Origin: Prevotella fusca JCM 17724
GTDB lineage: Bacteria; Bacteroidota; Bacteroidia; Bacteroidales; Bacteroidaceae
Assembly: GCF_001262015.1 (NCBI RefSeq)
Contig: NZ_CP012075.1
Coordinates: forward strand, 1-64,000
DNA: 64,000 bases
Reading direction: 5' to 3'
The translations under genes and the position numbers were made by a program. The notes beneath the pieces are model-generated. The model ran no database searches. It saw only the letters and a list, made by a program, of their open reading frames with translations, and was not told the DNA's origin. Shown one piece after another: positions 1 to 64,000 of this stretch (positions are counted from its first letter, which is position 1; each line of letters begins with the position of its first letter).

Positions 1-112
1 TTCATAACCTACTGATTTACTGACGATTGCAAACTCGCTTTTCATACGTATTTTTCGCCTTTACCAGAGGAACTTTACCCGAAATATTGTAATGATTTTT
101 CAAACCTATTTC
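1..112 (-). repeat. Truncated, diverged copy of the intergenic MITE interior
   Basis: The first ~110 bases align, with substitutions, to the interior of the element at 34569-35351. Both carry the ordered words actgattt, gcaaactcgctttt (gcgaacttgctttt there), gcctttac, ttacccgaaat and atgatttttcaaac. Orientation matches the 34.6-kb copy, opposite to those at 7.6 and 52.2 kb. The 22-bp unit array would lie upstream and is cut off by the window edge. After about base 112 similarity stops and a short C/T-rich palindrome follows (cccccttctctgaaggggga). Whether this is a full element cannot be seen. Confidence 0.6.
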
Positions 113-554
113 AGCGTTTTCCCCCTTCTCTGAAGGGGGATGCGTGATGGATGATTGCTGCAGTTGGTTTGATGCCAGTCAGTTTCTGTCAGTCATTATA
201 TCTCTTTTTGCTTTCAAAAGGCATTTTCGTCTTTCTTTTTCAGTTGCACAGTGTGTTGTTTTCTATCAATAAGTAAAGAGAAAACGCTCATTTGAAAGAC
301 AGAAATCCATCAAGGGTTATTTTCAAGATTTACCTTAAGATGAGAATAAATACGCTAATGCTTCCTATTACTATTGGTTAAAAATTATTATTATCCGACA
401 TTCTTCATCCTTTAATAACTGTCATTGTTGTTTGGAAGGTGGTTTTAATGTGCTGTAAAACAATTTGTTGTTGGGTTAATGGTTTGTTTTTGATGCGAAA
501 AAGACAGACATAAAAAATGTTTATAGTTTATGCAATCTTCTATAAAAAAAAATG
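113..554. other. Non-coding upstream region of the hybrid sensor kinase
   Basis: No credible gene. It starts with a short C-rich palindrome of the family repeated elsewhere in the window (cccccttc near 120, gaaggggga near 133) and is then AT-rich without coding character or clear stem-loops. Confidence 0.5.
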
Positions 555-562
555 TATCTTTG
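555..562 (+). promoter_or_regulatory. Bacteroidetes -7 box upstream of the hybrid sensor kinase
   Basis: TATCTTTG fits the Bacteroidetes -7 consensus TAnnTTTG and lies about 64 bases before the ATG at 626. No TTG is visible at the usual 19-20 base distance upstream, so the -33 half is weak. Confidence 0.5.
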
Positions 563-625
563 CAAAAGACAGTACTGTCCCTGAACAAAATAAAAGATCT
601 TTTACTAAATTCGCTCTAACCCGTT

Positions 626-3508
626 ATGACTATGCAGCATTATAAGCACAACCCAAATAAAACGTTGATATATAACCATAGTTATCATAGGAACTATGTA
701 CGTTGTCACTTGCCATCAGGTCTGCTGATAGTATTCATTACGTCTTTTTCCCTCCTTGTTTCGTGTGAAAAGAAATGCGTCACTTTTACTGCTGAAGAAC
801 GCAAGGCAGCAGACAGTGTCGTGAAATCTGTTGCTGGCGTTGACTCTCTTTCTCTGTTGCAGAAACGTCTGGAGAAGAAAGGGGACAAACTTGGAAGCAT
901 CGTTGCGCTTAGGGAATGGGGTAAGTTGCTGCGGGGTGAAAGCAGGTTTGAAGAAGCTCTGAGCGTGCACAGTAAGGGGCAGCAGCAGGCGGAAGCAATA
1001 GGCGATACGCTGGAATTGGTGATGGCACTGAACAATATCGGTACGGATTACCGGCGGATGGGTGTGCTTGACTTGGCACAGGATTATCATTACCGGGCAT
1101 GGATGCTCTGTAAAGAATGTACTGATACGTCGTATGTTGCACGGAAAAACCGTGTCGTGTCGCTCAATGGATTGGGCAATGTCTATATGACATTAGGTAA
1201 TTTTGAACGTGCTGACAGTGTGTTGCGTCTGGCTTTGGCTGGCGAGCAGCGTTTGAACAGTGCAGTGGGACAAGCCATCAACTATGCCAATCTCGGTTCT
1301 ATCTTTGAGCGTCATGGAAAGACTGACTCTGCGTGGGCATATTATCGTAAGTCGATGGCACTCAACACAGAGGCTGAGAACGAACTCGGTATTGCACTCT
1401 GTCATACAAACTTTGGCTCGCTCTATGAGAAAGCACGGCAATACGACAAGGCAACCAAAGAGTATGAAGCAGCCTATCAGTTGATGAAAGCCTCTAAAGA
1501 TGAATGGCATGCGCTGAATACACTTATAGCCCTTGCCGGCATCTATCATGTCACTGGGAACAATGCAAAGAAGATGGAATATCTCAGTAATGCGAAGGCT
1601 ATGGCAGAGCGTATCAAGTCGCCGGAGCATCTGGCAGATATTCATACCTTGTATTATAAGCATTATATGCAGACTGGTGACTACCGTTCGGCACTGGCTT
1701 CCTATGAGAAAGCTACGGTGTTGCAGGATAGTGTGCTCAATATTGAGAAGGTGAACCGTATTCAGAATACGAGTCTGAACATCGAACGGAACCGCCAGAT
1801 GAGGGAAATGGATGTGGCAAAGCAGACGTTAGAGGAAGAACGTGCGGCAAGAAATGTGGGCTTTGCAATCTTGGGCTTTGCCTTGCTGATTCTGATAGGA
1901 GCACTGGTAATCTTCCTTTACCTCCAGCGCATCCATCGTCGGAATCACTTGGAACTGAAGAAGATGGCTGCAATGCGTGAGAACTTCTTTACCAATATCA
2001 CACATGAGTTCCGTACCCCGCTTACAGTGATACTCGGCTTGAGTCGTGATTTGCAGGAGGTTGATTCGGTTGAGACAAAGGAGAAGGCGCAGGTTATCGA
2101 ACGGCAGGGAAAGGGCTTGCTGGCACTTATCAACCAGCTCTTGGATATATCAAAGGTTAAGTCGGCTGTGGGCAGGCCTGACTGGAAGAATGGAAACATT
2201 GTTGCTTTCCTCACAATGATAGTCGAAGGTTATCATGATTATGCCCGTAGTCATAACATCGACTTGCAGATGTTTGCGGAAGGTGAAATCGTGATGGACT
2301 TTATACCAGACTATGTGGTTAAGGTAATGAACAATCTTTTGTCCAATTCCTTTAAGTTTACACCAGCCTACGGAAAGATAAGAATATTGGTGAAACGTGT
2401 TGATGAGCAGCTTCACATTGCCGTGTCTGATACGGGTAAAGGTATCAGTAAGGAGACGCTTCTGCATGTTTTTGAACCTTTCTATCAGGATGAGAGTAAT
2501 ACACAGCATGTCGGGTCGGGTGTAGGTCTGGCACTTGTTGAGCAGATAATAAGAGCTGTTAACGGAAGTATTACCGTCGACAGTGAGCTTGGCAAGGGTA
2601 CGACTTTCCACATCAGTCTGCCTGTCAGCAACCGTTGCCAGCAGAAGGTAAGCCTTGAAGCAGAGAAGAATACGCCAGTTCTGCCAGAGACAGCGGTAGA
2701 ACTGACTGACAGTAGCAGTGAGGACAACGACTGCCGTCTGCTAATCATAGAGGACAATCGTGACATTGCCGCCTATATTGGTTCACAGTTTGCCGGCAGT
2801 TATGCTGTTTCCTATGCCGAGAATGGGAAAGATGGACTGGAGAAAGCCCTGGAGCTTGTGCCTGATCTTATCATCACGGACTTGATGATGCCGGGAATGG
2901 ATGGCTTGGAAGTGTGCAGGCAGGTCCGTGCTAACGAAATCATCAACCATATCCCAATCATCATTGTTACGGCGAAGATTACTGAAGAAGAACGTATCAG
3001 AGGTATAGAAGCGGGTGCAGATGCCTATCTTTCCAAGCCTTTCAATGCAGACGAATTGCGTACGAGAGTAGAGAAACTGCTGGAAGGACGCAAGTTGTTG
3101 CAGGCAAAGTTCGCCACACTCCCTGCCGAACTCAAGAAGGCAGAAGAGCAGGAAGACAATGCTCCCAAGGATGTTGACCTGCGCTTCCTGGCAAGGCTTT
3201 CAAGTATAGTATATATGTTGCTCAGCAGTAACAAGGATGTGGATGTCACGAACATTGCATCACACATGTGCATGAGCTCGCGGCAGTTCTATCGTAAGGT
3301 CAATGCGCTGACGGGTTATACACCATCAGCCTATATCCTGCGGCTCAGAATCAAGAGAGCTAAGACCTTGCTTGCCAACAGTCCTCAGTTAAGTCTGGGT
3401 GAGGTGGCTGATAAGTGCGGTTTCACTGACTATTCCAACTTTGTGCGTGCCTTCAAGAATGTCTGCGGTGTAATACCTACGGATTATCGGAGGGAACATT
3501 GCCCATGA
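626..3508 (+). CDS. Hybrid two-component sensor kinase with AraC-type output domain
   Basis: A one-protein signalling system: outer sensor, histidine kinase, receiver and DNA-binding domain in 960 residues. The N-terminus has a hydrophobic stretch ending LLVSC (Cys47), a possible lipoprotein signal with an unusually long n-region. Residues ~60-400 hold tetratricopeptide-like helices (NYANLGSIFERHGKTDSAW), followed by a membrane helix at ~412-433. The HisKA box ITHEFRTPL puts the phospho-acceptor at His460. The HATPase has NNLLSNSFKFT, DTGKGIS and GSGVGLALV. The receiver has DLMMPGMDG with Asp752, and an AraC-type helix-turn-helix ends the protein (GEVADKCGFTDYSNFVRAF). Classical Bacteroides HTCS carry beta-propeller sensors and are usually longer. 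The TPR sensor here does not suggest a glycan ligand, and no SusC/SusD pair is adjacent. The target is unknown; the patatin gene downstream is a candidate. Confidence 0.9.
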   Translation: MTMQHYKHNPNKTLIYNHSYHRNYVRCHLPSGLLIVFITSFSLLVSCEKKCVTFTAEERKAADSVVKSVAGVDSLSLLQKRLEKKGDKLGSIVALREWGKLLRGESRFEEALSVHSKGQQQAEAIGDTLELVMALNNIGTDYRRMGVLDLAQDYHYRAWMLCKECTDTSYVARKNRVVSLNGLGNVYMTLGNFERADSVLRLALAGEQRLNSAVGQAINYANLGSIFERHGKTDSAWAYYRKSMALNTEAENELGIALCHTNFGSLYEKARQYDKATKEYEAAYQLMKASKDEWHALNTLIALAGIYHVTGNNAKKMEYLSNAKAMAERIKSPEHLADIHTLYYKHYMQTGDYRSALASYEKATVLQDSVLNIEKVNRIQNTSLNIERNRQMREMDVAKQTLEEERAARNVGFAILGFALLILIGALVIFLYLQRIHRRNHLELKKMAAMRENFFTNITHEFRTPLTVILGLSRDLQEVDSVETKEKAQVIERQGKGLLALINQLLDISKVKSAVGRPDWKNGNIVAFLTMIVEGYHDYARSHNIDLQMFAEGEIVMDFIPDYVVKVMNNLLSNSFKFTPAYGKIRILVKRVDEQLHIAVSDTGKGISKETLLHVFEPFYQDESNTQHVGSGVGLALVEQIIRAVNGSITVDSELGKGTTFHISLPVSNRCQQKVSLEAEKNTPVLPETAVELTDSSSEDNDCRLLIIEDNRDIAAYIGSQFAGSYAVSYAENGKDGLEKALELVPDLIITDLMMPGMDGLEVCRQVRANEIINHIPIIIVTAKITEEERIRGIEAGADAYLSKPFNADELRTRVEKLLEGRKLLQAKFATLPAELKKAEEQEDNAPKDVDLRFLARLSSIVYMLLSSNKDVDVTNIASHMCMSSRQFYRKVNALTGYTPSAYILRLRIKRAKTLLANSPQLSLGEVADKCGFTDYSNFVRAFKNVCGVIPTDYRREHCP

Positions 3509-3743
3509 TGTTGGGTGAGGAAATTGACATAATAAGTGAGTCCATTGTCTTGTAAGTCCAATCCGTTTGTCAGGCTATGGAATGAAGAATTATCAAAATG
3601 CAGTCCGTTTATTTATAACAGAAATGGTGAAGTAATATGTAGAATACAAGGAATATCATGACGTGTTTGTATGGAACTCAGTTTCAAATAACACGAAAGC
3701 AAATCCTCATACACTTCTCACCATGCCATAAAAATCTTGTGTT

Positions 3744-5114
3744 ATGAGTATCTTAGGTAAGAAAATAGGGATTGCCCTATCAGGTGGAGGCTATAGAGCA
3801 GCTGCGTACCACATCGGAACATTGCGTGCTCTTCATCGTCTCGGAGTGTTAGACAAAGTAGATGTCATATCTTCAGTCTCAGGTGGTTCGATAACATCAG
3901 CATACTATGCGCTGAATAAAGACAACTACGAAGAGTTTGAGAAGGGCTTTATCAGCAGCCTTTCAAAAGGTGTTCTGTGGTCATCTTTCTTGTATCTTGG
4001 CATTGCAGGCATCGTCATGCTTGCCTTGTCGGTTGGGATGGGACATCTGGCGGGTTTTGTTTCGGCTGTATTTTTCCCTCATCATCCCATTGTTTCGGGT
4101 ATTTGTGCAGCCTTGGGAGGTGTCATCATGCTTTTCCTCTTGCTCATTCTTTTTCTGAAGTATTCATTTGTCACGCTGCCGACAAGCAAGTTCATCTCTC
4201 GCTTATACGATAAGGTGTTCTTCAAGGAGAAGACGCTTGGTGACCTGCCCGACCGCCCTTCATTGTGTATCAATTCCACAAACATTGCTACACAGCTGCC
4301 TTTCTACTTCTCAAAATCGGCAATGGGAGAGTATGCCTACCGTGTTGAAAAGAAGTCTATCTTTAATGCAACCGACTTTCCTATATCAAGTGCGGTCATG
4401 GCATCATCATGCGTTCCTTATGGTTTCACGCCGATTACCATTGACAGGAAGTATTTGGTGGAGGAGTATGAGAACTGCCCGACTAAGCCTGAAGCTCCCA
4501 AACTGATAGACGGAGGAGTTTACGACAATCAGGGAGCGCATAAGCTCAGCCATGATAAGAGCCGTTTCCATACGGATTACATCATTGTGAGCGATGCCGG
4601 TAACAGTTCTGTCTCTGCAGCAAGGACAACAAACTTCTTCAATCTGGCTATGACAACTATCAGTCTTATGATGGACAGGGTGAAGAAGATGCAAAGAGCT
4701 GATAATCTGTATGAGACGTATGTCGGCAAAGAACATTTTGCGTATGTTCCATTAGAGTGGGAGTGCAGCGAACGACTTATCCATGGTTTTGCGAAGAACC
4801 TGAAAGAGGGAAATATCCATCCTGATGTATGGCAGGCTCACGCTATAACGGAAGAGGAGGTCTCCAGACTGAAAGGAGCGGATGAACAGTCTGCAACTAA
4901 AGCCATTATTGAGAAAGTAAAGAAGGCTATCAAATGGTCTGAGCTGGAAAAGAAAATACCCCGACAGGAAACAGAAAACATAGCACGAAGTGTTGGGACC
5001 AGTCTGACTTCCCTTTCCTTGCAGGAAATCGAGAGTCTGGCAGCGCATTCTGCCTGGCTGACAGAGATGCAAGTCCGCCTTTACTTGCCAATGCTGGTTG
5101 CAGAAAGGGAATGA
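3744..5114 (+). CDS. Patatin-like phospholipase with an inserted membrane hairpin
   Basis: A predicted serine acyl hydrolase of the patatin family (456 residues). The oxyanion loop GGGYRAAAYHIGTL lies near residue 14. The nucleophile motif is SVSGGS with Ser46 (first Gly of GxSxG replaced by Ser). The dyad aspartate is in LIDGGVYDNQG (Asp256). Between Ser46 and Asp256 two strongly hydrophobic segments (about residues 83-110 and 121-150) predict a membrane hairpin, which typical soluble bacterial patatins lack. The C-terminal ~100 residues are charged and helical. No signal peptide is seen, so the enzyme probably sits on the cytoplasmic face of the inner membrane. It starts 235 bases after the sensor kinase; no TAnnTTTG box is evident just upstream. 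Substrate unknown. Confidence 0.85.
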   Translation: MSILGKKIGIALSGGGYRAAAYHIGTLRALHRLGVLDKVDVISSVSGGSITSAYYALNKDNYEEFEKGFISSLSKGVLWSSFLYLGIAGIVMLALSVGMGHLAGFVSAVFFPHHPIVSGICAALGGVIMLFLLLILFLKYSFVTLPTSKFISRLYDKVFFKEKTLGDLPDRPSLCINSTNIATQLPFYFSKSAMGEYAYRVEKKSIFNATDFPISSAVMASSCVPYGFTPITIDRKYLVEEYENCPTKPEAPKLIDGGVYDNQGAHKLSHDKSRFHTDYIIVSDAGNSSVSAARTTNFFNLAMTTISLMMDRVKKMQRADNLYETYVGKEHFAYVPLEWECSERLIHGFAKNLKEGNIHPDVWQAHAITEEEVSRLKGADEQSATKAIIEKVKKAIKWSELEKKIPRQETENIARSVGTSLTSLSLQEIESLAAHSAWLTEMQVRLYLPMLVAERE

Positions 5115-5344
5115 AAGTTCCACGCAGGAACGTTCGTTTTGTGAACACTGTCAGTGCATTATGTCTTTTTGCTTTCTCTTTTGTCGCATAGTTACCGTGC
5201 TCTTTTGGTAGGAGAACAGCAACAGTTTGTCGAGAAGGTAATATGCTGAACCAGTCTGTAAGGAATGTCTTTTAGAACATAGAATAACATATCGCCCTTC
5301 CCTTGAAGGATAGGGGAGGGGTGATGTGAATTTGTTTTTAATGC

Positions 5345-5660
5345 TGTCGGGTAAACAGGTTTCGTATAAGTTAGTCATTGTTGTCTTTGTATTATAATGA
5401 CCATAATGAACCACCTTTCCCATATTTTACCGATGTGCTGCAGCACATCACGTATGGTGTTGTTGGTAAACACCAATGGTGTTGTGCACTAAACACCTTG
5501 CAATATGTTGTCGGGATGCGAGTGGCTTGTTGTCAGGAAAGGCTTGCACTACCAATAATAAACAAGACTTGTCCGGTTAATGGGCTTATTTTTCCAAAGC
5601 TAATACAGTGTTATCTGTTAACCTCAAATCTCTTATCGGACAGTAATTGCTTATTTAGAA
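5345..5660 (+). repeat. Copy 1 of a ~300-bp intergenic repeat (partner at 13290-13625)
   Basis: This stretch aligns with 13290-13625 over most of its length. Shared blocks include gtgttgttggtaaacacca, atggtgttg, a run ending cactaccaa (gtactaccaa in copy 2) and atcggacag. It contains an 18-bp perfect palindrome, GATGTGCTGCAGCACATC (about 5433-5450), and the short palindrome AACACCAATGGTGTT. Both copies lie upstream of genes for exported proteins. The rest of 5115-5773 has a C-rich palindrome at ~5290-5320 and no credible gene. Confidence 0.65.
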
Positions 5661-5773
5661 TATGTTTCTGTAATTGGTAAGTGATCTCTGTTCTTTTGCC
5701 TCTTGTGGCTTATTCTCAGACGGCAAGGGGCAATATTCTCATTGTTTGAGAGGAAAAGTCTGATATTAATTAG

Positions 5774-5781
5774 TAACTTTG
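5774..5781 (+). promoter_or_regulatory. -7 promoter box for the GH25-MORN gene
   Basis: TAACTTTG matches TAnnTTTG and is 24 bases before the ATG at 5805. A TTG lies 25 bases upstream (5746-5748), slightly longer spacing than the usual 19-20. Confidence 0.55.
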
Positions 5782-5804
5782 CATGGATTTTAAAGATTAT
5801 TTAG

Positions 5805-7535
5805 ATGTTTCATTTGCGCCTTGACAGGCGGAAGCTGTATGTGGGAGGCGGCATCTTGGCAGTTCTCCTATTGGTATATCTCATCTTTCGCAGTCTGCCT
5901 CCTTCACAGCAGGATGTGGACAAGAGTGCCGTAACCGTCAGTCAGGAGTCATATTACACGTTGGAAGCTGACGGAAAGCCTGTGGCTTACTTTGCTGATT
6001 ATGCCGACTCGCTCTTTACAGGCGGATCGGTCAATAAGGATTCCATCCATACACGCCATGTTGGTCAGCATGGCTATTGGGTAAACCGTCTGCCAGTTGT
6101 TCCCTCTTGCTTCGGGCGTGTTGTCATAAAGTGGGATTGCAGACCGTCAACGGTTGTCAATCTCAAGACCAGCGGCGTGCAGAATCTTCTTCATCGCCTT
6201 TTCATTCAGATGGATGCGGAACTGGGCGGATTGCAGACCAAGCGCAACGAGCTGGGCTATTATCTTCGTGTACACAGTGTGCAGGACTACGGTTACAACA
6301 AGATTGCCGACTACCATGCAGAGGTGTTGCATCAGATGGATTCGCTCCGCAAAGTGATGAAGGTGGTGCACAAGGCGGCATTCTCTACCTCCCGGCTCCG
6401 CATCCGTCAGCAGAACCGCTATTCCATCGTGTCATCTTCCAACAAGAAAAAGCAGATTGTCTGCAACCGTCTGGCGATATATAAGGACAGTGGCGCAGTA
6501 CTCCTGCAGACCGCAAGTGGCACTACTCCCCTGCGCGTTACCACCCGTCTGGGGACTGACAGGGCTATAGCTGAAGCGAACAAGTACTACCGTCAGCACC
6601 CTTCAGTCGTCAATGTGCAGCCGGCTGGCATCCGATTTGATGGCGGACGGTATGAGGGTGAAATGCGTAAAAGGGTCCCTAACGGCTACGGGAAGTATTA
6701 TGGTGACAACGGTAGTTTCTACGACGGACACTGGAAGGACGGCAAGCGCAACGGATTTGGCATTTATGTTGCTCCGTATGAGTATCTGCAGGTGGGTGAA
6801 TGGAAGGAGGATGTGTTCAAGGGAGAGCGTCTCACCTACACAGCTGACCGTATTTATGGCATCGACCTGTCAAGGCATCAGCACGAGAAGAACAACAAGG
6901 TCTATCACATCTACTGGGATAAGCTGCGCATCACCGACCTCGGTACGCTGAGCAGCAAGACCATCAAGGGCAAGGTGGACTATCCTGTATCGTTCGCTTA
7001 TGTGAAGTCTACGGAAGGGTGTACGGTGTTGAATGCCTATTACCAGGCTGATTATGCCGCAGCACGGAGCCATGGCATCCGTACAGGAACTTACCATTTC
7101 TTCTCGACGACATCGGCTGGAGCGGCACAGGCTGACTACTTTCTCAAGTGCAGCAGGTTCAGCAAGGGCGACTTGCCGCCGGTTCTGGACGTTGAACCGA
7201 CGGATGCGCAGATTGCAGCGATGGGCGGTGCTGAGGTGATGTTCCGCCATATTCGTGCCTGGATGAGCCGTGTGCAGAAGCAGACGGGTAGGCGTCCCAT
7301 CCTCTATATAAGTCAGATGTTTGCCAATACCTATATGCCACTGGCACCCGATTTAGGCGATAACTACCACGTATGGATAGCCCGCTACGGCGAGTATAAG
7401 CCCAACTTCAAGCTGGCTTACTGGCAGTTGAGCCCCGACGGTAAGGTGCGTGGCATCCACGGAGATGTTGATATCAACGTTTTCAACGGCTATCGCAACC
7501 AATATGAGGATTTCCTGAAGCGTCATTGTTTCTGA
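5805..7535 (+). CDS. GH25 family lysozyme with N-terminal membrane anchor and MORN repeats
   Basis: A predicted peptidoglycan muramidase of 576 residues. Residues ~10-30 form one membrane helix (LYVGGGILAVLLLVYLIF). A linker of ~240 residues of unknown fold follows. Residues ~280-345 carry two to three MORN-type repeats (RYEGEMRKRVPNGYGKYYGD, FYDGHWKDGKRNGFGIY). The GH25 domain runs from ~350 to the end: YGIDLSRHQ with Asp354, FAYVKSTEG, TGTYHFF, DVEP with Asp462 and Glu464, and WQLSPDG near the C-terminus, the usual GH25 order. The catalytic DxE pair is intact. An anchored muramidase suggests envelope remodelling or recycling rather than attack on other cells, which is inference. It is flanked by repeats and not in an obvious operon. 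Confidence 0.9.
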   Translation: MFHLRLDRRKLYVGGGILAVLLLVYLIFRSLPPSQQDVDKSAVTVSQESYYTLEADGKPVAYFADYADSLFTGGSVNKDSIHTRHVGQHGYWVNRLPVVPSCFGRVVIKWDCRPSTVVNLKTSGVQNLLHRLFIQMDAELGGLQTKRNELGYYLRVHSVQDYGYNKIADYHAEVLHQMDSLRKVMKVVHKAAFSTSRLRIRQQNRYSIVSSSNKKKQIVCNRLAIYKDSGAVLLQTASGTTPLRVTTRLGTDRAIAEANKYYRQHPSVVNVQPAGIRFDGGRYEGEMRKRVPNGYGKYYGDNGSFYDGHWKDGKRNGFGIYVAPYEYLQVGEWKEDVFKGERLTYTADRIYGIDLSRHQHEKNNKVYHIYWDKLRITDLGTLSSKTIKGKVDYPVSFAYVKSTEGCTVLNAYYQADYAAARSHGIRTGTYHFFSTTSAGAAQADYFLKCSRFSKGDLPPVLDVEPTDAQIAAMGGAEVMFRHIRAWMSRVQKQTGRRPILYISQMFANTYMPLAPDLGDNYHVWIARYGEYKPNFKLAYWQLSPDGKVRGIHGDVDINVFNGYRNQYEDFLKRHCF

Positions 7536-7597
7536 ATGGGGAGTAAATAATCGGTAGGAGAGTGGTTGATGATTGAAGTATAAACAACATAAAAAAA

Positions 7598-8197
7598 GAT
7601 TCATCCGTTAAATGCGTGGACACTTTTCGTATAGCTTTAACGGATGAACCGAAGTTATTTGTTAAATAAAAACATAGCCAAGACCGCCTTGTCTACCTGT
7701 TTTATTATCATCTTCTGATGCAGAAAACCTTTCCATATCAAGACTTTGAAAATCGCAGGCAACAGTTTGAAAAATCATGACATAATTTCGGATAAAATAC
7801 CTACAGATAAAGGCAAAAACACGTGTAAAAAGCAAGTTTGCAACCAGCAGTAAATCAGTTGGTTATAAAGCAGTGCAAGAAAAGGTGCTTAATTGGACTT
7901 CAAAAGGGCGTTAGTTAGACCTCAAAAGGGCATCTATTGCAAGTCAATTGGGCGTCTTTTGGAAGCCAAGAGACCATGTATTGGTTTTGAATAGTATGAA
8001 AATAGTTTACAAGCGTTGGGTGATATGGGAATAAGTTGTTTGTAGAAGACGGAAAGACATAGTATCTGTTTACCTTTTCTGCATTTATTATCTTGTGCTT
8101 TATCCTTTTTGTAAGACCATCTGATTTTGGACAGTCATACCATGCAGGTGTATAAGCCTTTATTCTGTTTCCAATCTACGCATTTAACGGAAGAGCC
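7598..8197 (+). mobile_element. MITE copy A, non-coding, 600 bp
   Basis: Same element as at 34569-35351 and 52154-52769. The left end reads GATTCATCCGTTAAATGCGT and the right end, read inward on the other strand, starts GGCTCTTCCGTTAAATGCGT, so the ends are inverted repeats of ~23 bases. The left end carries a perfect 13-base inverted repeat of its own: TTCATCCGTTAAA (7600-7612) with TTTAACGGATGAA about 23 bases on. Flanks share only ATAAAA, so the target duplication is degraded. There is no transposase or other credible reading frame. Interior words such as acataatttcgg and cttttctgcattt match copy C closely. Confidence 0.85.
7845..7980 (+). repeat. 22-bp phased CAA-unit array inside MITE copy A
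   Basis: After a conserved lead-in (tgcaagaaaaggtgctt), units start with CAA at 7901, 7923, 7945 and 7967, exactly 22 bases apart each time. Units begin CAAAAGGGCG, CAAAAGGGCA, CAATTGGGCG and CAAGAGACCA. The same step is seen at 18018, 34798, 44571, 52457 and 54786. Confidence 0.85.
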
Positions 8198-8374
8198 ATA
8201 AAAGCAGGTGCTGGAGGGTGCTTTTGGCAGACTCTCTCTCTTTCAGTGTGTTCTTAGCACCTGCTGTAATTGATTTGTGATGCTGTTCTCTCTTAACCCT
8301 TGCAACCCACTGACACTTGCTTCCTGTCCCATTACCACCTGTATTCAATCTTATTACCGCTTACTCCCTCTCCT

Positions 8375-8470
8375 GTCAGCACCTACTTTCAATTCAATTA
8401 ACGCCCTTTTGCAATGCAATCAGGCACCTTTTCCTGCATGGGTTTATAATCATTTGATAATCTGCAGGAT
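8375..8470 (-). repeat. Solo degenerate copy of the phased-repeat lead-in with one unit
   Basis: On the minus strand this reads a lead-in like the other arrays (tgcaggaaaaggtgcctgat) followed by one unit beginning CAAAAGGGCGTTA (C at 8411). There is no second unit 22 bases on. It lies outside the neighbouring MITE, so the core can exist without the element's ends. The rest of 8198-8753 shows no gene. Confidence 0.55.
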
Positions 8471-8753
8471 ATAAACCTGTTGGGGAAGCGTTGTTTTTGA
8501 TGTCTTATTGTCCGGGAAAACTTAAACAGCATACGCTCCTATGCGGAACTATTGTTGTTGTCAGAATAGTCCTGAAAGCCCCTGTGATAGTGGACTTCGA
8601 GGCTGTTAAGGAGAGTATAGTATGCTGATGGTGATTGATTCTGACAAATGTTTGGTTAATAGATGCAGTGTTGTAATTTTTATATAATTATTGTATAATT
8701 CTGTTGTTTTGTAAATAAATGAGATGAATATATGAAAAAAAGTAAGAAAAAGG

Positions 8754-8783
8754 TTGTTCTTTTGTGAATTATACTTATCTTTG
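8754..8783 (+). promoter_or_regulatory. Promoter of the exported protein and subtilase operon
   Basis: TTG at 8754-8756 and TATCTTTG at 8776-8783 are 19 bases apart, a good Bacteroidetes promoter. It would give a leader of about 130 bases before the ATG at 8924. Confidence 0.7.
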
Positions 8784-8923
8784 CACATGTGTCTGAAAAC
8801 TGAAATATTCGGTGGAGTGTTTGCCGCGGGGACTGTCTCGTGGTATGGTTGATGGAGTAGGGCACTGTCAATGAAGGGAAGTTTTTGTATTCAATATATG
8901 GTAATCAATAAACAGGTATATAT

Positions 8924-10525
8924 ATGAAGCAGGTTTACTACTTTCTTTTCTTAGTGCTGCTGACGTTGTCGTCAGTAAGTGCAAAGGCTGATACACCAGT
9001 AAAAATCAAGGTGGATGATGTCAGCAGAGTTACTGTAAAGGTCAATTATGCCCCTGTTGCCGGTCTTGTCAACGGTGTGAACACGGTGAACGTTCCCCAA
9101 TATGGGTCTTTGATGGTTGAGGCAAAGCAGGGATTCTATCTGAAGAGCGTCATGAAGACGACAGCTTCGGGCGACAACGTGGCGCAGAGCATTACGAATC
9201 TTACCAGTTGCAACATCTATGTCTCAGAGTCGGACAAGAATGTACTTTACACCGTTAAGAGTGGCGACCTTGCCGCTGTCCGCACGGGTTCGTGCACGGT
9301 GAAGGTCGACAATGCTGTGAAGGTGAAGTTAGTACGCTATGAGTCGCAGTCTGTAGTTGACCTGCAAAACGGTGAGAATACTGTGAAATGGATTCCTAAT
9401 ACTGAGAAAACACTTGTTATCAGCAATGCTAATTATGGTGATGCACCTATTTACAAGGTGACACTTGACGGTCAGGAGGTGGCTGCTTCAGGCGGTCAGT
9501 ACTTCGTTATGCCTGTAGAGGGCAGCATGGTTGTTGTTGCAGCCGATTATCCTGATGTGTCCTGTGCGGTGAAGTTCAACTTCTCTGATGAGGCGGCAAA
9601 GGGTGTTCTGTCGAAGGTGATGGCTGACGGAGTGGAGGTGCAGGGCTACAGCGATGCCGGTTTCACGCTGAAGGCAGGGGCGAAGTTGTCGTTGAAGTTC
9701 GACCAGACCAACTATTCCTTAGACGCTTTCAAGGTCAATGGCGATGCTGTAAGCATCTATGGTACTTATGAATGTTATGTGAAAGGCGAGACAGTCTTTG
9801 ATATCCAGGCGCATAAGTATGCCACGGTGAAAGGCTTGCTGACGGTTGACAAGGCAGCAAATATCACCGTTTATGAGGGGCAGAGCTATAATAATAAGGT
9901 GATAACACTGCATGATGGCGAGAATAGCATTGAAGTGGGTGAGAAGAACAATCTCATCCAGGTGAAGCCTAACAGCGGTTGCAAGATTGAGTCGTTGAAG
10001 GTCAACGGCAATGGCTTGTCTGCCAATTACGAAGGTGCTTACGAGGTAAGACTGGCTGAGGGAATGAAGATAGAGATTACTACTTCTGCCATTGTGCGCG
10101 ACCAGAAGACAACGGTTTTCATTGATGATATAAGCCTTGCCAACTATGGATTTAACTTCTATCGTTCCGACCGTTCCACAGTACAGATGCAGACAGGTGA
10201 AAATACGCTTATGTTCTCAGCGGATGATAATCACTTCATGCTTGGTGCATACGGGAATGATATGAGTAAGATGGTGGTGAAGCTGAATGGAAAGAAGCTC
10301 GAGCCTGCTTACCCCGGCGGTACAAGTTTTGAGTTCGAATTGCGGAATAATGACCGTCTGGATGTTCTGCTCAAGGGAGAAACGGATGGTATAGGCACTG
10401 TGCAACAGGCAAGGAATGGCAAGACTGTGGTCTATCGTCTTGACGGAACACGTGTGGAAGGAACCAGTCTGCCTGATGGAATGTATATTATTAATGGTAA
10501 AAAGGTTATAGTAAACAAGCGATGA
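8924..10525 (+). CDS. Exported beta-rich protein with Prevotella-type C-terminal region
   Basis: 533 residues. Residues 1-22 form a signal peptide (FLFLVLLTLSSVSAKA). The body is made of repeated ~70-80 residue beta-strand blocks with recurring phrases on the pattern NGENTVKW, DGENSIEVG, TGENTLMF, suggesting several tandem domains of one fold. The end (YRLDGTRVEGTSLPDG, then MYIINGKKV) is the C-terminal region common in exported Prevotella proteins, possibly a sorting or anchoring signal. No enzyme motif is visible. The stop overlaps the start of the subtilase gene (ATGA), so the two are translationally coupled. It may be a partner or adhesin for the protease, but that is inference. Confidence 0.75.
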   Translation: MKQVYYFLFLVLLTLSSVSAKADTPVKIKVDDVSRVTVKVNYAPVAGLVNGVNTVNVPQYGSLMVEAKQGFYLKSVMKTTASGDNVAQSITNLTSCNIYVSESDKNVLYTVKSGDLAAVRTGSCTVKVDNAVKVKLVRYESQSVVDLQNGENTVKWIPNTEKTLVISNANYGDAPIYKVTLDGQEVAASGGQYFVMPVEGSMVVVAADYPDVSCAVKFNFSDEAAKGVLSKVMADGVEVQGYSDAGFTLKAGAKLSLKFDQTNYSLDAFKVNGDAVSIYGTYECYVKGETVFDIQAHKYATVKGLLTVDKAANITVYEGQSYNNKVITLHDGENSIEVGEKNNLIQVKPNSGCKIESLKVNGNGLSANYEGAYEVRLAEGMKIEITTSAIVRDQKTTVFIDDISLANYGFNFYRSDRSTVQMQTGENTLMFSADDNHFMLGAYGNDMSKMVVKLNGKKLEPAYPGGTSFEFELRNNDRLDVLLKGETDGIGTVQQARNGKTVVYRLDGTRVEGTSLPDGMYIINGKKVIVNKR

Positions 10526-12897
10526 GAAAGATTCTACTCACGGTATTTGGTTCATGTATGATAGGAATGGCTTTCGGTCAGACAAAGCTCGACTTGCAAA
10601 GTCAGATGGAACTGTTCAAGCTCCGCAACACGTCCATTCCTACCTACAACAGTCGTACACGTTCGTTTGAGCGTCCTAAGAATGTCCCGGAGAACACGAT
10701 GGCAATGATTGAATTCAAGGATGGTGACGGTCGTGCCGAGTTGGAGGAACAGGGAGTAAAGGTTCTTCGGGTGCGTGGCAATATTGCTTTTGTCGTTGTT
10801 CCTCTGGCTGATGTTGAGCGTGTTGCAGCACTGAAATGCGTCCGTCGTATGGAACTTCCGCGTCGTATGTACCAGAAGATGGATGTCGTACGCAAGGAAA
10901 TCGGTGTCGACAAAATTCATCAGGGTATCGACCTTCCTCAGGCTTACACAGGGAAAGGCGTTGTGACGGGTATCGTTGACGGTGGTATTGACCCTAACCA
11001 CATCAACTTCCTCAAGCCCGATGGTACGACCCGTTTCGGTTATATCAGTAAGATTACGGTTGACCAGAGCAACAAGGACGGCTATCTTTATAACAACTAT
11101 TATCCCCGTGCCGTGCTTGATACGATGTCCCAGCGTGACAACACCTATGCCATAGAGGACTTTACGACCGACAGTTACACCACCTTTCACGGTACACATA
11201 CGACGGGAATCATGGCTGGCGGCTATAAGGGAAACATCACTTACGGCAAGAGCGATGATGACGATACGTCTTATCCTGTGTCGGCTTCCAATCCGTTCTA
11301 TGGTTGCGCCACAGAGTCGGAGCTTGTTGCTTCATGCGGTGATTTGCGTGATATGTATATTGCCTTCGGTGTCGATGATGTTGTCCAGTATGCGCTGAAG
11401 TCGGGGAAGTCGCCCAAGCCGTGTGTCATAAACCTTTCCTTGGGAAGCAATATCGGGGTACACGACTCGACGAGTGTGATGAATAAGTTTCTTGCTGAGG
11501 AAGGTAAGCATGCCATCATCTGTGTGGCAGCAGGCAATGAGGCGGATATGGCGGTCGCACTGAAGAAGACCTTTGACAACGCCGATGAGACAGTCAAGAC
11601 CTTTATCACACCGATGCAGCCTGGTGCATTGAAGTCGGGCACGAAGACTTACTTCAATCTCCGCAACGGACAGATAGCAGTTTACAGTAATGACTCTACT
11701 GAGTTCGAGTTCCAGGTTGTTGTTACCAATACGAAGCGTGAGAACCGTGCCGCTGTGCGTATTCCTGTTTTGAAGAATACAAACGGACAGGCTGTCACCT
11801 ATGCTTCGGGCGGTGACTATTCCATGAGCGGTGCGGTCATCAATCAGACCTTTGCCAAGGCTTTCGACGGTTACGTCACTGTGGCTTCTGCCATAGATGC
11901 CGAGACAGGTCGCTATTATGCCATGGCTGAGATTATGACCAGCGATAACCAGAAGACCAACCAAGATGGCAACTATAAGCTGTCGTTGGAGATAAAGAGC
12001 AAGAAAGCCGGACAGCGTGTGGAAGTCTATGGTGATGCACAGCATGTCTACTTTGATGACAATAAACAGACTGGCTTCGTGAGCGGTTCCCGTAATGGTT
12101 CTATCAGCGATATGGCTTGTGCTGCAAATATCGTTACTGTCGGCAGCTACAATGTGCGTAATCACTGGGCATCGCTTGACGGCTATGTCTATGGTTATAA
12201 CAAGAAAGGTGATGGGGACGACTACCCGACAGGTGAAGTCTCACGTTTCTCGTCTTTCGGCACGCTGGCTGATGGTAGAGACCTGCCGACTGTCTGTGCA
12301 CCAGGCGCATCCATTATCTCTTCGGTGAATACTTATGCTGTGGAGAATCCTGATTTAGGCTATTCGGACATGGCATTGCAGGGTAAACTGAAGAAAGACA
12401 AGAAGACTTATTACTGGCACCAGTCGCTTGGTACGTCAATGGCTACACCTGTAGTAGCAGGATCTATCGCTTTATGGCTGGAAGCTAACCCTGCTTTGAC
12501 CTGCAAGGATGTTGTGCGTATTATCAAGGAGACTGCCCGTAAGGATGATTTTGTGAAGAATACGGGTGACCCTGTACAGTGGGGCGCGGGCAAGTTTGAT
12601 GCCTATGCCGGTCTGAAGCAGGTGTTGCGTGAGAAACAGACCGATGGAATCAACGGCGTGCGAACGACCGAAAACAAGGAAGTCCCTGTCATTACGATGA
12701 CGGGTGAGCGTTCGTTTACAGCCTTCCTTGCTGGTGCAAAGCAGCTCGCGGTACGTGTCTATTCGCTTGGTGGTCAGCTGGTTCATTCCCTTTCGGCACA
12801 GGGTGACGAGCTTAATGTCAATGCATCGTCCTGGGGAAAGGGTGTCTACCTTATCCAGGTGAATGGAAGCAAGGCACAGCGTATTGTCATTTACTAA
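10522..12897 (+). CDS. Secreted subtilisin-like serine protease (S8 family)
   Basis: 791 residues with a signal peptide (residues 1-19, ending MAFGQ). After a propeptide-like region the S8 catalytic triad is complete: Asp153 in GIVDGGIDPNH, His226 in FHGTHTTG and Ser639 in LGTSMATPVVAGS. The oxyanion asparagine is in CVAAGNEAD. The long gap between His and Ser holds a ~200-residue beta insert, usual in Bacteroidetes subtilases. The last ~75 residues (VRVYSLGGQLVHSL ... GVYLIQVNGSKAQRIVIY) resemble the type IX secretion C-terminal domain, predicting export across the outer membrane. The start codon overlaps the previous stop by four bases. Likely role is extracellular protein breakdown. Confidence 0.92.
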   Translation: MRKILLTVFGSCMIGMAFGQTKLDLQSQMELFKLRNTSIPTYNSRTRSFERPKNVPENTMAMIEFKDGDGRAELEEQGVKVLRVRGNIAFVVVPLADVERVAALKCVRRMELPRRMYQKMDVVRKEIGVDKIHQGIDLPQAYTGKGVVTGIVDGGIDPNHINFLKPDGTTRFGYISKITVDQSNKDGYLYNNYYPRAVLDTMSQRDNTYAIEDFTTDSYTTFHGTHTTGIMAGGYKGNITYGKSDDDDTSYPVSASNPFYGCATESELVASCGDLRDMYIAFGVDDVVQYALKSGKSPKPCVINLSLGSNIGVHDSTSVMNKFLAEEGKHAIICVAAGNEADMAVALKKTFDNADETVKTFITPMQPGALKSGTKTYFNLRNGQIAVYSNDSTEFEFQVVVTNTKRENRAAVRIPVLKNTNGQAVTYASGGDYSMSGAVINQTFAKAFDGYVTVASAIDAETGRYYAMAEIMTSDNQKTNQDGNYKLSLEIKSKKAGQRVEVYGDAQHVYFDDNKQTGFVSGSRNGSISDMACAANIVTVGSYNVRNHWASLDGYVYGYNKKGDGDDYPTGEVSRFSSFGTLADGRDLPTVCAPGASIISSVNTYAVENPDLGYSDMALQGKLKKDKKTYYWHQSLGTSMATPVVAGSIALWLEANPALTCKDVVRIIKETARKDDFVKNTGDPVQWGAGKFDAYAGLKQVLREKQTDGINGVRTTENKEVPVITMTGERSFTAFLAGAKQLAVRVYSLGGQLVHSLSAQGDELNVNASSWGKGVYLIQVNGSKAQRIVIY

Positions 12898-12920
12898 GTT
12901 ATTTGTCTCTGTCAGCAAAG

Positions 12921-13004
12921 TTACTAACGGTAGGTAACAGTATTACAAACCGTTAGTAACAGCTTTACAAAGGCTTTGTAACCCGATTACTAAGCACAAG
13001 GAGC
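12921..13004 (+). repeat. Array of TTAC...GTAA palindromes at exact 22-bp spacing
   Basis: TTAC starts at 12921, 12943, 12965 and 12987, always 22 bases apart. The third unit is nearly a perfect palindrome (TTACAAAGGCTTTGTAA). It begins 24 bases after the subtilase stop. A second array of this type is at 62880-62962. The step equals that of the CAA arrays, and CAAAGGC within the palindrome resembles CAAAAGGGC. The rest of 12898-13289 shows no convincing gene. Confidence 0.75.
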
Positions 13005-13289
13005 AGAATGGAGACAAACGATAGGATGCACACTTTGTGTGTTCTTCGATAACACTTGATGACAGGATGTATCAGAATGGAACGTATCAACAATGTAGGA
13101 CAGTATAGTCTATGCATCCGTAAACGATGTCAGTTAGTGTCTGCGCTGGGTTTGTGTCTTTTGCAGACTATTGTTGAAAGTCGTTCCAAGACGGTTTCCT
13201 ATGTTTTTCTTCTGGTACTCCTTTCTCTTAACCAGCTGCTTGCAGGATGCCTGTCGGCAGATTGTACTCAAAAAATAAGTTAGTGTTGT

Positions 13290-13625
13290 CTCGTAAACAT
13301 TTCATGCATAAGTAAGTCTTTTGGGTCTTGTTAAGTATAATACGTTATAATGATGGCTCTCTCTTTCCATCTTCAACCGATGTGTTGTTGCCCATCACAT
13401 GTTGTGTTGTTGGTAAACACCAATGGTGTTGAGGGCTAACCACGTTGGAATATGTAGCTGTGTTGGAAGCAACTTGTCGTTAGAGGAGAGTTGTACTACC
13501 AAAGGCAAACAAAACATATTTGATTAAAAGGAACTAATTTTCCCCTCCCCCCATACGATATTAACCATTTAAATCAGACTCCGCATTGGAGCGCATGCTA
13601 TTTAAGTTTTATCGGACAGCAATTA
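13290..13625 (+). repeat. Copy 2 of a ~300-bp intergenic repeat (partner at 5345-5660)
   Basis: Shares with the 5.3-kb copy the ordered blocks gtaaaca, cataagta, ccgatgtg, gttgttggtaaacaccaat, ggtgttg, gtactaccaa and atcggacag. The first palindrome is decayed here (GATGTGTTGTTGCCCATC). A C-rich insertion (cccctcccccc) interrupts the 3' part. It lies directly upstream of the leucine-rich-repeat gene, for which no clear TAnnTTTG box was found. Confidence 0.65.
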
Positions 13626-13661
13626 AAAGAATACAGTACTCATTTTTATTTACTATTTAAT

Positions 13662-16600
13662 ATGAAGCATAAGTTTACTTTCCTGCCATCCTTTCTTCTG
13701 TTGATGATGGCTATGTTGTGGAGCTCGCTCGCTGTTCATGCACAGGAAGAGCAGATTATCAGGTTCCATACCAATGTTCCTGCAAAAGCAAAGAACAGTG
13801 GTACAGCTGCACAGGTCTCCTTTGTGCTGGGTGCAGCGGATGAGGACATGACGGTCAGCATTGACTGTGGCGCAGGTGATACCGAGTTCGATGTGAAGAA
13901 AGCCAAGGTGGAGAACGACAATGGCGAACAGACCATCAAAGGCTCGCTTTTCACGGGTGTCGTGTCTGACGAAGGCTGGGTGACGATTACCGGCGACCCG
14001 GACAATCTCTATTTCTTCAATGCTTCAGGCAATGAAATCGACCAGATTGAGTTCAGTGAGAACCTGAAACTCAGAGTTCTGAACCTGGAACATAATGTGC
14101 TGAACGCCTTGAATATTGACAAGCTACAGCATCTGAATGTCATCTATCTGCAGGATAATCCGTTCACAGCAGCCACACCGCTGATGATTGGCAGTATGCC
14201 TGAACTCGTAGTTCTGGAGGTGCCACAGATAGGACATATCTCACAGAACTTCACCCTTCGCAACTTTCCTAAGCTCCGTTCGTTCGATGCTTATCATACA
14301 TTGGGACTGAAGTCCGTTGATCCGACGGGCTGTCCTAACCTGCAGCGTCTGAGTCTTGACATGACAAATGTTGAGTCAGTTGACCTCTCACAGAATCCCT
14401 TGCTGCAGATTCTGAATGTCAGCGACTCTCGTGTGAAGAGTCTCGACCTCAGTCATAATCCGAAAATCGTACAGCTTTATATCTCGCATTCTTCCGGCAC
14501 AGTGAATACGGATGTGAAGTTCGACAATATCGACATAACGAATTGTCCGGAACTTTACTACTTCTATTGTGGCGGCAATAACCTGTATACGCTCGATTTG
14601 AGCAAGAACCCGAAACTCTTTACTCTCTCATGCGACCGCAACCTACTGAAAAGTCTTGACGTTAGCAACAACCCCGACCTCTATAGTGTCAACGTGCGTT
14701 ACAACTACATGGACTTCGCTACGTTGCCTTGGCCGGGCAACTGGTTCGAGTATTACCATGAGCAGAATCCGTTGGAGCTGGATGATACCTATAAGGTAGG
14801 GGATGTCATCGACCTCGGCAGACGTGTGCTCCGTGCAAAGACTACCACCCAGGCGAAGCTCTATCGTGTGCCTAAGGCTGATCCGACAAAGCCTGTTGAG
14901 CTGGACGAGTCGTACTATTCCTATGCAGACGGTAAGGTAACATTGAAGAAGGCATTGGATGAAGAGGTGTTTGTTCAGTTCACTAACAGTGTTCTCAAGG
15001 ACTATCCCATCCGCACCGAGAACTTCCGTGTGAAGACTGTTGCCGAGTTCGGTAAGGATGTGAAGGCTATCGAACTGGCAAGTCTCGGTTCTGAAGGTTC
15101 GCCTGTTAAGATGTCTGTGGGCATTCTCGATGCTACGGAGGCTAACCCCGTAACGGTGAAGGTTGACCTTGGTGATGGAAATACTACCCCGTTCCAGGTT
15201 ACATCTGACCGTCCTGCAACAGCCAACATCAATACCGTCCGCACGGGTTCAGGCAATATAATTGTCTATGTTCCGCAGGACAGGTATGTGACAACTTTGG
15301 AGTCTGATGGTCAGTATATTGACAATATTGACCTCTCCGCACTCACCGAACTCCGTACACTCTCGCTGAAGAATGCAGGTCTGACAATCATCGATCTTGC
15401 CTACAACAACAAGCTCGAGAAACTTGATCTTTCCGGCAACAGTCTCAAGCGTGTCGACCTCCGTGGTCCGTCGACTTACTTCTACAAGAGTAAACTTTCC
15501 GACATCAACGTAAGCAGAAACCAGTTGGATTCACTTCTCTTCAATGACCTCTATGCTGTCCGCAAGCTCAATGTCAGCCATAACAATCTGAACAATCTGG
15601 ATGTTTCTGACGCTGACAACCTGCGTGTACTTGATATTTCTTACAACAAGTTCACACGCCTTTTGCTTAATCACAGTGAACTCGTTGAGGAAATCAATGC
15701 TTCAAACAATGCACTCACCGAGGTGAAGATACCGCCAGTTGCACCTGTTGCCAAGCTGAACGTCAGCGGAAACTACTTCACTTTGGCGAATATGCCTGAT
15801 GACTTCGGACTGGCACAAGGCAAGTTCATCTATGCACCACAGCATGTGCTGCAGATTTCAACATCTTCCCCCGGAATTGACCTTTCTGAACAGTATATCA
15901 CAAGGAACGGTGCGACGACACAGTTTGTATGGAAGAAGAAGGACGGTCAGCCGCTGAAGCTGGGAACTGACTACACCATCAGCAATGGCTCGGCAAAGTT
16001 CCTTAACCTCGGTCTTGACTCTATTTATTGTGAGATGACACATGCAGGCTACCCGGATTTCCAAGGTGCTGACGTCTTTAAGACAACCTGCGTTCATCCT
16101 ATAAGTATGCCACAGTACGAGCTGGCTTCGTTCACTACCGTCAACCAGACGGACAGTGTGGCACTCTCTTTGGCAAGCTACGAGCCGGGTAAGTCGGTTT
16201 ATTTCGAATGGAATGGTGACGGTAACGTTACCCAGTACGCTCTTGACACCACCTACAAGCTCTTCCGTGCCAAGTCAAAGGAGAATGCAAAGGTGCGTGT
16301 GCTTGTTGCTGAGGCTGATGACAAACTCAAGATATTCAGCGTGTCCAATGTCAAGATGAGCCAGGCTGACCTCTCTGGTCTGAAGGATGCAAAGGTAATT
16401 GCAGTTGCTGGGGCTGGTCTGTCGGCTGTCAAACTTCCTGCTTCAGCTCCTGGTCTGACCGACCTGAACCTTGACGATAATGCACTGAGCGATATAGACC
16501 TGTCACATTTCCCGAAGCTCTTTTCAGTCTCTCTGATTGGCAATAAGTTCAAGACATTCGACCTTTCGCAGGCTCAGAGCCTTGGAGTGGCTTACCTCTC

Positions 16601-17378
16601 AAGTAATAAGATGAAAGATATCAAGCTCGATAATCCTAACCTCTGGAACCTCGACTTGAGTAACAATGATCTTGAAAGCGTATCCCTTGACAAACTGCCA
16701 GCACTGGAGCAGCTGTGGCTGAACGCCAATAAGCTGACAAAGGTTGACGTATCAAAGAATCCGAAACTTGCCGTACTAAATATCGTTGGCAACCGTCTGA
16801 AGTTCTCTACCATGCCTTTGCCAATAAATAATGGCAAGCCTTTCAATAAGTATTCATACAATCTTCAGGCACCGATTGATGTCAAGTGCGTTAATGGTAA
16901 GGTTGACCTCAGTTCTGAGGCTGTAGTAGGCGGTGAGCCAACGACCTATCGTTGGTTTGACGGTAATGTCAAGTATATTGACGGTGAGTTGCAAGGTGAG
17001 GAGTTGGACAAGAATGAGGAATATACGGTTGAGAACGGTGTTACTACGCTGAAACTCACCCAGTCGTTCACGAAACTTGTCTGTGTCATGGCAAACGACA
17101 ACTTCCCTAATGCTCTCATTTATACGAACTATATTGAGTTTACCCCTGATCCGACAGGTATTGATGCTGTCAGTGCCGATAAGGATGTGAAGATTCAGTT
17201 TGTTGAAGGCGGTATCAACGTCCTTGGGGCAAAGAACAATATAGTTGCTGTCTATACCATTGATGGTAAGCTGGCTTATCAGAGCAAGGTTGTTGACGAT
17301 GCGGCCCGCATCTCCTTGGCTCGTGGTACCTATATTGTACGTGTAGGCACCAAGGCGGCAAAAGTGAGTATCAGGTAA
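13662..17378 (+). CDS. Large secreted leucine-rich-repeat protein
   Basis: 1238 residues with a signal peptide (LLLMMAMLWSSLAVHAQ, cut near residue 28). At least three blocks of leucine-rich repeats of the form LxxLDLSxNxL are seen: residues ~130-360, ~550-700 and ~905-1030 (KLEKLDLSGNSLKRVDL, LWNLDLSNNDLESVSL). They are separated by beta-rich spacers of about 150-200 residues. The end (VYTIDGKLAYQSKV ... GTYIVRVGTKAAKVSIR) is a C-terminal region like that of type IX secretion substrates. Proteins of this shape act as adhesins or binding scaffolds on the surface of oral Bacteroidetes. The repeats are closer to the internalin/DLSxN class than to the BspA class. Host or bacterial ligand unknown. 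Confidence 0.85.
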   Translation: MKHKFTFLPSFLLLMMAMLWSSLAVHAQEEQIIRFHTNVPAKAKNSGTAAQVSFVLGAADEDMTVSIDCGAGDTEFDVKKAKVENDNGEQTIKGSLFTGVVSDEGWVTITGDPDNLYFFNASGNEIDQIEFSENLKLRVLNLEHNVLNALNIDKLQHLNVIYLQDNPFTAATPLMIGSMPELVVLEVPQIGHISQNFTLRNFPKLRSFDAYHTLGLKSVDPTGCPNLQRLSLDMTNVESVDLSQNPLLQILNVSDSRVKSLDLSHNPKIVQLYISHSSGTVNTDVKFDNIDITNCPELYYFYCGGNNLYTLDLSKNPKLFTLSCDRNLLKSLDVSNNPDLYSVNVRYNYMDFATLPWPGNWFEYYHEQNPLELDDTYKVGDVIDLGRRVLRAKTTTQAKLYRVPKADPTKPVELDESYYSYADGKVTLKKALDEEVFVQFTNSVLKDYPIRTENFRVKTVAEFGKDVKAIELASLGSEGSPVKMSVGILDATEANPVTVKVDLGDGNTTPFQVTSDRPATANINTVRTGSGNIIVYVPQDRYVTTLESDGQYIDNIDLSALTELRTLSLKNAGLTIIDLAYNNKLEKLDLSGNSLKRVDLRGPSTYFYKSKLSDINVSRNQLDSLLFNDLYAVRKLNVSHNNLNNLDVSDADNLRVLDISYNKFTRLLLNHSELVEEINASNNALTEVKIPPVAPVAKLNVSGNYFTLANMPDDFGLAQGKFIYAPQHVLQISTSSPGIDLSEQYITRNGATTQFVWKKKDGQPLKLGTDYTISNGSAKFLNLGLDSIYCEMTHAGYPDFQGADVFKTTCVHPISMPQYELASFTTVNQTDSVALSLASYEPGKSVYFEWNGDGNVTQYALDTTYKLFRAKSKENAKVRVLVAEADDKLKIFSVSNVKMSQADLSGLKDAKVIAVAGAGLSAVKLPASAPGLTDLNLDDNALSDIDLSHFPKLFSVSLIGNKFKTFDLSQAQSLGVAYLSSNKMKDIKLDNPNLWNLDLSNNDLESVSLDKLPALEQLWLNANKLTKVDVSKNPKLAVLNIVGNRLKFSTMPLPINNGKPFNKYSYNLQAPIDVKCVNGKVDLSSEAVVGGEPTTYRWFDGNVKYIDGELQGEELDKNEEYTVENGVTTLKLTQSFTKLVCVMANDNFPNALIYTNYIEFTPDPTGIDAVSADKDVKIQFVEGGINVLGAKNNIVAVYTIDGKLAYQSKVVDDAARISLARGTYIVRVGTKAAKVSIR

Positions 17379-17675
17379 GTAAACAATGTTTTTGCTTGTC
17401 ATGTGTGCAGTATCTGCTTTCTTCTTGCAAGAGCATAGCAGGCTATGCAACTGAACGAGAAAGCAGAGAGTGCGCACAAAAGCAAGAGAAGACAAAGAAC
17501 TTACCGTATTCATAGGATGAACATTTCAGCATGGATATTGTAGAACCTACATATATCTGTTTGGTTCTGAACACCTACTTGACTTTTATTTCCTAAGCTG
17601 TAGGGTGTGTCAAAACTCAAACTCAGAAGAAAGTGACTTCTGATCTGGAAGCCAATCATCCTAAACAACACTTAA

Positions 17676-17727
17676 AAGAGCCATATCTGAACTTATGATT
17701 AAAGCCAGATATGGCTCTTCTTATTTC
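17676..17727 (+). terminator. Terminator hairpin, GAGCCATATC type
   Basis: AAGAGCCATATCTG (17676-17689) pairs perfectly with CAGATATGGCTCTT (17706-17719), loop 16 bases, followed by cttatttc. It lies ~300 bases after the leucine-rich-repeat gene. A near-twin stem is at 47536-47579. Both are preceded by a similar gtgtgt(c/t)aaaact stretch 60-75 bases upstream. Confidence 0.7.
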
Positions 17728-17944
17728 AATTATGTCAGGAAGCAATACTATTAACAAGAAATGATAGAAGTTGTTATCTAAGGGCTGATAGGGGATAAAG
17801 CAGAAGAACAGTAAGTTTTGTCGTATTGATTTCTTTTCTGTATTTTCCATAAAAATGTGTGCTGTTTCTTTTATGGTGACAGGTCTGAAATATATTTACA
17901 AAAAATCTATCAGCCTTCCTTAAAATTCCTATAAATGGCTTTCT

Positions 17945-18110
17945 TTTTTCATGTTTGTAACTAACAGTAATTCAGCATATTGCAAACTTGTACAGGAAAA
18001 GGTGCTTGATTGGGCTTCAATTAAGCCTTAGTTAGGCTTCAATTAACGCCCTTTTGAACGTCAATTTGGGCTTAATTCAAGTGCAGGAAAGCATAGATTG
18101 AAAACAAGGT
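17945..18110 (+). repeat. Solo 22-bp phased CAA-unit array
   Basis: A diverged lead-in (tgcaaacttgtacaggaaaaggtgctt) is followed by CAA units at 18018, 18040 and 18062, with CAG at 18084, all 22 bases apart. Units begin CAATTAAGCC, CAATTAACGCC and CAATTTGGGC. Neighbouring units are partly complementary (AATTAAGCC against GGCTTAATT), so the transcript could fold. No MITE ends are visible. The rest of 17728-18407 shows a C-rich palindrome near 18140 and no gene. Confidence 0.75.
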
Positions 18111-18407
18111 GAGGAAATAATAGGACAAAACAGTGCCGCCCCTACCTCTCCGCAGGAGGAAAAGGGAGTGAAGATAATGATGCTCCTATGTGTTTGGATG
18201 ATATTATTCTGAGGCTGTTCCAGTATCCTTAATCTCAATTTGCACATTAGATTTGTTGAAATCAGATGGTTATAAACCCTCTATGCTGCTGTTTGATATA
18301 TAACTTCTGAACAAGTGAAGATGATTCTTCTGACGACTGATTGGGATTAAAGCACCCTTGTTAATCATAATTATGAGTTCCTTATTTCCTGTTTGAGAAA
18401 AGTTTTG

Positions 18408-18415
18408 TATATTTG
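18408..18415 (+). promoter_or_regulatory. Possible -7 box of the tandem kinase locus
   Basis: TATATTTG fits TAnnTTTG and lies 46 bases before the ATG at 18461. No TTG is found at the standard spacing. Confidence 0.35.
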
Positions 18416-18460
18416 CCTTTGATTTTATAGATGACAAGTAGCAAAGGCTATACAAGATAG

Positions 18461-21400
18461 ATGAATAAAAGAAGGCTATACAGAATGACGGAAGGGTGGG
18501 TAGCTTGCCTGCTCTTTCTGTTGTTTGCTGCATGCAGCGTTCCGCATGAACAGGAAGTTGATGATTACAATGACAAGGCTTATGCCTTCCATTACCGTAA
18601 TCTCGACTCAGTCAGCCTGTATGCCGGTAAGGCTCTCAAGATGGCAAAGCGATATGATGCCGGGAGGGCGGAAGCACTGAATAACCTTGCCTTTGTTGAC
18701 TTGATAAAGATGCGTTTCACGGCAGCCTATGCCAAACTTGATTCTGTGCTCAAGATTACTGACAACCAGGTGGAGCTGCTGGTGGCTGACATCCAGCTGA
18801 TGCGTCTCTGCCAGCGTGAGTCGCTCAACAAGGAGTTCTACGATTACTATGAGAAGGCACAGAAACGGATCCACCGCATTGAGGAAGATGAGAAGCTGCT
18901 TTCCGACCGCCAGCGTCGCCGTATGGTCTATGCACGGTCAGAATTCGCCATCGTCACTTCCACCTATTATTATTATGTAGGACTGGAAGAACCCTCCATC
19001 AAGGCTATCCGTCAGATTAACCCTGATGGTGAGATACAGACGGATATGGCTCAGCTGCTGGCTTATTACTATAATATCGGGGCGGGTGGAATCATCATTA
19101 CAGGTACACAGAAGGCGATTGAGCAGGAGGAATTCGACTATCTCATGCGCTGCTACATGCTCTCCCGGCAACACAACTACCCTTACTGGGAGGCGAATTC
19201 GCTGCAGACACTGAGCGAGCACCTTATGAACGAGAAAAGTCGTGAAACCTTGCTGCGTAACAATCTGCCGTCGTTCCGGTTCCTTAATATTGAGCACATG
19301 CCCGATGAGCTCCTTGCAGGTAATCTGGCACAGCGTTCGTTAAATATCTTCCAGCGTTACGGCGATGTTTATCAGATAGCCGGCTCTTACCGCACACTGG
19401 CTTCCTGCTACTGGCAGATAAAAGACTATCGGTCGGCTATCATCTGTCTGCAGAAGTCTTTGACCAATAATCCTGCCATCAGACAGGCACCTGACCTTGT
19501 TGCTTCTATCCGTGAGCAGTTGAGTGTGGCTTATTCGGCTATCAACAACAAGCAGCAGAGCGATTATAACAGGAATATATATCTTGATCTGCAGGATGAG
19601 ACCCGACAGGACCGATACCTTGCTTCACGAGCTGAACAGTTGGACCGTACTTCCCAGCAGCTTAATGTTATCATCATTGCAGTGGGATTTTCCATCTTCA
19701 TGGTGCTTGCTTCGTTGGTTCTCTTCCATTATCTCCGCCGTCGGAAAGACAACCACAGTTCGTTGGACGACCTTCTGCTTCCGCTTGAGCAATGGCGGCA
19801 GCATAATGAACAGCGCATGGCTGAACTGGCTGAACAGTATGAGGAAGTCTCGGAGCAGCTCAGTATCAACAGGCTTCATCTCATAGACAATAAGCGCAAA
19901 AATCTTGAACAGCGTGCAAAAGTATCGCTTGTCAACAGCGTCATCCCACTTATTGACCGTATGCTGCATGAGATAGAGAAACTGAAGAAAGGTGGGGAAT
20001 GTGATGCGCTGAAAGCAGAACGTTACACCTATATCCGTGAGTTGACTGACAAGATAAATGAATTGAACACGGTGCTTACGGAGTGGATTCAGCTTCGTCA
20101 GGGACGTTTGTCACTGCATATCGAGAGTTTCCCCGTGCAGCAGGTGTTCGATATTGTGAAGAAAGGGCGCATGGGCTTCCAGATGAAAGGACTCAGTCTG
20201 CGGGTTGTTGACACAAGGGCTGTCGTCAAGGCTGACCGTGTGCTGACGCTTTTCATGGTGAATACATTGGCTGACAATGCCCGGAAGTTCACTGAATCGG
20301 GTGGTGAAGTGACGATCACTTCAGTTGAAGAAGGGGACTATGTTGAGATTTCCGTTGCTGATACTGGCCATGGGCTTACCGATGAACAGCAACTCCATAT
20401 TTTCGACCATAAGCCCATCCACGACCAGAGGGATAGTGCGTCGCATGGATTCGGACTGATGAACTGTAACGGTATTATCAATAAGTACAGGAAGATAAGC
20501 CAGATATTCTCTGTCTGCACGATTGGTGTGGAGAGCCAGAAGGGAAAAGGAAGCCGCTTCTACTTCCGTCTGCCGAAGGGAATCGGCCGTATGTTGCTTG
20601 TGTTTTTCCTCTCAGTCGGCTCTTTGCTGACTGCACAGGCACGTCCAAGTAGGGGAATTGACAAGGCAACGGCGCTGGCAAAGCATGACTATAACACGCT
20701 TGCCGGCATCTATGCCGACTCGGCTTACTTCTCAAATATCAATGGTTCTTACGGTCAGACACTGGCTTATGCCGATACCTGTAGGTACTATCTTAATAAA
20801 CTTTATCAGCAATTGCGACCGAATGGTAAGGAGCTGATGAAAAGGGTGGGAAGCCTTCCTAATGTCCCCGCAGAAATCAAATGGTTCCAGGACAGCATAC
20901 CAATGAACTACGGTATCATCCTTGATATACGCAATGAGAGTGCTGTGGCGGCACTTGCCCTGCATGAATGGGAGCTTTATAAATATAATAACTCGGTTTA
21001 TACGCACCTCTTCAAGGAGCGTTATTCTGACAGTTCCTTAGGCGAATACTGCCGGATGATGATGAAGTCAGAAACGAACAAGAACGTGGCTGTAGCCCTG
21101 CTTGTCCTCTTTCTTCTCTCCATTTTCCCTGTGTATTACGTGATGTATTACCGTCATCGCCTGTCTTACCAGTTCTGTCTGGAGCGTGTGAAGCGCATCA
21201 ATGCCATTCTTCTCAGTGATGTGAGCGAGGAAGAGAAACTCAAGGAGGTGGAACGGGGCGTGAGCGACAGGTTCCCCAAGCGTCTGCTTGATATCGTCTC
21301 GCAAATCAAGGAGGCACTCATTACATCGGTTGAAGAGAAGCAGAAGAGTGAATCGAGTATTGAAATGCTGGAGGATGAGGTGCGTTGTGTGGGATATGAG

Positions 21401-22000
21401 AACGAACGGTTGCACATCAGCAACAGTATTCTCGACAACTGTCTTTCAACCCTCAAGCACGAGACGATGTACTACCCTTCGCGTATCCGACAGCTTGTCG
21501 ATGAATCCGACCGCCAGCTTAGTGCCATTGATGAACTTGCTGTGTATTACAAGGAACTCTATCAGATTCTGAGCCAGCAGGCAATGCACCAGGTAGAGTC
21601 GGTGAAACTCATCTCACGGGCGGTTGATATTACGACGGTTGTGAGCCCGGCAAAGCTCACCATGCCCTTCACTGCACCGTTCATCAGCGGTGACCCCGTC
21701 TTTCTGGGTTATTTGTTTGATATTCTGTATTTAAATAATAAGAATCAACCGCTCACCGTCACTGTTGAAGAACGGCAGACGGGTTATGTCGTATTGCATG
21801 TCCTGATGTCGGCATTGCATCTGTCAGACGAAGTGTGCCGAGACCTTTTCCAGCCTTCTGCTGACCGTCTGATGTTCTTTATCTGCCGACAGATAGCACG
21901 CGACAATGGTGAGGCTACCAACCGTCGTGGCTGTGGCATATCGGCAACTGAGACACCCGATGGCATAATGGTAGATGTGGTTCTGTCAAAAGCAAATTAA
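18461..22000 (+). CDS. Tandem membrane histidine-kinase-like protein (DUF5112/DUF5113-like)
   Basis: 1179 residues made of two sensor-kinase halves. Half one: lipoprotein-like signal (LLFAACS, Cys25), TPR-like helical sensor ~35-395, membrane helix ~401-425, coiled coil, then an HATPase domain ~590-700 with NTLADNARKFT, DTGHGLT and HGFGLMN. Half two: hydrophobic helix ~709-727 that looks like a second signal (SVGSLLTAQA), a second outer domain ~730-870, membrane helix ~874-896, coiled coil, a box reading STLKHETMYYPSRI (His1000) and a degenerate ATPase-like end. Half one has the better nucleotide site but no textbook H-box; half two has an H-box-like motif but poor nucleotide motifs. Assignment to the Bacteroidales DUF5112/DUF5113 families is from memory of their architecture. 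The response regulator 21 bases downstream is the obvious partner. Confidence 0.75.
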   Translation: MNKRRLYRMTEGWVACLLFLLFAACSVPHEQEVDDYNDKAYAFHYRNLDSVSLYAGKALKMAKRYDAGRAEALNNLAFVDLIKMRFTAAYAKLDSVLKITDNQVELLVADIQLMRLCQRESLNKEFYDYYEKAQKRIHRIEEDEKLLSDRQRRRMVYARSEFAIVTSTYYYYVGLEEPSIKAIRQINPDGEIQTDMAQLLAYYYNIGAGGIIITGTQKAIEQEEFDYLMRCYMLSRQHNYPYWEANSLQTLSEHLMNEKSRETLLRNNLPSFRFLNIEHMPDELLAGNLAQRSLNIFQRYGDVYQIAGSYRTLASCYWQIKDYRSAIICLQKSLTNNPAIRQAPDLVASIREQLSVAYSAINNKQQSDYNRNIYLDLQDETRQDRYLASRAEQLDRTSQQLNVIIIAVGFSIFMVLASLVLFHYLRRRKDNHSSLDDLLLPLEQWRQHNEQRMAELAEQYEEVSEQLSINRLHLIDNKRKNLEQRAKVSLVNSVIPLIDRMLHEIEKLKKGGECDALKAERYTYIRELTDKINELNTVLTEWIQLRQGRLSLHIESFPVQQVFDIVKKGRMGFQMKGLSLRVVDTRAVVKADRVLTLFMVNTLADNARKFTESGGEVTITSVEEGDYVEISVADTGHGLTDEQQLHIFDHKPIHDQRDSASHGFGLMNCNGIINKYRKISQIFSVCTIGVESQKGKGSRFYFRLPKGIGRMLLVFFLSVGSLLTAQARPSRGIDKATALAKHDYNTLAGIYADSAYFSNINGSYGQTLAYADTCRYYLNKLYQQLRPNGKELMKRVGSLPNVPAEIKWFQDSIPMNYGIILDIRNESAVAALALHEWELYKYNNSVYTHLFKERYSDSSLGEYCRMMMKSETNKNVAVALLVLFLLSIFPVYYVMYYRHRLSYQFCLERVKRINAILLSDVSEEEKLKEVERGVSDRFPKRLLDIVSQIKEALITSVEEKQKSESSIEMLEDEVRCVGYENERLHISNSILDNCLSTLKHETMYYPSRIRQLVDESDRQLSAIDELAVYYKELYQILSQQAMHQVESVKLISRAVDITTVVSPAKLTMPFTAPFISGDPVFLGYLFDILYLNNKNQPLTVTVEERQTGYVVLHVLMSALHLSDEVCRDLFQPSADRLMFFICRQIARDNGEATNRRGCGISATETPDGIMVDVVLSKAN

Positions 22001-22021
22001 GAAATAAAACAAAATATACGT

Positions 22022-22747
22022 ATGGAGAAATTTAGAGTCATCATAGTTGAGGATGTTCCCTTGGAACTGAAGGGGACGGAGGGTATCTTCAGAAACGAAA
22101 TTCCTGAGGCTGAGATTATCGGAACGGCTGAAAGTGAGATTGCTTACTGGAAACAGATTAAACAGCAGCTGCCCGACCTTGTGCTGCTCGACCTTGGCTT
22201 GGGTGGTTCGACGACAGTCGGTGTTGAAATCTGCCGTCAGACCAAGCAGACCTATCCCAACGTGAAGGTGCTTATCTTCACAGGTGAGATCCTGAACGAG
22301 AAACTGTGGGTTGACGTGCTTGATGCAGGTGCTGATGGAATCTGTCTGAAGAGTGGTGAACTGCTGACACGGGGCGACGTGGCAAGTGTCATGTCGGGTA
22401 AGCGCATGGTGTTCAACCAGCCTATCCTCGAAAAGATCGTGGGTAGGTTCAAGCTGAGCGTAAGCGGACAGCTGATGCATCAGGAAGCGATGGTGAGCTA
22501 TGAGATTGACGAGTATGACGAACGTTTCCTCCGCCACCTTGCTCTCGGCTATACGAAGGAGCAGATAACAAACCTGCGTGGTATGCCTTTCGGTGTGAAG
22601 AGTTTGGAGAAACGCCAGAATGAACTCGTGCAGAAACTCTTTCCCGATGGCAACAACGGTATGAGCGTCAACGCAACACGCCTCGTGGTGCGTGCATTGG
22701 AGCTGCGTATCATCGATATTGACAACCTTCATGCCGATGAAGAATAA
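22022..22747 (+). CDS. Response regulator with LuxR-like C-terminal domain
   Basis: 241 residues. The receiver domain (1-125) has the acidic pocket VEDVPLE (Glu10, Asp11), phospho-acceptor Asp57 in LVLLDLGL and the switch lysine in GICLKSGE. Residues ~170-230 form a helix-turn-helix region of LuxR type: RFLRHLALGYTKEQITNLRG, then VKSLEKRQNELVQKLF. It follows the tandem kinase by 21 bases and its end overlaps the next gene by 11 bases, so the three genes form one operon. Probably the DNA-binding output of the tandem kinase; target genes are not evident. Confidence 0.85.
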   Translation: MEKFRVIIVEDVPLELKGTEGIFRNEIPEAEIIGTAESEIAYWKQIKQQLPDLVLLDLGLGGSTTVGVEICRQTKQTYPNVKVLIFTGEILNEKLWVDVLDAGADGICLKSGELLTRGDVASVMSGKRMVFNQPILEKIVGRFKLSVSGQLMHQEAMVSYEIDEYDERFLRHLALGYTKEQITNLRGMPFGVKSLEKRQNELVQKLFPDGNNGMSVNATRLVVRALELRIIDIDNLHADEE

Positions 22748-23381
22748 GTTAGGCTATATTGTCCTGATGCTTTTCATAGCCCAGCTGGCAGTCATCCTGC
22801 TTTCATGGCTTCTGACGGCAGCTTTCCCCGAGCTGCCCATGCACTCCCTGTTAAGCAGTGAAGGCATCCGGTGGTACTTCGGTTCTTTCGTCAGCAACCA
22901 GCTTTCGCCGCTGCTTATCTATTTCATCATGGCGGTGATGGCAGGCGGTGCATGTGTCCGCAGCCGACTTTATGCTGCGTTCCGTGCGCAGATGGCTGCG
23001 CTGTGCCACCGTCTGACGGGTTCGTCGGCTTGTCGGTATGAGTTCCATTATCGTGAGAGAATAGGCTTACGGCTGGCACTTGTTGAGTTCATCGTCTATG
23101 TAGTTATGATGCTTCTTCTTACGGTTGTTCCCCATGCCATTCTCCTTAGTGTCACAGGACAGCTCTTCCCCAGCTCGTTTTCATCCAGTTTTATCCCCTC
23201 GCTGTCATTCATCATCATCATCATGTCGCTGTCGTATGGCGTGGCAAGTGGTACGATAGACAGCGTTTCCAAGATGCATAAAGTCCTTGTAGGCGGTCTT
23301 GAAGTCGGTGCAAGGCTGGTTCCCACATACGTTATCGGCATCCAGTTGTATATGTCGGTGATGTATGTGTTTGTCCTGTAA
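22737..23381 (+). CDS. Integral membrane protein of the kinase operon
   Basis: About 214 residues when started at the ATG at 22737 (a second ATG at 22731 is equally possible; longer starts fall deep inside the previous gene). Four to five membrane segments are visible: IVLMLFIAQLAVILLSWLL, LLIYFIMAVMAGGA, LVEFIVYVVMMLLLTVVPHA, LSFIIIIMSLSYGVA and a last one near the C-terminus. The phrase SLLSSEGIRWYFGSFV recalls the N-terminal part of AbgT-type transporters, but the protein is less than half that family's length and the match may be superficial. Overlap with the response regulator implies coupled expression. Function unknown; it could be the output or an accessory sensor of the system. Confidence 0.6.
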   Translation: MKNKLGYIVLMLFIAQLAVILLSWLLTAAFPELPMHSLLSSEGIRWYFGSFVSNQLSPLLIYFIMAVMAGGACVRSRLYAAFRAQMAALCHRLTGSSACRYEFHYRERIGLRLALVEFIVYVVMMLLLTVVPHAILLSVTGQLFPSSFSSSFIPSLSFIIIIMSLSYGVASGTIDSVSKMHKVLVGGLEVGARLVPTYVIGIQLYMSVMYVFVL

Positions 23382-23439
23382 GCCCACGGGGTATGAGATG
23401 ATTTTGTAAACAGACGCTGATCACAACCCAGCAAACAGC

Positions 23440-23560
23440 CCAGCCAGCCTCACCCCCCCAACCCCCTCTCCTGCAGAGAGGGGGAGTGTAGTGTACAGTT
23501 CGCTGAAAAAGGGGCATCTCGGTGTTTACCCCCCCGTACGGGGAAGGGGGCTGTTTTCTC
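23440..23560. repeat. C/T-rich palindromic intergenic repeats
   Basis: Two neighbouring palindromes: ccccctctcc, tgca, gagaggggg near 23461-23487, and ccccccgtacggggaagggg near 23529-23552. They belong to the family with the word cctcaccccc that recurs at 25.1, 25.6, 26.85, 27.0, 31.8, 42.3 and 63.15 kb. Confidence 0.7.
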
Positions 23561-23609
23561 TTCCTCTTCTTCTTTTTTATAGGGTAAGCGAAAAATATAG
23601 GGAAAACCT

Positions 23610-23640
23610 TTGGTTAATCAGTTGGAAAATAGTAACTTTG
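23610..23640 (+). promoter_or_regulatory. Promoter of infC-rpmI-rplT
   Basis: TTG at 23610-23612 and TAACTTTG at 23633-23640 with a 20-base spacer, a near-ideal Bacteroidetes promoter. The expected transcript start is 30-40 bases before the infC ATG. Confidence 0.8.
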
Positions 23641-23678
23641 CACGCGTTTAGCAAATTTAGACCCTTTAAAATAGTTGA

Positions 23679-24359
23679 ATGAAGAATGACAGAATGAAAA
23701 TGAAGTACCGCGTGAACGAGCAGATTCGCGTTCGGGAAGTACGTGTGGTAAGTGATGATGGAGCTGAGGTTATGCCGACGCGCAAGGCGTTGGAACTGGC
23801 TCAGAAAGAAGGAGTTGACCTTGTGGAGATTTCTCCTAATGCACAGCCGCCCGTTTGTCGTATCATCGACTATTCTAAGTTCCTCTACCAGCAGAAGAAG
23901 CATCAGAAGGAGATGAAGCAGAAGCAGGTGAAGCAGGAGGTAAAGGAGATCCGTTTCGGTCCGCAGACGGATGAGCATGACTATAAGTTCAAGCTCAAGC
24001 ATGCGCAGGAGTTCCTCAATGCAGGAAACAAGGTGCGCGCATACGTATTCTTCCGTGGTCGTTCGATTCTGTTCAAGGAGCAAGGCGAGGTGCTGCTGCT
24101 TCGTTTCGCCAACGACCTTGAGGAGCTTGCAAAGGTTGAGCAGCTTCCGAAGCTGGAGGGCAAGAAGATGTTTCTCTATCTTGCACCTAAGAAGGCTGGC
24201 GTCGTCAAGAAGAGCCAGCAGAAGCGTGACCGTGAAGAGGCAGAGGCTGGCATGAAGGCTGCTGCCGAGACTGTCAGCGAGGAGCCAACAACGGATGGCG
24301 GGCTGTTTGCCAACGCCAAGAACGGTGCTGACGCATTGAAGAAACTGAATATTGACTAA
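23679..24359 (+). CDS. infC: Translation initiation factor IF-3
   Basis: 226 residues. IF-3 binds the 30S subunit and checks start-codon and initiator-tRNA pairing. The N-terminal domain shows [15 protein letters not shown] and [19 protein letters not shown] followed by [12 protein letters not shown], all hallmarks. The C-terminal domain shows [21 protein letters not shown]. The last ~45 residues are an extra charged and alanine-rich tail beyond the usual ~180-residue protein, common in Bacteroidetes. It is followed by rpmI and rplT in the widely conserved order. The start at 23679 is chosen for its place just after the promoter; ATG at 23694 is an alternative. Confidence 0.97.
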
Positions 24360-24475
24360 CGCCCGTCGGGCTGCTTCCTGCAAAGGGAATGGCGGAAATG
24401 GGCAGCCTGTGCGTAACGTCCTGGTATATACGTTGCCACAGATGAATATAAATAACAATTTTAAATTTTACAAAA

Positions 24476-24673
24476 ATGCCAAAACAGAAGACAAATTCCG
24501 GCGCGAAGAAGAGATTCACGTTCACCGGTACTGGTAAGATCAAACGTCATCATGCTTACCACAGTCACATTCTGACTAAGAAGACAAAGAAACAGAAGAG
24601 AAATCTTGTTCACCAGACGCTCGTGGATGGTACTAACTTGAAGCAGGTACGCGATCTGCTCAATCTGCGTTAA
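24476..24673 (+). CDS. rpmI: 50S ribosomal protein L35
   Basis: 65 residues, the normal length. Typical L35 features: [14 protein letters not shown] at the start, [21 protein letters not shown] in the middle and a basic body. Located between infC and rplT as in most bacteria. Confidence 0.97.
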
Positions 24674-24710
24674 TTCATTAGTCAAACAACATTAAAAGGA
24701 AAGAAAAACT

Positions 24711-25055
24711 ATGCCAAGATCAGTCAATCATGTTGCTTCAAAAGCAAAGAGAACAAGAATTCTGAAGCAGACCAAGGGTTACTATGGTGCCCGTAAAAAT
24801 GTCTGGACGGTAGCAAAGAACACCTATGAGAAGGGTTTGACTTATGCTTATCGTGACCGCCGTAACAAGAAGCGTAACTTCCGCGCATTGTGGATTCAGC
24901 GTATCAACGCTGCTGCTCGTCTCTATGATATGAGCTACAGCCAGTTGATGGGTGCATTGCACAAGGCAGGTATCGAGATCAACCGTAAGGTGCTCGCTGA
25001 CCTCGCTGTTAACAATCAGGAGGCTTTCAAGGCTATTGTTGACAAGGTAAAGTAA
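24711..25055 (+). CDS. rplT: 50S ribosomal protein L20
   Basis: 114 residues, normal length. It begins [20 protein letters not shown] and contains [20 protein letters not shown] and [20 protein letters not shown], all characteristic of L20. It binds 23S rRNA early in assembly. It starts 37 bases after rpmI and is followed by a strong terminator. Confidence 0.97.
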
Positions 25056-25099
25056 ATTAATGACGCTCACGGACGTGGGCACTCGTTATAACGGAATGG

Positions 25100-25131
25100 A
25101 GCTGTCGCCCGAAAGGGTGGCAGCTTTTTTT
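25100..25131 (+). terminator. Rho-independent terminator of the infC operon
   Basis: AGCTGTCGCCC (25100-25110), loop GAAA, GGGTGGCAGCT (25115-25125), then an uninterrupted T run to 25131. Strong stem with a tetraloop. Confidence 0.92.
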
Positions 25132-25139
25132 ATAGCTTC

Positions 25140-25290
25140 ACCACCAGCCAGCCTCACCCCCAACCCCTCTCCGAGTGGAGAGGGGAGTGAACACCGTGTT
25201 ATCCCTACAACTTAGGCTTAGACATAGGGGTTTCTCGCATTCTACTCCCCTCTCCATTCGGAGAGGGGCTGGGGGTGAGGCTTCATACTC
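25140..25290. repeat. Pair of inverted C/T-rich palindromic repeats
   Basis: Two copies in opposite orientation: cagcctcacccccaacccct with ctccgagtggagaggggagt at ~25147-25189, and ctcccctctccattcggaga then ggggctgggggtgaggcttc at ~25244-25286. Each has a short palindrome flanked by the gtgaggc word. The second copy abuts and enters the tex remnant. Confidence 0.75.
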
Positions 25291-25613
25291 AACCCAATCC
25301 GGTTACGGCGCATATCGACTTCGACGACACGGACACGGACGTGCTGATGGAGGCGGACGACCTGCGTGGGGTCGGTGACGAAGCGGTCGGAGAGCTGGGA
25401 GATGTGGACAAGACCGTCTTGATGGACACCGATGTCGACGAAAGCACCGAAGTTGGTGATGTTCGTCACGATGCCAGTGAGTTCCATTCCTACGATGAGG
25501 TCGTTGAGGGTGTGGACATTCTTGTCGAACTCGAAGACTTCAACCTCTCCACGTGGGTCACGTCCAGGCTTCTCAAGCTCGGTGAGGATGTCACGTAGGG
25601 TTGCCTCACCCAA
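25242..25613 (-). pseudogene. tex: 3' fragment of tex (S1-domain transcription accessory protein)
   Basis: The minus-strand frame encodes the last ~110 residues of a Tex protein: [18 protein letters not shown], then the S1 RNA-binding domain ([48 protein letters not shown]). A full Tex is about 700-780 residues, so the nuclease-like and helix-hairpin-helix parts are missing. There is no real start codon: upstream, the frame runs into the C/T-rich repeat at ~25600-25650, and downstream, Tex similarity ends at another copy (about 25242-25280, encoding [12 protein letters not shown]). The piece is bounded on both sides by the same repeat family, suggesting a segment copied or moved by recombination between repeats. 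An intact tex elsewhere in the genome is expected but not visible. Confidence 0.8.
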
Positions 25614-25716
25614 AGCCCCTACAGCCCCCTCCGGCTTCCCCGAAGGGAGGAGAGCCTTATTTGCTGAGTGTGCGCTATTGTTCTTATGCTCGTTTTCTTT
25701 GCTGTATGGTGTTTAT

Positions 25717-26253
25717 CTATTCATTTGCAGATATAGGTTTATGTTTTGTCTTAATCACGATTGTTGGATGTTTTTCTTTTCGTGGATCGTTTGTGTAAGT
25801 AAGGATGTTGGCAGAGACTATGTCCGTGGGCTTAATTCGCCTTGGCAATGCTTCCATTATACATTGGGGTGATAGCTTATAATCGATGATGGTCAACTTT
25901 TTCCGGGATTTCTTCAGTTTTCCGTTTATTACCCATTGTAGTTCAGCAAAGGAGTTGGTTCTTATAATGATAATATCTTTGGGTGGTTTACAGAATGTGA
26001 TGTTTTCAGCTTGTTTTATCTGTTCTTCTGCCGAGAATGTCTGTATGGATTCGATGGCTTGGGGCGGAATAAATCCCAGCCTATGTGATACAATCTGTTT
26101 GGCCGAATCCGAGCGCATCTCGTCAATGGTGACGTGCAGGAGGGAGTCGGGTAGGGGAGTGCCGTCAATGACGCATAAGGTCTGGGCACGTGTGGTGAGA
26201 CTGGCGAGTACAGTCAGGATTATACAGGTCAGGATTCTTTTCAGTCTCTTCAT
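25717..26253 (-). CDS. Small exported protein of unknown function
   Basis: 178 residues with a signal peptide (residues 1-23, ending TTRAQ). The rest is soluble and mixed alpha/beta with no recognised catalytic motif. It has phrases such as LCVIDGTPLPDS and IDYKLSPQCIMEALPRRIKP. The pattern of a name-the-object sentence (CVIDGTPL) followed by phrases with IKPTDI recalls short TonB-dependent-receptor-like fragments in Bacteroidetes, but that is weak. It starts 14 bases after the stop of the upstream L,D-transpeptidase-like gene, so the two are probably cotranscribed. Confidence 0.65.
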   Translation of the reverse strand: MKRLKRILTCIILTVLASLTTRAQTLCVIDGTPLPDSLLHVTIDEMRSDSAKQIVSHRLGFIPPQAIESIQTFSAEEQIKQAENITFCKPPKDIIIIRTNSFAELQWVINGKLKKSRKKLTIIDYKLSPQCIMEALPRRIKPTDIVSANILTYTNDPRKEKHPTIVIKTKHKPISANE

Positions 26254-26266
26254 AATCTTTTATTCA

Positions 26267-26956
26267 TCAAGATGATTTATAAGCATAAAGAAGGATGGGC
26301 TTCTTGCTCTTGTCGCAGATGGATTCGATTTTCTTGAGCATAGCAGGGCTTGTGGTAAAGCATCCCCACGAAGCATCGGAGAGTGGGAGATAGGAGGTGA
26401 GATGGTGCATAATGCCCACGTATCGGGAACTATGTATGAGGATATTTCTTCGGCGTGCATTGCAGTTTGAGTCATCAAGACCATCAAGGGCAAAACGCAG
26501 CCCGACAGTAGCGGAATAGCTTTTCTCTGCAATCTTGAAATGTCCGAGGCTCGAGCATCTGCTTCCCTCTTTGTTTGAGAAACTTGGTTTCCACGCACTG
26601 TTACCCTTTCCTCTACCGTGTGCGCAAGGACCAGTGTCGAGCACGGATGACGTATTCAGGTCGATGATAGCTATTCGGTCCTCACCCGATGGGCGTGAGA
26701 AGTCTACGAGGATACAATAGTCTTCGCTAAATCCCTTTTCGTGACAGGTCTCCCAAACCTCTTTGAGCTGACTATCGAATGAATAGGACTTCATCTTCCA
26801 ATAGCCCTTTATGCCGAAATTAATGAGAAGGAGGAAGATCAAAAGAAACCTCACCCCCAACCAGCTTCTCTCCCAGCCCCTCCCCCGTAGGGAGGGGAGG
26901 GAACAGCGAGATACCCCAACAGTTTGAATATCTTTTGATTTATCATTTCCCATCAC
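26267..26956 (-). CDS. L,D-transpeptidase-like protein (YkuD_2 type)
   Basis: 229 residues. The catalytic part matches the Bacteroidetes YkuD_2-type family: CAHGRGKGNSA, FSNKEGSRCSSLGHFKI, then IHSSRYVG and the active-site motif ASWGCFTT with Cys199. Such enzymes form or hydrolyse 3-3 crosslinks or attach partners to peptidoglycan, outside the inner membrane. A single N-terminal membrane helix (LLIFLLLINFGIKGYW) anchors it. Oddly, the ~20 residues before this helix (SLPSLRGRGWERSWLGVRF) are encoded by a copy of the C/T-rich palindromic repeat at 26850-26912, so the N-terminus has been remodelled by a repeat. The original start may have been nearer the helix. Confidence 0.8.
   Translation of the reverse strand: MMGNDKSKDIQTVGVSRCSLPSLRGRGWERSWLGVRFLLIFLLLINFGIKGYWKMKSYSFDSQLKEVWETCHEKGFSEDYCILVDFSRPSGEDRIAIIDLNTSSVLDTGPCAHGRGKGNSAWKPSFSNKEGSRCSSLGHFKIAEKSYSATVGLRFALDGLDDSNCNARRRNILIHSSRYVGIMHHLTSYLPLSDASWGCFTTSPAMLKKIESICDKSKKPILLYAYKSS
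26850..26912. repeat. C/T-rich palindromic repeat inside the L,D-transpeptidase frame
   Basis: Contains cctcacccccaaccagcttc, then ccagcccctcccccgtaggg and aggggaggg. It is in frame with the L,D-transpeptidase gene and encodes residues just before its membrane helix. A further copy lies at 27030-27080 between this gene and the Dcp gene (ctcccctctccacttggaga followed by ggggctgagggtgaggc). Confidence 0.75.
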
Positions 26957-27086
26957 TTATCTGGTATATTAGGATTTTATTTGACTTATCATTTTCCTAT
27001 AATGTTGTCTACCATATAAGGGTGTCACGCTATCTACTCCCCTCTCCACTTGGAGAGGGGCTGAGGGTGAGGCTGGGTTGGCTTTC

Positions 27087-29228
27087 TTACATTCCCCTCG
27101 CCTTCAGCAATCCTTTAGTGTCAGGCGCTTTGAGACCAGTGAAGTCAGAGAAGATGGTCATGAGGTCACGAGTGTTACCACGTGAGAGAATCTTCTGGCG
27201 GAAGTCATCACCCACCTTGCGTGTCAGTGCACCATGTGCCTCGAAGTAGTCGGCAATGTTCACGGCAAGCACCTCACTCCACAGATAGCTGTAATAACCA
27301 GCAGCATATCCTCCACCCCAAATGTGGTTGAAGTAAGATGTAGAGTAGCGTGGAGGAATCTGATTGTTCAGCAGACCCATATCCGCCAATACTTTCTTCT
27401 CGAATGCTGGTGCTTCTTCCGCTGTTGGAACCTCAGATGGTGAGAGGCAATGCCAAGCCAAGTCTACGCTTGTAGCAGCAAGGTTCTCTCCTAATGAATA
27501 AGCTGAAAGGAAGTTGAGCGAACCGAGCATCTTCTCACGGAGGGCATCTGGCATAGGCTCATTGGTCTTGTAATGGCGCGCATAGTTGTTGAACACCTCT
27601 GGTATGCTTGCGAACGACTCATTAAACTGTGATGGCATCTCCACGAAGTCACGTGATACAGCAGTACCACTCAACGTGTTGTACTTACAGTTAGAAAGCA
27701 TACCATGCAGAGCATGTCCGAACTCGTGGAACATCGTCTGTGTCTCATCCCAAGTAAGGAGAGTTGGCTGACCTTCTGGAGCCTTAGCATAGTTACAGAC
27801 GTTGAAAATCAGCGGCTTCTGCTGACGGTCACCACTCTGCTTGAGGAAGGCACTCATCCACGCACCACCACGCTTTGTAGGACGGCGGAAGTAATCGCAA
27901 TAGAAGAGAGCCAGCTGCTTGCCGTCAGCATCGAGTACGTCAAACACCTTCATATCCTTATGATAGGTAGGAATATCCTTGCGCTCGCGGAAGCTAAGTC
28001 CGTAGGCACGGTGAGCAGCATAGAAGATACCGTTCACGAGCACAGAGTCAAGATTGAAGTAAGGCTTTACATCATCATCCGAGAAGCTATACTGATCCTT
28101 CTTCATCTTTGCCGAATAATAGAAACGATCGTAAGGCTGGAGGCGGAAGTCTGCACCCTCTGTCTTTTGTGCATACTCTTCAATAGACTTTGTCTGCGCT
28201 TCAGACTTTGGCTTATATGCCTCTATCATCTGGCGCAGGAAGGCATAGACGTTGTCCGTATTCTTTGCCATAGCCCTCTCGAGCGAGTAAGAAGCATAGT
28301 TCTTGTATCCCATCAGCTGCGCCTTCTCCGCACGCAGGCGGGCAATTTTCACAATGATGGGGAAGGTGTTGTAAGCCCCCGTGCCGTCCGTACGGTGGAT
28401 AGAAGCGTTGTAAACCTTCTCACGCAGAGCACGGTTCTCAAGACTTGCGAGGATAGGCTGCTGGGTGGTATTCGTAATCACGATGCAGTAAGGCGCCTTG
28501 TCACCACGGCTTTCAGCATCCTTCTTGCACTGGGCGATATCGGTTTCGCTAAGACCTGCCAATTCCTTTACATCATTGACCCATACGGTTGCCTCATTAG
28601 CAGCCTTTGGAAGCATATTGCCAAAATCCTGCTGAAGTTTCGCCAGTTCCTTGTTGATTTCCTGCATGCGAGCCATCTTCTCCTTCGGGAGCAGTGCGCC
28701 AGCATGGGTAAAGTCCTTGTAGACAACCTCCAGCAGTTTCTTGTCCTCACCCTTGAGTGTCTTGTATTCGTGGTCGTAGACATACTTGATGCGCTGGAAG
28801 AACTTCTGATTGAACTTTATCTCGTTCTCAAACTCAGTCATCAGCGGAACGATACTTCCCTGAGCCTTTTCAATCTCAGGAGTCTTGTCGGCAGATACCA
28901 GTGCATAGAAGATATTTGATACACGCTCCAGTGTCTTGCCGCTACGTTCGTAGGCCAAGATCGTATTTACGAAGGTAGGCTTCTGCTTATTGTCCGTAAT
29001 CTTCTTTATCTCCGCTCTCTGCTCAGCGATAGCCGCCTTGACGGCAGGGAGGTAGTCCTCACCCTTGATGCAGCTGAAGTCAGGAGCGTTAAAAGGTAAT
29101 GTACTCTGTTTCATAAGCGAATTAGTGACCGTCTGTGTGGTCTTAGGTCTTGCGTTCTGTGCCTGACTTGTAAGTGCTGTGCAGGCAAGTCCTGCGGCAA
29201 GCACAACATTTTTAAGGTTCTGTTTCAT
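27087..29228 (-). CDS. dcp: M3 family zinc metallopeptidase (peptidyl-dipeptidase Dcp-like)
   Basis: 713 residues with a signal peptide (residues 1-23, TALTSQAQ), so it acts in the periplasm or outside. The M3 zinc site is intact: FHEFGHALHGML with His501, Glu502 and His505, and the third ligand is expected in the following helix (QFNESFASIPEVF). The long helical N-terminal part (ADKTPEIEKAQGSIVPLMTE, FKHAG-like) fits the Dcp/oligopeptidase A fold. Peptidyl-dipeptidases remove C-terminal dipeptides. With the M13 peptidase next door and the subtilase at 10.5 kb it supports a peptide-based diet. The 29238-29280 minisatellite-like repeat lies directly upstream of its ATG. Confidence 0.9.
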   Translation of the reverse strand: MKQNLKNVVLAAGLACTALTSQAQNARPKTTQTVTNSLMKQSTLPFNAPDFSCIKGEDYLPAVKAAIAEQRAEIKKITDNKQKPTFVNTILAYERSGKTLERVSNIFYALVSADKTPEIEKAQGSIVPLMTEFENEIKFNQKFFQRIKYVYDHEYKTLKGEDKKLLEVVYKDFTHAGALLPKEKMARMQEINKELAKLQQDFGNMLPKAANEATVWVNDVKELAGLSETDIAQCKKDAESRGDKAPYCIVITNTTQQPILASLENRALREKVYNASIHRTDGTGAYNTFPIIVKIARLRAEKAQLMGYKNYASYSLERAMAKNTDNVYAFLRQMIEAYKPKSEAQTKSIEEYAQKTEGADFRLQPYDRFYYSAKMKKDQYSFSDDDVKPYFNLDSVLVNGIFYAAHRAYGLSFRERKDIPTYHKDMKVFDVLDADGKQLALFYCDYFRRPTKRGGAWMSAFLKQSGDRQQKPLIFNVCNYAKAPEGQPTLLTWDETQTMFHEFGHALHGMLSNCKYNTLSGTAVSRDFVEMPSQFNESFASIPEVFNNYARHYKTNEPMPDALREKMLGSLNFLSAYSLGENLAATSVDLAWHCLSPSEVPTAEEAPAFEKKVLADMGLLNNQIPPRYSTSYFNHIWGGGYAAGYYSYLWSEVLAVNIADYFEAHGALTRKVGDDFRQKILSRGNTRDLMTIFSDFTGLKAPDTKGLLKARGM

Positions 29229-29237
29229 GTTCGTAAT

Positions 29238-29280
29238 GTTGGTGGGTGTTGGGTGTTGAATGTTGGGTGTTGAATGTTGA
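29238..29280 (-). repeat. Short minisatellite upstream of dcp
   Basis: On the minus strand the words caacattcaacaccc and caacacccacc repeat just before the dcp ATG. Related words (catcacccatcacccaacat) recur at 29370-29395. The same words build the 44-bp array at 40736-41050. Confidence 0.7.
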
Positions 29281-29426
29281 TGAATTGTTATGTAGTTGTG
29301 TTTTTACTAAACTAAGTTCATTAACACCTAACATTTATCCATCATTCACAAACCTTTATCACCTGCCATTCATCACCCATCACCCAACATTCTTGATGGA
29401 GTCTCTATAGATTTATAATAATATCA

Positions 29427-31460
29427 TTACCAGAGTTTAAGACGCTCATTCTCAGGGATGAAGAGTTTGTCGCCCTCCTTTACACCGAATGCCTTATACC
29501 ATGCGTTGATGTGTGGCAGAGCGCCATTCACACGCCATTCGCCAAGAGAGTGGGGATCGCTCTTAACACGGTTGCGGATTTCAGCCTCGGTGATATTGTT
29601 TGCCCATACACCTGCATAAGCGATGAAGAAACGCTGTTCTGGTGTAAAGCCCATAATGCTCTTGCCCTTCTTCGCCTCTGCTGTCTTCTCGAAAGCATTG
29701 AAAGCCACCTCAAGTCCACCGTGGTCAGCAAGGTTTTCACCTAATGTGAGCTTACCGTTTGCATTGAGGTCAGGCAATACCTTGATAGCACTGAAGAAGT
29801 CAGCATACTTACCTGTACGAGCCTCAAAGTTCTTAGCATCCTCCTCTGTCCACCAGTCTGTCATATTACCATCCTTGTCATAATGACGTCCCTGATCATC
29901 GAATCCGTGTGTCATCTCGTGTCCGATAACCACACCAATAGCACCATAATTAAAGGCATCATCAGCCTTAGGGTCGAAGAATGGATATTGAAGGATACCT
30001 GCAGGGAAGCAGATTTCATTCGTCGTAGGATTATAATAAGCATTCACGGTCTGTGGAGTCATCAACCACTTATCCTTGTCAACTGGCTTACCAGCCTTCT
30101 CCTCAATAGCATCCTTTGCCCAAAACATCTGGCAAGCCTGCACGTTCTCATAATATGACTTTGATGGATCAATCGTAAGCTGGCTCAAATCCTTCCACTT
30201 GTTAGGATACCCCACCTTCACATAGAAGGTTGAGAGTTTCTCAAGTGCAGCCTTCTTAGTAGCCTCACTCATCCAGTCCTGTGCCTTGATACGCTCAGCA
30301 AGACTCACCTCAAGATTCTTGATGAGGTCTTCCATACGTTTCTTGCTTGTGGCTGGGAAGTAACGCTCGCAATAGATGCGGCCCAAAGCCTCACCCATCT
30401 GCTTCTCCACCTGCTGTGTAGCACGCTTCCAACGAGGATAATCCTCCTTTGTACCACGCATCGTCTTACTGAAGAAGTTGAAGTATTCTGCACGAACATC
30501 ATCGCTCAGATAGTTAGCCGAAGCAAGGATAGCACTCCACTCCATACGTGCACGGAGTTCCTCAGCAGTCTCTGTAGATGTCAGCTTGTCAACTCCTGCA
30601 AGGAAAGCAGGCTGGCATACGACCATCGTCTGGATATACTCGCTCTTAATGCCATCAGCATTTGCTAACTGCTCAAGCGGAATATTAGGATACTTCTCCT
30701 TGAACTCGCTGAGTGTCATCTTATTATAGTTCGCCTCAACATCACGCAGTTCAGTACGGCTCTTTGAAATCAAAGCCAGCATCGTTTCATAACGCATAAC
30801 GGCATCACGCTTAGCTGCAGCCTGTGCATCAGTGAATCCATAAAGACGGAACATATTAGCGATGAACTGGCGGAAGGCATTACGGATGTCAGTCGTAGCC
30901 TTATCATTGTCAAGATAGTATTCCTTCTGTCCGAGGCTCAATCCGTCCTGATAGATAAGAAGAATATTCATCTTTGCATTCTTCTCGTCAGCCTCAAAGG
31001 AATAACCCATTGGCACACCATAACCAAAGCTCGCATACTTCAACTGAAGGGCACGAAGGTCTGACAAGCTCTTTGCACCTTCCATCTCGTTGAGCAATGG
31101 CTTAACAGGGCTTACCCCCTCCTTGTTACGACGAACCGAGTCCATAGCGAGCTTATAGAAGTCGCCTAATTTCTTCTCAACCGCACTTTGCTTACCCTGC
31201 TTCTTGAGCAAGTCTGTAAGAATGGTGTTGACACGCTTGTTATTGTTCTCCTGCAATTGGTCGAACGAACCAAAGCGTGAGAAGGCTCCAGGAAGTGGAT
31301 TAAGTTTCTGCCATCCACCTGTAGCAAACATAAAGAAATCATCAGCCGGACGTACCGACTTGTCGAGATTCTCAGCCTTGATACCAGCCTGGCTCTGTGC
31401 CATACCAGTAATCGGGGCAGATGCAAGGAGCATCATTGGTAAAAGTGTTTTAATACGCAT
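29427..31460 (-). CDS. pepO: M13 family zinc metalloendopeptidase (PepO-like)
   Basis: 677 residues with a signal peptide (residues 1-21, ITGMAQ), hence periplasmic or secreted. The neprilysin-family zinc motif is VIGHEMTHGFDDQG (His514, Glu515, His518), with the third ligand in GENLADHGGLEVA. The NAYYNPTTNEICFPAGILQ substrate-binding motif (NAYY) and a conserved C-terminal tryptophan (LKLW) are present. Length matches the family. M13 enzymes cut peptides of up to ~40 residues on the amino side of hydrophobic residues. It is transcribed in the same direction as the M3 gene, separated by ~200 bases of repeat-containing DNA. Confidence 0.93.
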   Translation of the reverse strand: MRIKTLLPMMLLASAPITGMAQSQAGIKAENLDKSVRPADDFFMFATGGWQKLNPLPGAFSRFGSFDQLQENNNKRVNTILTDLLKKQGKQSAVEKKLGDFYKLAMDSVRRNKEGVSPVKPLLNEMEGAKSLSDLRALQLKYASFGYGVPMGYSFEADEKNAKMNILLIYQDGLSLGQKEYYLDNDKATTDIRNAFRQFIANMFRLYGFTDAQAAAKRDAVMRYETMLALISKSRTELRDVEANYNKMTLSEFKEKYPNIPLEQLANADGIKSEYIQTMVVCQPAFLAGVDKLTSTETAEELRARMEWSAILASANYLSDDVRAEYFNFFSKTMRGTKEDYPRWKRATQQVEKQMGEALGRIYCERYFPATSKKRMEDLIKNLEVSLAERIKAQDWMSEATKKAALEKLSTFYVKVGYPNKWKDLSQLTIDPSKSYYENVQACQMFWAKDAIEEKAGKPVDKDKWLMTPQTVNAYYNPTTNEICFPAGILQYPFFDPKADDAFNYGAIGVVIGHEMTHGFDDQGRHYDKDGNMTDWWTEEDAKNFEARTGKYADFFSAIKVLPDLNANGKLTLGENLADHGGLEVAFNAFEKTAEAKKGKSIMGFTPEQRFFIAYAGVWANNITEAEIRNRVKSDPHSLGEWRVNGALPHINAWYKAFGVKEGDKLFIPENERLKLW

Positions 31461-31541
31461 AGTAAATATGTTTTAGTTTAATTCAGAATTCAGAATTCAC
31501 AATTTATAATTATGATTACCGACGTGAGAAAAGTTCAAGCA

Positions 31542-33575
31542 TCAAAGCTCAAGGTTTAAACTTTCCACCTCTTCCGAAAGCACCATCCATCTATCGTTTT
31601 CCTCATCGAGTTCACGCTGGAGGTTGGTATATTCTGTTACGAGTTCCATATTCGAGGCATTTTCAGATGCCATAAGGAGTTCATCGAGTTCACTCTTGCG
31701 TGCCTCGAGTTTCGCAATTTTAGCTTCAGATTCTTCCACGGCACGTTGTGCCTTACGAATCTTCTTCTGTTGCTCCTTGCGTTCAGCGTAAGATAGAGAG
31801 GCCTCACCTCCCGCCCTCTCCTGCAGAGAGGGAGCTGCACTTTTGCTATCAGAAGATGATGACTTACTATTATTCCCACCTCTCAGCGGATTGTTTCCAG
31901 CACTCCCCCTCTCTGCAGGAGAGGGGGTAAGGGGGGTGAGGCTTGCGTGGAGGGGGCTTTTCAACCAATCATAGATTCCACCTAAATGCTCTCTCACCTT
32001 ACCACCACCGAACTCATATACCTTGCTCACCAATCCATCGAGAAACTCACGGTCGTGACTCACGATGATTGCCGTTCCGTCAAAGGCTTTAATAGCCTCC
32101 TTCAACACTTCTTTTGAAGCAATGTCGAGGTGGTTGGTTGGCTCATCGAGGATAAGGAGGTTTACTGGTTCAAGTAGGAGTTTGATCATCGCCAAACGCG
32201 AACGCTCACCACCTGAAAGCACCTTGACATACTTCTCCGACGTCTCGCCACCGAACATAAATGCTCCGAGTAAGTCGTTTATCCTCAAGCGCATATCGCC
32301 CGTAGCAACTCTATCAATAGTTTCGTAAATTGTGAGGTTCTCATCTAACAGCTGAGCTTGGTTCTGTGCAAAATAACCTATCTGCACGTTATGACCAACC
32401 TTCAGCATACCATCAAAAGGAATCTCACCCATGATACACTTCACGAAGGTAGACTTACCCTCACCATTCTTACCTACAAAGGCCACTTTCTCGCCTCGTT
32501 TGATAATCAGGTCTACACCCTCAAACACCGTCTGTCCAGGTCTATCACTATGCAATCTGCTTGGATAAGTCTTACCCAATCCCTCTGCAATAACAGGGTA
32601 ATCACCACTTCGCAAACATGGAGGGAATTTCAAACGCATAGCCGAATTGTCAACCTCATCTACCTCGATTGGCACAATCTTCTCCAACTGACGAATACGT
32701 TGCTGTACCTGTACGGCCTTTGTGGCTTGATAACGAAAACGCTCAATGAATGCCTTTGTTTCTGCAATCTCCTTCTGCTGGTTCTCATATGCACGGAGCT
32801 GTTGTTCACGACGCTCTTTCCGAAGAACGAGATACTCGTCATACTTCACACGATAATCTTCCACGTGTCCGCAGGTAATCTCCAGCGTACGGTTCGTTAC
32901 ATTGTTGACGAATGCACGGTCGTGACTCACAAGCACAACGGCCTTGGCACTCTGAGAGAGGAATTGCTCAAGCCATTGGATTGACTCGATATCAAGATGG
33001 TTTGTTGGCTCATCAAGCAGAAGGACATCAGGTCGGCGGAGAAGAATCTTTGCCAACTCAATACGCATACGCCATCCACCAGAGAACTCACGTGTAGGGC
33101 GTTCAAAATCCTCTCGCATAAAGCCAAGACCTGTCAGCGTACGCTCAATCTCTGCCTCATAATTCTCACCTCCCATCATCATATAGCGTTCGTGTTCAGT
33201 GGTGAAACGCTCTACGAGTTCAGCATACCCCTCACTCTCATAATCAGTACGCTCAGCCATCTCCTGCTCCATCTTCTTGAGCTTAGCCTCCATCTTCGTC
33301 TTATCAGAGAAAGCCTTGCGTGTCTCCTCCTTTACGGTCGTATCGTCAGAAAGTTTCATCACCTGCGGGAGATAGCCTACAGTCGTATCGTTCGGTATAG
33401 AAACAAAGCCACTCGTAGGTTTCTGCATTCCACAGAGTATCTTCAGCATCGTTGACTTTCCTGCTCCGTTCTTTCCCACTAAGGCTATCCTGTCCCGTTC
33501 ATTGATGACGAATGAAACATCCTTAAACAATGGCTTCACGCCAAATTCCACCGTCAGTCCGTCTATTGATATCAT
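31542..33575 (-). CDS. ABC-F family ATPase with a repeat-derived linker
   Basis: 677 residues from the ATG at 33575 (MISIDGLTVEFG), chosen because the family starts there and AAGAAGAAAG precedes it; a longer frame to 33695 adds unrelated sequence. Two ABC domains are present: Walker A GKNGAGKST and GKNGEGKST, signatures FSGGWRMRIELAKIL and LSGGERSRLAMIKLL, Walker B LLLDEPTNHLD and LILDEPTNHLD. The interdomain linker is charged. ABC-F proteins work on the ribosome as translation factors or antibiotic protection; this looks like a housekeeping Uup/YheS-type protein with a C-terminal coiled coil. Residues ~542-590 (LTPLTPSPAERGSAGN, SAAPSLQERAGGEASL) are encoded by two inverted C/T-rich palindromic repeats, inserted in frame before the coiled coil. 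Confidence 0.92.
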   Translation of the reverse strand: MISIDGLTVEFGVKPLFKDVSFVINERDRIALVGKNGAGKSTMLKILCGMQKPTSGFVSIPNDTTVGYLPQVMKLSDDTTVKEETRKAFSDKTKMEAKLKKMEQEMAERTDYESEGYAELVERFTTEHERYMMMGGENYEAEIERTLTGLGFMREDFERPTREFSGGWRMRIELAKILLRRPDVLLLDEPTNHLDIESIQWLEQFLSQSAKAVVLVSHDRAFVNNVTNRTLEITCGHVEDYRVKYDEYLVLRKERREQQLRAYENQQKEIAETKAFIERFRYQATKAVQVQQRIRQLEKIVPIEVDEVDNSAMRLKFPPCLRSGDYPVIAEGLGKTYPSRLHSDRPGQTVFEGVDLIIKRGEKVAFVGKNGEGKSTFVKCIMGEIPFDGMLKVGHNVQIGYFAQNQAQLLDENLTIYETIDRVATGDMRLRINDLLGAFMFGGETSEKYVKVLSGGERSRLAMIKLLLEPVNLLILDEPTNHLDIASKEVLKEAIKAFDGTAIIVSHDREFLDGLVSKVYEFGGGKVREHLGGIYDWLKSPLHASLTPLTPSPAERGSAGNNPLRGGNNSKSSSSDSKSAAPSLQERAGGEASLSYAERKEQQKKIRKAQRAVEESEAKIAKLEARKSELDELLMASENASNMELVTEYTNLQRELDEENDRWMVLSEEVESLNLEL
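31810..31950. repeat. Two C/T-rich palindromic repeats within the ABC-F coding region
   Basis: One copy near 31801-31832 (cctcacctcccgccctctcc, tgcagagaggga) and an inverted copy near 31903-31944 (actccccctctctgcaggag, agggggtaaggggggtgagg). About 70 bases between them encode a serine/lysine-rich stretch. The total stays in frame. Confidence 0.8.
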
Positions 33576-33737
33576 TTCTTTCTTCTTCTGTTTCTGAGCA
33601 TTAAAGTTTGGATTTGATGATTCCCTGCAAAGGGTTCCCTCTACAGACATTATTAAACTTCTACGTTCAAACCTCAATGTCCATTTTTCCTGCAAAGATA
33701 ATATTTTTATTTTGAATAGAAAAGTTCCCTTGTGACG

Positions 33738-34394
33738 TTAGCTCTTTGTTTTAAGGACATTTGAGATACTTTCCCATGAGAAGATACACCATGGGCTTGT
33801 TTTCTTTTTCAACAAAAGTTGTATGTTCTTTTTTAGAAACAGTCTTCCAATAGCATTATTGATACACTCACCTTTCATGAACAACTCTCCAAACTGCTGC
33901 CATGAATCAACATGCGAACTGATAAAACTTACTTCCTCATTACAAAAATCTTCAATCTCTTCAAAAGTTATATATCCGACTTCTACAGCGGAGGTTAGGA
34001 TATAAAGATTCAGTCCCGATAAAAATATAGAACGAGCAAGATTGTCTTCTTCGTCATGCGCATCTTCCAACTCTTCCAAGACGTTAGACACATCAGCGGC
34101 ATCTTTTATTCCAAAGTCTCTTTTAAGGAGTTTTTTCAAACTTTCTACTTCTTTCTCCTCCAAATGCCCAAACTCCATCAGACGTATTGGCTCACCCAAA
34201 GTCAGGACTGAACGGAATGGACAGCTTAATGCCAAGAAAAGGTTTTCAAGCGTTGGATTTCCCTGCTCCTTAAACTTGGAAATTAATCCCTCAACGGCTT
34301 CGTACTCTGCCTGTTCTTCAGCTTTAAGTTCGGCTTTGCCTTCTTCTATTCCTTCCTTGAAACTCTCTATCAGTTCCTTGATAAATTTAAACAT
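33738..34394 (-). CDS. DUF1266-like protein
   Basis: 218 residues from the ATG at 34394 (MFKFIKELIESFKEG), preceded by aaaagaaaac. The longer open frame to 34634 is rejected because it reads through non-coding DNA and into the end of a MITE. The protein is helical and acidic with a charged N-terminal helix. Residues ~115-180 (DNLARSIFLSGLNLY, EVGYITFEEIEDF, SWQQFGELFMKG) match the DUF1266 pattern of an aromatic helix, a VGYI-type turn and a W-x-x-FG motif. DUF1266 proteins have no settled function and are often linked to immunity or toxin neighbourhoods. Here it stands alone next to a MITE. No signal peptide. Confidence 0.65.
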   Translation of the reverse strand: MFKFIKELIESFKEGIEEGKAELKAEEQAEYEAVEGLISKFKEQGNPTLENLFLALSCPFRSVLTLGEPIRLMEFGHLEEKEVESLKKLLKRDFGIKDAADVSNVLEELEDAHDEEDNLARSIFLSGLNLYILTSAVEVGYITFEEIEDFCNEEVSFISSHVDSWQQFGELFMKGECINNAIGRLFLKKNIQLLLKKKTSPWCIFSWESISNVLKTKS

Positions 34395-34797
34395 AACGTT
34401 TTCTTTTATAGTGTTTTTTCTTCGGATTAAATATCTGCGGAAGTTATTGTCACATACCAATATAACAGACATCATACCTACACATATCATCCATGCTCTT
34501 TGTGATGGACAAAGATAGCAAAAATAACTCGAAAAGCAATGAAGTAGAGAATTTATCAGCAATATTATGGTTCTTCCGTTAAATGGGTAGATTGGAACAG
34601 AATGAAGGATTATACACCTGCATGGTATGACCATGCAAAATCAGTTGGTCTCATAAAAAGGGATAAAGCACAAGATAAAAATGCAGAAAAGACAAATAAA
34701 TACCATGTCTTTCCGTCTTCTACAAACAACTTATCCCCATGCCAACCAACGTTTGTAAACTATTTTCATACAGTTCAAAGCTAACACATGGTCTTTT

Positions 34798-34925
34798 GGC
34801 TTTGAAAAGACGCCCGATTGACTTGCAATAGATGCCTTTTTGAGACCTTACTAACGCCCTTTTGAAGTCCAATTAAGCACCTTTTTTAGCACCATCTTAT
34901 AACTAACTGATTTCCTGTTGGTTGC
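34798..34925 (-). repeat. 22-bp phased CAA-unit array inside MITE copy B
   Basis: Read on the minus strand, units start with C at 34864, 34842, 34820 and 34798, exactly 22 bases apart. They begin CAAAAGGGCG, CAAAAAGGCA, CAATCGGGCG and CAAAAGACCA. The lead-in (aaaaggtgcttaattgg) precedes the first unit. Confidence 0.85.
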
Positions 34926-35156
34926 GAACTTGCTTTTTACACGTTTTTTTGCCTTTATTTGTAGGTGTTTTACCCGAAATTGTGTCATGATTTTTCAAAC
35001 TGTTCTCTACATTTTCAAAGTATTAACATGAAAAGGTTTTCTGTATCAGAGGATGATAATAAAGTAGGTAGCCAAGGCTGTCTTGGCTATGTTTTTATTT
35101 AATGAATAACTTTGGTTCTTCTGTTAAAGCTATACGAAAAGTGTCCACGCATTTAA

Positions 35157-35336
35157 CCCATATCTCATTAGACCACAATGTTCATAATTCCTACTTTTGT
35201 TGCCTAACATCTTTTATTTTCTTGTCGGCATCTTGTCAGTCTTTGTAACTTGACGTCGCCCGCTACGCCTGCGTTGCAAAAACAGACAATCTGTTCGACA
35301 ATAAAACAAAATCTGTTCAGGCTATAATGATATGGG
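35157..35336. mobile_element. 180-bp nested insertion element
   Basis: Inserted in the terminal region of MITE copy B. It starts CCCATATCTCATTAG and ends CTATAATGATATGGG, giving perfect 8-bp terminal inverted repeats (CCCATATC/GATATGGG) with weaker pairing beyond. The 5-bp duplication TTTAA flanks it at 35152-35156 and 35337-35341. Removing it restores the same junction seen uninterrupted in copy A. Non-coding; only copy seen in the window. Confidence 0.82.
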
Positions 35337-35639
35337 TTTAACGGATGAACCAATATTATTTCTCAAAGAAATCATCATTCCCAAATTATTTTTATGAAAA
35401 GAAATATTCATTTTCATGAAAATGAATCGAACGCAATGGTCTGGCGCAATGGAATGTCAGGCTTTCAGCAACCTTGCAAACTGATAGTCAGACTGCAGAA
35501 AAGGACTTCTGACTCATGAAGAGAATGCAAGCCCTTAGAGTGCATTATATCCTGTGATTGACACACAAATCTTTTACTCTTGTTTGTGAAAGATAAATAG
35601 CTTTTGTAGTGAATAAAATATAATTTTTATACATTATTC

Positions 35640-35670
35640 TTGCTGTATTCACAAACTTTATATAGCTTTG
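35640..35670 (+). promoter_or_regulatory. Bacteroidetes promoter far upstream of the fimbrillin-like gene
   Basis: TTG at 35640-35642 and TAGCTTTG at 35663-35670 with a 20-base spacer. The next convincing gene starts at 36222, so the transcript would have a ~550-base leader, or make a small RNA ending at the hairpin 35887-35920. Confidence 0.6.
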
Positions 35671-35886
35671 CATCGATTTATCACTATAAAAGCTGTGTGT
35701 AGACAGGGAATTTATATTCATATGGCATTGTCATGTGCAGGTTACAAGGGAATGGATGCTTCTTTGGAACCTATTAATGTTGTATGTCAAGCGGAATCAA
35801 ATATTTTGTTTACACACAGATTCTACGGACATAGTTTTATCAAAAAAATATTGCATACATGTGATTCAGTTGGTGCATACGTAAAA

Positions 35887-35920
35887 CAGGCAGGGGTTTT
35901 TATCAGGAATTCTCTGCCTG
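35887..35920 (+). terminator. Hairpin in the leader upstream of the fimbrillin-like gene
   Basis: CAGGCAG (35887-35893) pairs with CTGCCTG (35914-35920), loop 20 bases, followed by atttcgtagtcttt. The tail is only moderately T-rich, so this may be an attenuator or a plain structured leader. The remaining non-coding stretch to 36221 shows no other structure. Confidence 0.4.
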
Positions 35921-36221
35921 ATTTCGTAGTCTTTCTACGGTATGTATAAGGACGTAATGATATGTTTCAAAGTAATCTGGTCTGGGGATAAATATAATTT
36001 GAAGATTTAAGACAGTATAGAAACTTTATGCCACTCTTGAACGAGAAGTTGTTTTATAAGATGAACACCCATTTTTAGACACTCTTATTGACGGAGACAT
36101 CACTCTACTGGTGATGATGAGATGTAAAAACAAGAAAGTAGATATGAACCATATTGAAAATTATGTGGCTACAATTTAAGAAGTATAGGATGTTTAAATT
36201 ATTAAAGTTAAAAACAAAGAA

Positions 36222-37850
36222 ATGAGAAAACAACATTTATGTATTTTGTCTGCTATGGCTTTGTTATCATTGGGAAGTTGTTCCAATGACAACACGACGC
36301 TGGATAGCAATGAACAATCAAACGGAACAACTTCCGGAATGATGGAGTTTGAATTAGTGGACAGTGCTAGTTCGGGACAAACCCGTACGGTAGGTGTTTA
36401 TAATGGGCACAGTATAAACTTTTACTGGAGTAATGGTGACAGACTTTGGCTTAATACAGGTTCTGGCGCTTCACCATTGGTTCAAAGTTCAAAGGATGAT
36501 ATCAATTCTTCAATGCCATCTTTTGATGACGCCAAGGTCGCTAATGCCAGGTTCTACTTTGCTGGTTTATATACAGCTGACAGTTATCCTCTCCGTTATA
36601 CAGGTAATGGCAATACGAGAGGTGACAGGGTTACTATAAAGTCTGTACAAAATCAGAAGTACCCTAATAGGGGCACTCACCTTGGTGCGGATGGTGATTG
36701 TGGTACGGCTACTGCTGTCAGAGATGGTGGAAAGTATAAGTTTACTCTCTCTCACAAGGCGGCTTATATGACATTTACTCCTTATTACAGCCATGTCTTT
36801 GCTGAAGATGTAAAGGTTACCAAGATTAAGGTCACAGCTGACGAGGCACTTACTGGAGAGTATGCTTTCGATGATAACGGTATCGACCTCAGGACACGTC
36901 CTGCAGCAAATGCATCGAACCGCAGTGTTACGCTTGAACTGAATGGCGGTCATCCAAATGGTTTTGCTATTCCTACCAGAACAAATCATCGGAAGAATGC
37001 TGCAATTATGGTTTTTGCACCAGGTACTTATCATAATTTCACAATAGAATATTTCCTTTATGATAGTAAGACTTTGGTATATGGCTCTGTAAAGCAGAAC
37101 TATGGTACTATGACATTTACCCCAGGAAAGAACAGAAGAGTCTCTGTTGACCTTGCAGTTCCTCACTACAATCAGAATATCTATTATATGTGGGATGCTG
37201 CAGCGAACAAGTACGCATGGTCAGGCTTCGAAAAGTATCAGCCAATCCTTAGAGGAGAGCGCAGTTACCGTCATTATCCGCAGACTAAGTCTGATTCTCG
37301 ATGGTACAATGAAGCTAACTTCCCAACTTCTGCTTCACGTTCGGCAAAGAACAATCCTAATGCCAATGAGCTCCGCTGGTATGCAGAGAAGGGTGACCCA
37401 CATTGGGATCCATCTCTCTGGTGTATTATGACCCACTTGTATGATGGCAGCATGTGGCTGAAGAAGCGCAATGTCATTGCAAGGGAAAACGGAAAGAGCT
37501 TGGCAGATCTTAAGAGAAATGCTCCTGATGGAACAGACTATACTACAAATGCTTCTTTTAAGATATATTCGAAGTATGTGTATAGTAATAGGAATATCAA
37601 GTTAGGCAAGCCTGTTAATTCGAATGACTATATCCTCTTGCCAACCTATGGTTACTATCTTTCAGGTCTGTTTACCGGACCAAGTAATCGCCCCAGTGAG
37701 TTTATGCACGTAGGACAAAGAGGTTACTTCTGGTCAAGCACGCCTCGCCCTGATAGAAATCTCTGTGCTTACAATCTGTACGTTGCAAGGGGAGAGGTTC
37801 ATACAGGATATGGCGACCGTGAGAATGCACATTGTAGCTGGCCTGAATAA
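36222..37850 (+). CDS. Fimbrillin-like surface lipoprotein
   Basis: 542 residues with a clear lipoprotein signal (LLSLGSCSN, Cys21). The next ~300 residues have the fimbrillin/Mfa-like layout: TRTVGVYNGHSINFYWSNGDRLWL, YKFTLSHKAAYMTFTPYYS, VTKIKVTADEALTGEYAFDD and YFLYDSKTLVYGSV with TMTFTPGKNRRVSVDL. Fimbrillins are secreted as lipoproteins and assembled into fimbriae. The C-terminal ~220 residues (DYILLPTYGYYLSGL ... MHVGQRGYFWSSTPRPDRN) resemble domains with a YFWSST motif found at the ends of Bacteroidetes surface proteins. No neighbouring Mfa2-like anchor gene is present. It is probably a tip or accessory subunit, or a lone surface lipoprotein. Confidence 0.75.
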   Translation: MRKQHLCILSAMALLSLGSCSNDNTTLDSNEQSNGTTSGMMEFELVDSASSGQTRTVGVYNGHSINFYWSNGDRLWLNTGSGASPLVQSSKDDINSSMPSFDDAKVANARFYFAGLYTADSYPLRYTGNGNTRGDRVTIKSVQNQKYPNRGTHLGADGDCGTATAVRDGGKYKFTLSHKAAYMTFTPYYSHVFAEDVKVTKIKVTADEALTGEYAFDDNGIDLRTRPAANASNRSVTLELNGGHPNGFAIPTRTNHRKNAAIMVFAPGTYHNFTIEYFLYDSKTLVYGSVKQNYGTMTFTPGKNRRVSVDLAVPHYNQNIYYMWDAAANKYAWSGFEKYQPILRGERSYRHYPQTKSDSRWYNEANFPTSASRSAKNNPNANELRWYAEKGDPHWDPSLWCIMTHLYDGSMWLKKRNVIARENGKSLADLKRNAPDGTDYTTNASFKIYSKYVYSNRNIKLGKPVNSNDYILLPTYGYYLSGLFTGPSNRPSEFMHVGQRGYFWSSTPRPDRNLCAYNLYVARGEVHTGYGDRENAHCSWPE

Positions 37851-37959
37851 GAATAAGGGTTACAGTTTTCTGCGAAAAGGTATAGAGAATGCATGATGAG
37901 CTTTTAGGACTTTTCTAAGATGTAGAAGGAATTTAGTTAAGGCATTCTTTGAGTATATG

Positions 37960-37993
37960 CAGGTCTGGGCAATGGGCTCAGACCTGCTTTTTT
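37960..37993 (+). terminator. Rho-independent terminator of the fimbrillin-like gene
   Basis: CAGGTCTG (37960-37967) pairs with CAGACCTG (37979-37986), loop GGCAATGGGCT, followed by CTTTTTTT. It lies 110 bases after the stop. The following stretch to 38304 holds no recognised gene or structure. Confidence 0.88.
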
Positions 37994-38304
37994 GTTGAGC
38001 TTCATCCGATGTGGAATTGCTTTTTGTTTTGTATAAAGTCATAAGAAAATTGACAATTCTATATCACTCGTCAGGGGGATTGTGGGAGTGTAGCTATGCT
38101 TAAAATAGGATGTAAACAGTTCTTTGAGAGTCCTATTTTGATGAATCGATAGGGGATAGTATTGTTAATGTTATCATTTGGAAGTTCAGATCACAGTCGT
38201 ATAAACTTCCAGCTTGGTTTGATGTTGCTTTATGGTCGCAGTTTGACAGTTGTATGAAAGCCTTTAATAAAGTATGCCTGCACTGAGTTTTGTGTGGATT
38301 GGAT

Positions 38305-38335
38305 TTGTCTAATTTATTATTAATTATTATCTTTG
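38305..38335 (+). promoter_or_regulatory. Promoter of metA
   Basis: TTG at 38305-38307 and TATCTTTG at 38328-38335 with a 20-base spacer. The leader to the metA ATG is about 100 bases. A known S-adenosylmethionine riboswitch could not be recognised in it by eye. Confidence 0.75.
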
Positions 38336-38445
38336 TGTCATATTATAGAGAACAGGCAAGAGAATGTTTCAGACTGTAGGGGCGGATGTTAGCGCATCGT
38401 CAGGTGTTTTGATATATTTCTTCAGCAATAGAAAGAGAACAGGAT

Positions 38446-39336
38446 ATGTCATTAAGATTACCCAGCGGACTTCCCGCTATTGAGATATTAAAACGTGAGA
38501 ACATCTTTGTAGGAGATGGGCAGCAAGAGGAAGAGACGGTAAACCGACGACTTCGTATTGTCTTGCTCAATCTCATGCCATTGAAAGTAATTACGGAAAC
38601 AGACTTTGTACGCCTGCTTTCCAATAGTCCTTTGCAGTTGGAAATAAGTTTCATGAAACTAAAAAGCCATGTGTCAAAGCATACTGCAGCGGAACACATG
38701 GAACGTTTCTATCATGATTTTGAAAAACTCAGCAAGGAGAAGTTCGATGGGATGATTGTCACTGGTGCGCCTGTTGAGGGTATGCCTTTTGAGGAGGTGG
38801 ATTACTGGACAGAACTACAGGAAATATTCAATTGGGCTCGTGAGAACGTGGGCTCAACGCTTTACATCTGTTGGGCGGCACAGGCAGGACTCTATCATTT
38901 CTATGGTGTTCCGAAGTTCCCATTGGAAAAAAAGATGTTTGGTATCTTCCCGACAGTTTCATTGAAACCTGAACTGCCACTCTTCCGGGGCTTTGACGAT
39001 GTCTTCCGTATGCCTCAGAGCCGTCATACGGAGATACGGCGTGGGGACATAGAACGGGTAGATGACCTTGAAGTCATCGCTGAGTCAGAGGAAAGCGGAG
39101 TGTCTGTCGTGAGGTCACGCAGCAGGCGTGAGTTCTTTATCACAGGTCATCTGGAGTATGCTCCCGACACACTTGACACAGAATACCACCGTGATCTTGG
39201 CAAGCGTGATGATGTGGAGGTTCCGAAGTATTATTATCGTGAGGACGACCCATCTAAAGGTCCGCTTGTCACTTGGCGTGCACATGCCAACTTGCTGTTC
39301 ACAAATTGGCTGAGCTGGGTGGTGGATATTGAATGA
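38446..39336 (+). CDS. metA: Homoserine O-acyltransferase (MetA)
   Basis: 296 residues, the usual length. It transfers a succinyl or acetyl group from CoA to homoserine, the first committed step of methionine synthesis. Features: NLMPLKVITETDFVRLLSNSPLQ near the N-terminus, GMIVTGAPVEGMPFEEVDYW, the nucleophile region TLYICWAAQAGLYHFYG (Cys in ICWAAQA), and FPTVSLKPELPLFRGFDDVF. The later residues include RSRREFFITGHLEYAPDTL, where H and E complete the catalytic set. Own promoter; monocistronic, with an insertion sequence just downstream. Confidence 0.95.
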   Translation: MSLRLPSGLPAIEILKRENIFVGDGQQEEETVNRRLRIVLLNLMPLKVITETDFVRLLSNSPLQLEISFMKLKSHVSKHTAAEHMERFYHDFEKLSKEKFDGMIVTGAPVEGMPFEEVDYWTELQEIFNWARENVGSTLYICWAAQAGLYHFYGVPKFPLEKKMFGIFPTVSLKPELPLFRGFDDVFRMPQSRHTEIRRGDIERVDDLEVIAESEESGVSVVRSRSRREFFITGHLEYAPDTLDTEYHRDLGKRDDVEVPKYYYREDDPSKGPLVTWRAHANLLFTNWLSWVVDIE

Positions 39337-39439
39337 TGGGAGTTAATGAGTTGTGGCTTTTGCTTAGCATCATCTTTTATTATGGTTCTGCTGGATTTAG
39401 TGTGAATTAACATGCCGTTTCTTGCATAAAACAGTGCGG

Positions 39440-39447
39440 ATTTCGTA
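39440..39447 (+). promoter_or_regulatory. -7 promoter box of the ISL3 transposase
   Basis: TATCTTTG lies within the element, 5 bases before the ATG at 39453. Confidence 0.5.
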
Positions 39448-39452
39448 TCTTT

Positions 39453-40669
39453 GTGGTCATTATGAAGAGACCAGAAGACATCTTAGCCAAGCTGCTCCTC
39501 CAAAACAATGATGACAGGGAAATCGATCGTGTGACATGTGATGACTCCGCTGATGAGATACACATCACCCTCAAATATCGCCATGACACCATCCATGTTA
39601 ATGGGAAGGAATTCCCTATATTTGACTTCCGTCACGAACGGAGTTGGAGGCACTTGGACATGTGGCAGTACAAGACGATTCTTGAAGCCCGAGTCCCCCG
39701 ATACCGGGATGGAGATGGGATCAAGAGCGTCCCCGTTCCGTGGGCAATGCCGAACTCCCGGCTGTCTTGGTTGATGGAAAAAAAACGGTAGAAACGCTAC
39801 TGTCCACCAAGAATCAGACAAAGACTGCACGTCTTCTTCGCCTGTCCTTTGACCAAGTGCATGGAGTGATGCAACGGGCTGTTGAACGGGGATTGAATCG
39901 GCGTGACGACAGGCACATCCATGAGCATGTCTGTATGGATGAGAAGTCAATCCGACGGGGGCATGAGTATGTGAGTATGCTCTATGACGGAGATACAGGA
40001 AATGTCATCGAAGTAGAGGGCGGGCGCACCAGGAAAAGTGTTGAGAATCTGTGCTCCAAGGCTCTCACTGAAGAGCAAAGGGCAGGTGTGAAGACCGTAT
40101 GCACGGACATGTGGGACGCCTTCATTGACGGAGCGAAGAAGTACTTCCCTAACGCCAGCCACTGCCACGACATGTACCACTGTGTCACCTATCTGAACGA
40201 CGCCGTTGACAAAGTTCGCAAACGTGAGGTCAGGCACTTCCCGGAACTGAGACACACCAAATATTTGTGGTTAAAGGACCAGTCCAAATATACCACCAAC
40301 GACCAGGCTCGTTTCAACAAGCTTGAAGATGCGGAATATGAGGTTTCGCAGGCTTGGAAAGTCAAAGAACTCTTTCGTGACCTCCTACATCTCAAGTACC
40401 ATGGTGACATGGAAGCTTACGGAATGTTGCTGCGCCGGATGGATGATGCATTGCAGTACAACATAGAGGAAATCAACGGGGTGGTCTTCATATTCAAGAG
40501 ACACCTTAAAGGCATTGTCAGAGCCATGGTCACAGGTGCAAATAACGGCAAAGCCGAAAGAACCAACGGCTCCATTCAAGAGATAAAGACCATCGGCAGA
40601 GGATATGGAACTGCCGAGAGGTACAGGATTGCTATTCTATTTTTCTACGGTGGGCTAGACATAAGTTAA
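39453..40669 (+). CDS. ISL3-family transposase in two overlapping frames (putative -1 frameshift)
   Basis: Frame one (39453-39791, 112 residues) carries the N-terminal DNA-binding part typical of ISL3 transposases (RSWRHLDMWQYKTILEARVP, SVPVPWAMPNSR). Frame two (open from 39740 to 40669) carries the catalytic part: VCMDEKSIRRGHEYVSMLYD, KTVCTDMWDAFIDG and TNGSIQEIKTIGRGYG, with Asp, Asp and Glu-type residues in DDE order. They overlap across eight consecutive A (39778-39785). Frame-one codons there are GAA AAA AAA, a canonical A-AAA-AAA slip site. A -1 shift would give a 405-residue protein, the usual family size. It is either programmed frameshifting or a disabling mutation. The zinc-binding cysteines of some ISL3 N-domains are absent. 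Confidence 0.85.
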
Positions 40670-40735
40670 TTCACACTAAATCCAGCAGAACCTTTATTAT
40701 AAATAGCTGATGCCCATTGTTAGATTTCTTCATCA

Positions 40736-41050
40736 CCCAACAATAGTGACCATCATCACCCAACATCCAACGCCCATCACCCAACAATAGTGACCATCAT
40801 CACCCAACATCCAACACCCATCACCCAGCAATAGTGACCATCATCACCCAACATTCAACACCCATCACCCACAATAGTGACCATCATCCCCCAACATCCA
40901 ACACCCATCATCCAACAATAGTGACCATCATCACCCAATATTCACCACCCATCACTCAATATCCAACACCCATCACCCAACAATATGTATTCATCATCAC
41001 CCAATATCCAACACCCATCACCTTTCCCCCAACATCCATCACCCACCACA
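40736..41050. repeat. 44-bp minisatellite running into the U32 peptidase gene
   Basis: About six tandem copies of a 44-base unit built from tgaccatcatcacccaacat and a second half ccaacacccatcaccc ending caacaatag. Copies vary by single bases and small deletions (e.g. cgcccatc for cacccatc, cccagcaatag). The last copies lie inside the open frame of the U32 gene and encode NIQHPSPFPQHPSP. Confidence 0.88.
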
Positions 41051-43261
41051 ATCGAACTCCTTGCACCAGCAAAGAACTTGGAATGCGGAATAGCTGCCAT
41101 TGAACACGGTGCAGATGCCGTGTACATCGGTGCTTCCCGCTTTGGTGCGCGTCAGTCTGCAGGCAATAGTGTGGAGGATATTGGCAAGCTATGCGAATAT
41201 GCTCACCGCTATGGTGCCACGGTTCACGTTACCATCAATACGATTATCTATAACGATGAGTTTGAAGATACACTTGCTTTGGTTCGTGAACTGGTGGCGG
41301 TTGGCGTTGATGCCTTCCTCCTGCAGGACATGGGATTGATGAGCAAGGTGAGGGAAATAGTGCCCGATACGGTAGCACTTCATGCCAGTACACAGTGCGA
41401 TACACGGACATGGGAGAAGGCAGAATGGCTGAGCCAGCAGGGCTTTGACCGTGTCGTACTTGCCCGTGAATTGTCAGCTGAGGAGATAAACGGTATCCAC
41501 AGCCGACTGCCGGAGCTTGAACTGGAAGCCTTCGTGCACGGTGCATTGTGCGTGAGTTACAGTGGTGTATGTTATGTGTCACAGTATAGTTTCGGTCGTT
41601 CAGCCAATCGTGGTGCGTGTGCACAGTTCTGTCGACTGGCGTTTGACTTGAAAGATTCTGACGGTAAGACCATCGAACACCAGCGTCATCTTCTCTCACT
41701 GAAGGATATGAGTCAGATAGATAACCTTGAGACGCTTATGCGTTCAGGGGCTTGCGCCTTCAAGATTGAAGGAAGATTGAAGGATATAAACTATGTGAAG
41801 AATGTCGTTTCGGCTTATAGCAAGCGCATTGACGAGATTATCCGTAAGCACCCGGACGAGTTCCGTCGCGCCTCTTTGGGACGTGTTCGCTATTCGTTTA
41901 CACCCGATTTGAAAAAGACTTTCAACCGTGGTTATACCAATTACTTCCTCAAGGGAAGACAGGCTGACATCTTCTCACCTGATACTCCAAAGGCTTTGGG
42001 CGAGTTTGTTGGTCGGGTAAAGGAGATAAGACGTGACAGTTTCAATGTGTCCAGCACTGCGAACTTTGCGAATGGTGACGGTCTGTGTTTCCTTTCACGT
42101 GATGCAGAAGGTCAGCCAACACGCTTGGAAGGATTCCGTGTGAACCGTGCCGTGGGTAATAGGCTCTATCCTTTCAAGATGCCGAGAGGCTTAAAGCCCG
42201 GTATGGGGTTGTATCGAAATCAGGACCAAGCGTTTGACAAAGAGTTGAGTGGAAAGACCGCTGAACGTAAGATTGCGATTAAGATGCGGTTCGGGACTTC
42301 CTCTAAAACCTTCCCCAACCCCTCCGAAGAAGGGGAGTGCCTGGCGGATAGTCGTGGGGGAATATGGGCAAAAGCAGAGGTGATAGGAAGTTCTGCTCCA
42401 AATCAAACATCCAACGAACGAATATCTAACGTACGAACATGTAGCGAACGAACATCCGACGAGAACCCCGTTAGGCTCTCCCCTCCTATTACTTCCCTTC
42501 GGTCAGTGACTGATGGTTCGGAGAGGGTCGGGGGAGGTCTTTGGGGAGTCTCCTCCCTTTCTCTTTCTCTTGAACTTGCACAGAAACCACAACATGATAA
42601 TATCATTCGCCAGTTAACCAAGTTGGGCAATACCGTTTATGAATGTACGGAGGTTGAGATAGCTGAGGGAGCAGATATGTACTTCGTTCCAAGTAGTATC
42701 CTTGCCGAACTTCGTCGTATGGTGATAGAGAATCTCGACGAACAGGTGAAGGGAATGCAGCGTATGGCTATTCATCGGAAGTCAGTGGTGGAGGTGTCTG
42801 CCCGCAAGCCCCAGATTACAATGGTAAATCCTTCTCAATATCAAGATTTGCCCTATTTGTATAATATCTCCAATGATGCTGCCCGTAAATTCTATGAACA
42901 GCAGGGATTGGCAAAGGTTGATTCTGCCTTTGAGCTGCAGTATCCAAAAAGTTCTTCCACACCCTCGGCTTCAATGTTTACTGGCAGGAAAGGAAGTGAC
43001 AGGAAGGGTGTACATGTAGAACCTCTCTCTGACAAGGCATCGGCAAACGGGCTTTCCTCCTCTTCGGAGAAGTCAGAGGGAACTTCCCCTCTGCTTATGC
43101 AGTGTCGTCATTGCATCCGTTACTCCCTTGGTTATTGTGTCAAGCGAGGAGGAAAGAAACCCACATGGCGTGAACCTCTTTTCCTTGAGTTGCCCGATAA
43201 GCGCCGGTTCCGTTTAGAGTTCGACTGCAAGGATTGTCAGATGAATATTTATCCAGTATGA
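40985..43261 (+). CDS. U32 family peptidase (RNA hydroxylation-type) with inserted repeats
   Basis: 758 residues in frame. The conserved U32 part starts at about residue 20 (IELLAPAKNLECGIAAIEHG, AVYIGASRFGARQSA) and includes the family signature region EAFVHGALCVSYSGVCYVSQ and NRGACAQFCR with iron-sulphur-type cysteines. The C-terminal QCRHCIRYSLGYCVKRGGKK and DCKDCQMNIY add a second cysteine set. Family members hydroxylate tRNA (TrhP) or 23S rRNA (RlhA); the long form with C-terminal cysteines fits the RlhA/YdcP side better, inferred. Residues 1-19 are encoded by the minisatellite, so the native start is unclear. Residues ~438-522 and ~657-702 are low-complexity insertions relative to the family, the first with C/T-rich palindromic repeats at its edges. 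Confidence 0.85.
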   Translation: MYSSSPNIQHPSPFPQHPSPTTIELLAPAKNLECGIAAIEHGADAVYIGASRFGARQSAGNSVEDIGKLCEYAHRYGATVHVTINTIIYNDEFEDTLALVRELVAVGVDAFLLQDMGLMSKVREIVPDTVALHASTQCDTRTWEKAEWLSQQGFDRVVLARELSAEEINGIHSRLPELELEAFVHGALCVSYSGVCYVSQYSFGRSANRGACAQFCRLAFDLKDSDGKTIEHQRHLLSLKDMSQIDNLETLMRSGACAFKIEGRLKDINYVKNVVSAYSKRIDEIIRKHPDEFRRASLGRVRYSFTPDLKKTFNRGYTNYFLKGRQADIFSPDTPKALGEFVGRVKEIRRDSFNVSSTANFANGDGLCFLSRDAEGQPTRLEGFRVNRAVGNRLYPFKMPRGLKPGMGLYRNQDQAFDKELSGKTAERKIAIKMRFGTSSKTFPNPSEEGECLADSRGGIWAKAEVIGSSAPNQTSNERISNVRTCSERTSDENPVRLSPPITSLRSVTDGSERVGGGLWGVSSLSLSLELAQKPQHDNIIRQLTKLGNTVYECTEVEIAEGADMYFVPSSILAELRRMVIENLDEQVKGMQRMAIHRKSVVEVSARKPQITMVNPSQYQDLPYLYNISNDAARKFYEQQGLAKVDSAFELQYPKSSSTPSASMFTGRKGSDRKGVHVEPLSDKASANGLSSSSEKSEGTSPLLMQCRHCIRYSLGYCVKRGGKKPTWREPLFLELPDKRRFRLEFDCKDCQMNIYPV
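42300..42545. repeat. Palindromic repeat insertion within the U32 coding region
   Basis: Starts with ttccccaacccctccgaaga then aggggagtgcc and ends with ggttcggagagggtcggggg. Inside, gaacg/aac-type words repeat (ccaacgaacgaa, taacgtacgaac, tagcgaacgaac, ccgacgag). The insertion keeps frame and encodes the Ser/Arg-rich stretch SSAPNQTSNERISN ... TSLRSVTDGSERVGGG. It is absent from the conserved family pattern. Confidence 0.7.
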
Positions 43262-43282
43262 AATTCAAGATTTGATGCTAAT

Positions 43283-44371
43283 ATGAAAAGATATTGTTCT
43301 GTTTTGTTTGTCCTGTTGATAGGGTTGAATTTATTGCTGACGGGTTGTTATCATAAGAAGACACCGTCTTCATTCCGTCTGTCAGACAGTATTCAGGAAG
43401 CACAGATATCCCGTAAGATAGAGGCTGGAGGCGACTCTATCTTGAAGCAAAAGGACAGTGCGGAGGATGAATGGCAAGGTATGACAAGCAAGGTTGACTC
43501 ATTGTCTTTCCGGATAAAGCACCATTACTCGCAGGGATTCAATTTTGTCGTAGTATCAGATTCGCTGATGCTTCTTCGCCAGCAACCTGAGGAAGCGGTC
43601 AACGGTATGACGACAGATTCCTTTGCCGTGAAGAAAGGAAAGGAGGTTGTTGTGGCTGACATCCGTATTCTTCCGAATGATAAACAGGACTCGGTGTGGG
43701 TGCAGATAGCCACGGAAGATTATGCTTTTGGCTGGACTCATGAAGGTCGTCTGTTGAAAAAGGTTGACCCTGCTGACCCTATTTCGCAGTTCATCTCAAC
43801 CTTTTCCAATATTCACCTCCTTATCTTTCTGATTATCATATCAGTTATAGGCGTAGGCTATCTGGCTCGTAAGATATTGAAGAAGAATGCACATATTGTA
43901 CATTTTAACGACATCAGCTCGTTCTATCCCACGCTGTTAGCCGTCATCGTGGCACTCTCTGCCGCCTTTTATGCCAGCATACAGCTCTTTGCACCCGAGA
44001 CGTGGCGTGAGTTTTACTTCCATCCCTCGCTCAACCCCTTCTCACAACCCTTATTGCTCAACATCTTCCTGGTGCTTGTGTGGGCAATGCTTATTATCGG
44101 TATTGCAACTATTGATGACGTGCGGAGACTGTTGAGGTCGGGCGACACCTTACTTTATCTTAGTGGTTTAGGTGCGGTATGTGCAGTGAATTACATTGTT
44201 TTCTCCGTGCTTACCTTATATTATATAGGTTATCCGCTTCTCATCGCCTACATCTATTATGCTTTCCGTGTCTATCTGCGTAAGAGCAGCGAGACTTATT
44301 ATTGTGGTAACTGTGGTGTACGCCTTCACAGGAAAGGGAGATGTCCACAATGTGGGGCTGTGAATGAATAG
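43283..44371 (+). CDS. Lipoprotein-signal membrane protein with C-terminal zinc ribbon
   Basis: 362 residues. The N-terminus has a lipobox (LLLTGCYHK, Cys22). An outer domain ~30-165 includes an SH3-like stretch (VWVQIATEDYAFGWTHEGRL). Then four to five membrane helices follow (IHLLIFLIIISVIGVGYLA, LLAVIVALSAAFYASI, LLNIFLVLVWAMLIIGIA, YLSGLGAVCAVNYIVFSVLT and one more). The last 30 residues form a zinc ribbon: YCGNCGVRLHRKGRCPQCG, four cysteines in two CxxC pairs. Starts 21 bases after the U32 gene, so probably an operon. Function unknown; the layout (outer SH3, membrane, inner zinc ribbon) suggests an envelope sensor or assembly factor. Confidence 0.75.
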   Translation: MKRYCSVLFVLLIGLNLLLTGCYHKKTPSSFRLSDSIQEAQISRKIEAGGDSILKQKDSAEDEWQGMTSKVDSLSFRIKHHYSQGFNFVVVSDSLMLLRQQPEEAVNGMTTDSFAVKKGKEVVVADIRILPNDKQDSVWVQIATEDYAFGWTHEGRLLKKVDPADPISQFISTFSNIHLLIFLIIISVIGVGYLARKILKKNAHIVHFNDISSFYPTLLAVIVALSAAFYASIQLFAPETWREFYFHPSLNPFSQPLLLNIFLVLVWAMLIIGIATIDDVRRLLRSGDTLLYLSGLGAVCAVNYIVFSVLTLYYIGYPLLIAYIYYAFRVYLRKSSETYYCGNCGVRLHRKGRCPQCGAVNE

Positions 44372-44504
44372 CTAAAGAACGCAGAAAAAAGGAGAAATAG
44401 TAGGTTTTCTATCTGCAAATAATCATCTGTTGGTTTAGAAATATATTTACAATTTGATGACTGTTTTTTACTCGGTTCTAAGGGTAAAAACGGTCATTTT
44501 TGTG

Positions 44505-44650
44505 TTCTCGTAATTATCATGTAGTCAAATAGTTACAAAGTGCTGCAAGAAAAGGTGCTTAATTGGACTTCAAAAGGGCGTTAGTAACACGCCAAAAGGG
44601 CATCTATTAGAAGCCAAAAGGGCGTTAATTCAAGTCCAATTCATCATGTA
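44505..44650 (+). repeat. Solo 22-bp phased CAA-unit array
   Basis: Lead-in tgctgcaagaaaaggtgctt, then units at 44571, 44593, 44615 and 44637, exactly 22 bases apart, beginning CAAAAGGGCG, CAAAAGGGCA, CAAAAGGGCG and CAATTCATCA. No MITE ends flank it. It lies between the zinc-ribbon gene and the TonB receptor promoter; the rest of 44372-44790 has no gene. Confidence 0.85.
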
Positions 44651-44790
44651 TTGGTTTTTAGTCTTTGATTATTATGTTACAATTTAGAGTGAGTGGGCAG
44701 ATGAATCGGGTTTCCCCTTTTTTCATTTCTTATCCCTTTTATGTGTTTGCTCTTTAATGTCCGAATCGCTATATTCCTAATAAATAAGGA

Positions 44791-44821
44791 TTGCGTGTTA
44801 TATATTTTCTTCTTACCTTTG
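44791..44821 (+). promoter_or_regulatory. Promoter of the TonB-dependent receptor
   Basis: TTG at 44791-44793 and TACCTTTG at 44814-44821 with a 20-base spacer. Because it overlaps the first codons of the longest open frame, it supports the ATG at 44863 as the true start. Confidence 0.78.
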
Positions 44822-44862
44822 CCAACGTTAACATTTGCATAAGAACATTAGGACAAGATTGT

Positions 44863-47358
44863 ATGATTAAATCAAAACTTGGTATCGTTCTCTTGTTGGT
44901 GTCATTTTTGCCCATAGGAGTACATGCTGATAATATTGATGAAAGAGGAGATTCCTCCCGAGTGTATGACATTGACGAAGTTGTGGTTGTAGAACAGCCC
45001 AAGGAGGCATTTCGTCTTCGGCAGCAGCCATTGAGCAGTACGTCTTTCAATGGCGACCAGCTTCACGGACTCAATGTGCAGGACGCACGCCAGCTCTCGA
45101 CGTTTGTTCCTTCATTCGTCATGCCAGAACATGGCAGCCGTTACACCTCTTCTATATATATGCGTGGCATCGGCTCCCGTGTTTATTCGCCAGCCGTAGG
45201 TATCTATGTGGACGGTATGCCGATATTGAGCAAGAGTGCTTTCAACTTTCATGCGTATGATATTGACCGTGTCGATGTTCTACATGGTCCACAGGGGACA
45301 CTCTATGGTATGAATACTGAAGGCGGACTGATTCGTCTTTATAGTCGTAATCCCTTCCGTTATCAGGGAACAGACGTTAAGGTTTCTGTCGGTACGAAAT
45401 TCCTTCGCAAGATAGAAGCGAGCCATTATGAGAAGCTGAATGACAAGACTGCTTTCTCATTGGCTGGATTCTATGGAGGACAGAATGGCTTTTTCCGTAA
45501 CCAGTTTGATGGGACACGTGCCGACCTTATTAATGAATTTGGTGGAAAAGGTCGCTTCTTGTGGAATCCATCGGGCAGGCTGACCTTTGATTTCATGGCT
45601 GATTATCAGTTTACCCGACAGAATGGTTTTCCATACGGTCAGATTGTGACCGAGAATGAGATAGCATCTGCACCAATCACTTCACCTCTTTATGGGCTGA
45701 AGGCCGGAACACAGATGCCCAACCAGAACCGGCAGAGCAATTACCGTCGGAATATCCTCAACACAGGAGTGGGAATCAAGTATATGGGCAATGGTTTTGA
45801 CATCAATTCTATGACCTCGTGGCAATATCTCCATGACTATATGCTCATGGATATTGATTATCGTCCACAGGATTTTATACATCTTGTTCAACGGCAGCAT
45901 GGAAATGCTCTGGTTGAGGAACTTTCTGTCAAGAGCCGTAATAACAGCAGATGGCACTGGACATTCGGTGCTTTCGGTTCTTATCAGTGGTTGAAAATCA
46001 CAGCTCCTGTTTACTTCGGTCAGGATATGAACACCTATCTTTCAAAAAAGATAACGAGTTATGCCTATAATGGTATGCTTAATGCCATGGCACGCCGTAT
46101 AGCACAAGGTTTGATAGCAGGTGGTATGTCGGAGGAACTTGCCAATAAAACCGCCCGTGCAAGTGCTGCAGCGGCGATTGCCGGGGCAGGCGGTGTCAAC
46201 ATAAACATGACGATGGAGCCTGTGCCGGGTGTGTTCCGCACCCCGACACTCAATTTCGGTGTCTATCATGAGAGCAATGTAGAATTCTCGGAACGCCTCA
46301 CCGCAACTTTGGGCTTGCGTTATGATTACTCCCGAGTAGGTATCGATTATGAAACGTCATCTCGTTTGGCGTTGCAGGAGAATGTGATGGGTATAAAGTT
46401 AAACCCTGTCATCACTTCCATGTTGAAGCATCGTGAGCATAACCACTTCAAGCAGTTTCTGCCAAAGATGGGACTGACCTATCGCCTTCAGAATGGTAGC
46501 AATGTCTATGCAACATGGTCAAAGGGCTATCGTGCAGGTGGTTATAACTTTGAGATGTTCTCTGATGTACTTCAGGCTGAGACGTCACAAGCGGCAAATA
46601 AGGCACGTGGGGATGTTGATATTGCACATGATGAGGCTTATTATGAGCGTATTGCAAAGACCATAGAGTATAAGCCGGAGACAAGCTGGAACTATGAAGC
46701 TGGGGCACATCTTAATCTCTTCAACAACCAGCTTCATCTTGACCTTGCAGCTTACTATATGCAGATACATAACCAGCAGCTCTCTGTTATGGCTGGCAAT
46801 TATGGTTTCGGACGAGTGATGACGAATGCGGGTCGCAGTCATTCCTGCGGTCTGGAGACAACTCTCCGTGGTGGTGCGCTGGATAACAGGCTCACATACG
46901 CTCTCAGCTATGGATTTACAAGTGCCCGCTTTGATGAGTATAGGGATTCGATTCCTGGAGTCGGAACAGTTGATTACAAGAATAAGCGTGTGCCGTTTGT
47001 ACCCCAGCATACCCTCGGGGCAAGTGCAGACTATCGTATAGATGTAGACCCGGCAGCTTTGCTTGATCCTACAAACCGCTTCCATCTGCGTAGTGTTACA
47101 GTAGGTTTGAACCTTGCTTCGCAGGGAAAGATCTATTGGGATGAGCAGAATACCATCGGTCAGAACTTCTATGCTGTCTTAGGTGCTCATGCTGATGCTG
47201 ACTTCGGACCATTACATGTCAATCTATGGGTTCGTAATCTGACGGATACAAAGTATAACACCTTTGCCGTACAGAGTGCTGCTACTGGTACTCGATACAC
47301 ATTTGCACAGATGGGCAATCCTTTCCAGATGGGTATCGACTTCAGAATACATTTCTAA
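44863..47358 (+). CDS. TonB-dependent outer-membrane receptor
   Basis: 831 residues from the ATG at 44863. Signal peptide residues 1-23 (LGIVLLLVSFLPIGVHA). A TonB-box-like stretch YDIDEVVVVEQ is followed by the plug domain: ARQLSTFVPSFVMPEHGSRY, SIYMRGIGSRVYSPAVGIYV, DVLHGPQGTLYGMNTEGGLIRL, which has the classic GPQGTLYG motif. The rest is a 22-stranded barrel ending in DFRIHF with a terminal aromatic residue. There is no N-terminal carboxypeptidase-like domain and no SusD partner, so it resembles siderophore/haem/cobalamin receptors rather than glycan SusC proteins. Substrate unknown. No transport partners nearby. Confidence 0.92.
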   Translation: MIKSKLGIVLLLVSFLPIGVHADNIDERGDSSRVYDIDEVVVVEQPKEAFRLRQQPLSSTSFNGDQLHGLNVQDARQLSTFVPSFVMPEHGSRYTSSIYMRGIGSRVYSPAVGIYVDGMPILSKSAFNFHAYDIDRVDVLHGPQGTLYGMNTEGGLIRLYSRNPFRYQGTDVKVSVGTKFLRKIEASHYEKLNDKTAFSLAGFYGGQNGFFRNQFDGTRADLINEFGGKGRFLWNPSGRLTFDFMADYQFTRQNGFPYGQIVTENEIASAPITSPLYGLKAGTQMPNQNRQSNYRRNILNTGVGIKYMGNGFDINSMTSWQYLHDYMLMDIDYRPQDFIHLVQRQHGNALVEELSVKSRNNSRWHWTFGAFGSYQWLKITAPVYFGQDMNTYLSKKITSYAYNGMLNAMARRIAQGLIAGGMSEELANKTARASAAAAIAGAGGVNINMTMEPVPGVFRTPTLNFGVYHESNVEFSERLTATLGLRYDYSRVGIDYETSSRLALQENVMGIKLNPVITSMLKHREHNHFKQFLPKMGLTYRLQNGSNVYATWSKGYRAGGYNFEMFSDVLQAETSQAANKARGDVDIAHDEAYYERIAKTIEYKPETSWNYEAGAHLNLFNNQLHLDLAAYYMQIHNQQLSVMAGNYGFGRVMTNAGRSHSCGLETTLRGGALDNRLTYALSYGFTSARFDEYRDSIPGVGTVDYKNKRVPFVPQHTLGASADYRIDVDPAALLDPTNRFHLRSVTVGLNLASQGKIYWDEQNTIGQNFYAVLGAHADADFGPLHVNLWVRNLTDTKYNTFAVQSAATGTRYTFAQMGNPFQMGIDFRIHF

Positions 47359-47535
47359 TAGATAGGTTCTAAGACCTCTTCCTATTTCTCCGAAATAGTG
47401 GAGTGCCTGGCAGGATACATGTTGGCGGTTAATAGCTTGTCAAAATGGAATAGACCTGCAAATGTTTAGTAAGAGGATGTGTTAAAACTATAATGAACCT
47501 TCTGAAAAAGTAACGTTTTATAATCTACAAATCCC

Positions 47536-47584
47536 AAGAGCCATGTCGCAACTCCTTATTAGAGTTGGACATGGCTCTTTTTTT
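47536..47584 (+). terminator. Terminator, GAGCCATGTC type, after the TonB receptor
   Basis: AAGAGCCATGTC (47536-47547) pairs with GACATGGCTCTT (47568-47579), followed by a T run to 47584. Inner sequence has a second stem (CAACTC/GAGTTG). Twin of the hairpin at 17676-17719. Confidence 0.88.
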
Positions 47585-47608
47585 GATTCTTCCGTTAAAT
47601 GCATAGAT
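47585..47608 (+). repeat. Solo MITE end
   Basis: GATTCTTCCGTTAAATGCAT and a few following bases match the terminal inverted repeat of the MITE family, directly after the T run of a terminator. No second end was found within the next 700 bases, so this is an orphan end or deletion remnant. Confidence 0.55.
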
Positions 47609-47722
47609 GCCTGTCATGCAATGTATATAGTCTCAATGTGAAATATTCATCATTTCTGAGTCCATATATCTGTCTTTTAAGAACCTTTGTTTTTACCTCT
47701 GTTCTTCTTTTCCGAACAGTGT

Positions 47723-48409
47723 CTATTTCATTTTCTTGTGCAGTTTACGCAAAGCCTTGTCGCGAATCTGGCGCACACGCTCACGCTTCAGTCCCATGTG
47801 TTCAGCAATCTCAGACATGGTGTAATGGGCTCCTGTCAGACCATAGATATATGTGATGACGCTTTTCTCACGTTCGTCAAGAACATCCAGCCCCTTTTGA
47901 ATTTCAGCACTGAGAATTTCCTGGTTGAGATGTTCGTCGGCATGTTGTGCGTTGTCATTCTCCAATACATGCTGCAGTGTGAAGTTGTTATTGCTTCCTA
48001 CAGGTACGGGCTGGTCGATTGAGATGGGATGTGAGCGTTTCTGCTCAAACTTACTCTTCTCAGTCTTAGGCAGTTTGTAGAGTGCAGCCTGTTCTTTTAT
48101 CGCCTCTTCCATGGCGGAACGGATATAGGGAGCTGCAAAAACTACAAAGCGTACACCCTTTGAACCGTCAAATTTCTGTGCCGCATGCATCATACCTATG
48201 TTTCCCTCGCTGATGAGGTCATCTTCTCCTAATCCCCGGTTGCGGTACTGATGTGCCAGAGAAACAACGAATTTCAAGTTGGATTTGGTCAGTTTCTCCA
48301 GAGCTTTTGCATCTCCAACCTTTATTCTTTCAGCCAATGTGCGCTCTTCCTCGTCAGAAAGAAGCTGTCCGTTGGCAATTTCTTCGATGTATTTTTCGTT
48401 TGAAATCAT
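47723..48409 (-). CDS. Short sigma-70 family RNA polymerase sigma factor (group 2 type)
   Basis: 228 residues. Region 1.2 (LSDEEERTLAERIKVGDAKA), region 2 (NLKFVVSLAHQYRNRGLGEDDLISEGNIGMMHAAQKFD) with the core-binding and -10 segments, a shortened region 3, and region 4 with YGLTGAHYTMSEIAEHMGLKRERVRQIRDKALRKL. It is shorter than the ~287-residue Bacteroidetes primary sigma, and the region 2-to-3 part carries GVRFVVFAAPYIRSAM where the primary has the usual F-x-x-Y-A-x-W-W-I motif, so it is probably an alternative or stress sigma. Monocistronic on the minus strand. Which promoters it reads is unknown. Confidence 0.85.
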   Translation of the reverse strand: MISNEKYIEEIANGQLLSDEEERTLAERIKVGDAKALEKLTKSNLKFVVSLAHQYRNRGLGEDDLISEGNIGMMHAAQKFDGSKGVRFVVFAAPYIRSAMEEAIKEQAALYKLPKTEKSKFEQKRSHPISIDQPVPVGSNNNFTLQHVLENDNAQHADEHLNQEILSAEIQKGLDVLDEREKSVITYIYGLTGAHYTMSEIAEHMGLKRERVRQIRDKALRKLHKKMK

Positions 48410-48447
48410 AATAAGGGATTTTAAAAGTTGAATACCAGCAGGCAGCG

Positions 48448-49098
48448 TTATGCCCTTTCTGTCTGGTTATTATTGTTTCTGTTTTTTCTGATATACCATT
48501 TAACGATGAAGTAGATGCAGGTAATGATGACCAGGACTATCAAGCCGATTTTGATGTATTCACCATATTCTAAAATCTTATCGTGAAGTTGATTCTCTGG
48601 AACAAAAGAGTGCATGTAGTGTCCCAGAAAAGCAAGAATGCTGTGCCATGCACCTGCACCAAGCGTGGTATATAGCAGGAACTTCCAATAGTTCATCTTA
48701 GCCAGTCCTGCAGGGATGGAAATAAGATGGCGTATGCCTGGCAGGAGACGTCCTGTGATAGTGGCAATCATACCATGCTTGTCAAAATATCTCTCGCTCT
48801 TTTCAACTTTTTCCTGATTCAACAGGCAGGCACGTCCCCATTTGCTGTTGGCAAACTTGTAGATGATAGGACGGCCAAGATACCATCCTGCAAGATAGTT
48901 TATAGTTGCACCAACGTCGGCTCCCAATGTTGAAAAGAGAATTACCAACCATATGTTAAGGTTTCCTGCAGCTGCATGATAGGCTGCAGGTGCGACAACC
49001 AGCTCTGATGGTACAGGGATAACCGTACTTTCAAGAAGCATCAGGAAAAAGATGGTGCCATAATTAAGCTGTGAGAGCAAGGCTGTTATAAAGCTCAT
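48448..49098 (-). CDS. DedA family inner-membrane protein
   Basis: 216 residues with about five hydrophobic segments. The DedA/SNARE-associated signature is present: ESTVIPVPSELVVAPAAYHA near the start, DVGATINYLAGWYLGRP, and TGRLLPGIRHLISIPAGLAKM, a match to the family's R-x-x-P-x-x-R motif. DedA proteins are implicated in recycling of the undecaprenyl-phosphate carrier and in membrane homeostasis. Ends 38 bases before the sigma-factor start, possibly cotranscribed with it. Confidence 0.9.
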   Translation of the reverse strand: MSFITALLSQLNYGTIFFLMLLESTVIPVPSELVVAPAAYHAAAGNLNIWLVILFSTLGADVGATINYLAGWYLGRPIIYKFANSKWGRACLLNQEKVEKSERYFDKHGMIATITGRLLPGIRHLISIPAGLAKMNYWKFLLYTTLGAGAWHSILAFLGHYMHSFVPENQLHDKILEYGEYIKIGLIVLVIITCIYFIVKWYIRKNRNNNNQTERA

Positions 49099-49139
49099 AA
49101 TGATGTGTTGTTAATTAATTTTCTTGTTTATTTGTTCTG

Positions 49140-50333
49140 TTATAGTACGTTGGCGGTGAGGTAGTCCTGTGGATTTGCACCTTCCGGATAAAGGTCGGAA
49201 AGTACTTCAATACATTCCTCAGGGTTTCGTTCAACGGCTTTCTGCAGATATGTCCTGTATTCTTTCTCCTTCTTAAGTTCGTAGCAACAGCGTGCAAGAT
49301 AAGCAAATCCTATGTCCCAGTCATCGTCCATTTCTGGCAACAGACTGATGAAGATGCGGTAGGCATACTCGACATATCCGTTGTCGAAAGCCGATATGCC
49401 AATGTGAATGAGGGTCAGTGATTTGTCTTTTGACTCGGATAAAGCCTGCTGATAGCACTGCTGTGCTTCGGCTGCATGTCCCTGCATGAGGTGAATATGT
49501 CCGATGGTAACATCTATGACGCTGGTATCCTGGTTATGACAGAGCTGCTTGTAACGCTCGTAATACTTCAGTGATTCCTCGTAATTGCCAAGTGTGAAGA
49601 GTCCGTTAGCCTTGTTGAGGATGGCTTCATCATCATCTGGATTGATGGCAATGGAGTATTCGCTTGACGTGATTGAATCCTGGATGTCATTTCTAAGAAA
49701 CTGATTCTGTGCCAGCTGGTTCCAGTAAGGACCAGAGTAGGGGTTGGAATCAAGTAGTTCATTGAAGATGGATTCGCTCTCTTCATATCTGCCGTGGCTC
49801 TTGAGAATACGTGCATGAAGTTCCTTATAGTCGTTGTCATCAGTCATCGTCGAGCGTTTCAGCCATTTCTCAGCGTAATCCGTCTCTTCGTAATCTGCGA
49901 ATAGGACTGCAACATCAAGGATGTAATCCTCACGGTCTTCTGTGGCTATGGTTTCATCATACTGGGTTTGAAGGAAGATGTCTGCAGCACTGACCTTGTT
50001 CTCGGCAATCATGATTTCTGCCTTCAGATAGAGGTAGTCGAGGTCGCTTTTGTCAATAATTGTCTCGGCAATCTCGTCGGCAAGCTGTGGATTGTTGTCA
50101 ATAAGCAATGCCATTCGTGACTTGAAAGCGAGTGGGGCAGTGGCAGTCGGGTACATTCTGACAGCATAGTCGGCAGCTTCTATGGCTTTGTTTTCCTCAC
50201 CGACAGAGTGATAATACTCAGCAACATCAGTCAGTTCCTCTGGGTCGAGGAACTCGCTGATGTTGCCTTCCTGCAGTGCTTCGTATCTGCGGAGCAGCTG
50301 CTTGAACTTATCGCTGTGATAGTATATGTCCAA
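49140..50333 (-). CDS. TPR-repeat cytoplasmic protein
   Basis: 397 residues, no signal peptide. Tandem tetratricopeptide-like helices cover nearly the whole protein: ADYAVRMYPTATAPLAFKSRMA, LNKANGLFTLGNYEESLKYYERYKQL, HIHLMQGHAAEAQQCYQQAL and IHIGISAFDNGYVEYAYRIF. The N-terminus has no other domain. Bacteroidetes often carry such a TPR protein next to glnS or stress genes; its job is unknown, likely protein-protein scaffolding. The glnS stop lies 14 bases upstream, so the two genes are probably one transcript (glnS first). Confidence 0.8.
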   Translation of the reverse strand: MDIYYHSDKFKQLLRRYEALQEGNISEFLDPEELTDVAEYYHSVGEENKAIEAADYAVRMYPTATAPLAFKSRMALLIDNNPQLADEIAETIIDKSDLDYLYLKAEIMIAENKVSAADIFLQTQYDETIATEDREDYILDVAVLFADYEETDYAEKWLKRSTMTDDNDYKELHARILKSHGRYEESESIFNELLDSNPYSGPYWNQLAQNQFLRNDIQDSITSSEYSIAINPDDDEAILNKANGLFTLGNYEESLKYYERYKQLCHNQDTSVIDVTIGHIHLMQGHAAEAQQCYQQALSESKDKSLTLIHIGISAFDNGYVEYAYRIFISLLPEMDDDWDIGFAYLARCCYELKKEKEYRTYLQKAVERNPEECIEVLSDLYPEGANPQDYLTANVL

Positions 50334-50347
50334 ATCTTGCTTTTTTG

Positions 50348-52078
50348 TTATGCTTTGGCTTTCTTAGCCCAGGTATCCTTCAGACCGACAGTCTTGTTGA
50401 ATACAAGGTGATTATCGGTTGTGTCTGGGTCAAGCATGAAGTAGCCCGTACGCTGGAACTGTAGATAATCGCCGGGCTTTTTCTCGGAGAGATACTGCTC
50501 AACGTAGCACTCCGTGCGTACGGTTAGGCTCTCTGGGTTGAGAAGTTCACGGAAATCACGTTCGTCAGCAGCAGGATTCTCAACATTGAACAAACGGTCG
50601 TACTCACGTACTTCAGCCTTTAAGCAATGGTCTGCGCTAACCCAGTGGAGAGTTTTTCCCTTGATTTTCCTATCTGATCCAGAAGTTCCACTACGTGTTT
50701 CTGAATCGTATTCTGCATAGATTTCTATAATATTTCCTTCTGTATCTTTTTTGCAATAGTCAACTTCTGGACATTTAATAATGTATGCATTATTCAAACG
50801 TACTTCTTTCCCAGGACGTAATCGTTGGAATTTTCGTGGTGCATCCTCCATAAAGTCTGCACGTTCAATCCAAAGGTTCTTTGAGAAGGTTATGGTATGT
50901 GTGCCATCAGCCTCATTCTCTGGATTGTTGATAGCTTCCATCTCCTCAGTCTTGCCCTCTGGATAGTTCGTAATAACCAGTTTCACAGGGTCGAGTACAG
51001 CACTCACACGTGTTGCTTTCTTGTTCAGGTCATCACGTACAGCAGCCTCCAACAAGGCTACGTCATTAAGTGCATCGAACTTGGTATAGCCAATTGAGTC
51101 AATGAAGTTGCGGATAGACTCTGGAGAATAGCCACGACGGCGCATACCGCAGAGTGTCGGCATACGTGGGTCATCCCATCCCTTCACGAGGTTTTCATCG
51201 ACAAGTGTATGGAGTTTACGCTTTGACATTACTGTATAGGTAAGGTTCAAGCGGTTGAACTCAATCTGTCGTGGGCGGTTGTCTTTGAGGTTATCCGCTG
51301 TGCCGTCACTTTCCTTCAGGAAGTCTACTAACTTATCATAGAGCGGATGGTGAGGAACAAATTCAAGTGTACAGATAGAGTGGGTGACTCCCTCAAAGTA
51401 ATCACTCTGTCCGTGTGCAAAGTCATACATCGGATAACAATGCCATTTTGTGCCTGTACGATGATGTGGAATCTGAATGATCCGGTACATAATTGGGTCA
51501 CGGAAGTGCATGTTAGGATTAGCCATATCGAGCTTTGCACGTAGTACCATACTTCCTTCGACAGCCTCGGCTGTGTTCATCTTCTCAAACAGTGCGAGGT
51601 TCTCCTCAACAGGGCGGTCACGGTAAGGTGATGGGATGCCTGGTGTGGTCGGTGTTCCTTTCTGTGCTGCAATTTCTTCCGAAGTCTGCTCGTCAACATA
51701 AGCCAGTCCTTTCTTTATCATCCATAGAGCAAATTCCCACAGTTTCTCAAAGTAGTCACTGGCATAATAGATGTTGCCCCACTTGAAGCCAAGCCAGCTG
51801 ATGTCATGAAGGATATTCTCTACATATTCTGTATTCTCCTTGCTTGGGTTGGTGTCATCAAAGCGAAGATTACAGATGCCATTATAATGTTCAGCTACAC
51901 CGAAGTCCATGCAGATAGCCTTTGCATGTCCAATGTGGAGATAGCCGTTTGGCTCTGGCGGGAAACGTGTCTGGATACGTCCTCCGTTCTTACCTTCTGC
52001 GAGGTCTTCCTCAACCAGTTGCTCAACGAAGCTCAAGCTACGCTTCTCCTCATTGGTGTTGTTCTCTATTGTAGTCAT
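50348..52078 (-). CDS. glnS: Glutaminyl-tRNA synthetase
   Basis: 576 residues from the ATG at 52078. The longer frame uses a TTG that falls inside the promoter and is rejected. Class I synthetase: HIGH-type motif PPEPNGYLHIGHAKAI, ATP-site KMSKS-like VMSKRKLHTLV, plus family marks GICNLRFDDTNP and ISWLGFKWG near the N-terminus and YDFAHGQSDYFEGVTHSICTLEF in the acceptor-binding core. The C-terminal anticodon-binding beta barrels include VRLNNAYIIKCPEVDY. It charges tRNA-Gln directly, so no amidotransferase is needed for glutamine. Confidence 0.97.
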   Translation of the reverse strand: MTTIENNTNEEKRSLSFVEQLVEEDLAEGKNGGRIQTRFPPEPNGYLHIGHAKAICMDFGVAEHYNGICNLRFDDTNPSKENTEYVENILHDISWLGFKWGNIYYASDYFEKLWEFALWMIKKGLAYVDEQTSEEIAAQKGTPTTPGIPSPYRDRPVEENLALFEKMNTAEAVEGSMVLRAKLDMANPNMHFRDPIMYRIIQIPHHRTGTKWHCYPMYDFAHGQSDYFEGVTHSICTLEFVPHHPLYDKLVDFLKESDGTADNLKDNRPRQIEFNRLNLTYTVMSKRKLHTLVDENLVKGWDDPRMPTLCGMRRRGYSPESIRNFIDSIGYTKFDALNDVALLEAAVRDDLNKKATRVSAVLDPVKLVITNYPEGKTEEMEAINNPENEADGTHTITFSKNLWIERADFMEDAPRKFQRLRPGKEVRLNNAYIIKCPEVDYCKKDTEGNIIEIYAEYDSETRSGTSGSDRKIKGKTLHWVSADHCLKAEVREYDRLFNVENPAADERDFRELLNPESLTVRTECYVEQYLSEKKPGDYLQFQRTGYFMLDPDTTDNHLVFNKTVGLKDTWAKKAKA

Positions 52079-52102
52079 ATTTTCTTGTTTGTTATTATGC
52101 TG

Positions 52103-52110
52103 CAAAGTTA
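52103..52110 (-). promoter_or_regulatory. -7 promoter box of glnS
   Basis: On the minus strand TAACTTTG reads TAnnTTTG, 25 bases before the glnS ATG. A weak TGT instead of TTG sits at the expected -33 distance. Confidence 0.6.
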
Positions 52111-52153
52111 CTTATTTTTTCTCGTTTATGACAGACTTTACTATATAAATAAT

Positions 52154-52769
52154 GGTTCTTCCGTTAAATGCATGGATACTTTTCGTATAGCTTTAACAAA
52201 AGAACCGAAGTTATGCATTATACAAAAAGACAGGCAAGACTGTCTTGGCTGTCTTTTCTATTGTCATCCTCCGACACAGAAAATCTTTTCATGTTGATAC
52301 TTTGAGAAACGTAGATAAGGATTTGAAAAATCATGACATAATTTCGGGTAAAATACCTGCAGATAAAGGCTAAAACACGTGTAAAAAGCAAGTTTGCAAC
52401 CAACAGTAAATCAGTTAGTTATAAAGTCGTGCAAGAAAAGGTGCTTAATTGGACTTCAAAAGGGCGTCAGTTAGACCTCAAAAGGGCATCTATTGCAAGT
52501 CAATTGGGCGTCTTTTCAAAGCCAAAAGACCATGTGTTAGCTTTAGGGTGTATGAAAATAGTTTACAAATGTTGGGTAACATGGGGATAAGCCGTTTGTA
52601 GAAGGCGGAAAGACATAGTAACGGGTAGACATCGTGTTTATTTGCCTTTTCTGCATTTTATCTTGTAGTTTATTCCCCCTTTGTAAAACCATCTGATTTT
52701 GGATAGTCATACCATTCAAGCGTATAAGCCTTTATTCTGTTTCCAATCTACGTATTTAACGGAAGAACC
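52154..52769 (+). mobile_element. MITE copy C, non-coding, 616 bp
   Basis: Cleanest copy. Starts GGTTCTTCCGTTAAATGCAT and ends ...CGTATTTAACGGAAGAACC. Perfect 8-bp target duplication TAAATAAT at 52146-52153 and 52770-52777. Interior is colinear with copy A. No transposase or other gene; the open frames inside are short and not conserved between copies. Confidence 0.93.
52395..52535 (+). repeat. 22-bp phased CAA-unit array inside MITE copy C
   Basis: Lead-in gtgcaagaaaaggtgcttaa, then units at 52457, 52479, 52501 and 52523, exactly 22 bases apart. They begin CAAAAGGGCG, CAAAAGGGCA, CAATTGGGCG and CAAAAGACCA, nearly identical to copy A. Confidence 0.88.
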
Positions 52770-52991
52770 TAAATAATGGTGAATATTCTTACATATATTC
52801 TGAACGACACTTTGTGCAAAGCGTCTTTACGTGTTGTTCTGATATGTTTGCAGGCGGTTTTGTAACAGAATGAAACATGCTTTCCGTTCCCTTTCGCAAG
52901 TATGTCACAAAAGACGTGAAACAGCGAGGTGGAAGGCGGATTCTGTAATATAATAATTGCTTTGTTTTGAACAAAAAAGTTGCATAAAAGT

Positions 52992-53022
52992 TTGCTCGTA
53001 TAAAAATATTCTCTTATCTTTG
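52992..53022 (+). promoter_or_regulatory. Promoter of a candidate small RNA
   Basis: TTG at 52992-52994 and TATCTTTG at 53015-53022, spacer 20 bases. No reading frame follows within 100 bases. Confidence 0.75.
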
Positions 53023-53028
53023 CAATCG

Positions 53029-53112
53029 TTATCCTGAATACAATCTTTTTACCTTAAAGAAACTAATACCTATTGAGATTGAATGCCCGTCGCTGTGAAG
53101 CGTTGGGCATTT
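53029..53112 (+). ncRNA. Candidate small RNA, about 85 bases
   Basis: A consensus promoter is followed after ~60 bases by a strong hairpin: AATGCCCGTCGC (53082-53093), loop tgtgaa, GCGTTGGGCATT (53100-53111), then tctcatttc. The only transcription unit that fits between is non-coding. The tail is not a clean T run, so the end may be processed. It could also be the leader of the Nramp gene at 53419, which has its own -7 box. Not matched to a known family by eye. Confidence 0.45.
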
Positions 53113-53393
53113 CTCATTTCCAGCACTTATGGCTTCTGTCATTTTATATGACAATCTGCATTTTTTCTATGCTCTTTTTAAATAAAAATCTTTTATGTTT
53201 TCTCCAGTGTTCTTAGGAATTATATTATAATTTGCAACTTGTTTGTACATATAAGTATTTATGGCTTTTCCTGTTTTACGGTTTGTACTGTTTTGTTGTC
53301 TAAATGGATGGAAAACAAGGTGTTACTATACGGCAGAAAGTAGAACTCAATTATTATTCTTTCTTTCTCCTGCTGTTTTTCATATAGATATTG

Positions 53394-53401
53394 TAACTTT
53401 G
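53394..53401 (+). promoter_or_regulatory. -7 box of the Nramp transporter gene
   Basis: TAACTTTG, 17 bases before the ATG at 53419. The message would have a very short leader of about 10 bases. Confidence 0.6.
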
Positions 53402-53418
53402 CATAAAACTTGAGAAAA

Positions 53419-54681
53419 ATGAAGAATATATTTAAAGAACTACGACGCAAGGATCATCCACGGGTTTTGGGTGCCTTGGATATTTTTAAGTTTATCGGTC
53501 CCGGCCTGCTTGTGACCGTCGGCTTCATCGACCCGGGCAACTGGGCAAGCAACTTTGCCGCAGGCTCAGAGTATGGTTATGCGCTGTTGTGGGTTGTGAC
53601 ACTTTCAACGATTATGCTCATTGCCTTGCAGCACAATGTAGCGCACTTGGGAATTGTGACAGGTCTCTGTCTGAGCGAGGCTGCTGTGAAGTATGCACCA
53701 AAGTGGGTGGGGCGTCCGATTATTGTAAGTGCGATCCTTGCCAGTATATCCACCTCGTTGGCAGAGATACTCGGTGGTGCTATTGCCTTGCAGATGCTTT
53801 TTGGAATAAGTATCCCGACAGGCTCTGTGCTGACGACAGTGGCTGTACTTATCATGCTGTTCACCAACAGTTACAAGAAGATGGAGCGTGCCATCATTGG
53901 TTTTGTGTCCATGATAGGCCTTTCGTTTATCTATGAGCTTTTCCTTGTCGATATTCACTGGCCCGCAGCAATTGAGGGAGCATTTGTGCCGACAGTGCCG
54001 CAAGGCTCACTTTTGATTATCATGAGTGTATTGGGAGCTGTTGTAATGCCCCATAACCTGTTTCTCCATTCAGAGATTGTACAGAGCCGTCAGATTCACT
54101 TGAAGGGAGACGAGCGCATCCGCCACATGCTGAAGTACGAGTTTATTGATACGCTTTTCTCCATGATTGTGGGGTGGGCTATCAATTCTGCCATGATTCT
54201 TCTGGCAGCAAGTACGTTCTTCTCGCATGGTCAGCATGTTGATGAACTTTCACAGGCACAGGCTATGTTACAGCCTTTGCTGGGTGACAATGCCGCAAAC
54301 ATCTTCGCAATAGCCTTGCTGCTGGCAGGTATTTCAAGTACGATTACAAGTGGAATGGCGGCTGGTAGTATCTTCTCGGGGCTGTTTGGCGAGTCGTATA
54401 ATGCAAAAGACACGCACTCCATCGTGGGTATAGTCCTTTCGTTGGGTATTGCGCTTCTGATGATATTCTTTATCGGTGACCCGTTCAAGGGGCTCATTAT
54501 CTCACAGATGTTCCTCTCTGTCCAGCTTCCTTTCACTGTTTTCCTGCAGGTTGGACTGACCTCGTCAAAGCGTGTAATGGGACAGTATGCCAACAGCAGG
54601 TTGAATATGGTATTTCTTTATTCACTGGCAGGCATAGTCACCTTATTAAATATATGGCTTTTGATAGAAAGTATAGCATAG
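53419..54681 (+). CDS. mntH: Nramp family divalent metal transporter (MntH-like)
   Basis: 420 residues from the ATG at 53419; the longer frame starts at a TTG next to the promoter. About eleven membrane helices. The metal-binding motif of helix 1 is DPGN in GFIDPGNWASNFAAG, and helix 6 carries VVMPHNLFLHS, with the Met and His that bind Mn(II)/Fe(II). The protein imports manganese or iron with protons across the inner membrane. No MntR-type repressor or operator is adjacent. Ends in an intergenic hairpin shared with the phased-repeat family. Confidence 0.93.
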   Translation: MKNIFKELRRKDHPRVLGALDIFKFIGPGLLVTVGFIDPGNWASNFAAGSEYGYALLWVVTLSTIMLIALQHNVAHLGIVTGLCLSEAAVKYAPKWVGRPIIVSAILASISTSLAEILGGAIALQMLFGISIPTGSVLTTVAVLIMLFTNSYKKMERAIIGFVSMIGLSFIYELFLVDIHWPAAIEGAFVPTVPQGSLLIIMSVLGAVVMPHNLFLHSEIVQSRQIHLKGDERIRHMLKYEFIDTLFSMIVGWAINSAMILLAASTFFSHGQHVDELSQAQAMLQPLLGDNAANIFAIALLLAGISSTITSGMAAGSIFSGLFGESYNAKDTHSIVGIVLSLGIALLMIFFIGDPFKGLIISQMFLSVQLPFTVFLQVGLTSSKRVMGQYANSRLNMVFLYSLAGIVTLLNIWLLIESIA

Positions 54682-54785
54682 TCTTTAGGTTCTGAAACTT
54701 GAATGTTCTATGCTGGTTATGTAATAAAAAAGTTATGTTGGGAAAATCAACAGATGACCTGTTACGTTCAAATTAAGCACTGATT

Positions 54786-54895
54786 GATGTCCGATAGGTG
54801 CTTAGTTGGAGTCCAACTAAGCACCTTTTCTTGTACTGTTTTGAAATGCTTTGATTATCTGTTGGTTGTGAATCTGAGAATGAAGGAGCTTCTGG
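54786..54895 (-). repeat. Degenerate phased-repeat array that forms a terminator
   Basis: Minus-strand units begin at 54808 and 54786, 22 bases apart (CAACTAAGCACC, CAATCAGTGC), after the lead-in acaagaaaaggtgcttagtt. AGGTGCTTAGTTGG (54796-54809) and CCAACTAAGCACCT (54813-54826) form a perfect 14-bp stem with a 3-base loop, followed on the plus strand by tttcttg and on the minus strand by atcgg. It probably terminates the Nramp transcript. Confidence 0.7.
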
Positions 54896-54986
54896 CAGCT
54901 TTTCAGATACGGAAACGCTATATGTTTTGTAAGGTTATTTCAAACCCTTTCCTTGCTTTTGCTTTTTCCTTTCCAGCATCTTCTGA

Positions 54987-56021
54987 TTAGTTGATGCCGC
55001 GTTTGTTCAGAGCCTTGGCATATTTCTCAGCATTCACCTGATGTTCTTCGTAAGTCTTGGCAAAGTTGTGCGTGCCGCTGAAATCCTCCTTTGCACACAT
55101 ATAGATATAGTCATGATGAACATAGTTCAGAACAGCATCAATGGCTGCAACTGACGGGATGCGGATAGGTCCGGGAGGAAGCCCACGATACTTATAGGTG
55201 TTGTAAGGATTGTCAACCGTGAGCCACTTCTGGTAGATGCGGCGGGCTGTGAAGTTTCTGGTTGCAAACTTTACCGTCGGGTCAGCCTGCAGCGGCATGT
55301 TGATGTGCAGACGGTTGATGTACATACCTGCAATGTCAGGCATTTCAGCTTCGTTGTCGGTTTCTTCGTCTACAATACTTGCAAGCGTTACGACCTCACT
55401 TTGTGTTAGTCCAACCTTCTTTGTCTTCTCTTTCCGTTCAGAATTCCAGAACTTCTTGTTTTCCTCGCTCATCTTGTCGAGGAACTTATCGACTGTTGTG
55501 TTCCAGTAGAAGTCGTATGTGTTAGGGATGAACATTGCCGGGATGGTCTCAGGCGTGAAGCCGTATTTCTTGCAGGTCTCTTTTGACTTGAGTCTTGAAA
55601 GGAGTTCGGCGCGTGTGAACATCATCTTTCCGCTAACGTCTGTAGCAAGGTCGTCAATGGTTCTTACCGATTTGATTGTGATCTTGACAGGTGCCTGCAG
55701 TCCGTTGATAATGTGGCGGGATGTCTGCAGTGAGCCTGATGAACCTACGGCAAATCTGCCGACCCGGATGTTGTCAGCATACCCCATGACGCCTGCAAGC
55801 TGTTTGAATACCCAGAAGCCATGAGGCGTAGAGAGTGGCTGTAGTTTGGCGTAGACAGAGTCTATATTGTCATCCTCGTCTATGAGAAGGTAATATTCCT
55901 TCCCAGTGCGGGACATTCCCGAGAAGAAAAGAAAGTAAGCCACACCTGCCAGTACGGCAAGGATGGCAACAATGATCCGTCGGGAGGTTGATCCCTTGCT
56001 CTTTCCTTTAGTTTTTGTCAT
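54987..56021 (-). CDS. mltG: Endolytic murein transglycosylase MltG
   Basis: 344 residues. One N-terminal membrane helix (IIVAILAVLAGVAYFLFFS) anchors the periplasmic domain. LysM-like and catalytic regions follow: MFIPNTYDFYWNTT, ASIVDEETDNEAEMPDIAGMYINRL with the catalytic glutamate in VDEET, and LQADPTVKFATRN. The last part has NPYNTYKYRGLPPGPIRIPS and ALNYVHHDYIYMCAKEDFSGTHNFAKT-like features of the YceG family. It cuts nascent glycan strands and sets their length. Own position, convergent with the Nramp gene. Confidence 0.93.
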   Translation of the reverse strand: MTKTKGKSKGSTSRRIIVAILAVLAGVAYFLFFSGMSRTGKEYYLLIDEDDNIDSVYAKLQPLSTPHGFWVFKQLAGVMGYADNIRVGRFAVGSSGSLQTSRHIINGLQAPVKITIKSVRTIDDLATDVSGKMMFTRAELLSRLKSKETCKKYGFTPETIPAMFIPNTYDFYWNTTVDKFLDKMSEENKKFWNSERKEKTKKVGLTQSEVVTLASIVDEETDNEAEMPDIAGMYINRLHINMPLQADPTVKFATRNFTARRIYQKWLTVDNPYNTYKYRGLPPGPIRIPSVAAIDAVLNYVHHDYIYMCAKEDFSGTHNFAKTYEEHQVNAEKYAKALNKRGIN

Positions 56022-56180
56022 CGTCTTTACTTTATATCTTAGGGCTGCAAAGTTACAACTTTAATGTATTAAACATGCAATGACAGGCAACTTTGATGGG
56101 TTCTTTTTTGAAATTTAAGAGAAAAGATAGTTTGTTGTCTGTATTATTGTGTAATTTTGTCTGCAGTAAATAAAGGGATA

Positions 56181-56825
56181 ATGAAAGAATTTGATACATA
56201 TATCTTTGATTTAGACGGGACGTTGCTGAGTACGTTAGGCGATTTGGCCGCAAGTACAAACTATGCGCTTCGTTGGGCTGGTATGCCGGAACGTACTGTG
56301 GAAGAGGTGCGTATGTTCGTGGGAAATGGGGTCAGACTGCTTATGGAGCGTGCTGTTCCCGGTGGTGTTGAGAATCCTAAGTTTGAGGAAACATACGCCA
56401 GGTTTCGCGAACATTACATGGAACATAACCTTGATACTACCTGTCCCTACGATGGTATTCCTGAGTTGCTTTGCGAGTTGAAGCGGCGTGGCAAGAAACT
56501 GGCCATCGTGAGCAACAAGTTCTATGCAGCAACACAGGAACTTGCATGCCATTTTTTCCCTGATATGATAGATGTGGCAATAGGCGAGCGTGAGACAATC
56601 AGGAAGAAGCCTGCTCCCGATACAGTGCTGGAGGCACTTCGCCAGTTGGATGCTCCGAAGGAAGGTGCGGTATATATCGGTGACAGTGATGTGGATGTAA
56701 TGACGGCAAAGAACTGCGGATTGCCTTGTATCAGCGTACTTTGGGGGTTTCGTGACAAGGATTTCCTGTTAGAACACGGTGCAAGTCTGTTTGTAGAGAA
56801 ACCTGAAGAAATCCTTGGAGATTAA
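56181..56825 (+). CDS. HAD-family phosphatase (phosphoglycolate phosphatase-like)
   Basis: 214 residues from the ATG at 56181; a TAATTTTG -7 box at 56152-56159 overlaps the longer frame's first codon. Motif I FDLDGTLLST, motif II AIVSNKF, motif III KKPAPDTVLEAL with the conserved lysine, and motif IV VYIGDSDVDVMTAKN are all present. A helical cap (residues ~15-80) makes it a subclass I HAD. Likely removes phosphate from phosphoglycolate or a related small molecule; exact substrate cannot be fixed from sequence. The stop is followed by a large bidirectional hairpin. Confidence 0.9.
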   Translation: MKEFDTYIFDLDGTLLSTLGDLAASTNYALRWAGMPERTVEEVRMFVGNGVRLLMERAVPGGVENPKFEETYARFREHYMEHNLDTTCPYDGIPELLCELKRRGKKLAIVSNKFYAATQELACHFFPDMIDVAIGERETIRKKPAPDTVLEALRQLDAPKEGAVYIGDSDVDVMTAKNCGLPCISVLWGFRDKDFLLEHGASLFVEKPEEILGD

Positions 56826-56840
56826 ACAGCACCGTGATTT

Positions 56841-56936
56841 CAGGCATTAGTTGGAAAACAGTTTGTTAGATACTGCTTTTCACAGTGTTACATCTTGGTA
56901 ACACCTTAGTGTAACCTGTTTCCCAACTAATGCCTG
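56841..56936. terminator. Large bidirectional hairpin between convergent genes
   Basis: CAGGCATTAGTTGGAAAACAG (56841-56861, one base over the short form) pairs with the segment at 56916-56936 with a single mismatch, loop about 54 bases. The loop holds its own palindrome (GTGTTAC/GTAACAC, near 56885-56903). It separates the HAD gene from the convergent PepSY gene and could stop transcription from both. Confidence 0.7.
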
Positions 56937-56948
56937 CTTGTAATATTT

Positions 56949-58367
56949 CTATAGCTTCTTGCCAGATACGATTACGAACACAATGAGTAGTCCTGCCATG
57001 AAGATGAAGAGGAAAGAACCTAATGCACCAGCATAGACCCTGCCCGTGTGTATCTCTAAGGCAAGGTTCCAAAGTGAGATAGGCTTGTTTTCCAGTTCCT
57101 CGGGCTGGTTTGCAAATGGTGTTCCGCTGAAGTAGCTCACGACACATTCCTTATTTGTAAAGTCTGAACTATAGCCCGAAATGGTTTGTCCGTCTGGTGC
57201 TGTACCCGGTATGCGGGGTGAGGATGTCATGTAGTTCTCGTATGGAATGATTGTACAACTGTTCCTGTCCCAGGAATAAAGCCCGTCAAAAGAACCAATC
57301 AGCCATCTTCCATAACAGTCACGCTGCCACACTGTCTGTCCCATCACACTGACTGGAGGCGGCGATGACACTTTGTGTGGCTTACTGTCGAAGGAACGTA
57401 AGGAGAAGAATCCCTCAGAAGTTGAGAGAAGCCAGTCGTGTAGCTGTTCGTCATAACGAATCATTCTCAGTTTGTCAAACCAGGCGTTGTCATTGTCCAA
57501 GGATGTTCCCGGCAATGGGCGTGTGCTGTTCGTAGCGAGAGCTATCATGACAGGAGGACGCAATGCCCATCCGGTCAATGCGATAAAAAGCGTGAGGAAG
57601 AATGTATAAATCCCTGTTTTTGTGTGCCATCGCAGAATGCGGACACTCCTTGGGCGTAGCCAGAACCATATACCTGTCACGCAGAGGACGATGAGGACAA
57701 TGGATATTCCGTCCATGAGGAACTTCCCTACGGTGCCGAATAAAGCCCCACTGTGCAAAAGCCATATCTGGCGGAAGAGCGATACTTTGTTTTCATATCC
57801 CTCAGGTGCCTGTAGGTCAAGCCGTGTGAAACTCTTGTAAGGTGCTATGGCATAATAAAGATGAGAACGGGAGAGCACGACAAGGGTGTCGCCGTGTGTG
57901 GTTATATCTGTCAACAACTCATCATCGTCCGTCATTGGCAGAGGTACTGACAGCCAATGCGCATGTTTACCTGTTTTATATAGCCCCATGATACTGGCTG
58001 CAAAGAGGTCGCCCTGCGGTGTTGCGACCATTCCTCTTATCTGCCGATAGTCAGCACCCGTGGGCAATCCTTGGTTATAATCCGTGAAATGTGATGCTGT
58101 TGTGTCAGTCCGTATTATACCAGATGTGCCGTATATGAGTACAATGTCATGTCCGTCCGTATCTTTGTAGCGTAGTGTACCACGTAAAAGCCCATTGTTC
58201 CATTGCTTGAAAGTGTACTGGTCCGGTAATAGCCCACGGCTTATATTGATGTCGGAAAAGCACTGGCGATGATTGAGTATGATGCCTGACAGACAGAACA
58301 TTATTAAGAAGAATGTGATTACGATACCAATCCATTTATGATATTTACGCCACGTTTTACGTTTCAT
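56949..58367 (-). CDS. PepSY-domain membrane protein (iron-regulated type)
   Basis: 472 residues. N-terminal membrane helix (IGIVITFFLIMFCLSGIILN), with the WRKYHKWIG start typical of PepSY-associated TM proteins. Then a long outer region, a second helix near 215-235 (IVLIVLCVTGIWFWLRPR), a helix near 245-262 (TKTGIYTFFLTLFIALTGW) and a last helix (GALGSFLFIFMAGLLIVFV). Proteins of this type are often linked to siderophore or haem uptake in the membrane; here no iron genes adjoin. A -7 box (TAAGTTTG on the minus strand, 58414-58421) lies upstream. The 58368-58665 gap shows no other feature. Confidence 0.75.
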   Translation of the reverse strand: MKRKTWRKYHKWIGIVITFFLIMFCLSGIILNHRQCFSDINISRGLLPDQYTFKQWNNGLLRGTLRYKDTDGHDIVLIYGTSGIIRTDTTASHFTDYNQGLPTGADYRQIRGMVATPQGDLFAASIMGLYKTGKHAHWLSVPLPMTDDDELLTDITTHGDTLVVLSRSHLYYAIAPYKSFTRLDLQAPEGYENKVSLFRQIWLLHSGALFGTVGKFLMDGISIVLIVLCVTGIWFWLRPRSVRILRWHTKTGIYTFFLTLFIALTGWALRPPVMIALATNSTRPLPGTSLDNDNAWFDKLRMIRYDEQLHDWLLSTSEGFFSLRSFDSKPHKVSSPPPVSVMGQTVWQRDCYGRWLIGSFDGLYSWDRNSCTIIPYENYMTSSPRIPGTAPDGQTISGYSSDFTNKECVVSYFSGTPFANQPEELENKPISLWNLALEIHTGRVYAGALGSFLFIFMAGLLIVFVIVSGKKL

Positions 58368-58665
58368 GTTCCTGATGTTTGTGATATGTTTTCAACTAAG
58401 TTTAAACAAGATGCAAACTTACATACAAATGCAGGAATACGGACTCTTTGAGTCCCTAAATTGTCATCTTGGTGTTATGAATGCTGATGTCTTGCCTGGT
58501 GGGAAATAGAGCACCTGGATGATTACCGATGTTTGGAAAGACACAAGGGGATAGATGTGAATAGCCCCTTAGCCTTTAGAGGATGACTCTAAAAGAAAAT
58601 CAGTGCAATCCTTAATCTCTTGGGAGATAAGTTAAAGGAAGGTTCTGAGCACAATGTGATTTCCT
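58368..58665. other. Intergenic gap
   Basis: Apart from the TAAGTTTG promoter box on the minus strand at 58414-58421, no gene, palindrome or repeat is seen. Confidence 0.5.
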
Positions 58666-59421
58666 TCATAAGAGAAAATAGTTCTCAAGAGCTTTTATAG
58701 ATTCTTCAGTAACTTCTGCAATGTTCTTTATAATAGAGCCGTTCTCCATCAGTACAATCCTGTCACTTATATCTATTGTATGGTGTAGGTTATGGCTCGA
58801 AATTAGAATAGAGGCTTGATGTTGTTCCTTGTATGCAGTCAGGAGTTTCTTTAATTGGTTCTGACTGCTTGGGTCAAGGAAGTTGAAAGGCTCATCAAGG
58901 ATTACGAACTTCGGACAAGAGAGTAGGGTGGCAGCTATGCCGACTTTCTGCTTGTTTCCTGCTGAAAGCTCGCGGATATACTTCCTGTTGTCAAGAATAT
59001 CGTCACCAAGAAAAGTATGGAAGTCGTTTAACAGTTCTTCCATTTCTTGCTCTACGATATTGTTGACCTTTGCAATGAAAGTAAAGAATTCCTTTGGTGT
59101 GAGGAAATCAATAAGGAAACTTTCGTCCAGATAGGCTGCGATATAACTCTTCCATGATTCTTCAAGATTGGAAACCAGAGTTTCTCTGTCCTTTACTTTT
59201 TCTCCATGCAGACTTGAATCACCATCAGCCAGACAGAAGTTTATGACGCCGTTGTCAGCCTTGATGAGGTTAAGTATTAAGCGGAAAAGTGTTGTCTTTC
59301 CTGCACCATTATTACCAACGAGGCCAATAAGCTCGTTGGAAGGGAAATAAAATTCGGGGATAGACACAGCTGCCTTATCCCCGAATTTCTTTATAAGGTT
59401 ATTAACGGATATTGCGACCAT
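58666..59421 (-). CDS. Orphan ABC transporter ATP-binding subunit
   Basis: 251 residues from the ATG at 59421 ([14 protein letters not shown]); a longer frame is mostly inside secA. Walker [13 protein letters not shown], signature [18 protein letters not shown] (LSAGN instead of LSGGQ), Walker [13 protein letters not shown] and the H-loop SSHNLHHT are present, so it should bind and hydrolyse ATP. No membrane subunit is next to it, so the permease must be elsewhere or the protein acts alone. Its start overlaps the last 20 bases of secA, making translational coupling with SecA likely. Substrate unknown. Confidence 0.85.
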
Positions 59422-62400
59422 GGCAATTCTTGAATTTCTTACCACTACCACATGGACATGGGTCGTTCGGACGTGGCATCTTGTCCGCACGATATGGAGT
59501 GTGGTTTACCTGCTGTGCTCCTTCGCGGGTATCCTGCTGTGCTGCAGCAACCTGACCTGGGTCATTGAGTTCAACCTTCTCCTCTTTGTACTGCTGTGTG
59601 CGCTCTTCCGGTGCAGCTTCCTGAATCTCGTCAGCTGGCTGCATCTCTGGAATCTGACCACGCATGAGTACACTTGCTGTGCGGTTGTTCATGTCGTCAA
59701 TCATGTTGTCCCACAGCTTCACACTCTCCAGCTTGAAGATGAGTAACGGGTCTTTCTGCTCGTAAGAAGCATTCTGTACAGAGTGACGGAGATCATCCAG
59801 CTGGCGGAGGTTCTCTTTCCAGTCATCATCAATGATATGGAGCAGGATAACCTTCTCGAACTGCTTGACAACAGACTTTGCTTCGCTCTCGTAGGCTTCC
59901 TTCAAGTCGCAAGGAATGTTGTAAACACGCTTGCCGTCGGTGATAGGAACCATGATGCGCTCATACAATGCGCCCTGATTCTCATATACCTGCTTGATGA
60001 TAGGCCATGCAACAGTCTGGATGCGTTCAGTCTTACGTGTGAATGCCTCCATGGCTGCCTGGAAGCTGCGCTCTGCAAGCTCATCTGTGTTGCCGCTCGT
60101 AAACTCTTCCTCTGTGAAAGGACATTCCATTGCAAGAACCTTCAGGAACTCTTCCTTGCAGCCCTCGTAGTCATTCTTTGCGATGATACTCAAGCAACGG
60201 TCCCAGATAATGTTGGAGATGTCCATACCAATACGCTCACCCATCAGTGCATGGCGACGCTTCTCGTAGATAACCGTACGCTGCTTGTTCATGACATCAT
60301 CATACTCCAACAGACGCTTACGGATACCGAAGTTGTTCTCCTCGACTTTCTTCTGTGCACGCTCGATACTGTTTGAAATCATAGAACTTTCAATGCGCTC
60401 ACCATCTTCAAATCCCAACTTGTCCATTACCTTGGCAATACGCTCAGAACCGAAGAGACGCATCAGCTTATCTTCAAGTGATACATAGAATACTGATGAA
60501 CCCGGGTCACCCTGACGACCGGCACGACCACGCAGCTGACGGTCTACACGACGGCTCTCATGACGCTCTGTACCAATGATAGCCAGACCACCTGCTTCCT
60601 TGACTTCCTGTGAAAGTTTGATGTCAGTACCACGACCTGCCATATTGGTAGCGATCGTTACTGCACCAAGACCATCTACTGAACGACCGGCCTCGGCTAC
60701 AATCTGCGCCTCTTTCAAGTGCTGCTTGGCATTCAACACCTGGTGTGGAATCTTACGCATATTAAGCATCTTGCTCAAGAGCTCACTGATTTCGACAGAT
60801 GTTGTACCAACAAGACAAGGACGTCCCTGGTTTCTCATTGCTTCAACCTCGTCGATGACAGCTGCGTACTTCTCACGTGCTGTCTTATAAACACGGTCCT
60901 CCATATCCTTACGCAGGATCGGACGGTTGGTAGGAATTTCAACGACATCCAGCTTATAGATGTCCCAGAACTCACCAGCCTCAGTTGAAGCTGTACCGGT
61001 CATACCAGAGAGTTTGTGATACATACGGAAGTAGTTCTGCAAGGTAATGGTTGCAAAGGTCTGTGTTGCGGCCTCTACCTTTACATGCTCTTTAGCTTCG
61101 ACAGCCTGGTGCAAGCCGTCGCTCCAGCGGCGACCTTCCATGATACGACCTGTCTGCTCGTCGACAATCTTGACCTCGCCATTCAGTACAACATACTCGT
61201 CATCCTTGTTGAACATGGTGTAAGCCTTCAAAAGCTGCTGCAAGGTATGAACACGCTCACTCTGAACGCCGTAATGAGCCATCATGGCATCTTTCTGGTC
61301 GATATATGTCTGCTCGTCAATGAGCTTTTCATCTTTCTGTTTCTCAAGTGCAGAGAGTTCTGTGGCAATGTCAGGCAATACGAAGAGCTTGTCATCTTTC
61401 ACCTGTGCAGCCAGCCATGCTGTACCCTTGTCAGTAAGGTCGCAGGAGTTCATCTTCTCGTCTGTTACGAAGTAGAGAGGCTCTATAGCCTTTGGCATTT
61501 CACGGTTGTTGTTTGCCATGTAATACTCCTCGGTCTTCAGCATACCTGCCTTGATACCTTCCTCTGAAAGATACTTGATAAGTGCCTTATTCTTAGGCAG
61601 TGCCTTGAACGAACGGTAAAGGGCAAGGAAACCTTCTTCCATCAATTTCTGACAAACAGCCTTGTCGTTGGCATTCTTCTGTGCTTCAGACAGCTTATGA
61701 CGAGCCTCGGAAAGAAGTTCTGTTGCCTGCTTGCGCTGAACCTCATAAAGGCTCTGTACCAATGGTTGGAACTCCTCGAACATCTGGACATCGCCCTTTG
61801 GGACAGGACCACTGATGATAAGAGGTGTACGTGCGTCATCAATCAATACGGAGTCAACCTCATCGACAATGGCATAGTTGTGCTGACGCTGTACGAGGTC
61901 GGCTGGTGATACTGCCATGTTGTCGCGCAGATAGTCGAAACCGAATTCATTGTTGGTACCAAAAGTAATATCTGCCTGATAAGCCTTGCGACGTGCAGGA
62001 GAGTTTGGCTGGTGCTTGTCGATACAGTCAACAGAAAGACCGTTAAACATATAGAGAGGCCCCATCCACTCAGAGTCACGCTTTGCCAGATAGTCGTTGA
62101 CAGTTACGACGTGAACACCATTGCCTGTAAGGGCGTTGAGGAATACCGGCAGGGTAGCAACAAGTGTCTTACCTTCACCAGTAGCCATCTCGGCAATCTT
62201 ACCTTGATGAAGAACTGTACCACCGAAAATCTGTACATCATAATGTACCATCTCCCATTTCAAGTCATTGCCACCGGCGGTCCAATGATTATGATAGATA
62301 GCCTTGTCGCCATCAATAGTAATAAAGTCCTTGGATGGGTCGGCAGCAAGTTCACGGTCAAAGTCAGTTGCTGTTACAACCGTCTCTTCATTCTCAGCGA

Positions 62401-62761
62401 AACGGCGTGCCGTATCCTTGACGATAGAGAAAGCCACGGGCATAACCTCATCGAGTGCCTTCTCGTAGTTGTCAAGAGCCTCTTTTTCGAGTTTGTCTAT
62501 CTGGTTGAAGATGACTTCGCGCTCATCAATCGGTGTTCCTTCTATCGTTGCACGAAGCTCTGCAATCTTCTCACGCTGTTCTTTGCCGGCATCCTGGACA
62601 TATTGCTGTATTTCCTTTGTCTTTGCACGCAACTCGTCATTGCTAAGTGACATGATTTCCGGGTACGCAGCCTTTACCTTGTCTACGTATGGCTGAATCA
62701 ACTTCATATCACGTGTTGATTTATCTCCGAAAAGTGCTTTTAATATCTTATTGAAATTCAT
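59402..62761 (-). CDS. secA: Preprotein translocase ATPase SecA
   Basis: 1119 residues, the long Bacteroidetes form. It drives export through SecYEG. Features: Walker A-region [17 protein letters not shown], helicase motifs [39 protein letters not shown] and [16 protein letters not shown], then [12 protein letters not shown] and [12 protein letters not shown]. The C-terminus ends in the zinc motif [16 protein letters not shown]. The insert of ~100 residues around 340-440 is typical of this phylum. It is the first gene of a minus-strand unit that includes the orphan ABC gene. Confidence 0.97.
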
Positions 62762-62879
62762 TTCTTTTTGTTTTATGCTAATCCGATTATATGTTATACC
62801 CAGTTTGGGATTCTGTTTTTTGAAGTCTTAGCTGATGCCTTGAGGTTGGTAATGATGTTACCTGTGTTTTGTAGCCGTA

Positions 62880-62962
62880 TTACAAAGGGCTTGTAATGTT
62901 GTTACAAAGGGCTTGTAATCGTATTACAAAGGCTTTGTAATATTGTTACAAAGGGTTGGTAA
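62880..62962. repeat. Array of TTAC...GTAA palindromes at exact 22-bp spacing
   Basis: Units TTACAAAGGGCTTGTAA at 62880, TTACAAAGGGCTTGTAA at 62902, TTACAAAGGCTTTGTAA at 62924 and TTACAAAGGGTTGGTAA at 62946, each 22 bases apart. It lies between secA and the exported-protein gene on the minus strand. Same type as 12921-13004. The rest of 62762-63123 shows no gene. Confidence 0.82.
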
Positions 62963-63123
62963 GTCTGGTAATGAATACCTGTCAGCCCTGTTCTGCTAAG
63001 TCAGAAACCTTAAACTTGTATTATATTCCTTGGATGATTGATTTTTATTTGCATCGAGGTTGTATGAACCCCAAATTGTCTTTGTTATCACGTCAGTATA
63101 TTCCGATGAATACTCCTGTTACA

Positions 63124-63486
63124 TTAAGATATGGCACTGGGGGCACGAATCTTAATCCCAGTCCTCAAGGAGGGGTTCGGAAGAAAGAGTTGCTGCTCTT
63201 GGTTATTGTTTGAATTAGAATTTAGTTCTGTAGAATACTTGTCAGATAAATCTGTAACGAATATTGCTTTGCTTTGTGCAGGTTCAATGTCTTCGTCCTC
63301 TTTAATCTGCTTGAAGGTTTCAAGAATTGACAGTATGTCCTGCTCTACGCCTTTGAATGCCTGTTGATGGCACAGGTCTTCGATGTTGACATCACCCAAT
63401 GCAATCTTCAGCGCAGACTGATAGCTCTGCGCCTCTACTCCTGTTGCCGCAAGAACGACAAGTAAAGCGGTGATGTACTTATTCAT
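63124..63486 (-). CDS. Small exported protein of unknown function
   Basis: 120 residues with a signal peptide (residues 1-20, TGVEAQS). The mature part is acidic and helical (LKIALGDVNIEDLCHQQ, ILSILETFKQIKEDEDIEP) with a low-complexity SNSNNNQEQQ stretch. The last ~20 residues (NPSLRTGIKIRAP) read through a C/T-rich repeat copy near 63150-63180, so the C-terminus was probably extended or replaced by the repeat. Six bases separate its start from the end of the upstream gene, so they likely share a transcript. Function unknown. Confidence 0.55.
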   Translation of the reverse strand: MNKYITALLVVLAATGVEAQSYQSALKIALGDVNIEDLCHQQAFKGVEQDILSILETFKQIKEDEDIEPAQSKAIFVTDLSDKYSTELNSNSNNNQEQQLFLPNPSLRTGIKIRAPSAIS

Positions 63487-63492
63487 TATCTT

Positions 63493-64000
63493 TTATCTCT
63501 TTGAGCCACCCGCAGTGGTGACCGACTTATTGATTCGTAAATGCAATATGCAATGTAATAGCAAGAATAATGCCACAATTAATACTGGCACAGGAATATC
63601 TTGGAAAAGACTTCCTGTAAATCCCAATACAATCAGAATTCCCCATATCTTCCACCAAGTACTTTTCTTCTTTTTAACCGTACTGTAAAGGAAGAACAGA
63701 GGAAGAGGATTGAAGAAGAACAGGATGAAATTCAAGCTGACACATGGGTGTTGAGAGAAAATCATTATAAAGAAGATGATGCCCATCAAGCCCGAAGTAA
63801 GCATCAAAGCTGCATCCCAAGCCCGGTAAAACTGCTGTTTTCGATAACTGAAGGTCATCATTATGATGCTGATAGCTGCAAAAATCAGTGCTATAGATAA
63901 TGGAGAGAGTGGGAAAGCAGGCTCTTCCACTTCTTTTTCAGCTGCCAATAGTTCGTTTGTCTCCTTTACTAAAGGCTTTCCATTGTAAGTTGCTTTGTCA
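63493..64000 (-). CDS. C-terminal part of a DUF4105-like membrane protein (runs off the window)
   Basis: The frame is open to the window edge: upstream of TTG 63948 it continues with DKATYNGKPLVKETNELL. Visible residues include four membrane helices (SIALIFAAISIIMMTFSY, AALMLTSGLMGIIFFIMIF, LNFILFFFNPLPLFFLYS, VLIVALFLLLHCILHL). The TYNGKPL phrase and the F-S-Q-H-P-C-V-S-L-N-F-I-L turn resemble the ends of DUF4105 (Lnb N-terminal domain) proteins, thought to act in lipoprotein acyl handling. That name is inferred. The N-terminal catalytic half is outside the window. Confidence 0.6.
   Translation of the reverse strand, partial: DKATYNGKPLVKETNELLAAEKEVEEPAFPLSPLSIALIFAAISIIMMTFSYRKQQFYRAWDAALMLTSGLMGIIFFIMIFSQHPCVSLNFILFFFNPLPLFFLYSTVKKKKSTWWKIWGILIVLGFTGSLFQDIPVPVLIVALFLLLHCILHLRINKSVTTAGGSKR

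Follow-up and report, generated by a model that had tools for sequence, protein, structure and literature searches.

A dispersed intergenic element of Prevotella fusca, probably of PINSR type, with near-palindromic boxes at exact 22-bp steps: a candidate protein-docking array

Two repeats of related bacteria have been described in terms that invite comparison with the element considered here. PINSR, in Prevotella intermedia, is a non-coding intergenic repeat of 188 bp, present in 177 and 184 copies; in the parts of the published account available to us, one copy is reported downstream of tnaA, the repeat is described as having no terminal inverted repeats and is called specific to the P. intermedia/nigrescens group on PCR evidence, and its source and function were left unknown in 2015 (PMC4755523). 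The other, the BrickBuilt MITE of Porphyromonas gingivalis, has a period of 23 nt, 19 copies in strain ATCC 33277, and terminal inverted repeats (TIRs) that match IS5-family elements (PMC4596501, likewise from part of the account). The element of P. fusca resembles BrickBuilt, as so described, in being intergenic and in having tandem repeats flanked by a leader and a tail, but differs in its period of 22 (nothing was found at lag 23 in 464 kb), in its far higher copy number and in its near-palindromic boxes, and no such TIR was seen in its free-standing copies. In Enterobacteria, BIME/RIP elements combine REP palindromes with an IHF site in many intergenic copies. Palindromic units, an IHF-type site and numerous intergenic copies are thus common to both, but the period, leader and end motifs differ, and the P. 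fusca genome yielded no Y1 transposase of the REP-associated kind.

The closest known system is PINSR, and we regard the P. fusca element as probably a PINSR-type repeat. The likeness is drawn from descriptions, to the extent that the available text of the PINSR account allows: both are non-coding, intergenic and of high copy number (at least 150 in P. fusca, about 180 by extrapolation), and they are of similar length, 188 bp in PINSR against about 240 bp here for the whole element or 170 bp for leader through R2. A tryptophanase-like gene with such an element downstream was found in one genome only (G108, which probably belongs to the P. intermedia group), where the gene determines a 459-aa Beta_elim_lyase and the element, read by eye, lies within 420 bases downstream; no element was seen in that position at tnaA-like genes in G017 or G085. 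(The G085 and G108 stretches were chosen at pattern matches, and the density of elements in them is not a sample.) Unlike PINSR as reported, the present element has an architecture that is not confined to the P. intermedia/nigrescens group, being carried by P. fusca, which within the genus appears to side with P. melaninogenica. Moreover, it has 22-bp palindromic boxes and a leader, neither of which figures in the available part of the PINSR description (section 3.4 included). The leader, the phased near-palindromic boxes, the end motifs, and the fixed spacing with changing letters add an anatomy to a Prevotella repeat that was already on record but had no explanation.

In P. fusca, an oral species, the element consists, in about 240 bp, of an end motif (R1), a conserved leader, four or five boxes and a second end motif (R2), the span from leader to R2 being about 170 bp. 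Boxes are 17 bp long, near-palindromic, of the form CAA-N11-TTG, and separated by 5-bp spacers; the step from one to the next is exactly 22 bp, i.e. two helical turns. The leader, with its IHF-like site, begins 39 bp upstream of box 0; the sequence aaaaggtgctt, near which an earlier note on this DNA placed the end of its lead-in, is in fact one of the 22-bp units, namely box 0. In this genome (G000; 55–56 free-standing copies) the two end motifs form direct repeats. Free-standing copies numbered 53 of 60 in box tests (seven were left out for a missing leader start, cut sequence or a phase score below 6), 55 in the R1/R2 and IHF counts and 56 in other end-motif work. They were sorted from MITE-borne copies according to the text of their flanks, with different rules in two analyses, and include some apparent MITE-derived copies misfiled as free-standing (L050:11588 and L205:2950 in one sorting, the copy at 7840 of the window in the other).

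A profile built from copies in the window (the whole 64-kb stretch analysed) finds seven elements there. Three are enclosed by a MITE-like repeat of about 630 bp, and the others are free-standing. The first long copy (7584..8197, approximate ends, + strand, recognised from repeat families D3, D6 and I1) contains an element at 7769..8011 (+), with R1 at 7769, the leader from 7840, boxes at 7879, 7901, 7923, 7945 and 7967, and R2 at 7998–8011. The second (34596–35157) contains an element at 34754..34996 (−), with R1 at 34996, the leader from 34925, boxes from 34886, 34864, 34842, 34820 and 34798, and R2 at 34767–34754. The third (52143..52773, +) contains one at 52325..52567 (+), with R1 at 52325, the leader from 52396, boxes at 52435, 52457, 52479, 52501 and 52523, and R2 at 52554–52567. 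Among free-standing elements, that at 17887..18127 (+) has R1 at 17887, the leader from 17957, boxes at 17996, 18018, 18040, 18062 and 18084, and R2 at 18114–18127, and that at 44438..44681 (+) has R1 at 44438, the leader from 44510, boxes at 44549, 44571, 44593, 44615 and 44637, and a weak R2 (8/14) at 44668–44681. The element at 54748..54941 (−) has R1 at 54941, the leader from 54869 and boxes from 54830, 54808, 54786 and 54764, apparently one unit fewer by alignment; R2 was not recognised in it, and a terminator-like stem previously remarked on here consists of its boxes 0 and 1. Finally, a decayed copy at 8395..8472 (−) retains a leader and boxes 0 (8433) and 1 (8411), the only ones in phase, and neither R1 nor R2 was recognised in it. 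The fixed 22-bp step claimed earlier at six or more loci is borne out, every quoted unit start being present in the re-extracted sequence and the seventh element (8.4 kb) being in phase at boxes 0 and 1 only.

At least 150 places in the genome match a sequence-only model (all listed matches with E<1e-23), and the 26 elements in a 464-kb sample extrapolate to about 180 per genome; the sample comprised the window and 20 stretches of 20 kb, hand-picked at round coordinates with the earlier list already in view. None of the sampled elements was flagged inside an ORF by the gene calls. Among the at least 150 matches listed, strand polarity showed no clustering along chromosomes (p 0.13 and 0.39). 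An Rfam search of the window at the gathering threshold gave no match, nor did a tRNA search.

The phase is exact. In the 464 kb, TTG-N5-CAA sites form 8 pairs at lag 22 and 13 at lag 44, and the remaining lags from 8 to 60 hold a single pair (at lag 21); one Markov (dinucleotide) resample gave none at lags 22 and 44. Neither of the outcomes that would have told against the original observation, random unit spacing or a lag-22 rate equal to that of shuffled sequence, was seen, the former judged from the 464-kb sample and the pattern counts rather than from a census of all copies. Periodicity is also evident in the AA/TT autocorrelation of the arrays, which peaks at lag 22 (0.144, against 0.038 in shuffled sequence) and is raised (0.09–0.11) at lags 9, 11, 13, 31, 33 and 35; together with the 11-bp repeats in L118, L123 and L124, this is what might be expected if the DNA were intrinsically bent, with no specific protein, by A/T tracts that lie close to the ends of the boxes and recur about every 11 bp. 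Such curvature would need neither arm symmetry nor a conserved leader, and we consider it very unlikely to be the explanation.

The end motifs also keep their distance. R1 was recognised in 52 of 55 copies; in 50 of the 55 its start lies 70–72 bp ahead of the leader, and most of the intervening sequence is saturated (pairwise identity about 0.3 in most columns, 55 copies); the motif itself is AT-rich and weakly specific, as 16 mononucleotide-shuffled upstream regions also score 9/14 for it at some offset. R2 was recognised in 42 of the 55 copies, 36 of them at +157/+158, the shuffled control covering R1 alone. An orthologous copy in a sister genome has exactly one unit (22 bp) more. Because the R1-to-leader distance is fixed although most of the sequence between is saturated, the spacing looks to be under constraint, and the suggestion of selection on spacing made in the earlier note gains support from this, from the exact phase and from the one-unit difference between orthologues. 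It is conceivable that fixed spacing persists via rounds of transposition instead of through function in place. Could the step be constant merely by common descent of one family, through neutral tandem duplications? In keeping with this, the copies share homology, boxes 1 and 2 correlate from copy to copy (z 5.9), and gain or loss affects entire units; but the R1 distance persists across mostly saturated sequence and other lineages keep the 22-bp step with different box sequences, so that neutral duplication, already disfavoured, seems barely credible.

The boxes are also symmetrical, on average, in their inner arms. In 26 arrays, chosen by a pattern fixing the box ends (a few may be outside the family), the inner 5-nt arms match on average at 2.91 of five positions, a level that none of 2000 permutations attains; swapping arms from one array to another gives 1.67. 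Boxes thus stay palindromic on average while their letters change between lineages. Within one of these arrays they are near-copies (13.46 of 17 positions identical, against 8.98), so box-to-box complementarity is not independent evidence. The earlier note also proposed that the arrays are selected for RNA folding. If transcribed, they might act as terminator or stability hairpins, and they fold better than shuffled sequence (mean z −3.7 on the + and −3.1 on the − strand, 53 arrays), while neighbouring boxes in some arrays (L121, L128 and the 54.8-kb copy) are reverse-complementary by eye; this complementarity is for the most part a consequence of the near-palindromic form of every single box, and negative z on both strands is the outcome that such boxes would give. 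Furthermore, recombining boxes between elements left the folding energy unchanged (−31.0 vs −30.9 kcal/mol), the RNAalifold consensus was only −0.76 kcal/mol with four pairs, and among 53 P. fusca copies the two halves of a box showed no covariation (z −3.4 to 1.7) and nine of ten box pairs no clear excess of complementarity within over between elements. The sole exception was boxes 3–4 (z=2.8; half arms across their spacer, z=2.6). Covariation is thus unsupported within the genome at the level of boxes and of half arms, and which boxes pair varies between genomes (by eye). Copies filed as free-standing are seldom between divergent genes (1/20, vs 29/128 background intervals of at least 250 bp, for copies with two flanking genes and ORF-based gene calls), as might suit a transcribed element, but no terminator orientation relative to genes was seen, nor a gene-strand preference (8 same, 6 opposite, for tandem copies filed as free-standing). 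An RNA-level role is on these grounds improbable.

How mobile is the element? The long copies have features of MITEs: inverted ends of about 24 bp (read by eye from the consensus), many similar copies (29 of 29 other fetched loci are similar over 340–635 bp) and one empty orthologous place, the 52143..52773 copy being missing from the corresponding place in the sister genomes G156 and G170 (796 bp between flanking matches here, 168 and 169 bp there). In L039, two free-standing copies are likewise missing from the matching intervals of G156. Set against these, the 44438..44681 element occupies the matching place in both sister genomes and another copy is kept in one of them, and the contention that the array is not just MITE filler holds good, given the free-standing copies and this shared place. 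In a purely selfish, MITE-like repeat, boxes, leader and ends would act in cis as targets of some transposase or recombinase whose gene lies elsewhere, the spacing being kept since only competent copies spread, with no host function. The high copy number (at least 150), the absences just mentioned and the carriage of the element by a MITE agree with this, as do near-identical copies in G108 with boxes swapped or inverted and with ends read by eye as inverted TTTGTAAA/TTTACAAA-like sequence. However, the end motifs are direct in P. fusca, some copies stay in place, and a search confined to the Y1 type of transposase (RAYT; Y1_Tnp, PF01797) gave no match in G000, G156, G170, G148, G070 or G108; on balance we think the selfish interpretation a real possibility, if an unlikely one. 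Y1_Tnp matches occurred in 8 of 21 genomes selected for being rich in arrays and in 10 of 15 selected for being poor in them, and RAYT-driven REP elements are disfavoured, 13 of the 21 array-rich genomes, P. fusca included, having no match.

The persistence of palindromic boxes despite the change of letters makes an array of DNA sites at which a dimeric protein would dock the best reading, and the like layout with different letters in related species points the same way. We give about an even chance to the view that this is a PINSR-type dispersed intergenic element working at the level of DNA. We infer that a putative symmetric (dimeric) DNA-binding protein would dock side by side on the near-palindromic 17-bp boxes, which exact 22-bp steps would place on one face of the helix; that the leader, through a site of IHF/HU type, may bend the DNA upstream of them; and that R1 and R2, at their fixed distances, could complete a nucleoprotein assembly that would help either to organise the chromosome or to spread the element itself. 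Of the explanations offered in the earlier note, a multi-site protein-binding array is the one that fits phase and spacing best, its binding protein remaining putative. Docking at two-turn steps is a testable prediction. The E. coli IHF consensus is WATCAANNNNTTR. It occurs in 15 of 55 leaders (0.1 in shuffled leaders) and, once a single position is relaxed, in 28 (0.22 in shuffled leaders), counts to be read with the proviso that the consensus is that of E. coli. A leader of similar form can be followed by eye from P. fusca to P. brunnea and Segatella maculosa.

The anatomy suggests a class of element spread over much of the genus, beyond the single species group to which PINSR was thought to belong. 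In the genus, 24 of the 150 genomes examined (P. fusca included) have at least 20 strict pattern pairs, as does none of 118 other genomes sampled from the order, and the architecture was recognised in G156, G170, P. multiformis, P. veroralis and others, other lineages keeping the 22-bp step with different box sequences. It may be, though we think it rather doubtful, that many Prevotella lineages maintain chromosome-wide docking arrays of fixed geometry with letters rewritten in each lineage, implying a fast co-evolving putative DNA-binding protein that organises or rearranges chromosomes. The reversed-pattern control also reached at least 20 pairs, in 14 of the 150 genomes of the genus. A search of nine genomes for AAC-N11-GTT matched only G017, at four places, but the true reversal of the box pattern is GTT-N11-AAC, and the fetched stretches hold one such array each in G082 (L177) and G113 (L178). 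That in L177, the one examined closely, has by eye the same leader as the element and boxes of the form CAAAACGG..CCGTTTTG; because of this the reversed control is not a clean negative, and its high counts may represent another dialect of the same element.

All the unit starts quoted in the earlier note were recovered when the sequence was re-extracted, and so was the lead-in aaaaggtgcttaattggactt that it placed before them; this lead-in is really a 22-bp unit, however, and the conserved leader starts 39 bp upstream of it. The complete element (about 240 bp) consists, in order, of an end motif R1 (GAAATATCTTTACA-like), a stretch of about 55 bp showing little conservation, the leader (a near palindrome, TTTGTAAC-N3-CTGATNATCAG-N3-GTTACAAA), boxes 0–4 (each CAA-N11-TTG, 17 bp, with 5-bp spacers) and a second end motif, R2 (GAAATATTTTTACA-like). 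A profile built from the window copies finds seven elements in the window, which represents bases 1–64000 of the second of two contigs in a 3.26-Mb genome. R1 and R2 lie at the expected offsets at 7.84, 34.92 (minus strand) and 52.40 kb, where the element is borne within a longer MITE-like repeat, and at 17.96 kb (18.0 in the earlier note). The free-standing element at 44.51 kb has a recognised R1 and a weak R2, that at 54.87 kb (minus strand) R1 without R2, and at 8.47 kb (minus strand) neither motif was recognised.

These lengths were examined in an anatomy set of 60 copies filed as free-standing and nine filed as MITE-borne, taken from sampled stretches of the genome and from 40 more 6-kb stretches, nearly all sited on model or pattern hits. 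Of 55 copies, 52 have a recognisable R1, and in 50 it begins 70–72 bp upstream of the leader; a recognisable R2 is present in 42, at +157 or +158 in 36 of those. As pairwise identity between R1 and the leader is about 0.3 in most columns (0.5–0.7 in short A-rich stretches), it is the length that has been kept and not the sequence. The evidence on R1 is its fixed offset rather than the motif, since 16 shuffled upstream regions also reached the R1 threshold at some offset; the R2 figures are without such a control.

The 22-bp periodicity was borne out in 464 kb of the genome (the window and twenty 20-kb stretches chosen by hand), in which TTG-N5-CAA pairs numbered eight at lag 22 and 13 at lag 44; among the remaining lags from 8 to 60 there was one pair at lag 21 and none elsewhere, and one Markov resample gave none at lag 22 or 44. 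In stretches selected at pattern hits, 13 pairs were found at lag 22 in one relative (G085) and 16 at lag 44 in another (G108). The 464 kb contain 26 elements, extrapolating to about 180 genome-wide, and a sequence-only covariance model gave at least 150 element places from 1256 first-look candidates. The element is a real, dispersed and geometrically constrained DNA element.

It also probably belongs to a kind of repeat already known and unexplained. PINSR, described in PMC4755523, is an intergenic repeat of 188 bp, with 177–184 copies in P. intermedia, also found downstream of tnaA, lacking TIRs and of unknown function. In G108 a Beta_elim_lyase gene (459 aa) is followed by an element of the same architecture as those of the window genome, its leader and boxes corresponding by eye; this suggests to us that G108 belongs to the P. 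intermedia group and that the repeat it carries is PINSR. The link to the window rests on architecture, because the window-genome profile matches 240 kb of G108 just twice, with low scores (16 and 18). Similar Beta_elim_lyase genes in G017 and G085 had no element within the 420 bases shown. The literature on Prevotella repeats and MITEs, PINSR and Bacteroidetes 22-bp repeats, as searched with few subscription papers covered, yielded no description of the 22-bp boxes, and for Prevotella group-specific repeats pointed only to PMC4755523. BrickBuilt of Porphyromonas gingivalis, described in PMC4596501, is a different element.

In other lineages of the genus a similar layout is seen with different letters. 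The covariance model matches 44 of 299 genomes of the genus (E<=1e-4), and many of the weaker matches are, by eye, arrays with the 22-bp step kept and other letters, several of them after a recognisable leader. A few, at L118 (G135), L123 (G061) and L124 (G160), are instead arrays with a repeat of 11 bp (CAATTAGAGTT, CAATATGACTT and similar), half of the 22-bp step. The letter-free pattern CAA-N11-TTG-N5-CAA-N11-TTG is present in 84 of 150 genus genomes and occurs at least 20 times in 24, the window genome included (221 in G085, 129 in G108, 74 in the window genome); none of 118 other genomes of the order, sampled at a 90% completeness limit and with just one other of the family, reached 20 (maximum 14). 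With a reversed-pattern control, 14 of the 150 also reach at least 20; this is no clean negative, since in one example (L177) the architecture is, by eye, that of the element, written in a different dialect. Around GluRS genes, pattern arrays occurred in five of 80 loci, among them those of P. brunnea and Segatella maculosa, in which the leader can be made out by eye. The profile matches P. jejuni weakly at two places (score 16), where the dialect is different again; the P. vespertina and P. corporis loci have none.

For 26 arrays (from 35 loci after dropping near-identical ones), the inner arms within a box matched at 2.91 of 5 positions, against 1.67 after exchange between arrays (0 of 2000 permutations), and arms across the spacer at 2.94 against 1.65. 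The within-box figure alone is independent, as the boxes of one array are near-copies (13.46 of 17 identical, against 8.98). Arm matching exceeds that of exchanged arms, so the symmetry persists while the letters change, a pattern to be expected of a dimer-binding site whose specificity drifts, or of a stem. Near-identical copies in G108 (L168–L173) differ, by eye, in whole boxes swapped or inverted, as if boxes might recombine as modules.

The arrays fold more stably than sequences with their dinucleotides shuffled (mean z -3.7 on one strand and -3.1 on the other), but mixing boxes and spacers from several elements leaves the energy unchanged (-31.0 vs -30.9 kcal/mol), and an RNAalifold consensus predicts four pairs. 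Among 53 copies, box complementarity within versus between elements showed no clear excess (z below 2) in nine of the ten possible pairings, the exception being boxes 3 and 4 (z=2.8; half arms across their spacer, z=2.6). Covariation of a box's two halves between these copies was not found (z -3.4 to 1.7); the direct correlation seen between boxes 1 and 2 (z=5.9) we take to reflect subfamilies. Copies filed as free-standing show no orientation relative to genes (eight same and six opposite in tandem intervals, with five copies between convergent genes, one between divergent genes and two where a stretch ends; the background comprises 69 tandem, 30 convergent and 29 divergent intervals). The complementarity, recombined-box folding, RNAalifold and orientation results favour a DNA-level role, an RNA-level one being less probable. 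The IHF consensus, taken from E. coli, occurs in 15 of 55 leaders (0.1 expected). Our best reading, to which we give an even chance, is that the array would be a docking site for a putative dimeric protein, with the leader supplying an IHF/HU-type bend beside the boxes; such an assembly might benefit either the chromosome or the element itself.

The repeat enclosing the elements at 7.9, 34.8 and 52.4 kb is about 630 bp long, and its ends form inverted repeats of about 24 bp (TGGTTCTTCCGTTAAATGCGT..., by eye from a consensus). A 191-base query from inside it gave 219 candidates, of which 40 were scored as matches (identity 93–100%), and similarity spans 340–635 bp in all 29 other loci fetched. 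Window positions 1–121 (families D5 and I7) are similar to the flank of such a copy, whose array would then lie upstream of position 1. The 52.4-kb copy is absent at the corresponding place in the sister genomes G156 and G170, the interval between flanking matches being 796 bp in the window genome vs 168 and 169 bp, respectively. The free-standing 44.5-kb copy occupies the same place in both, the G156 counterpart being longer by exactly one 22-bp unit. Three further free-standing copies were compared with G156. That at L047:4500 is matched by an element with CCCTTTTG in place of CTTAATTG in two half-boxes; for L039:4023 and L039:17846 the corresponding intervals contain no counterpart, though their flanks have diverged too far to show a clean empty site. 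Downstream of the Nramp gene adjoining the 54.8-kb copy, G156 and G170 also have an element with differing boxes, its orthology uncertain because the other flank differs.

The window also holds a 44-bp tandem repeat separate from the element (40693–40958, CCAACAATAGTGACCATCATCACCCAACATCCAACACCCATCA..., about five copies), a large leucine-rich-repeat protein with a DUF6383 tail (13662–17378) and a repeat with inverted arms CTCCCCTCTCC..GGAGAGGGG (25148–25282 and 26996–27076), similar sequence to which adjoins a free-standing element in L039.
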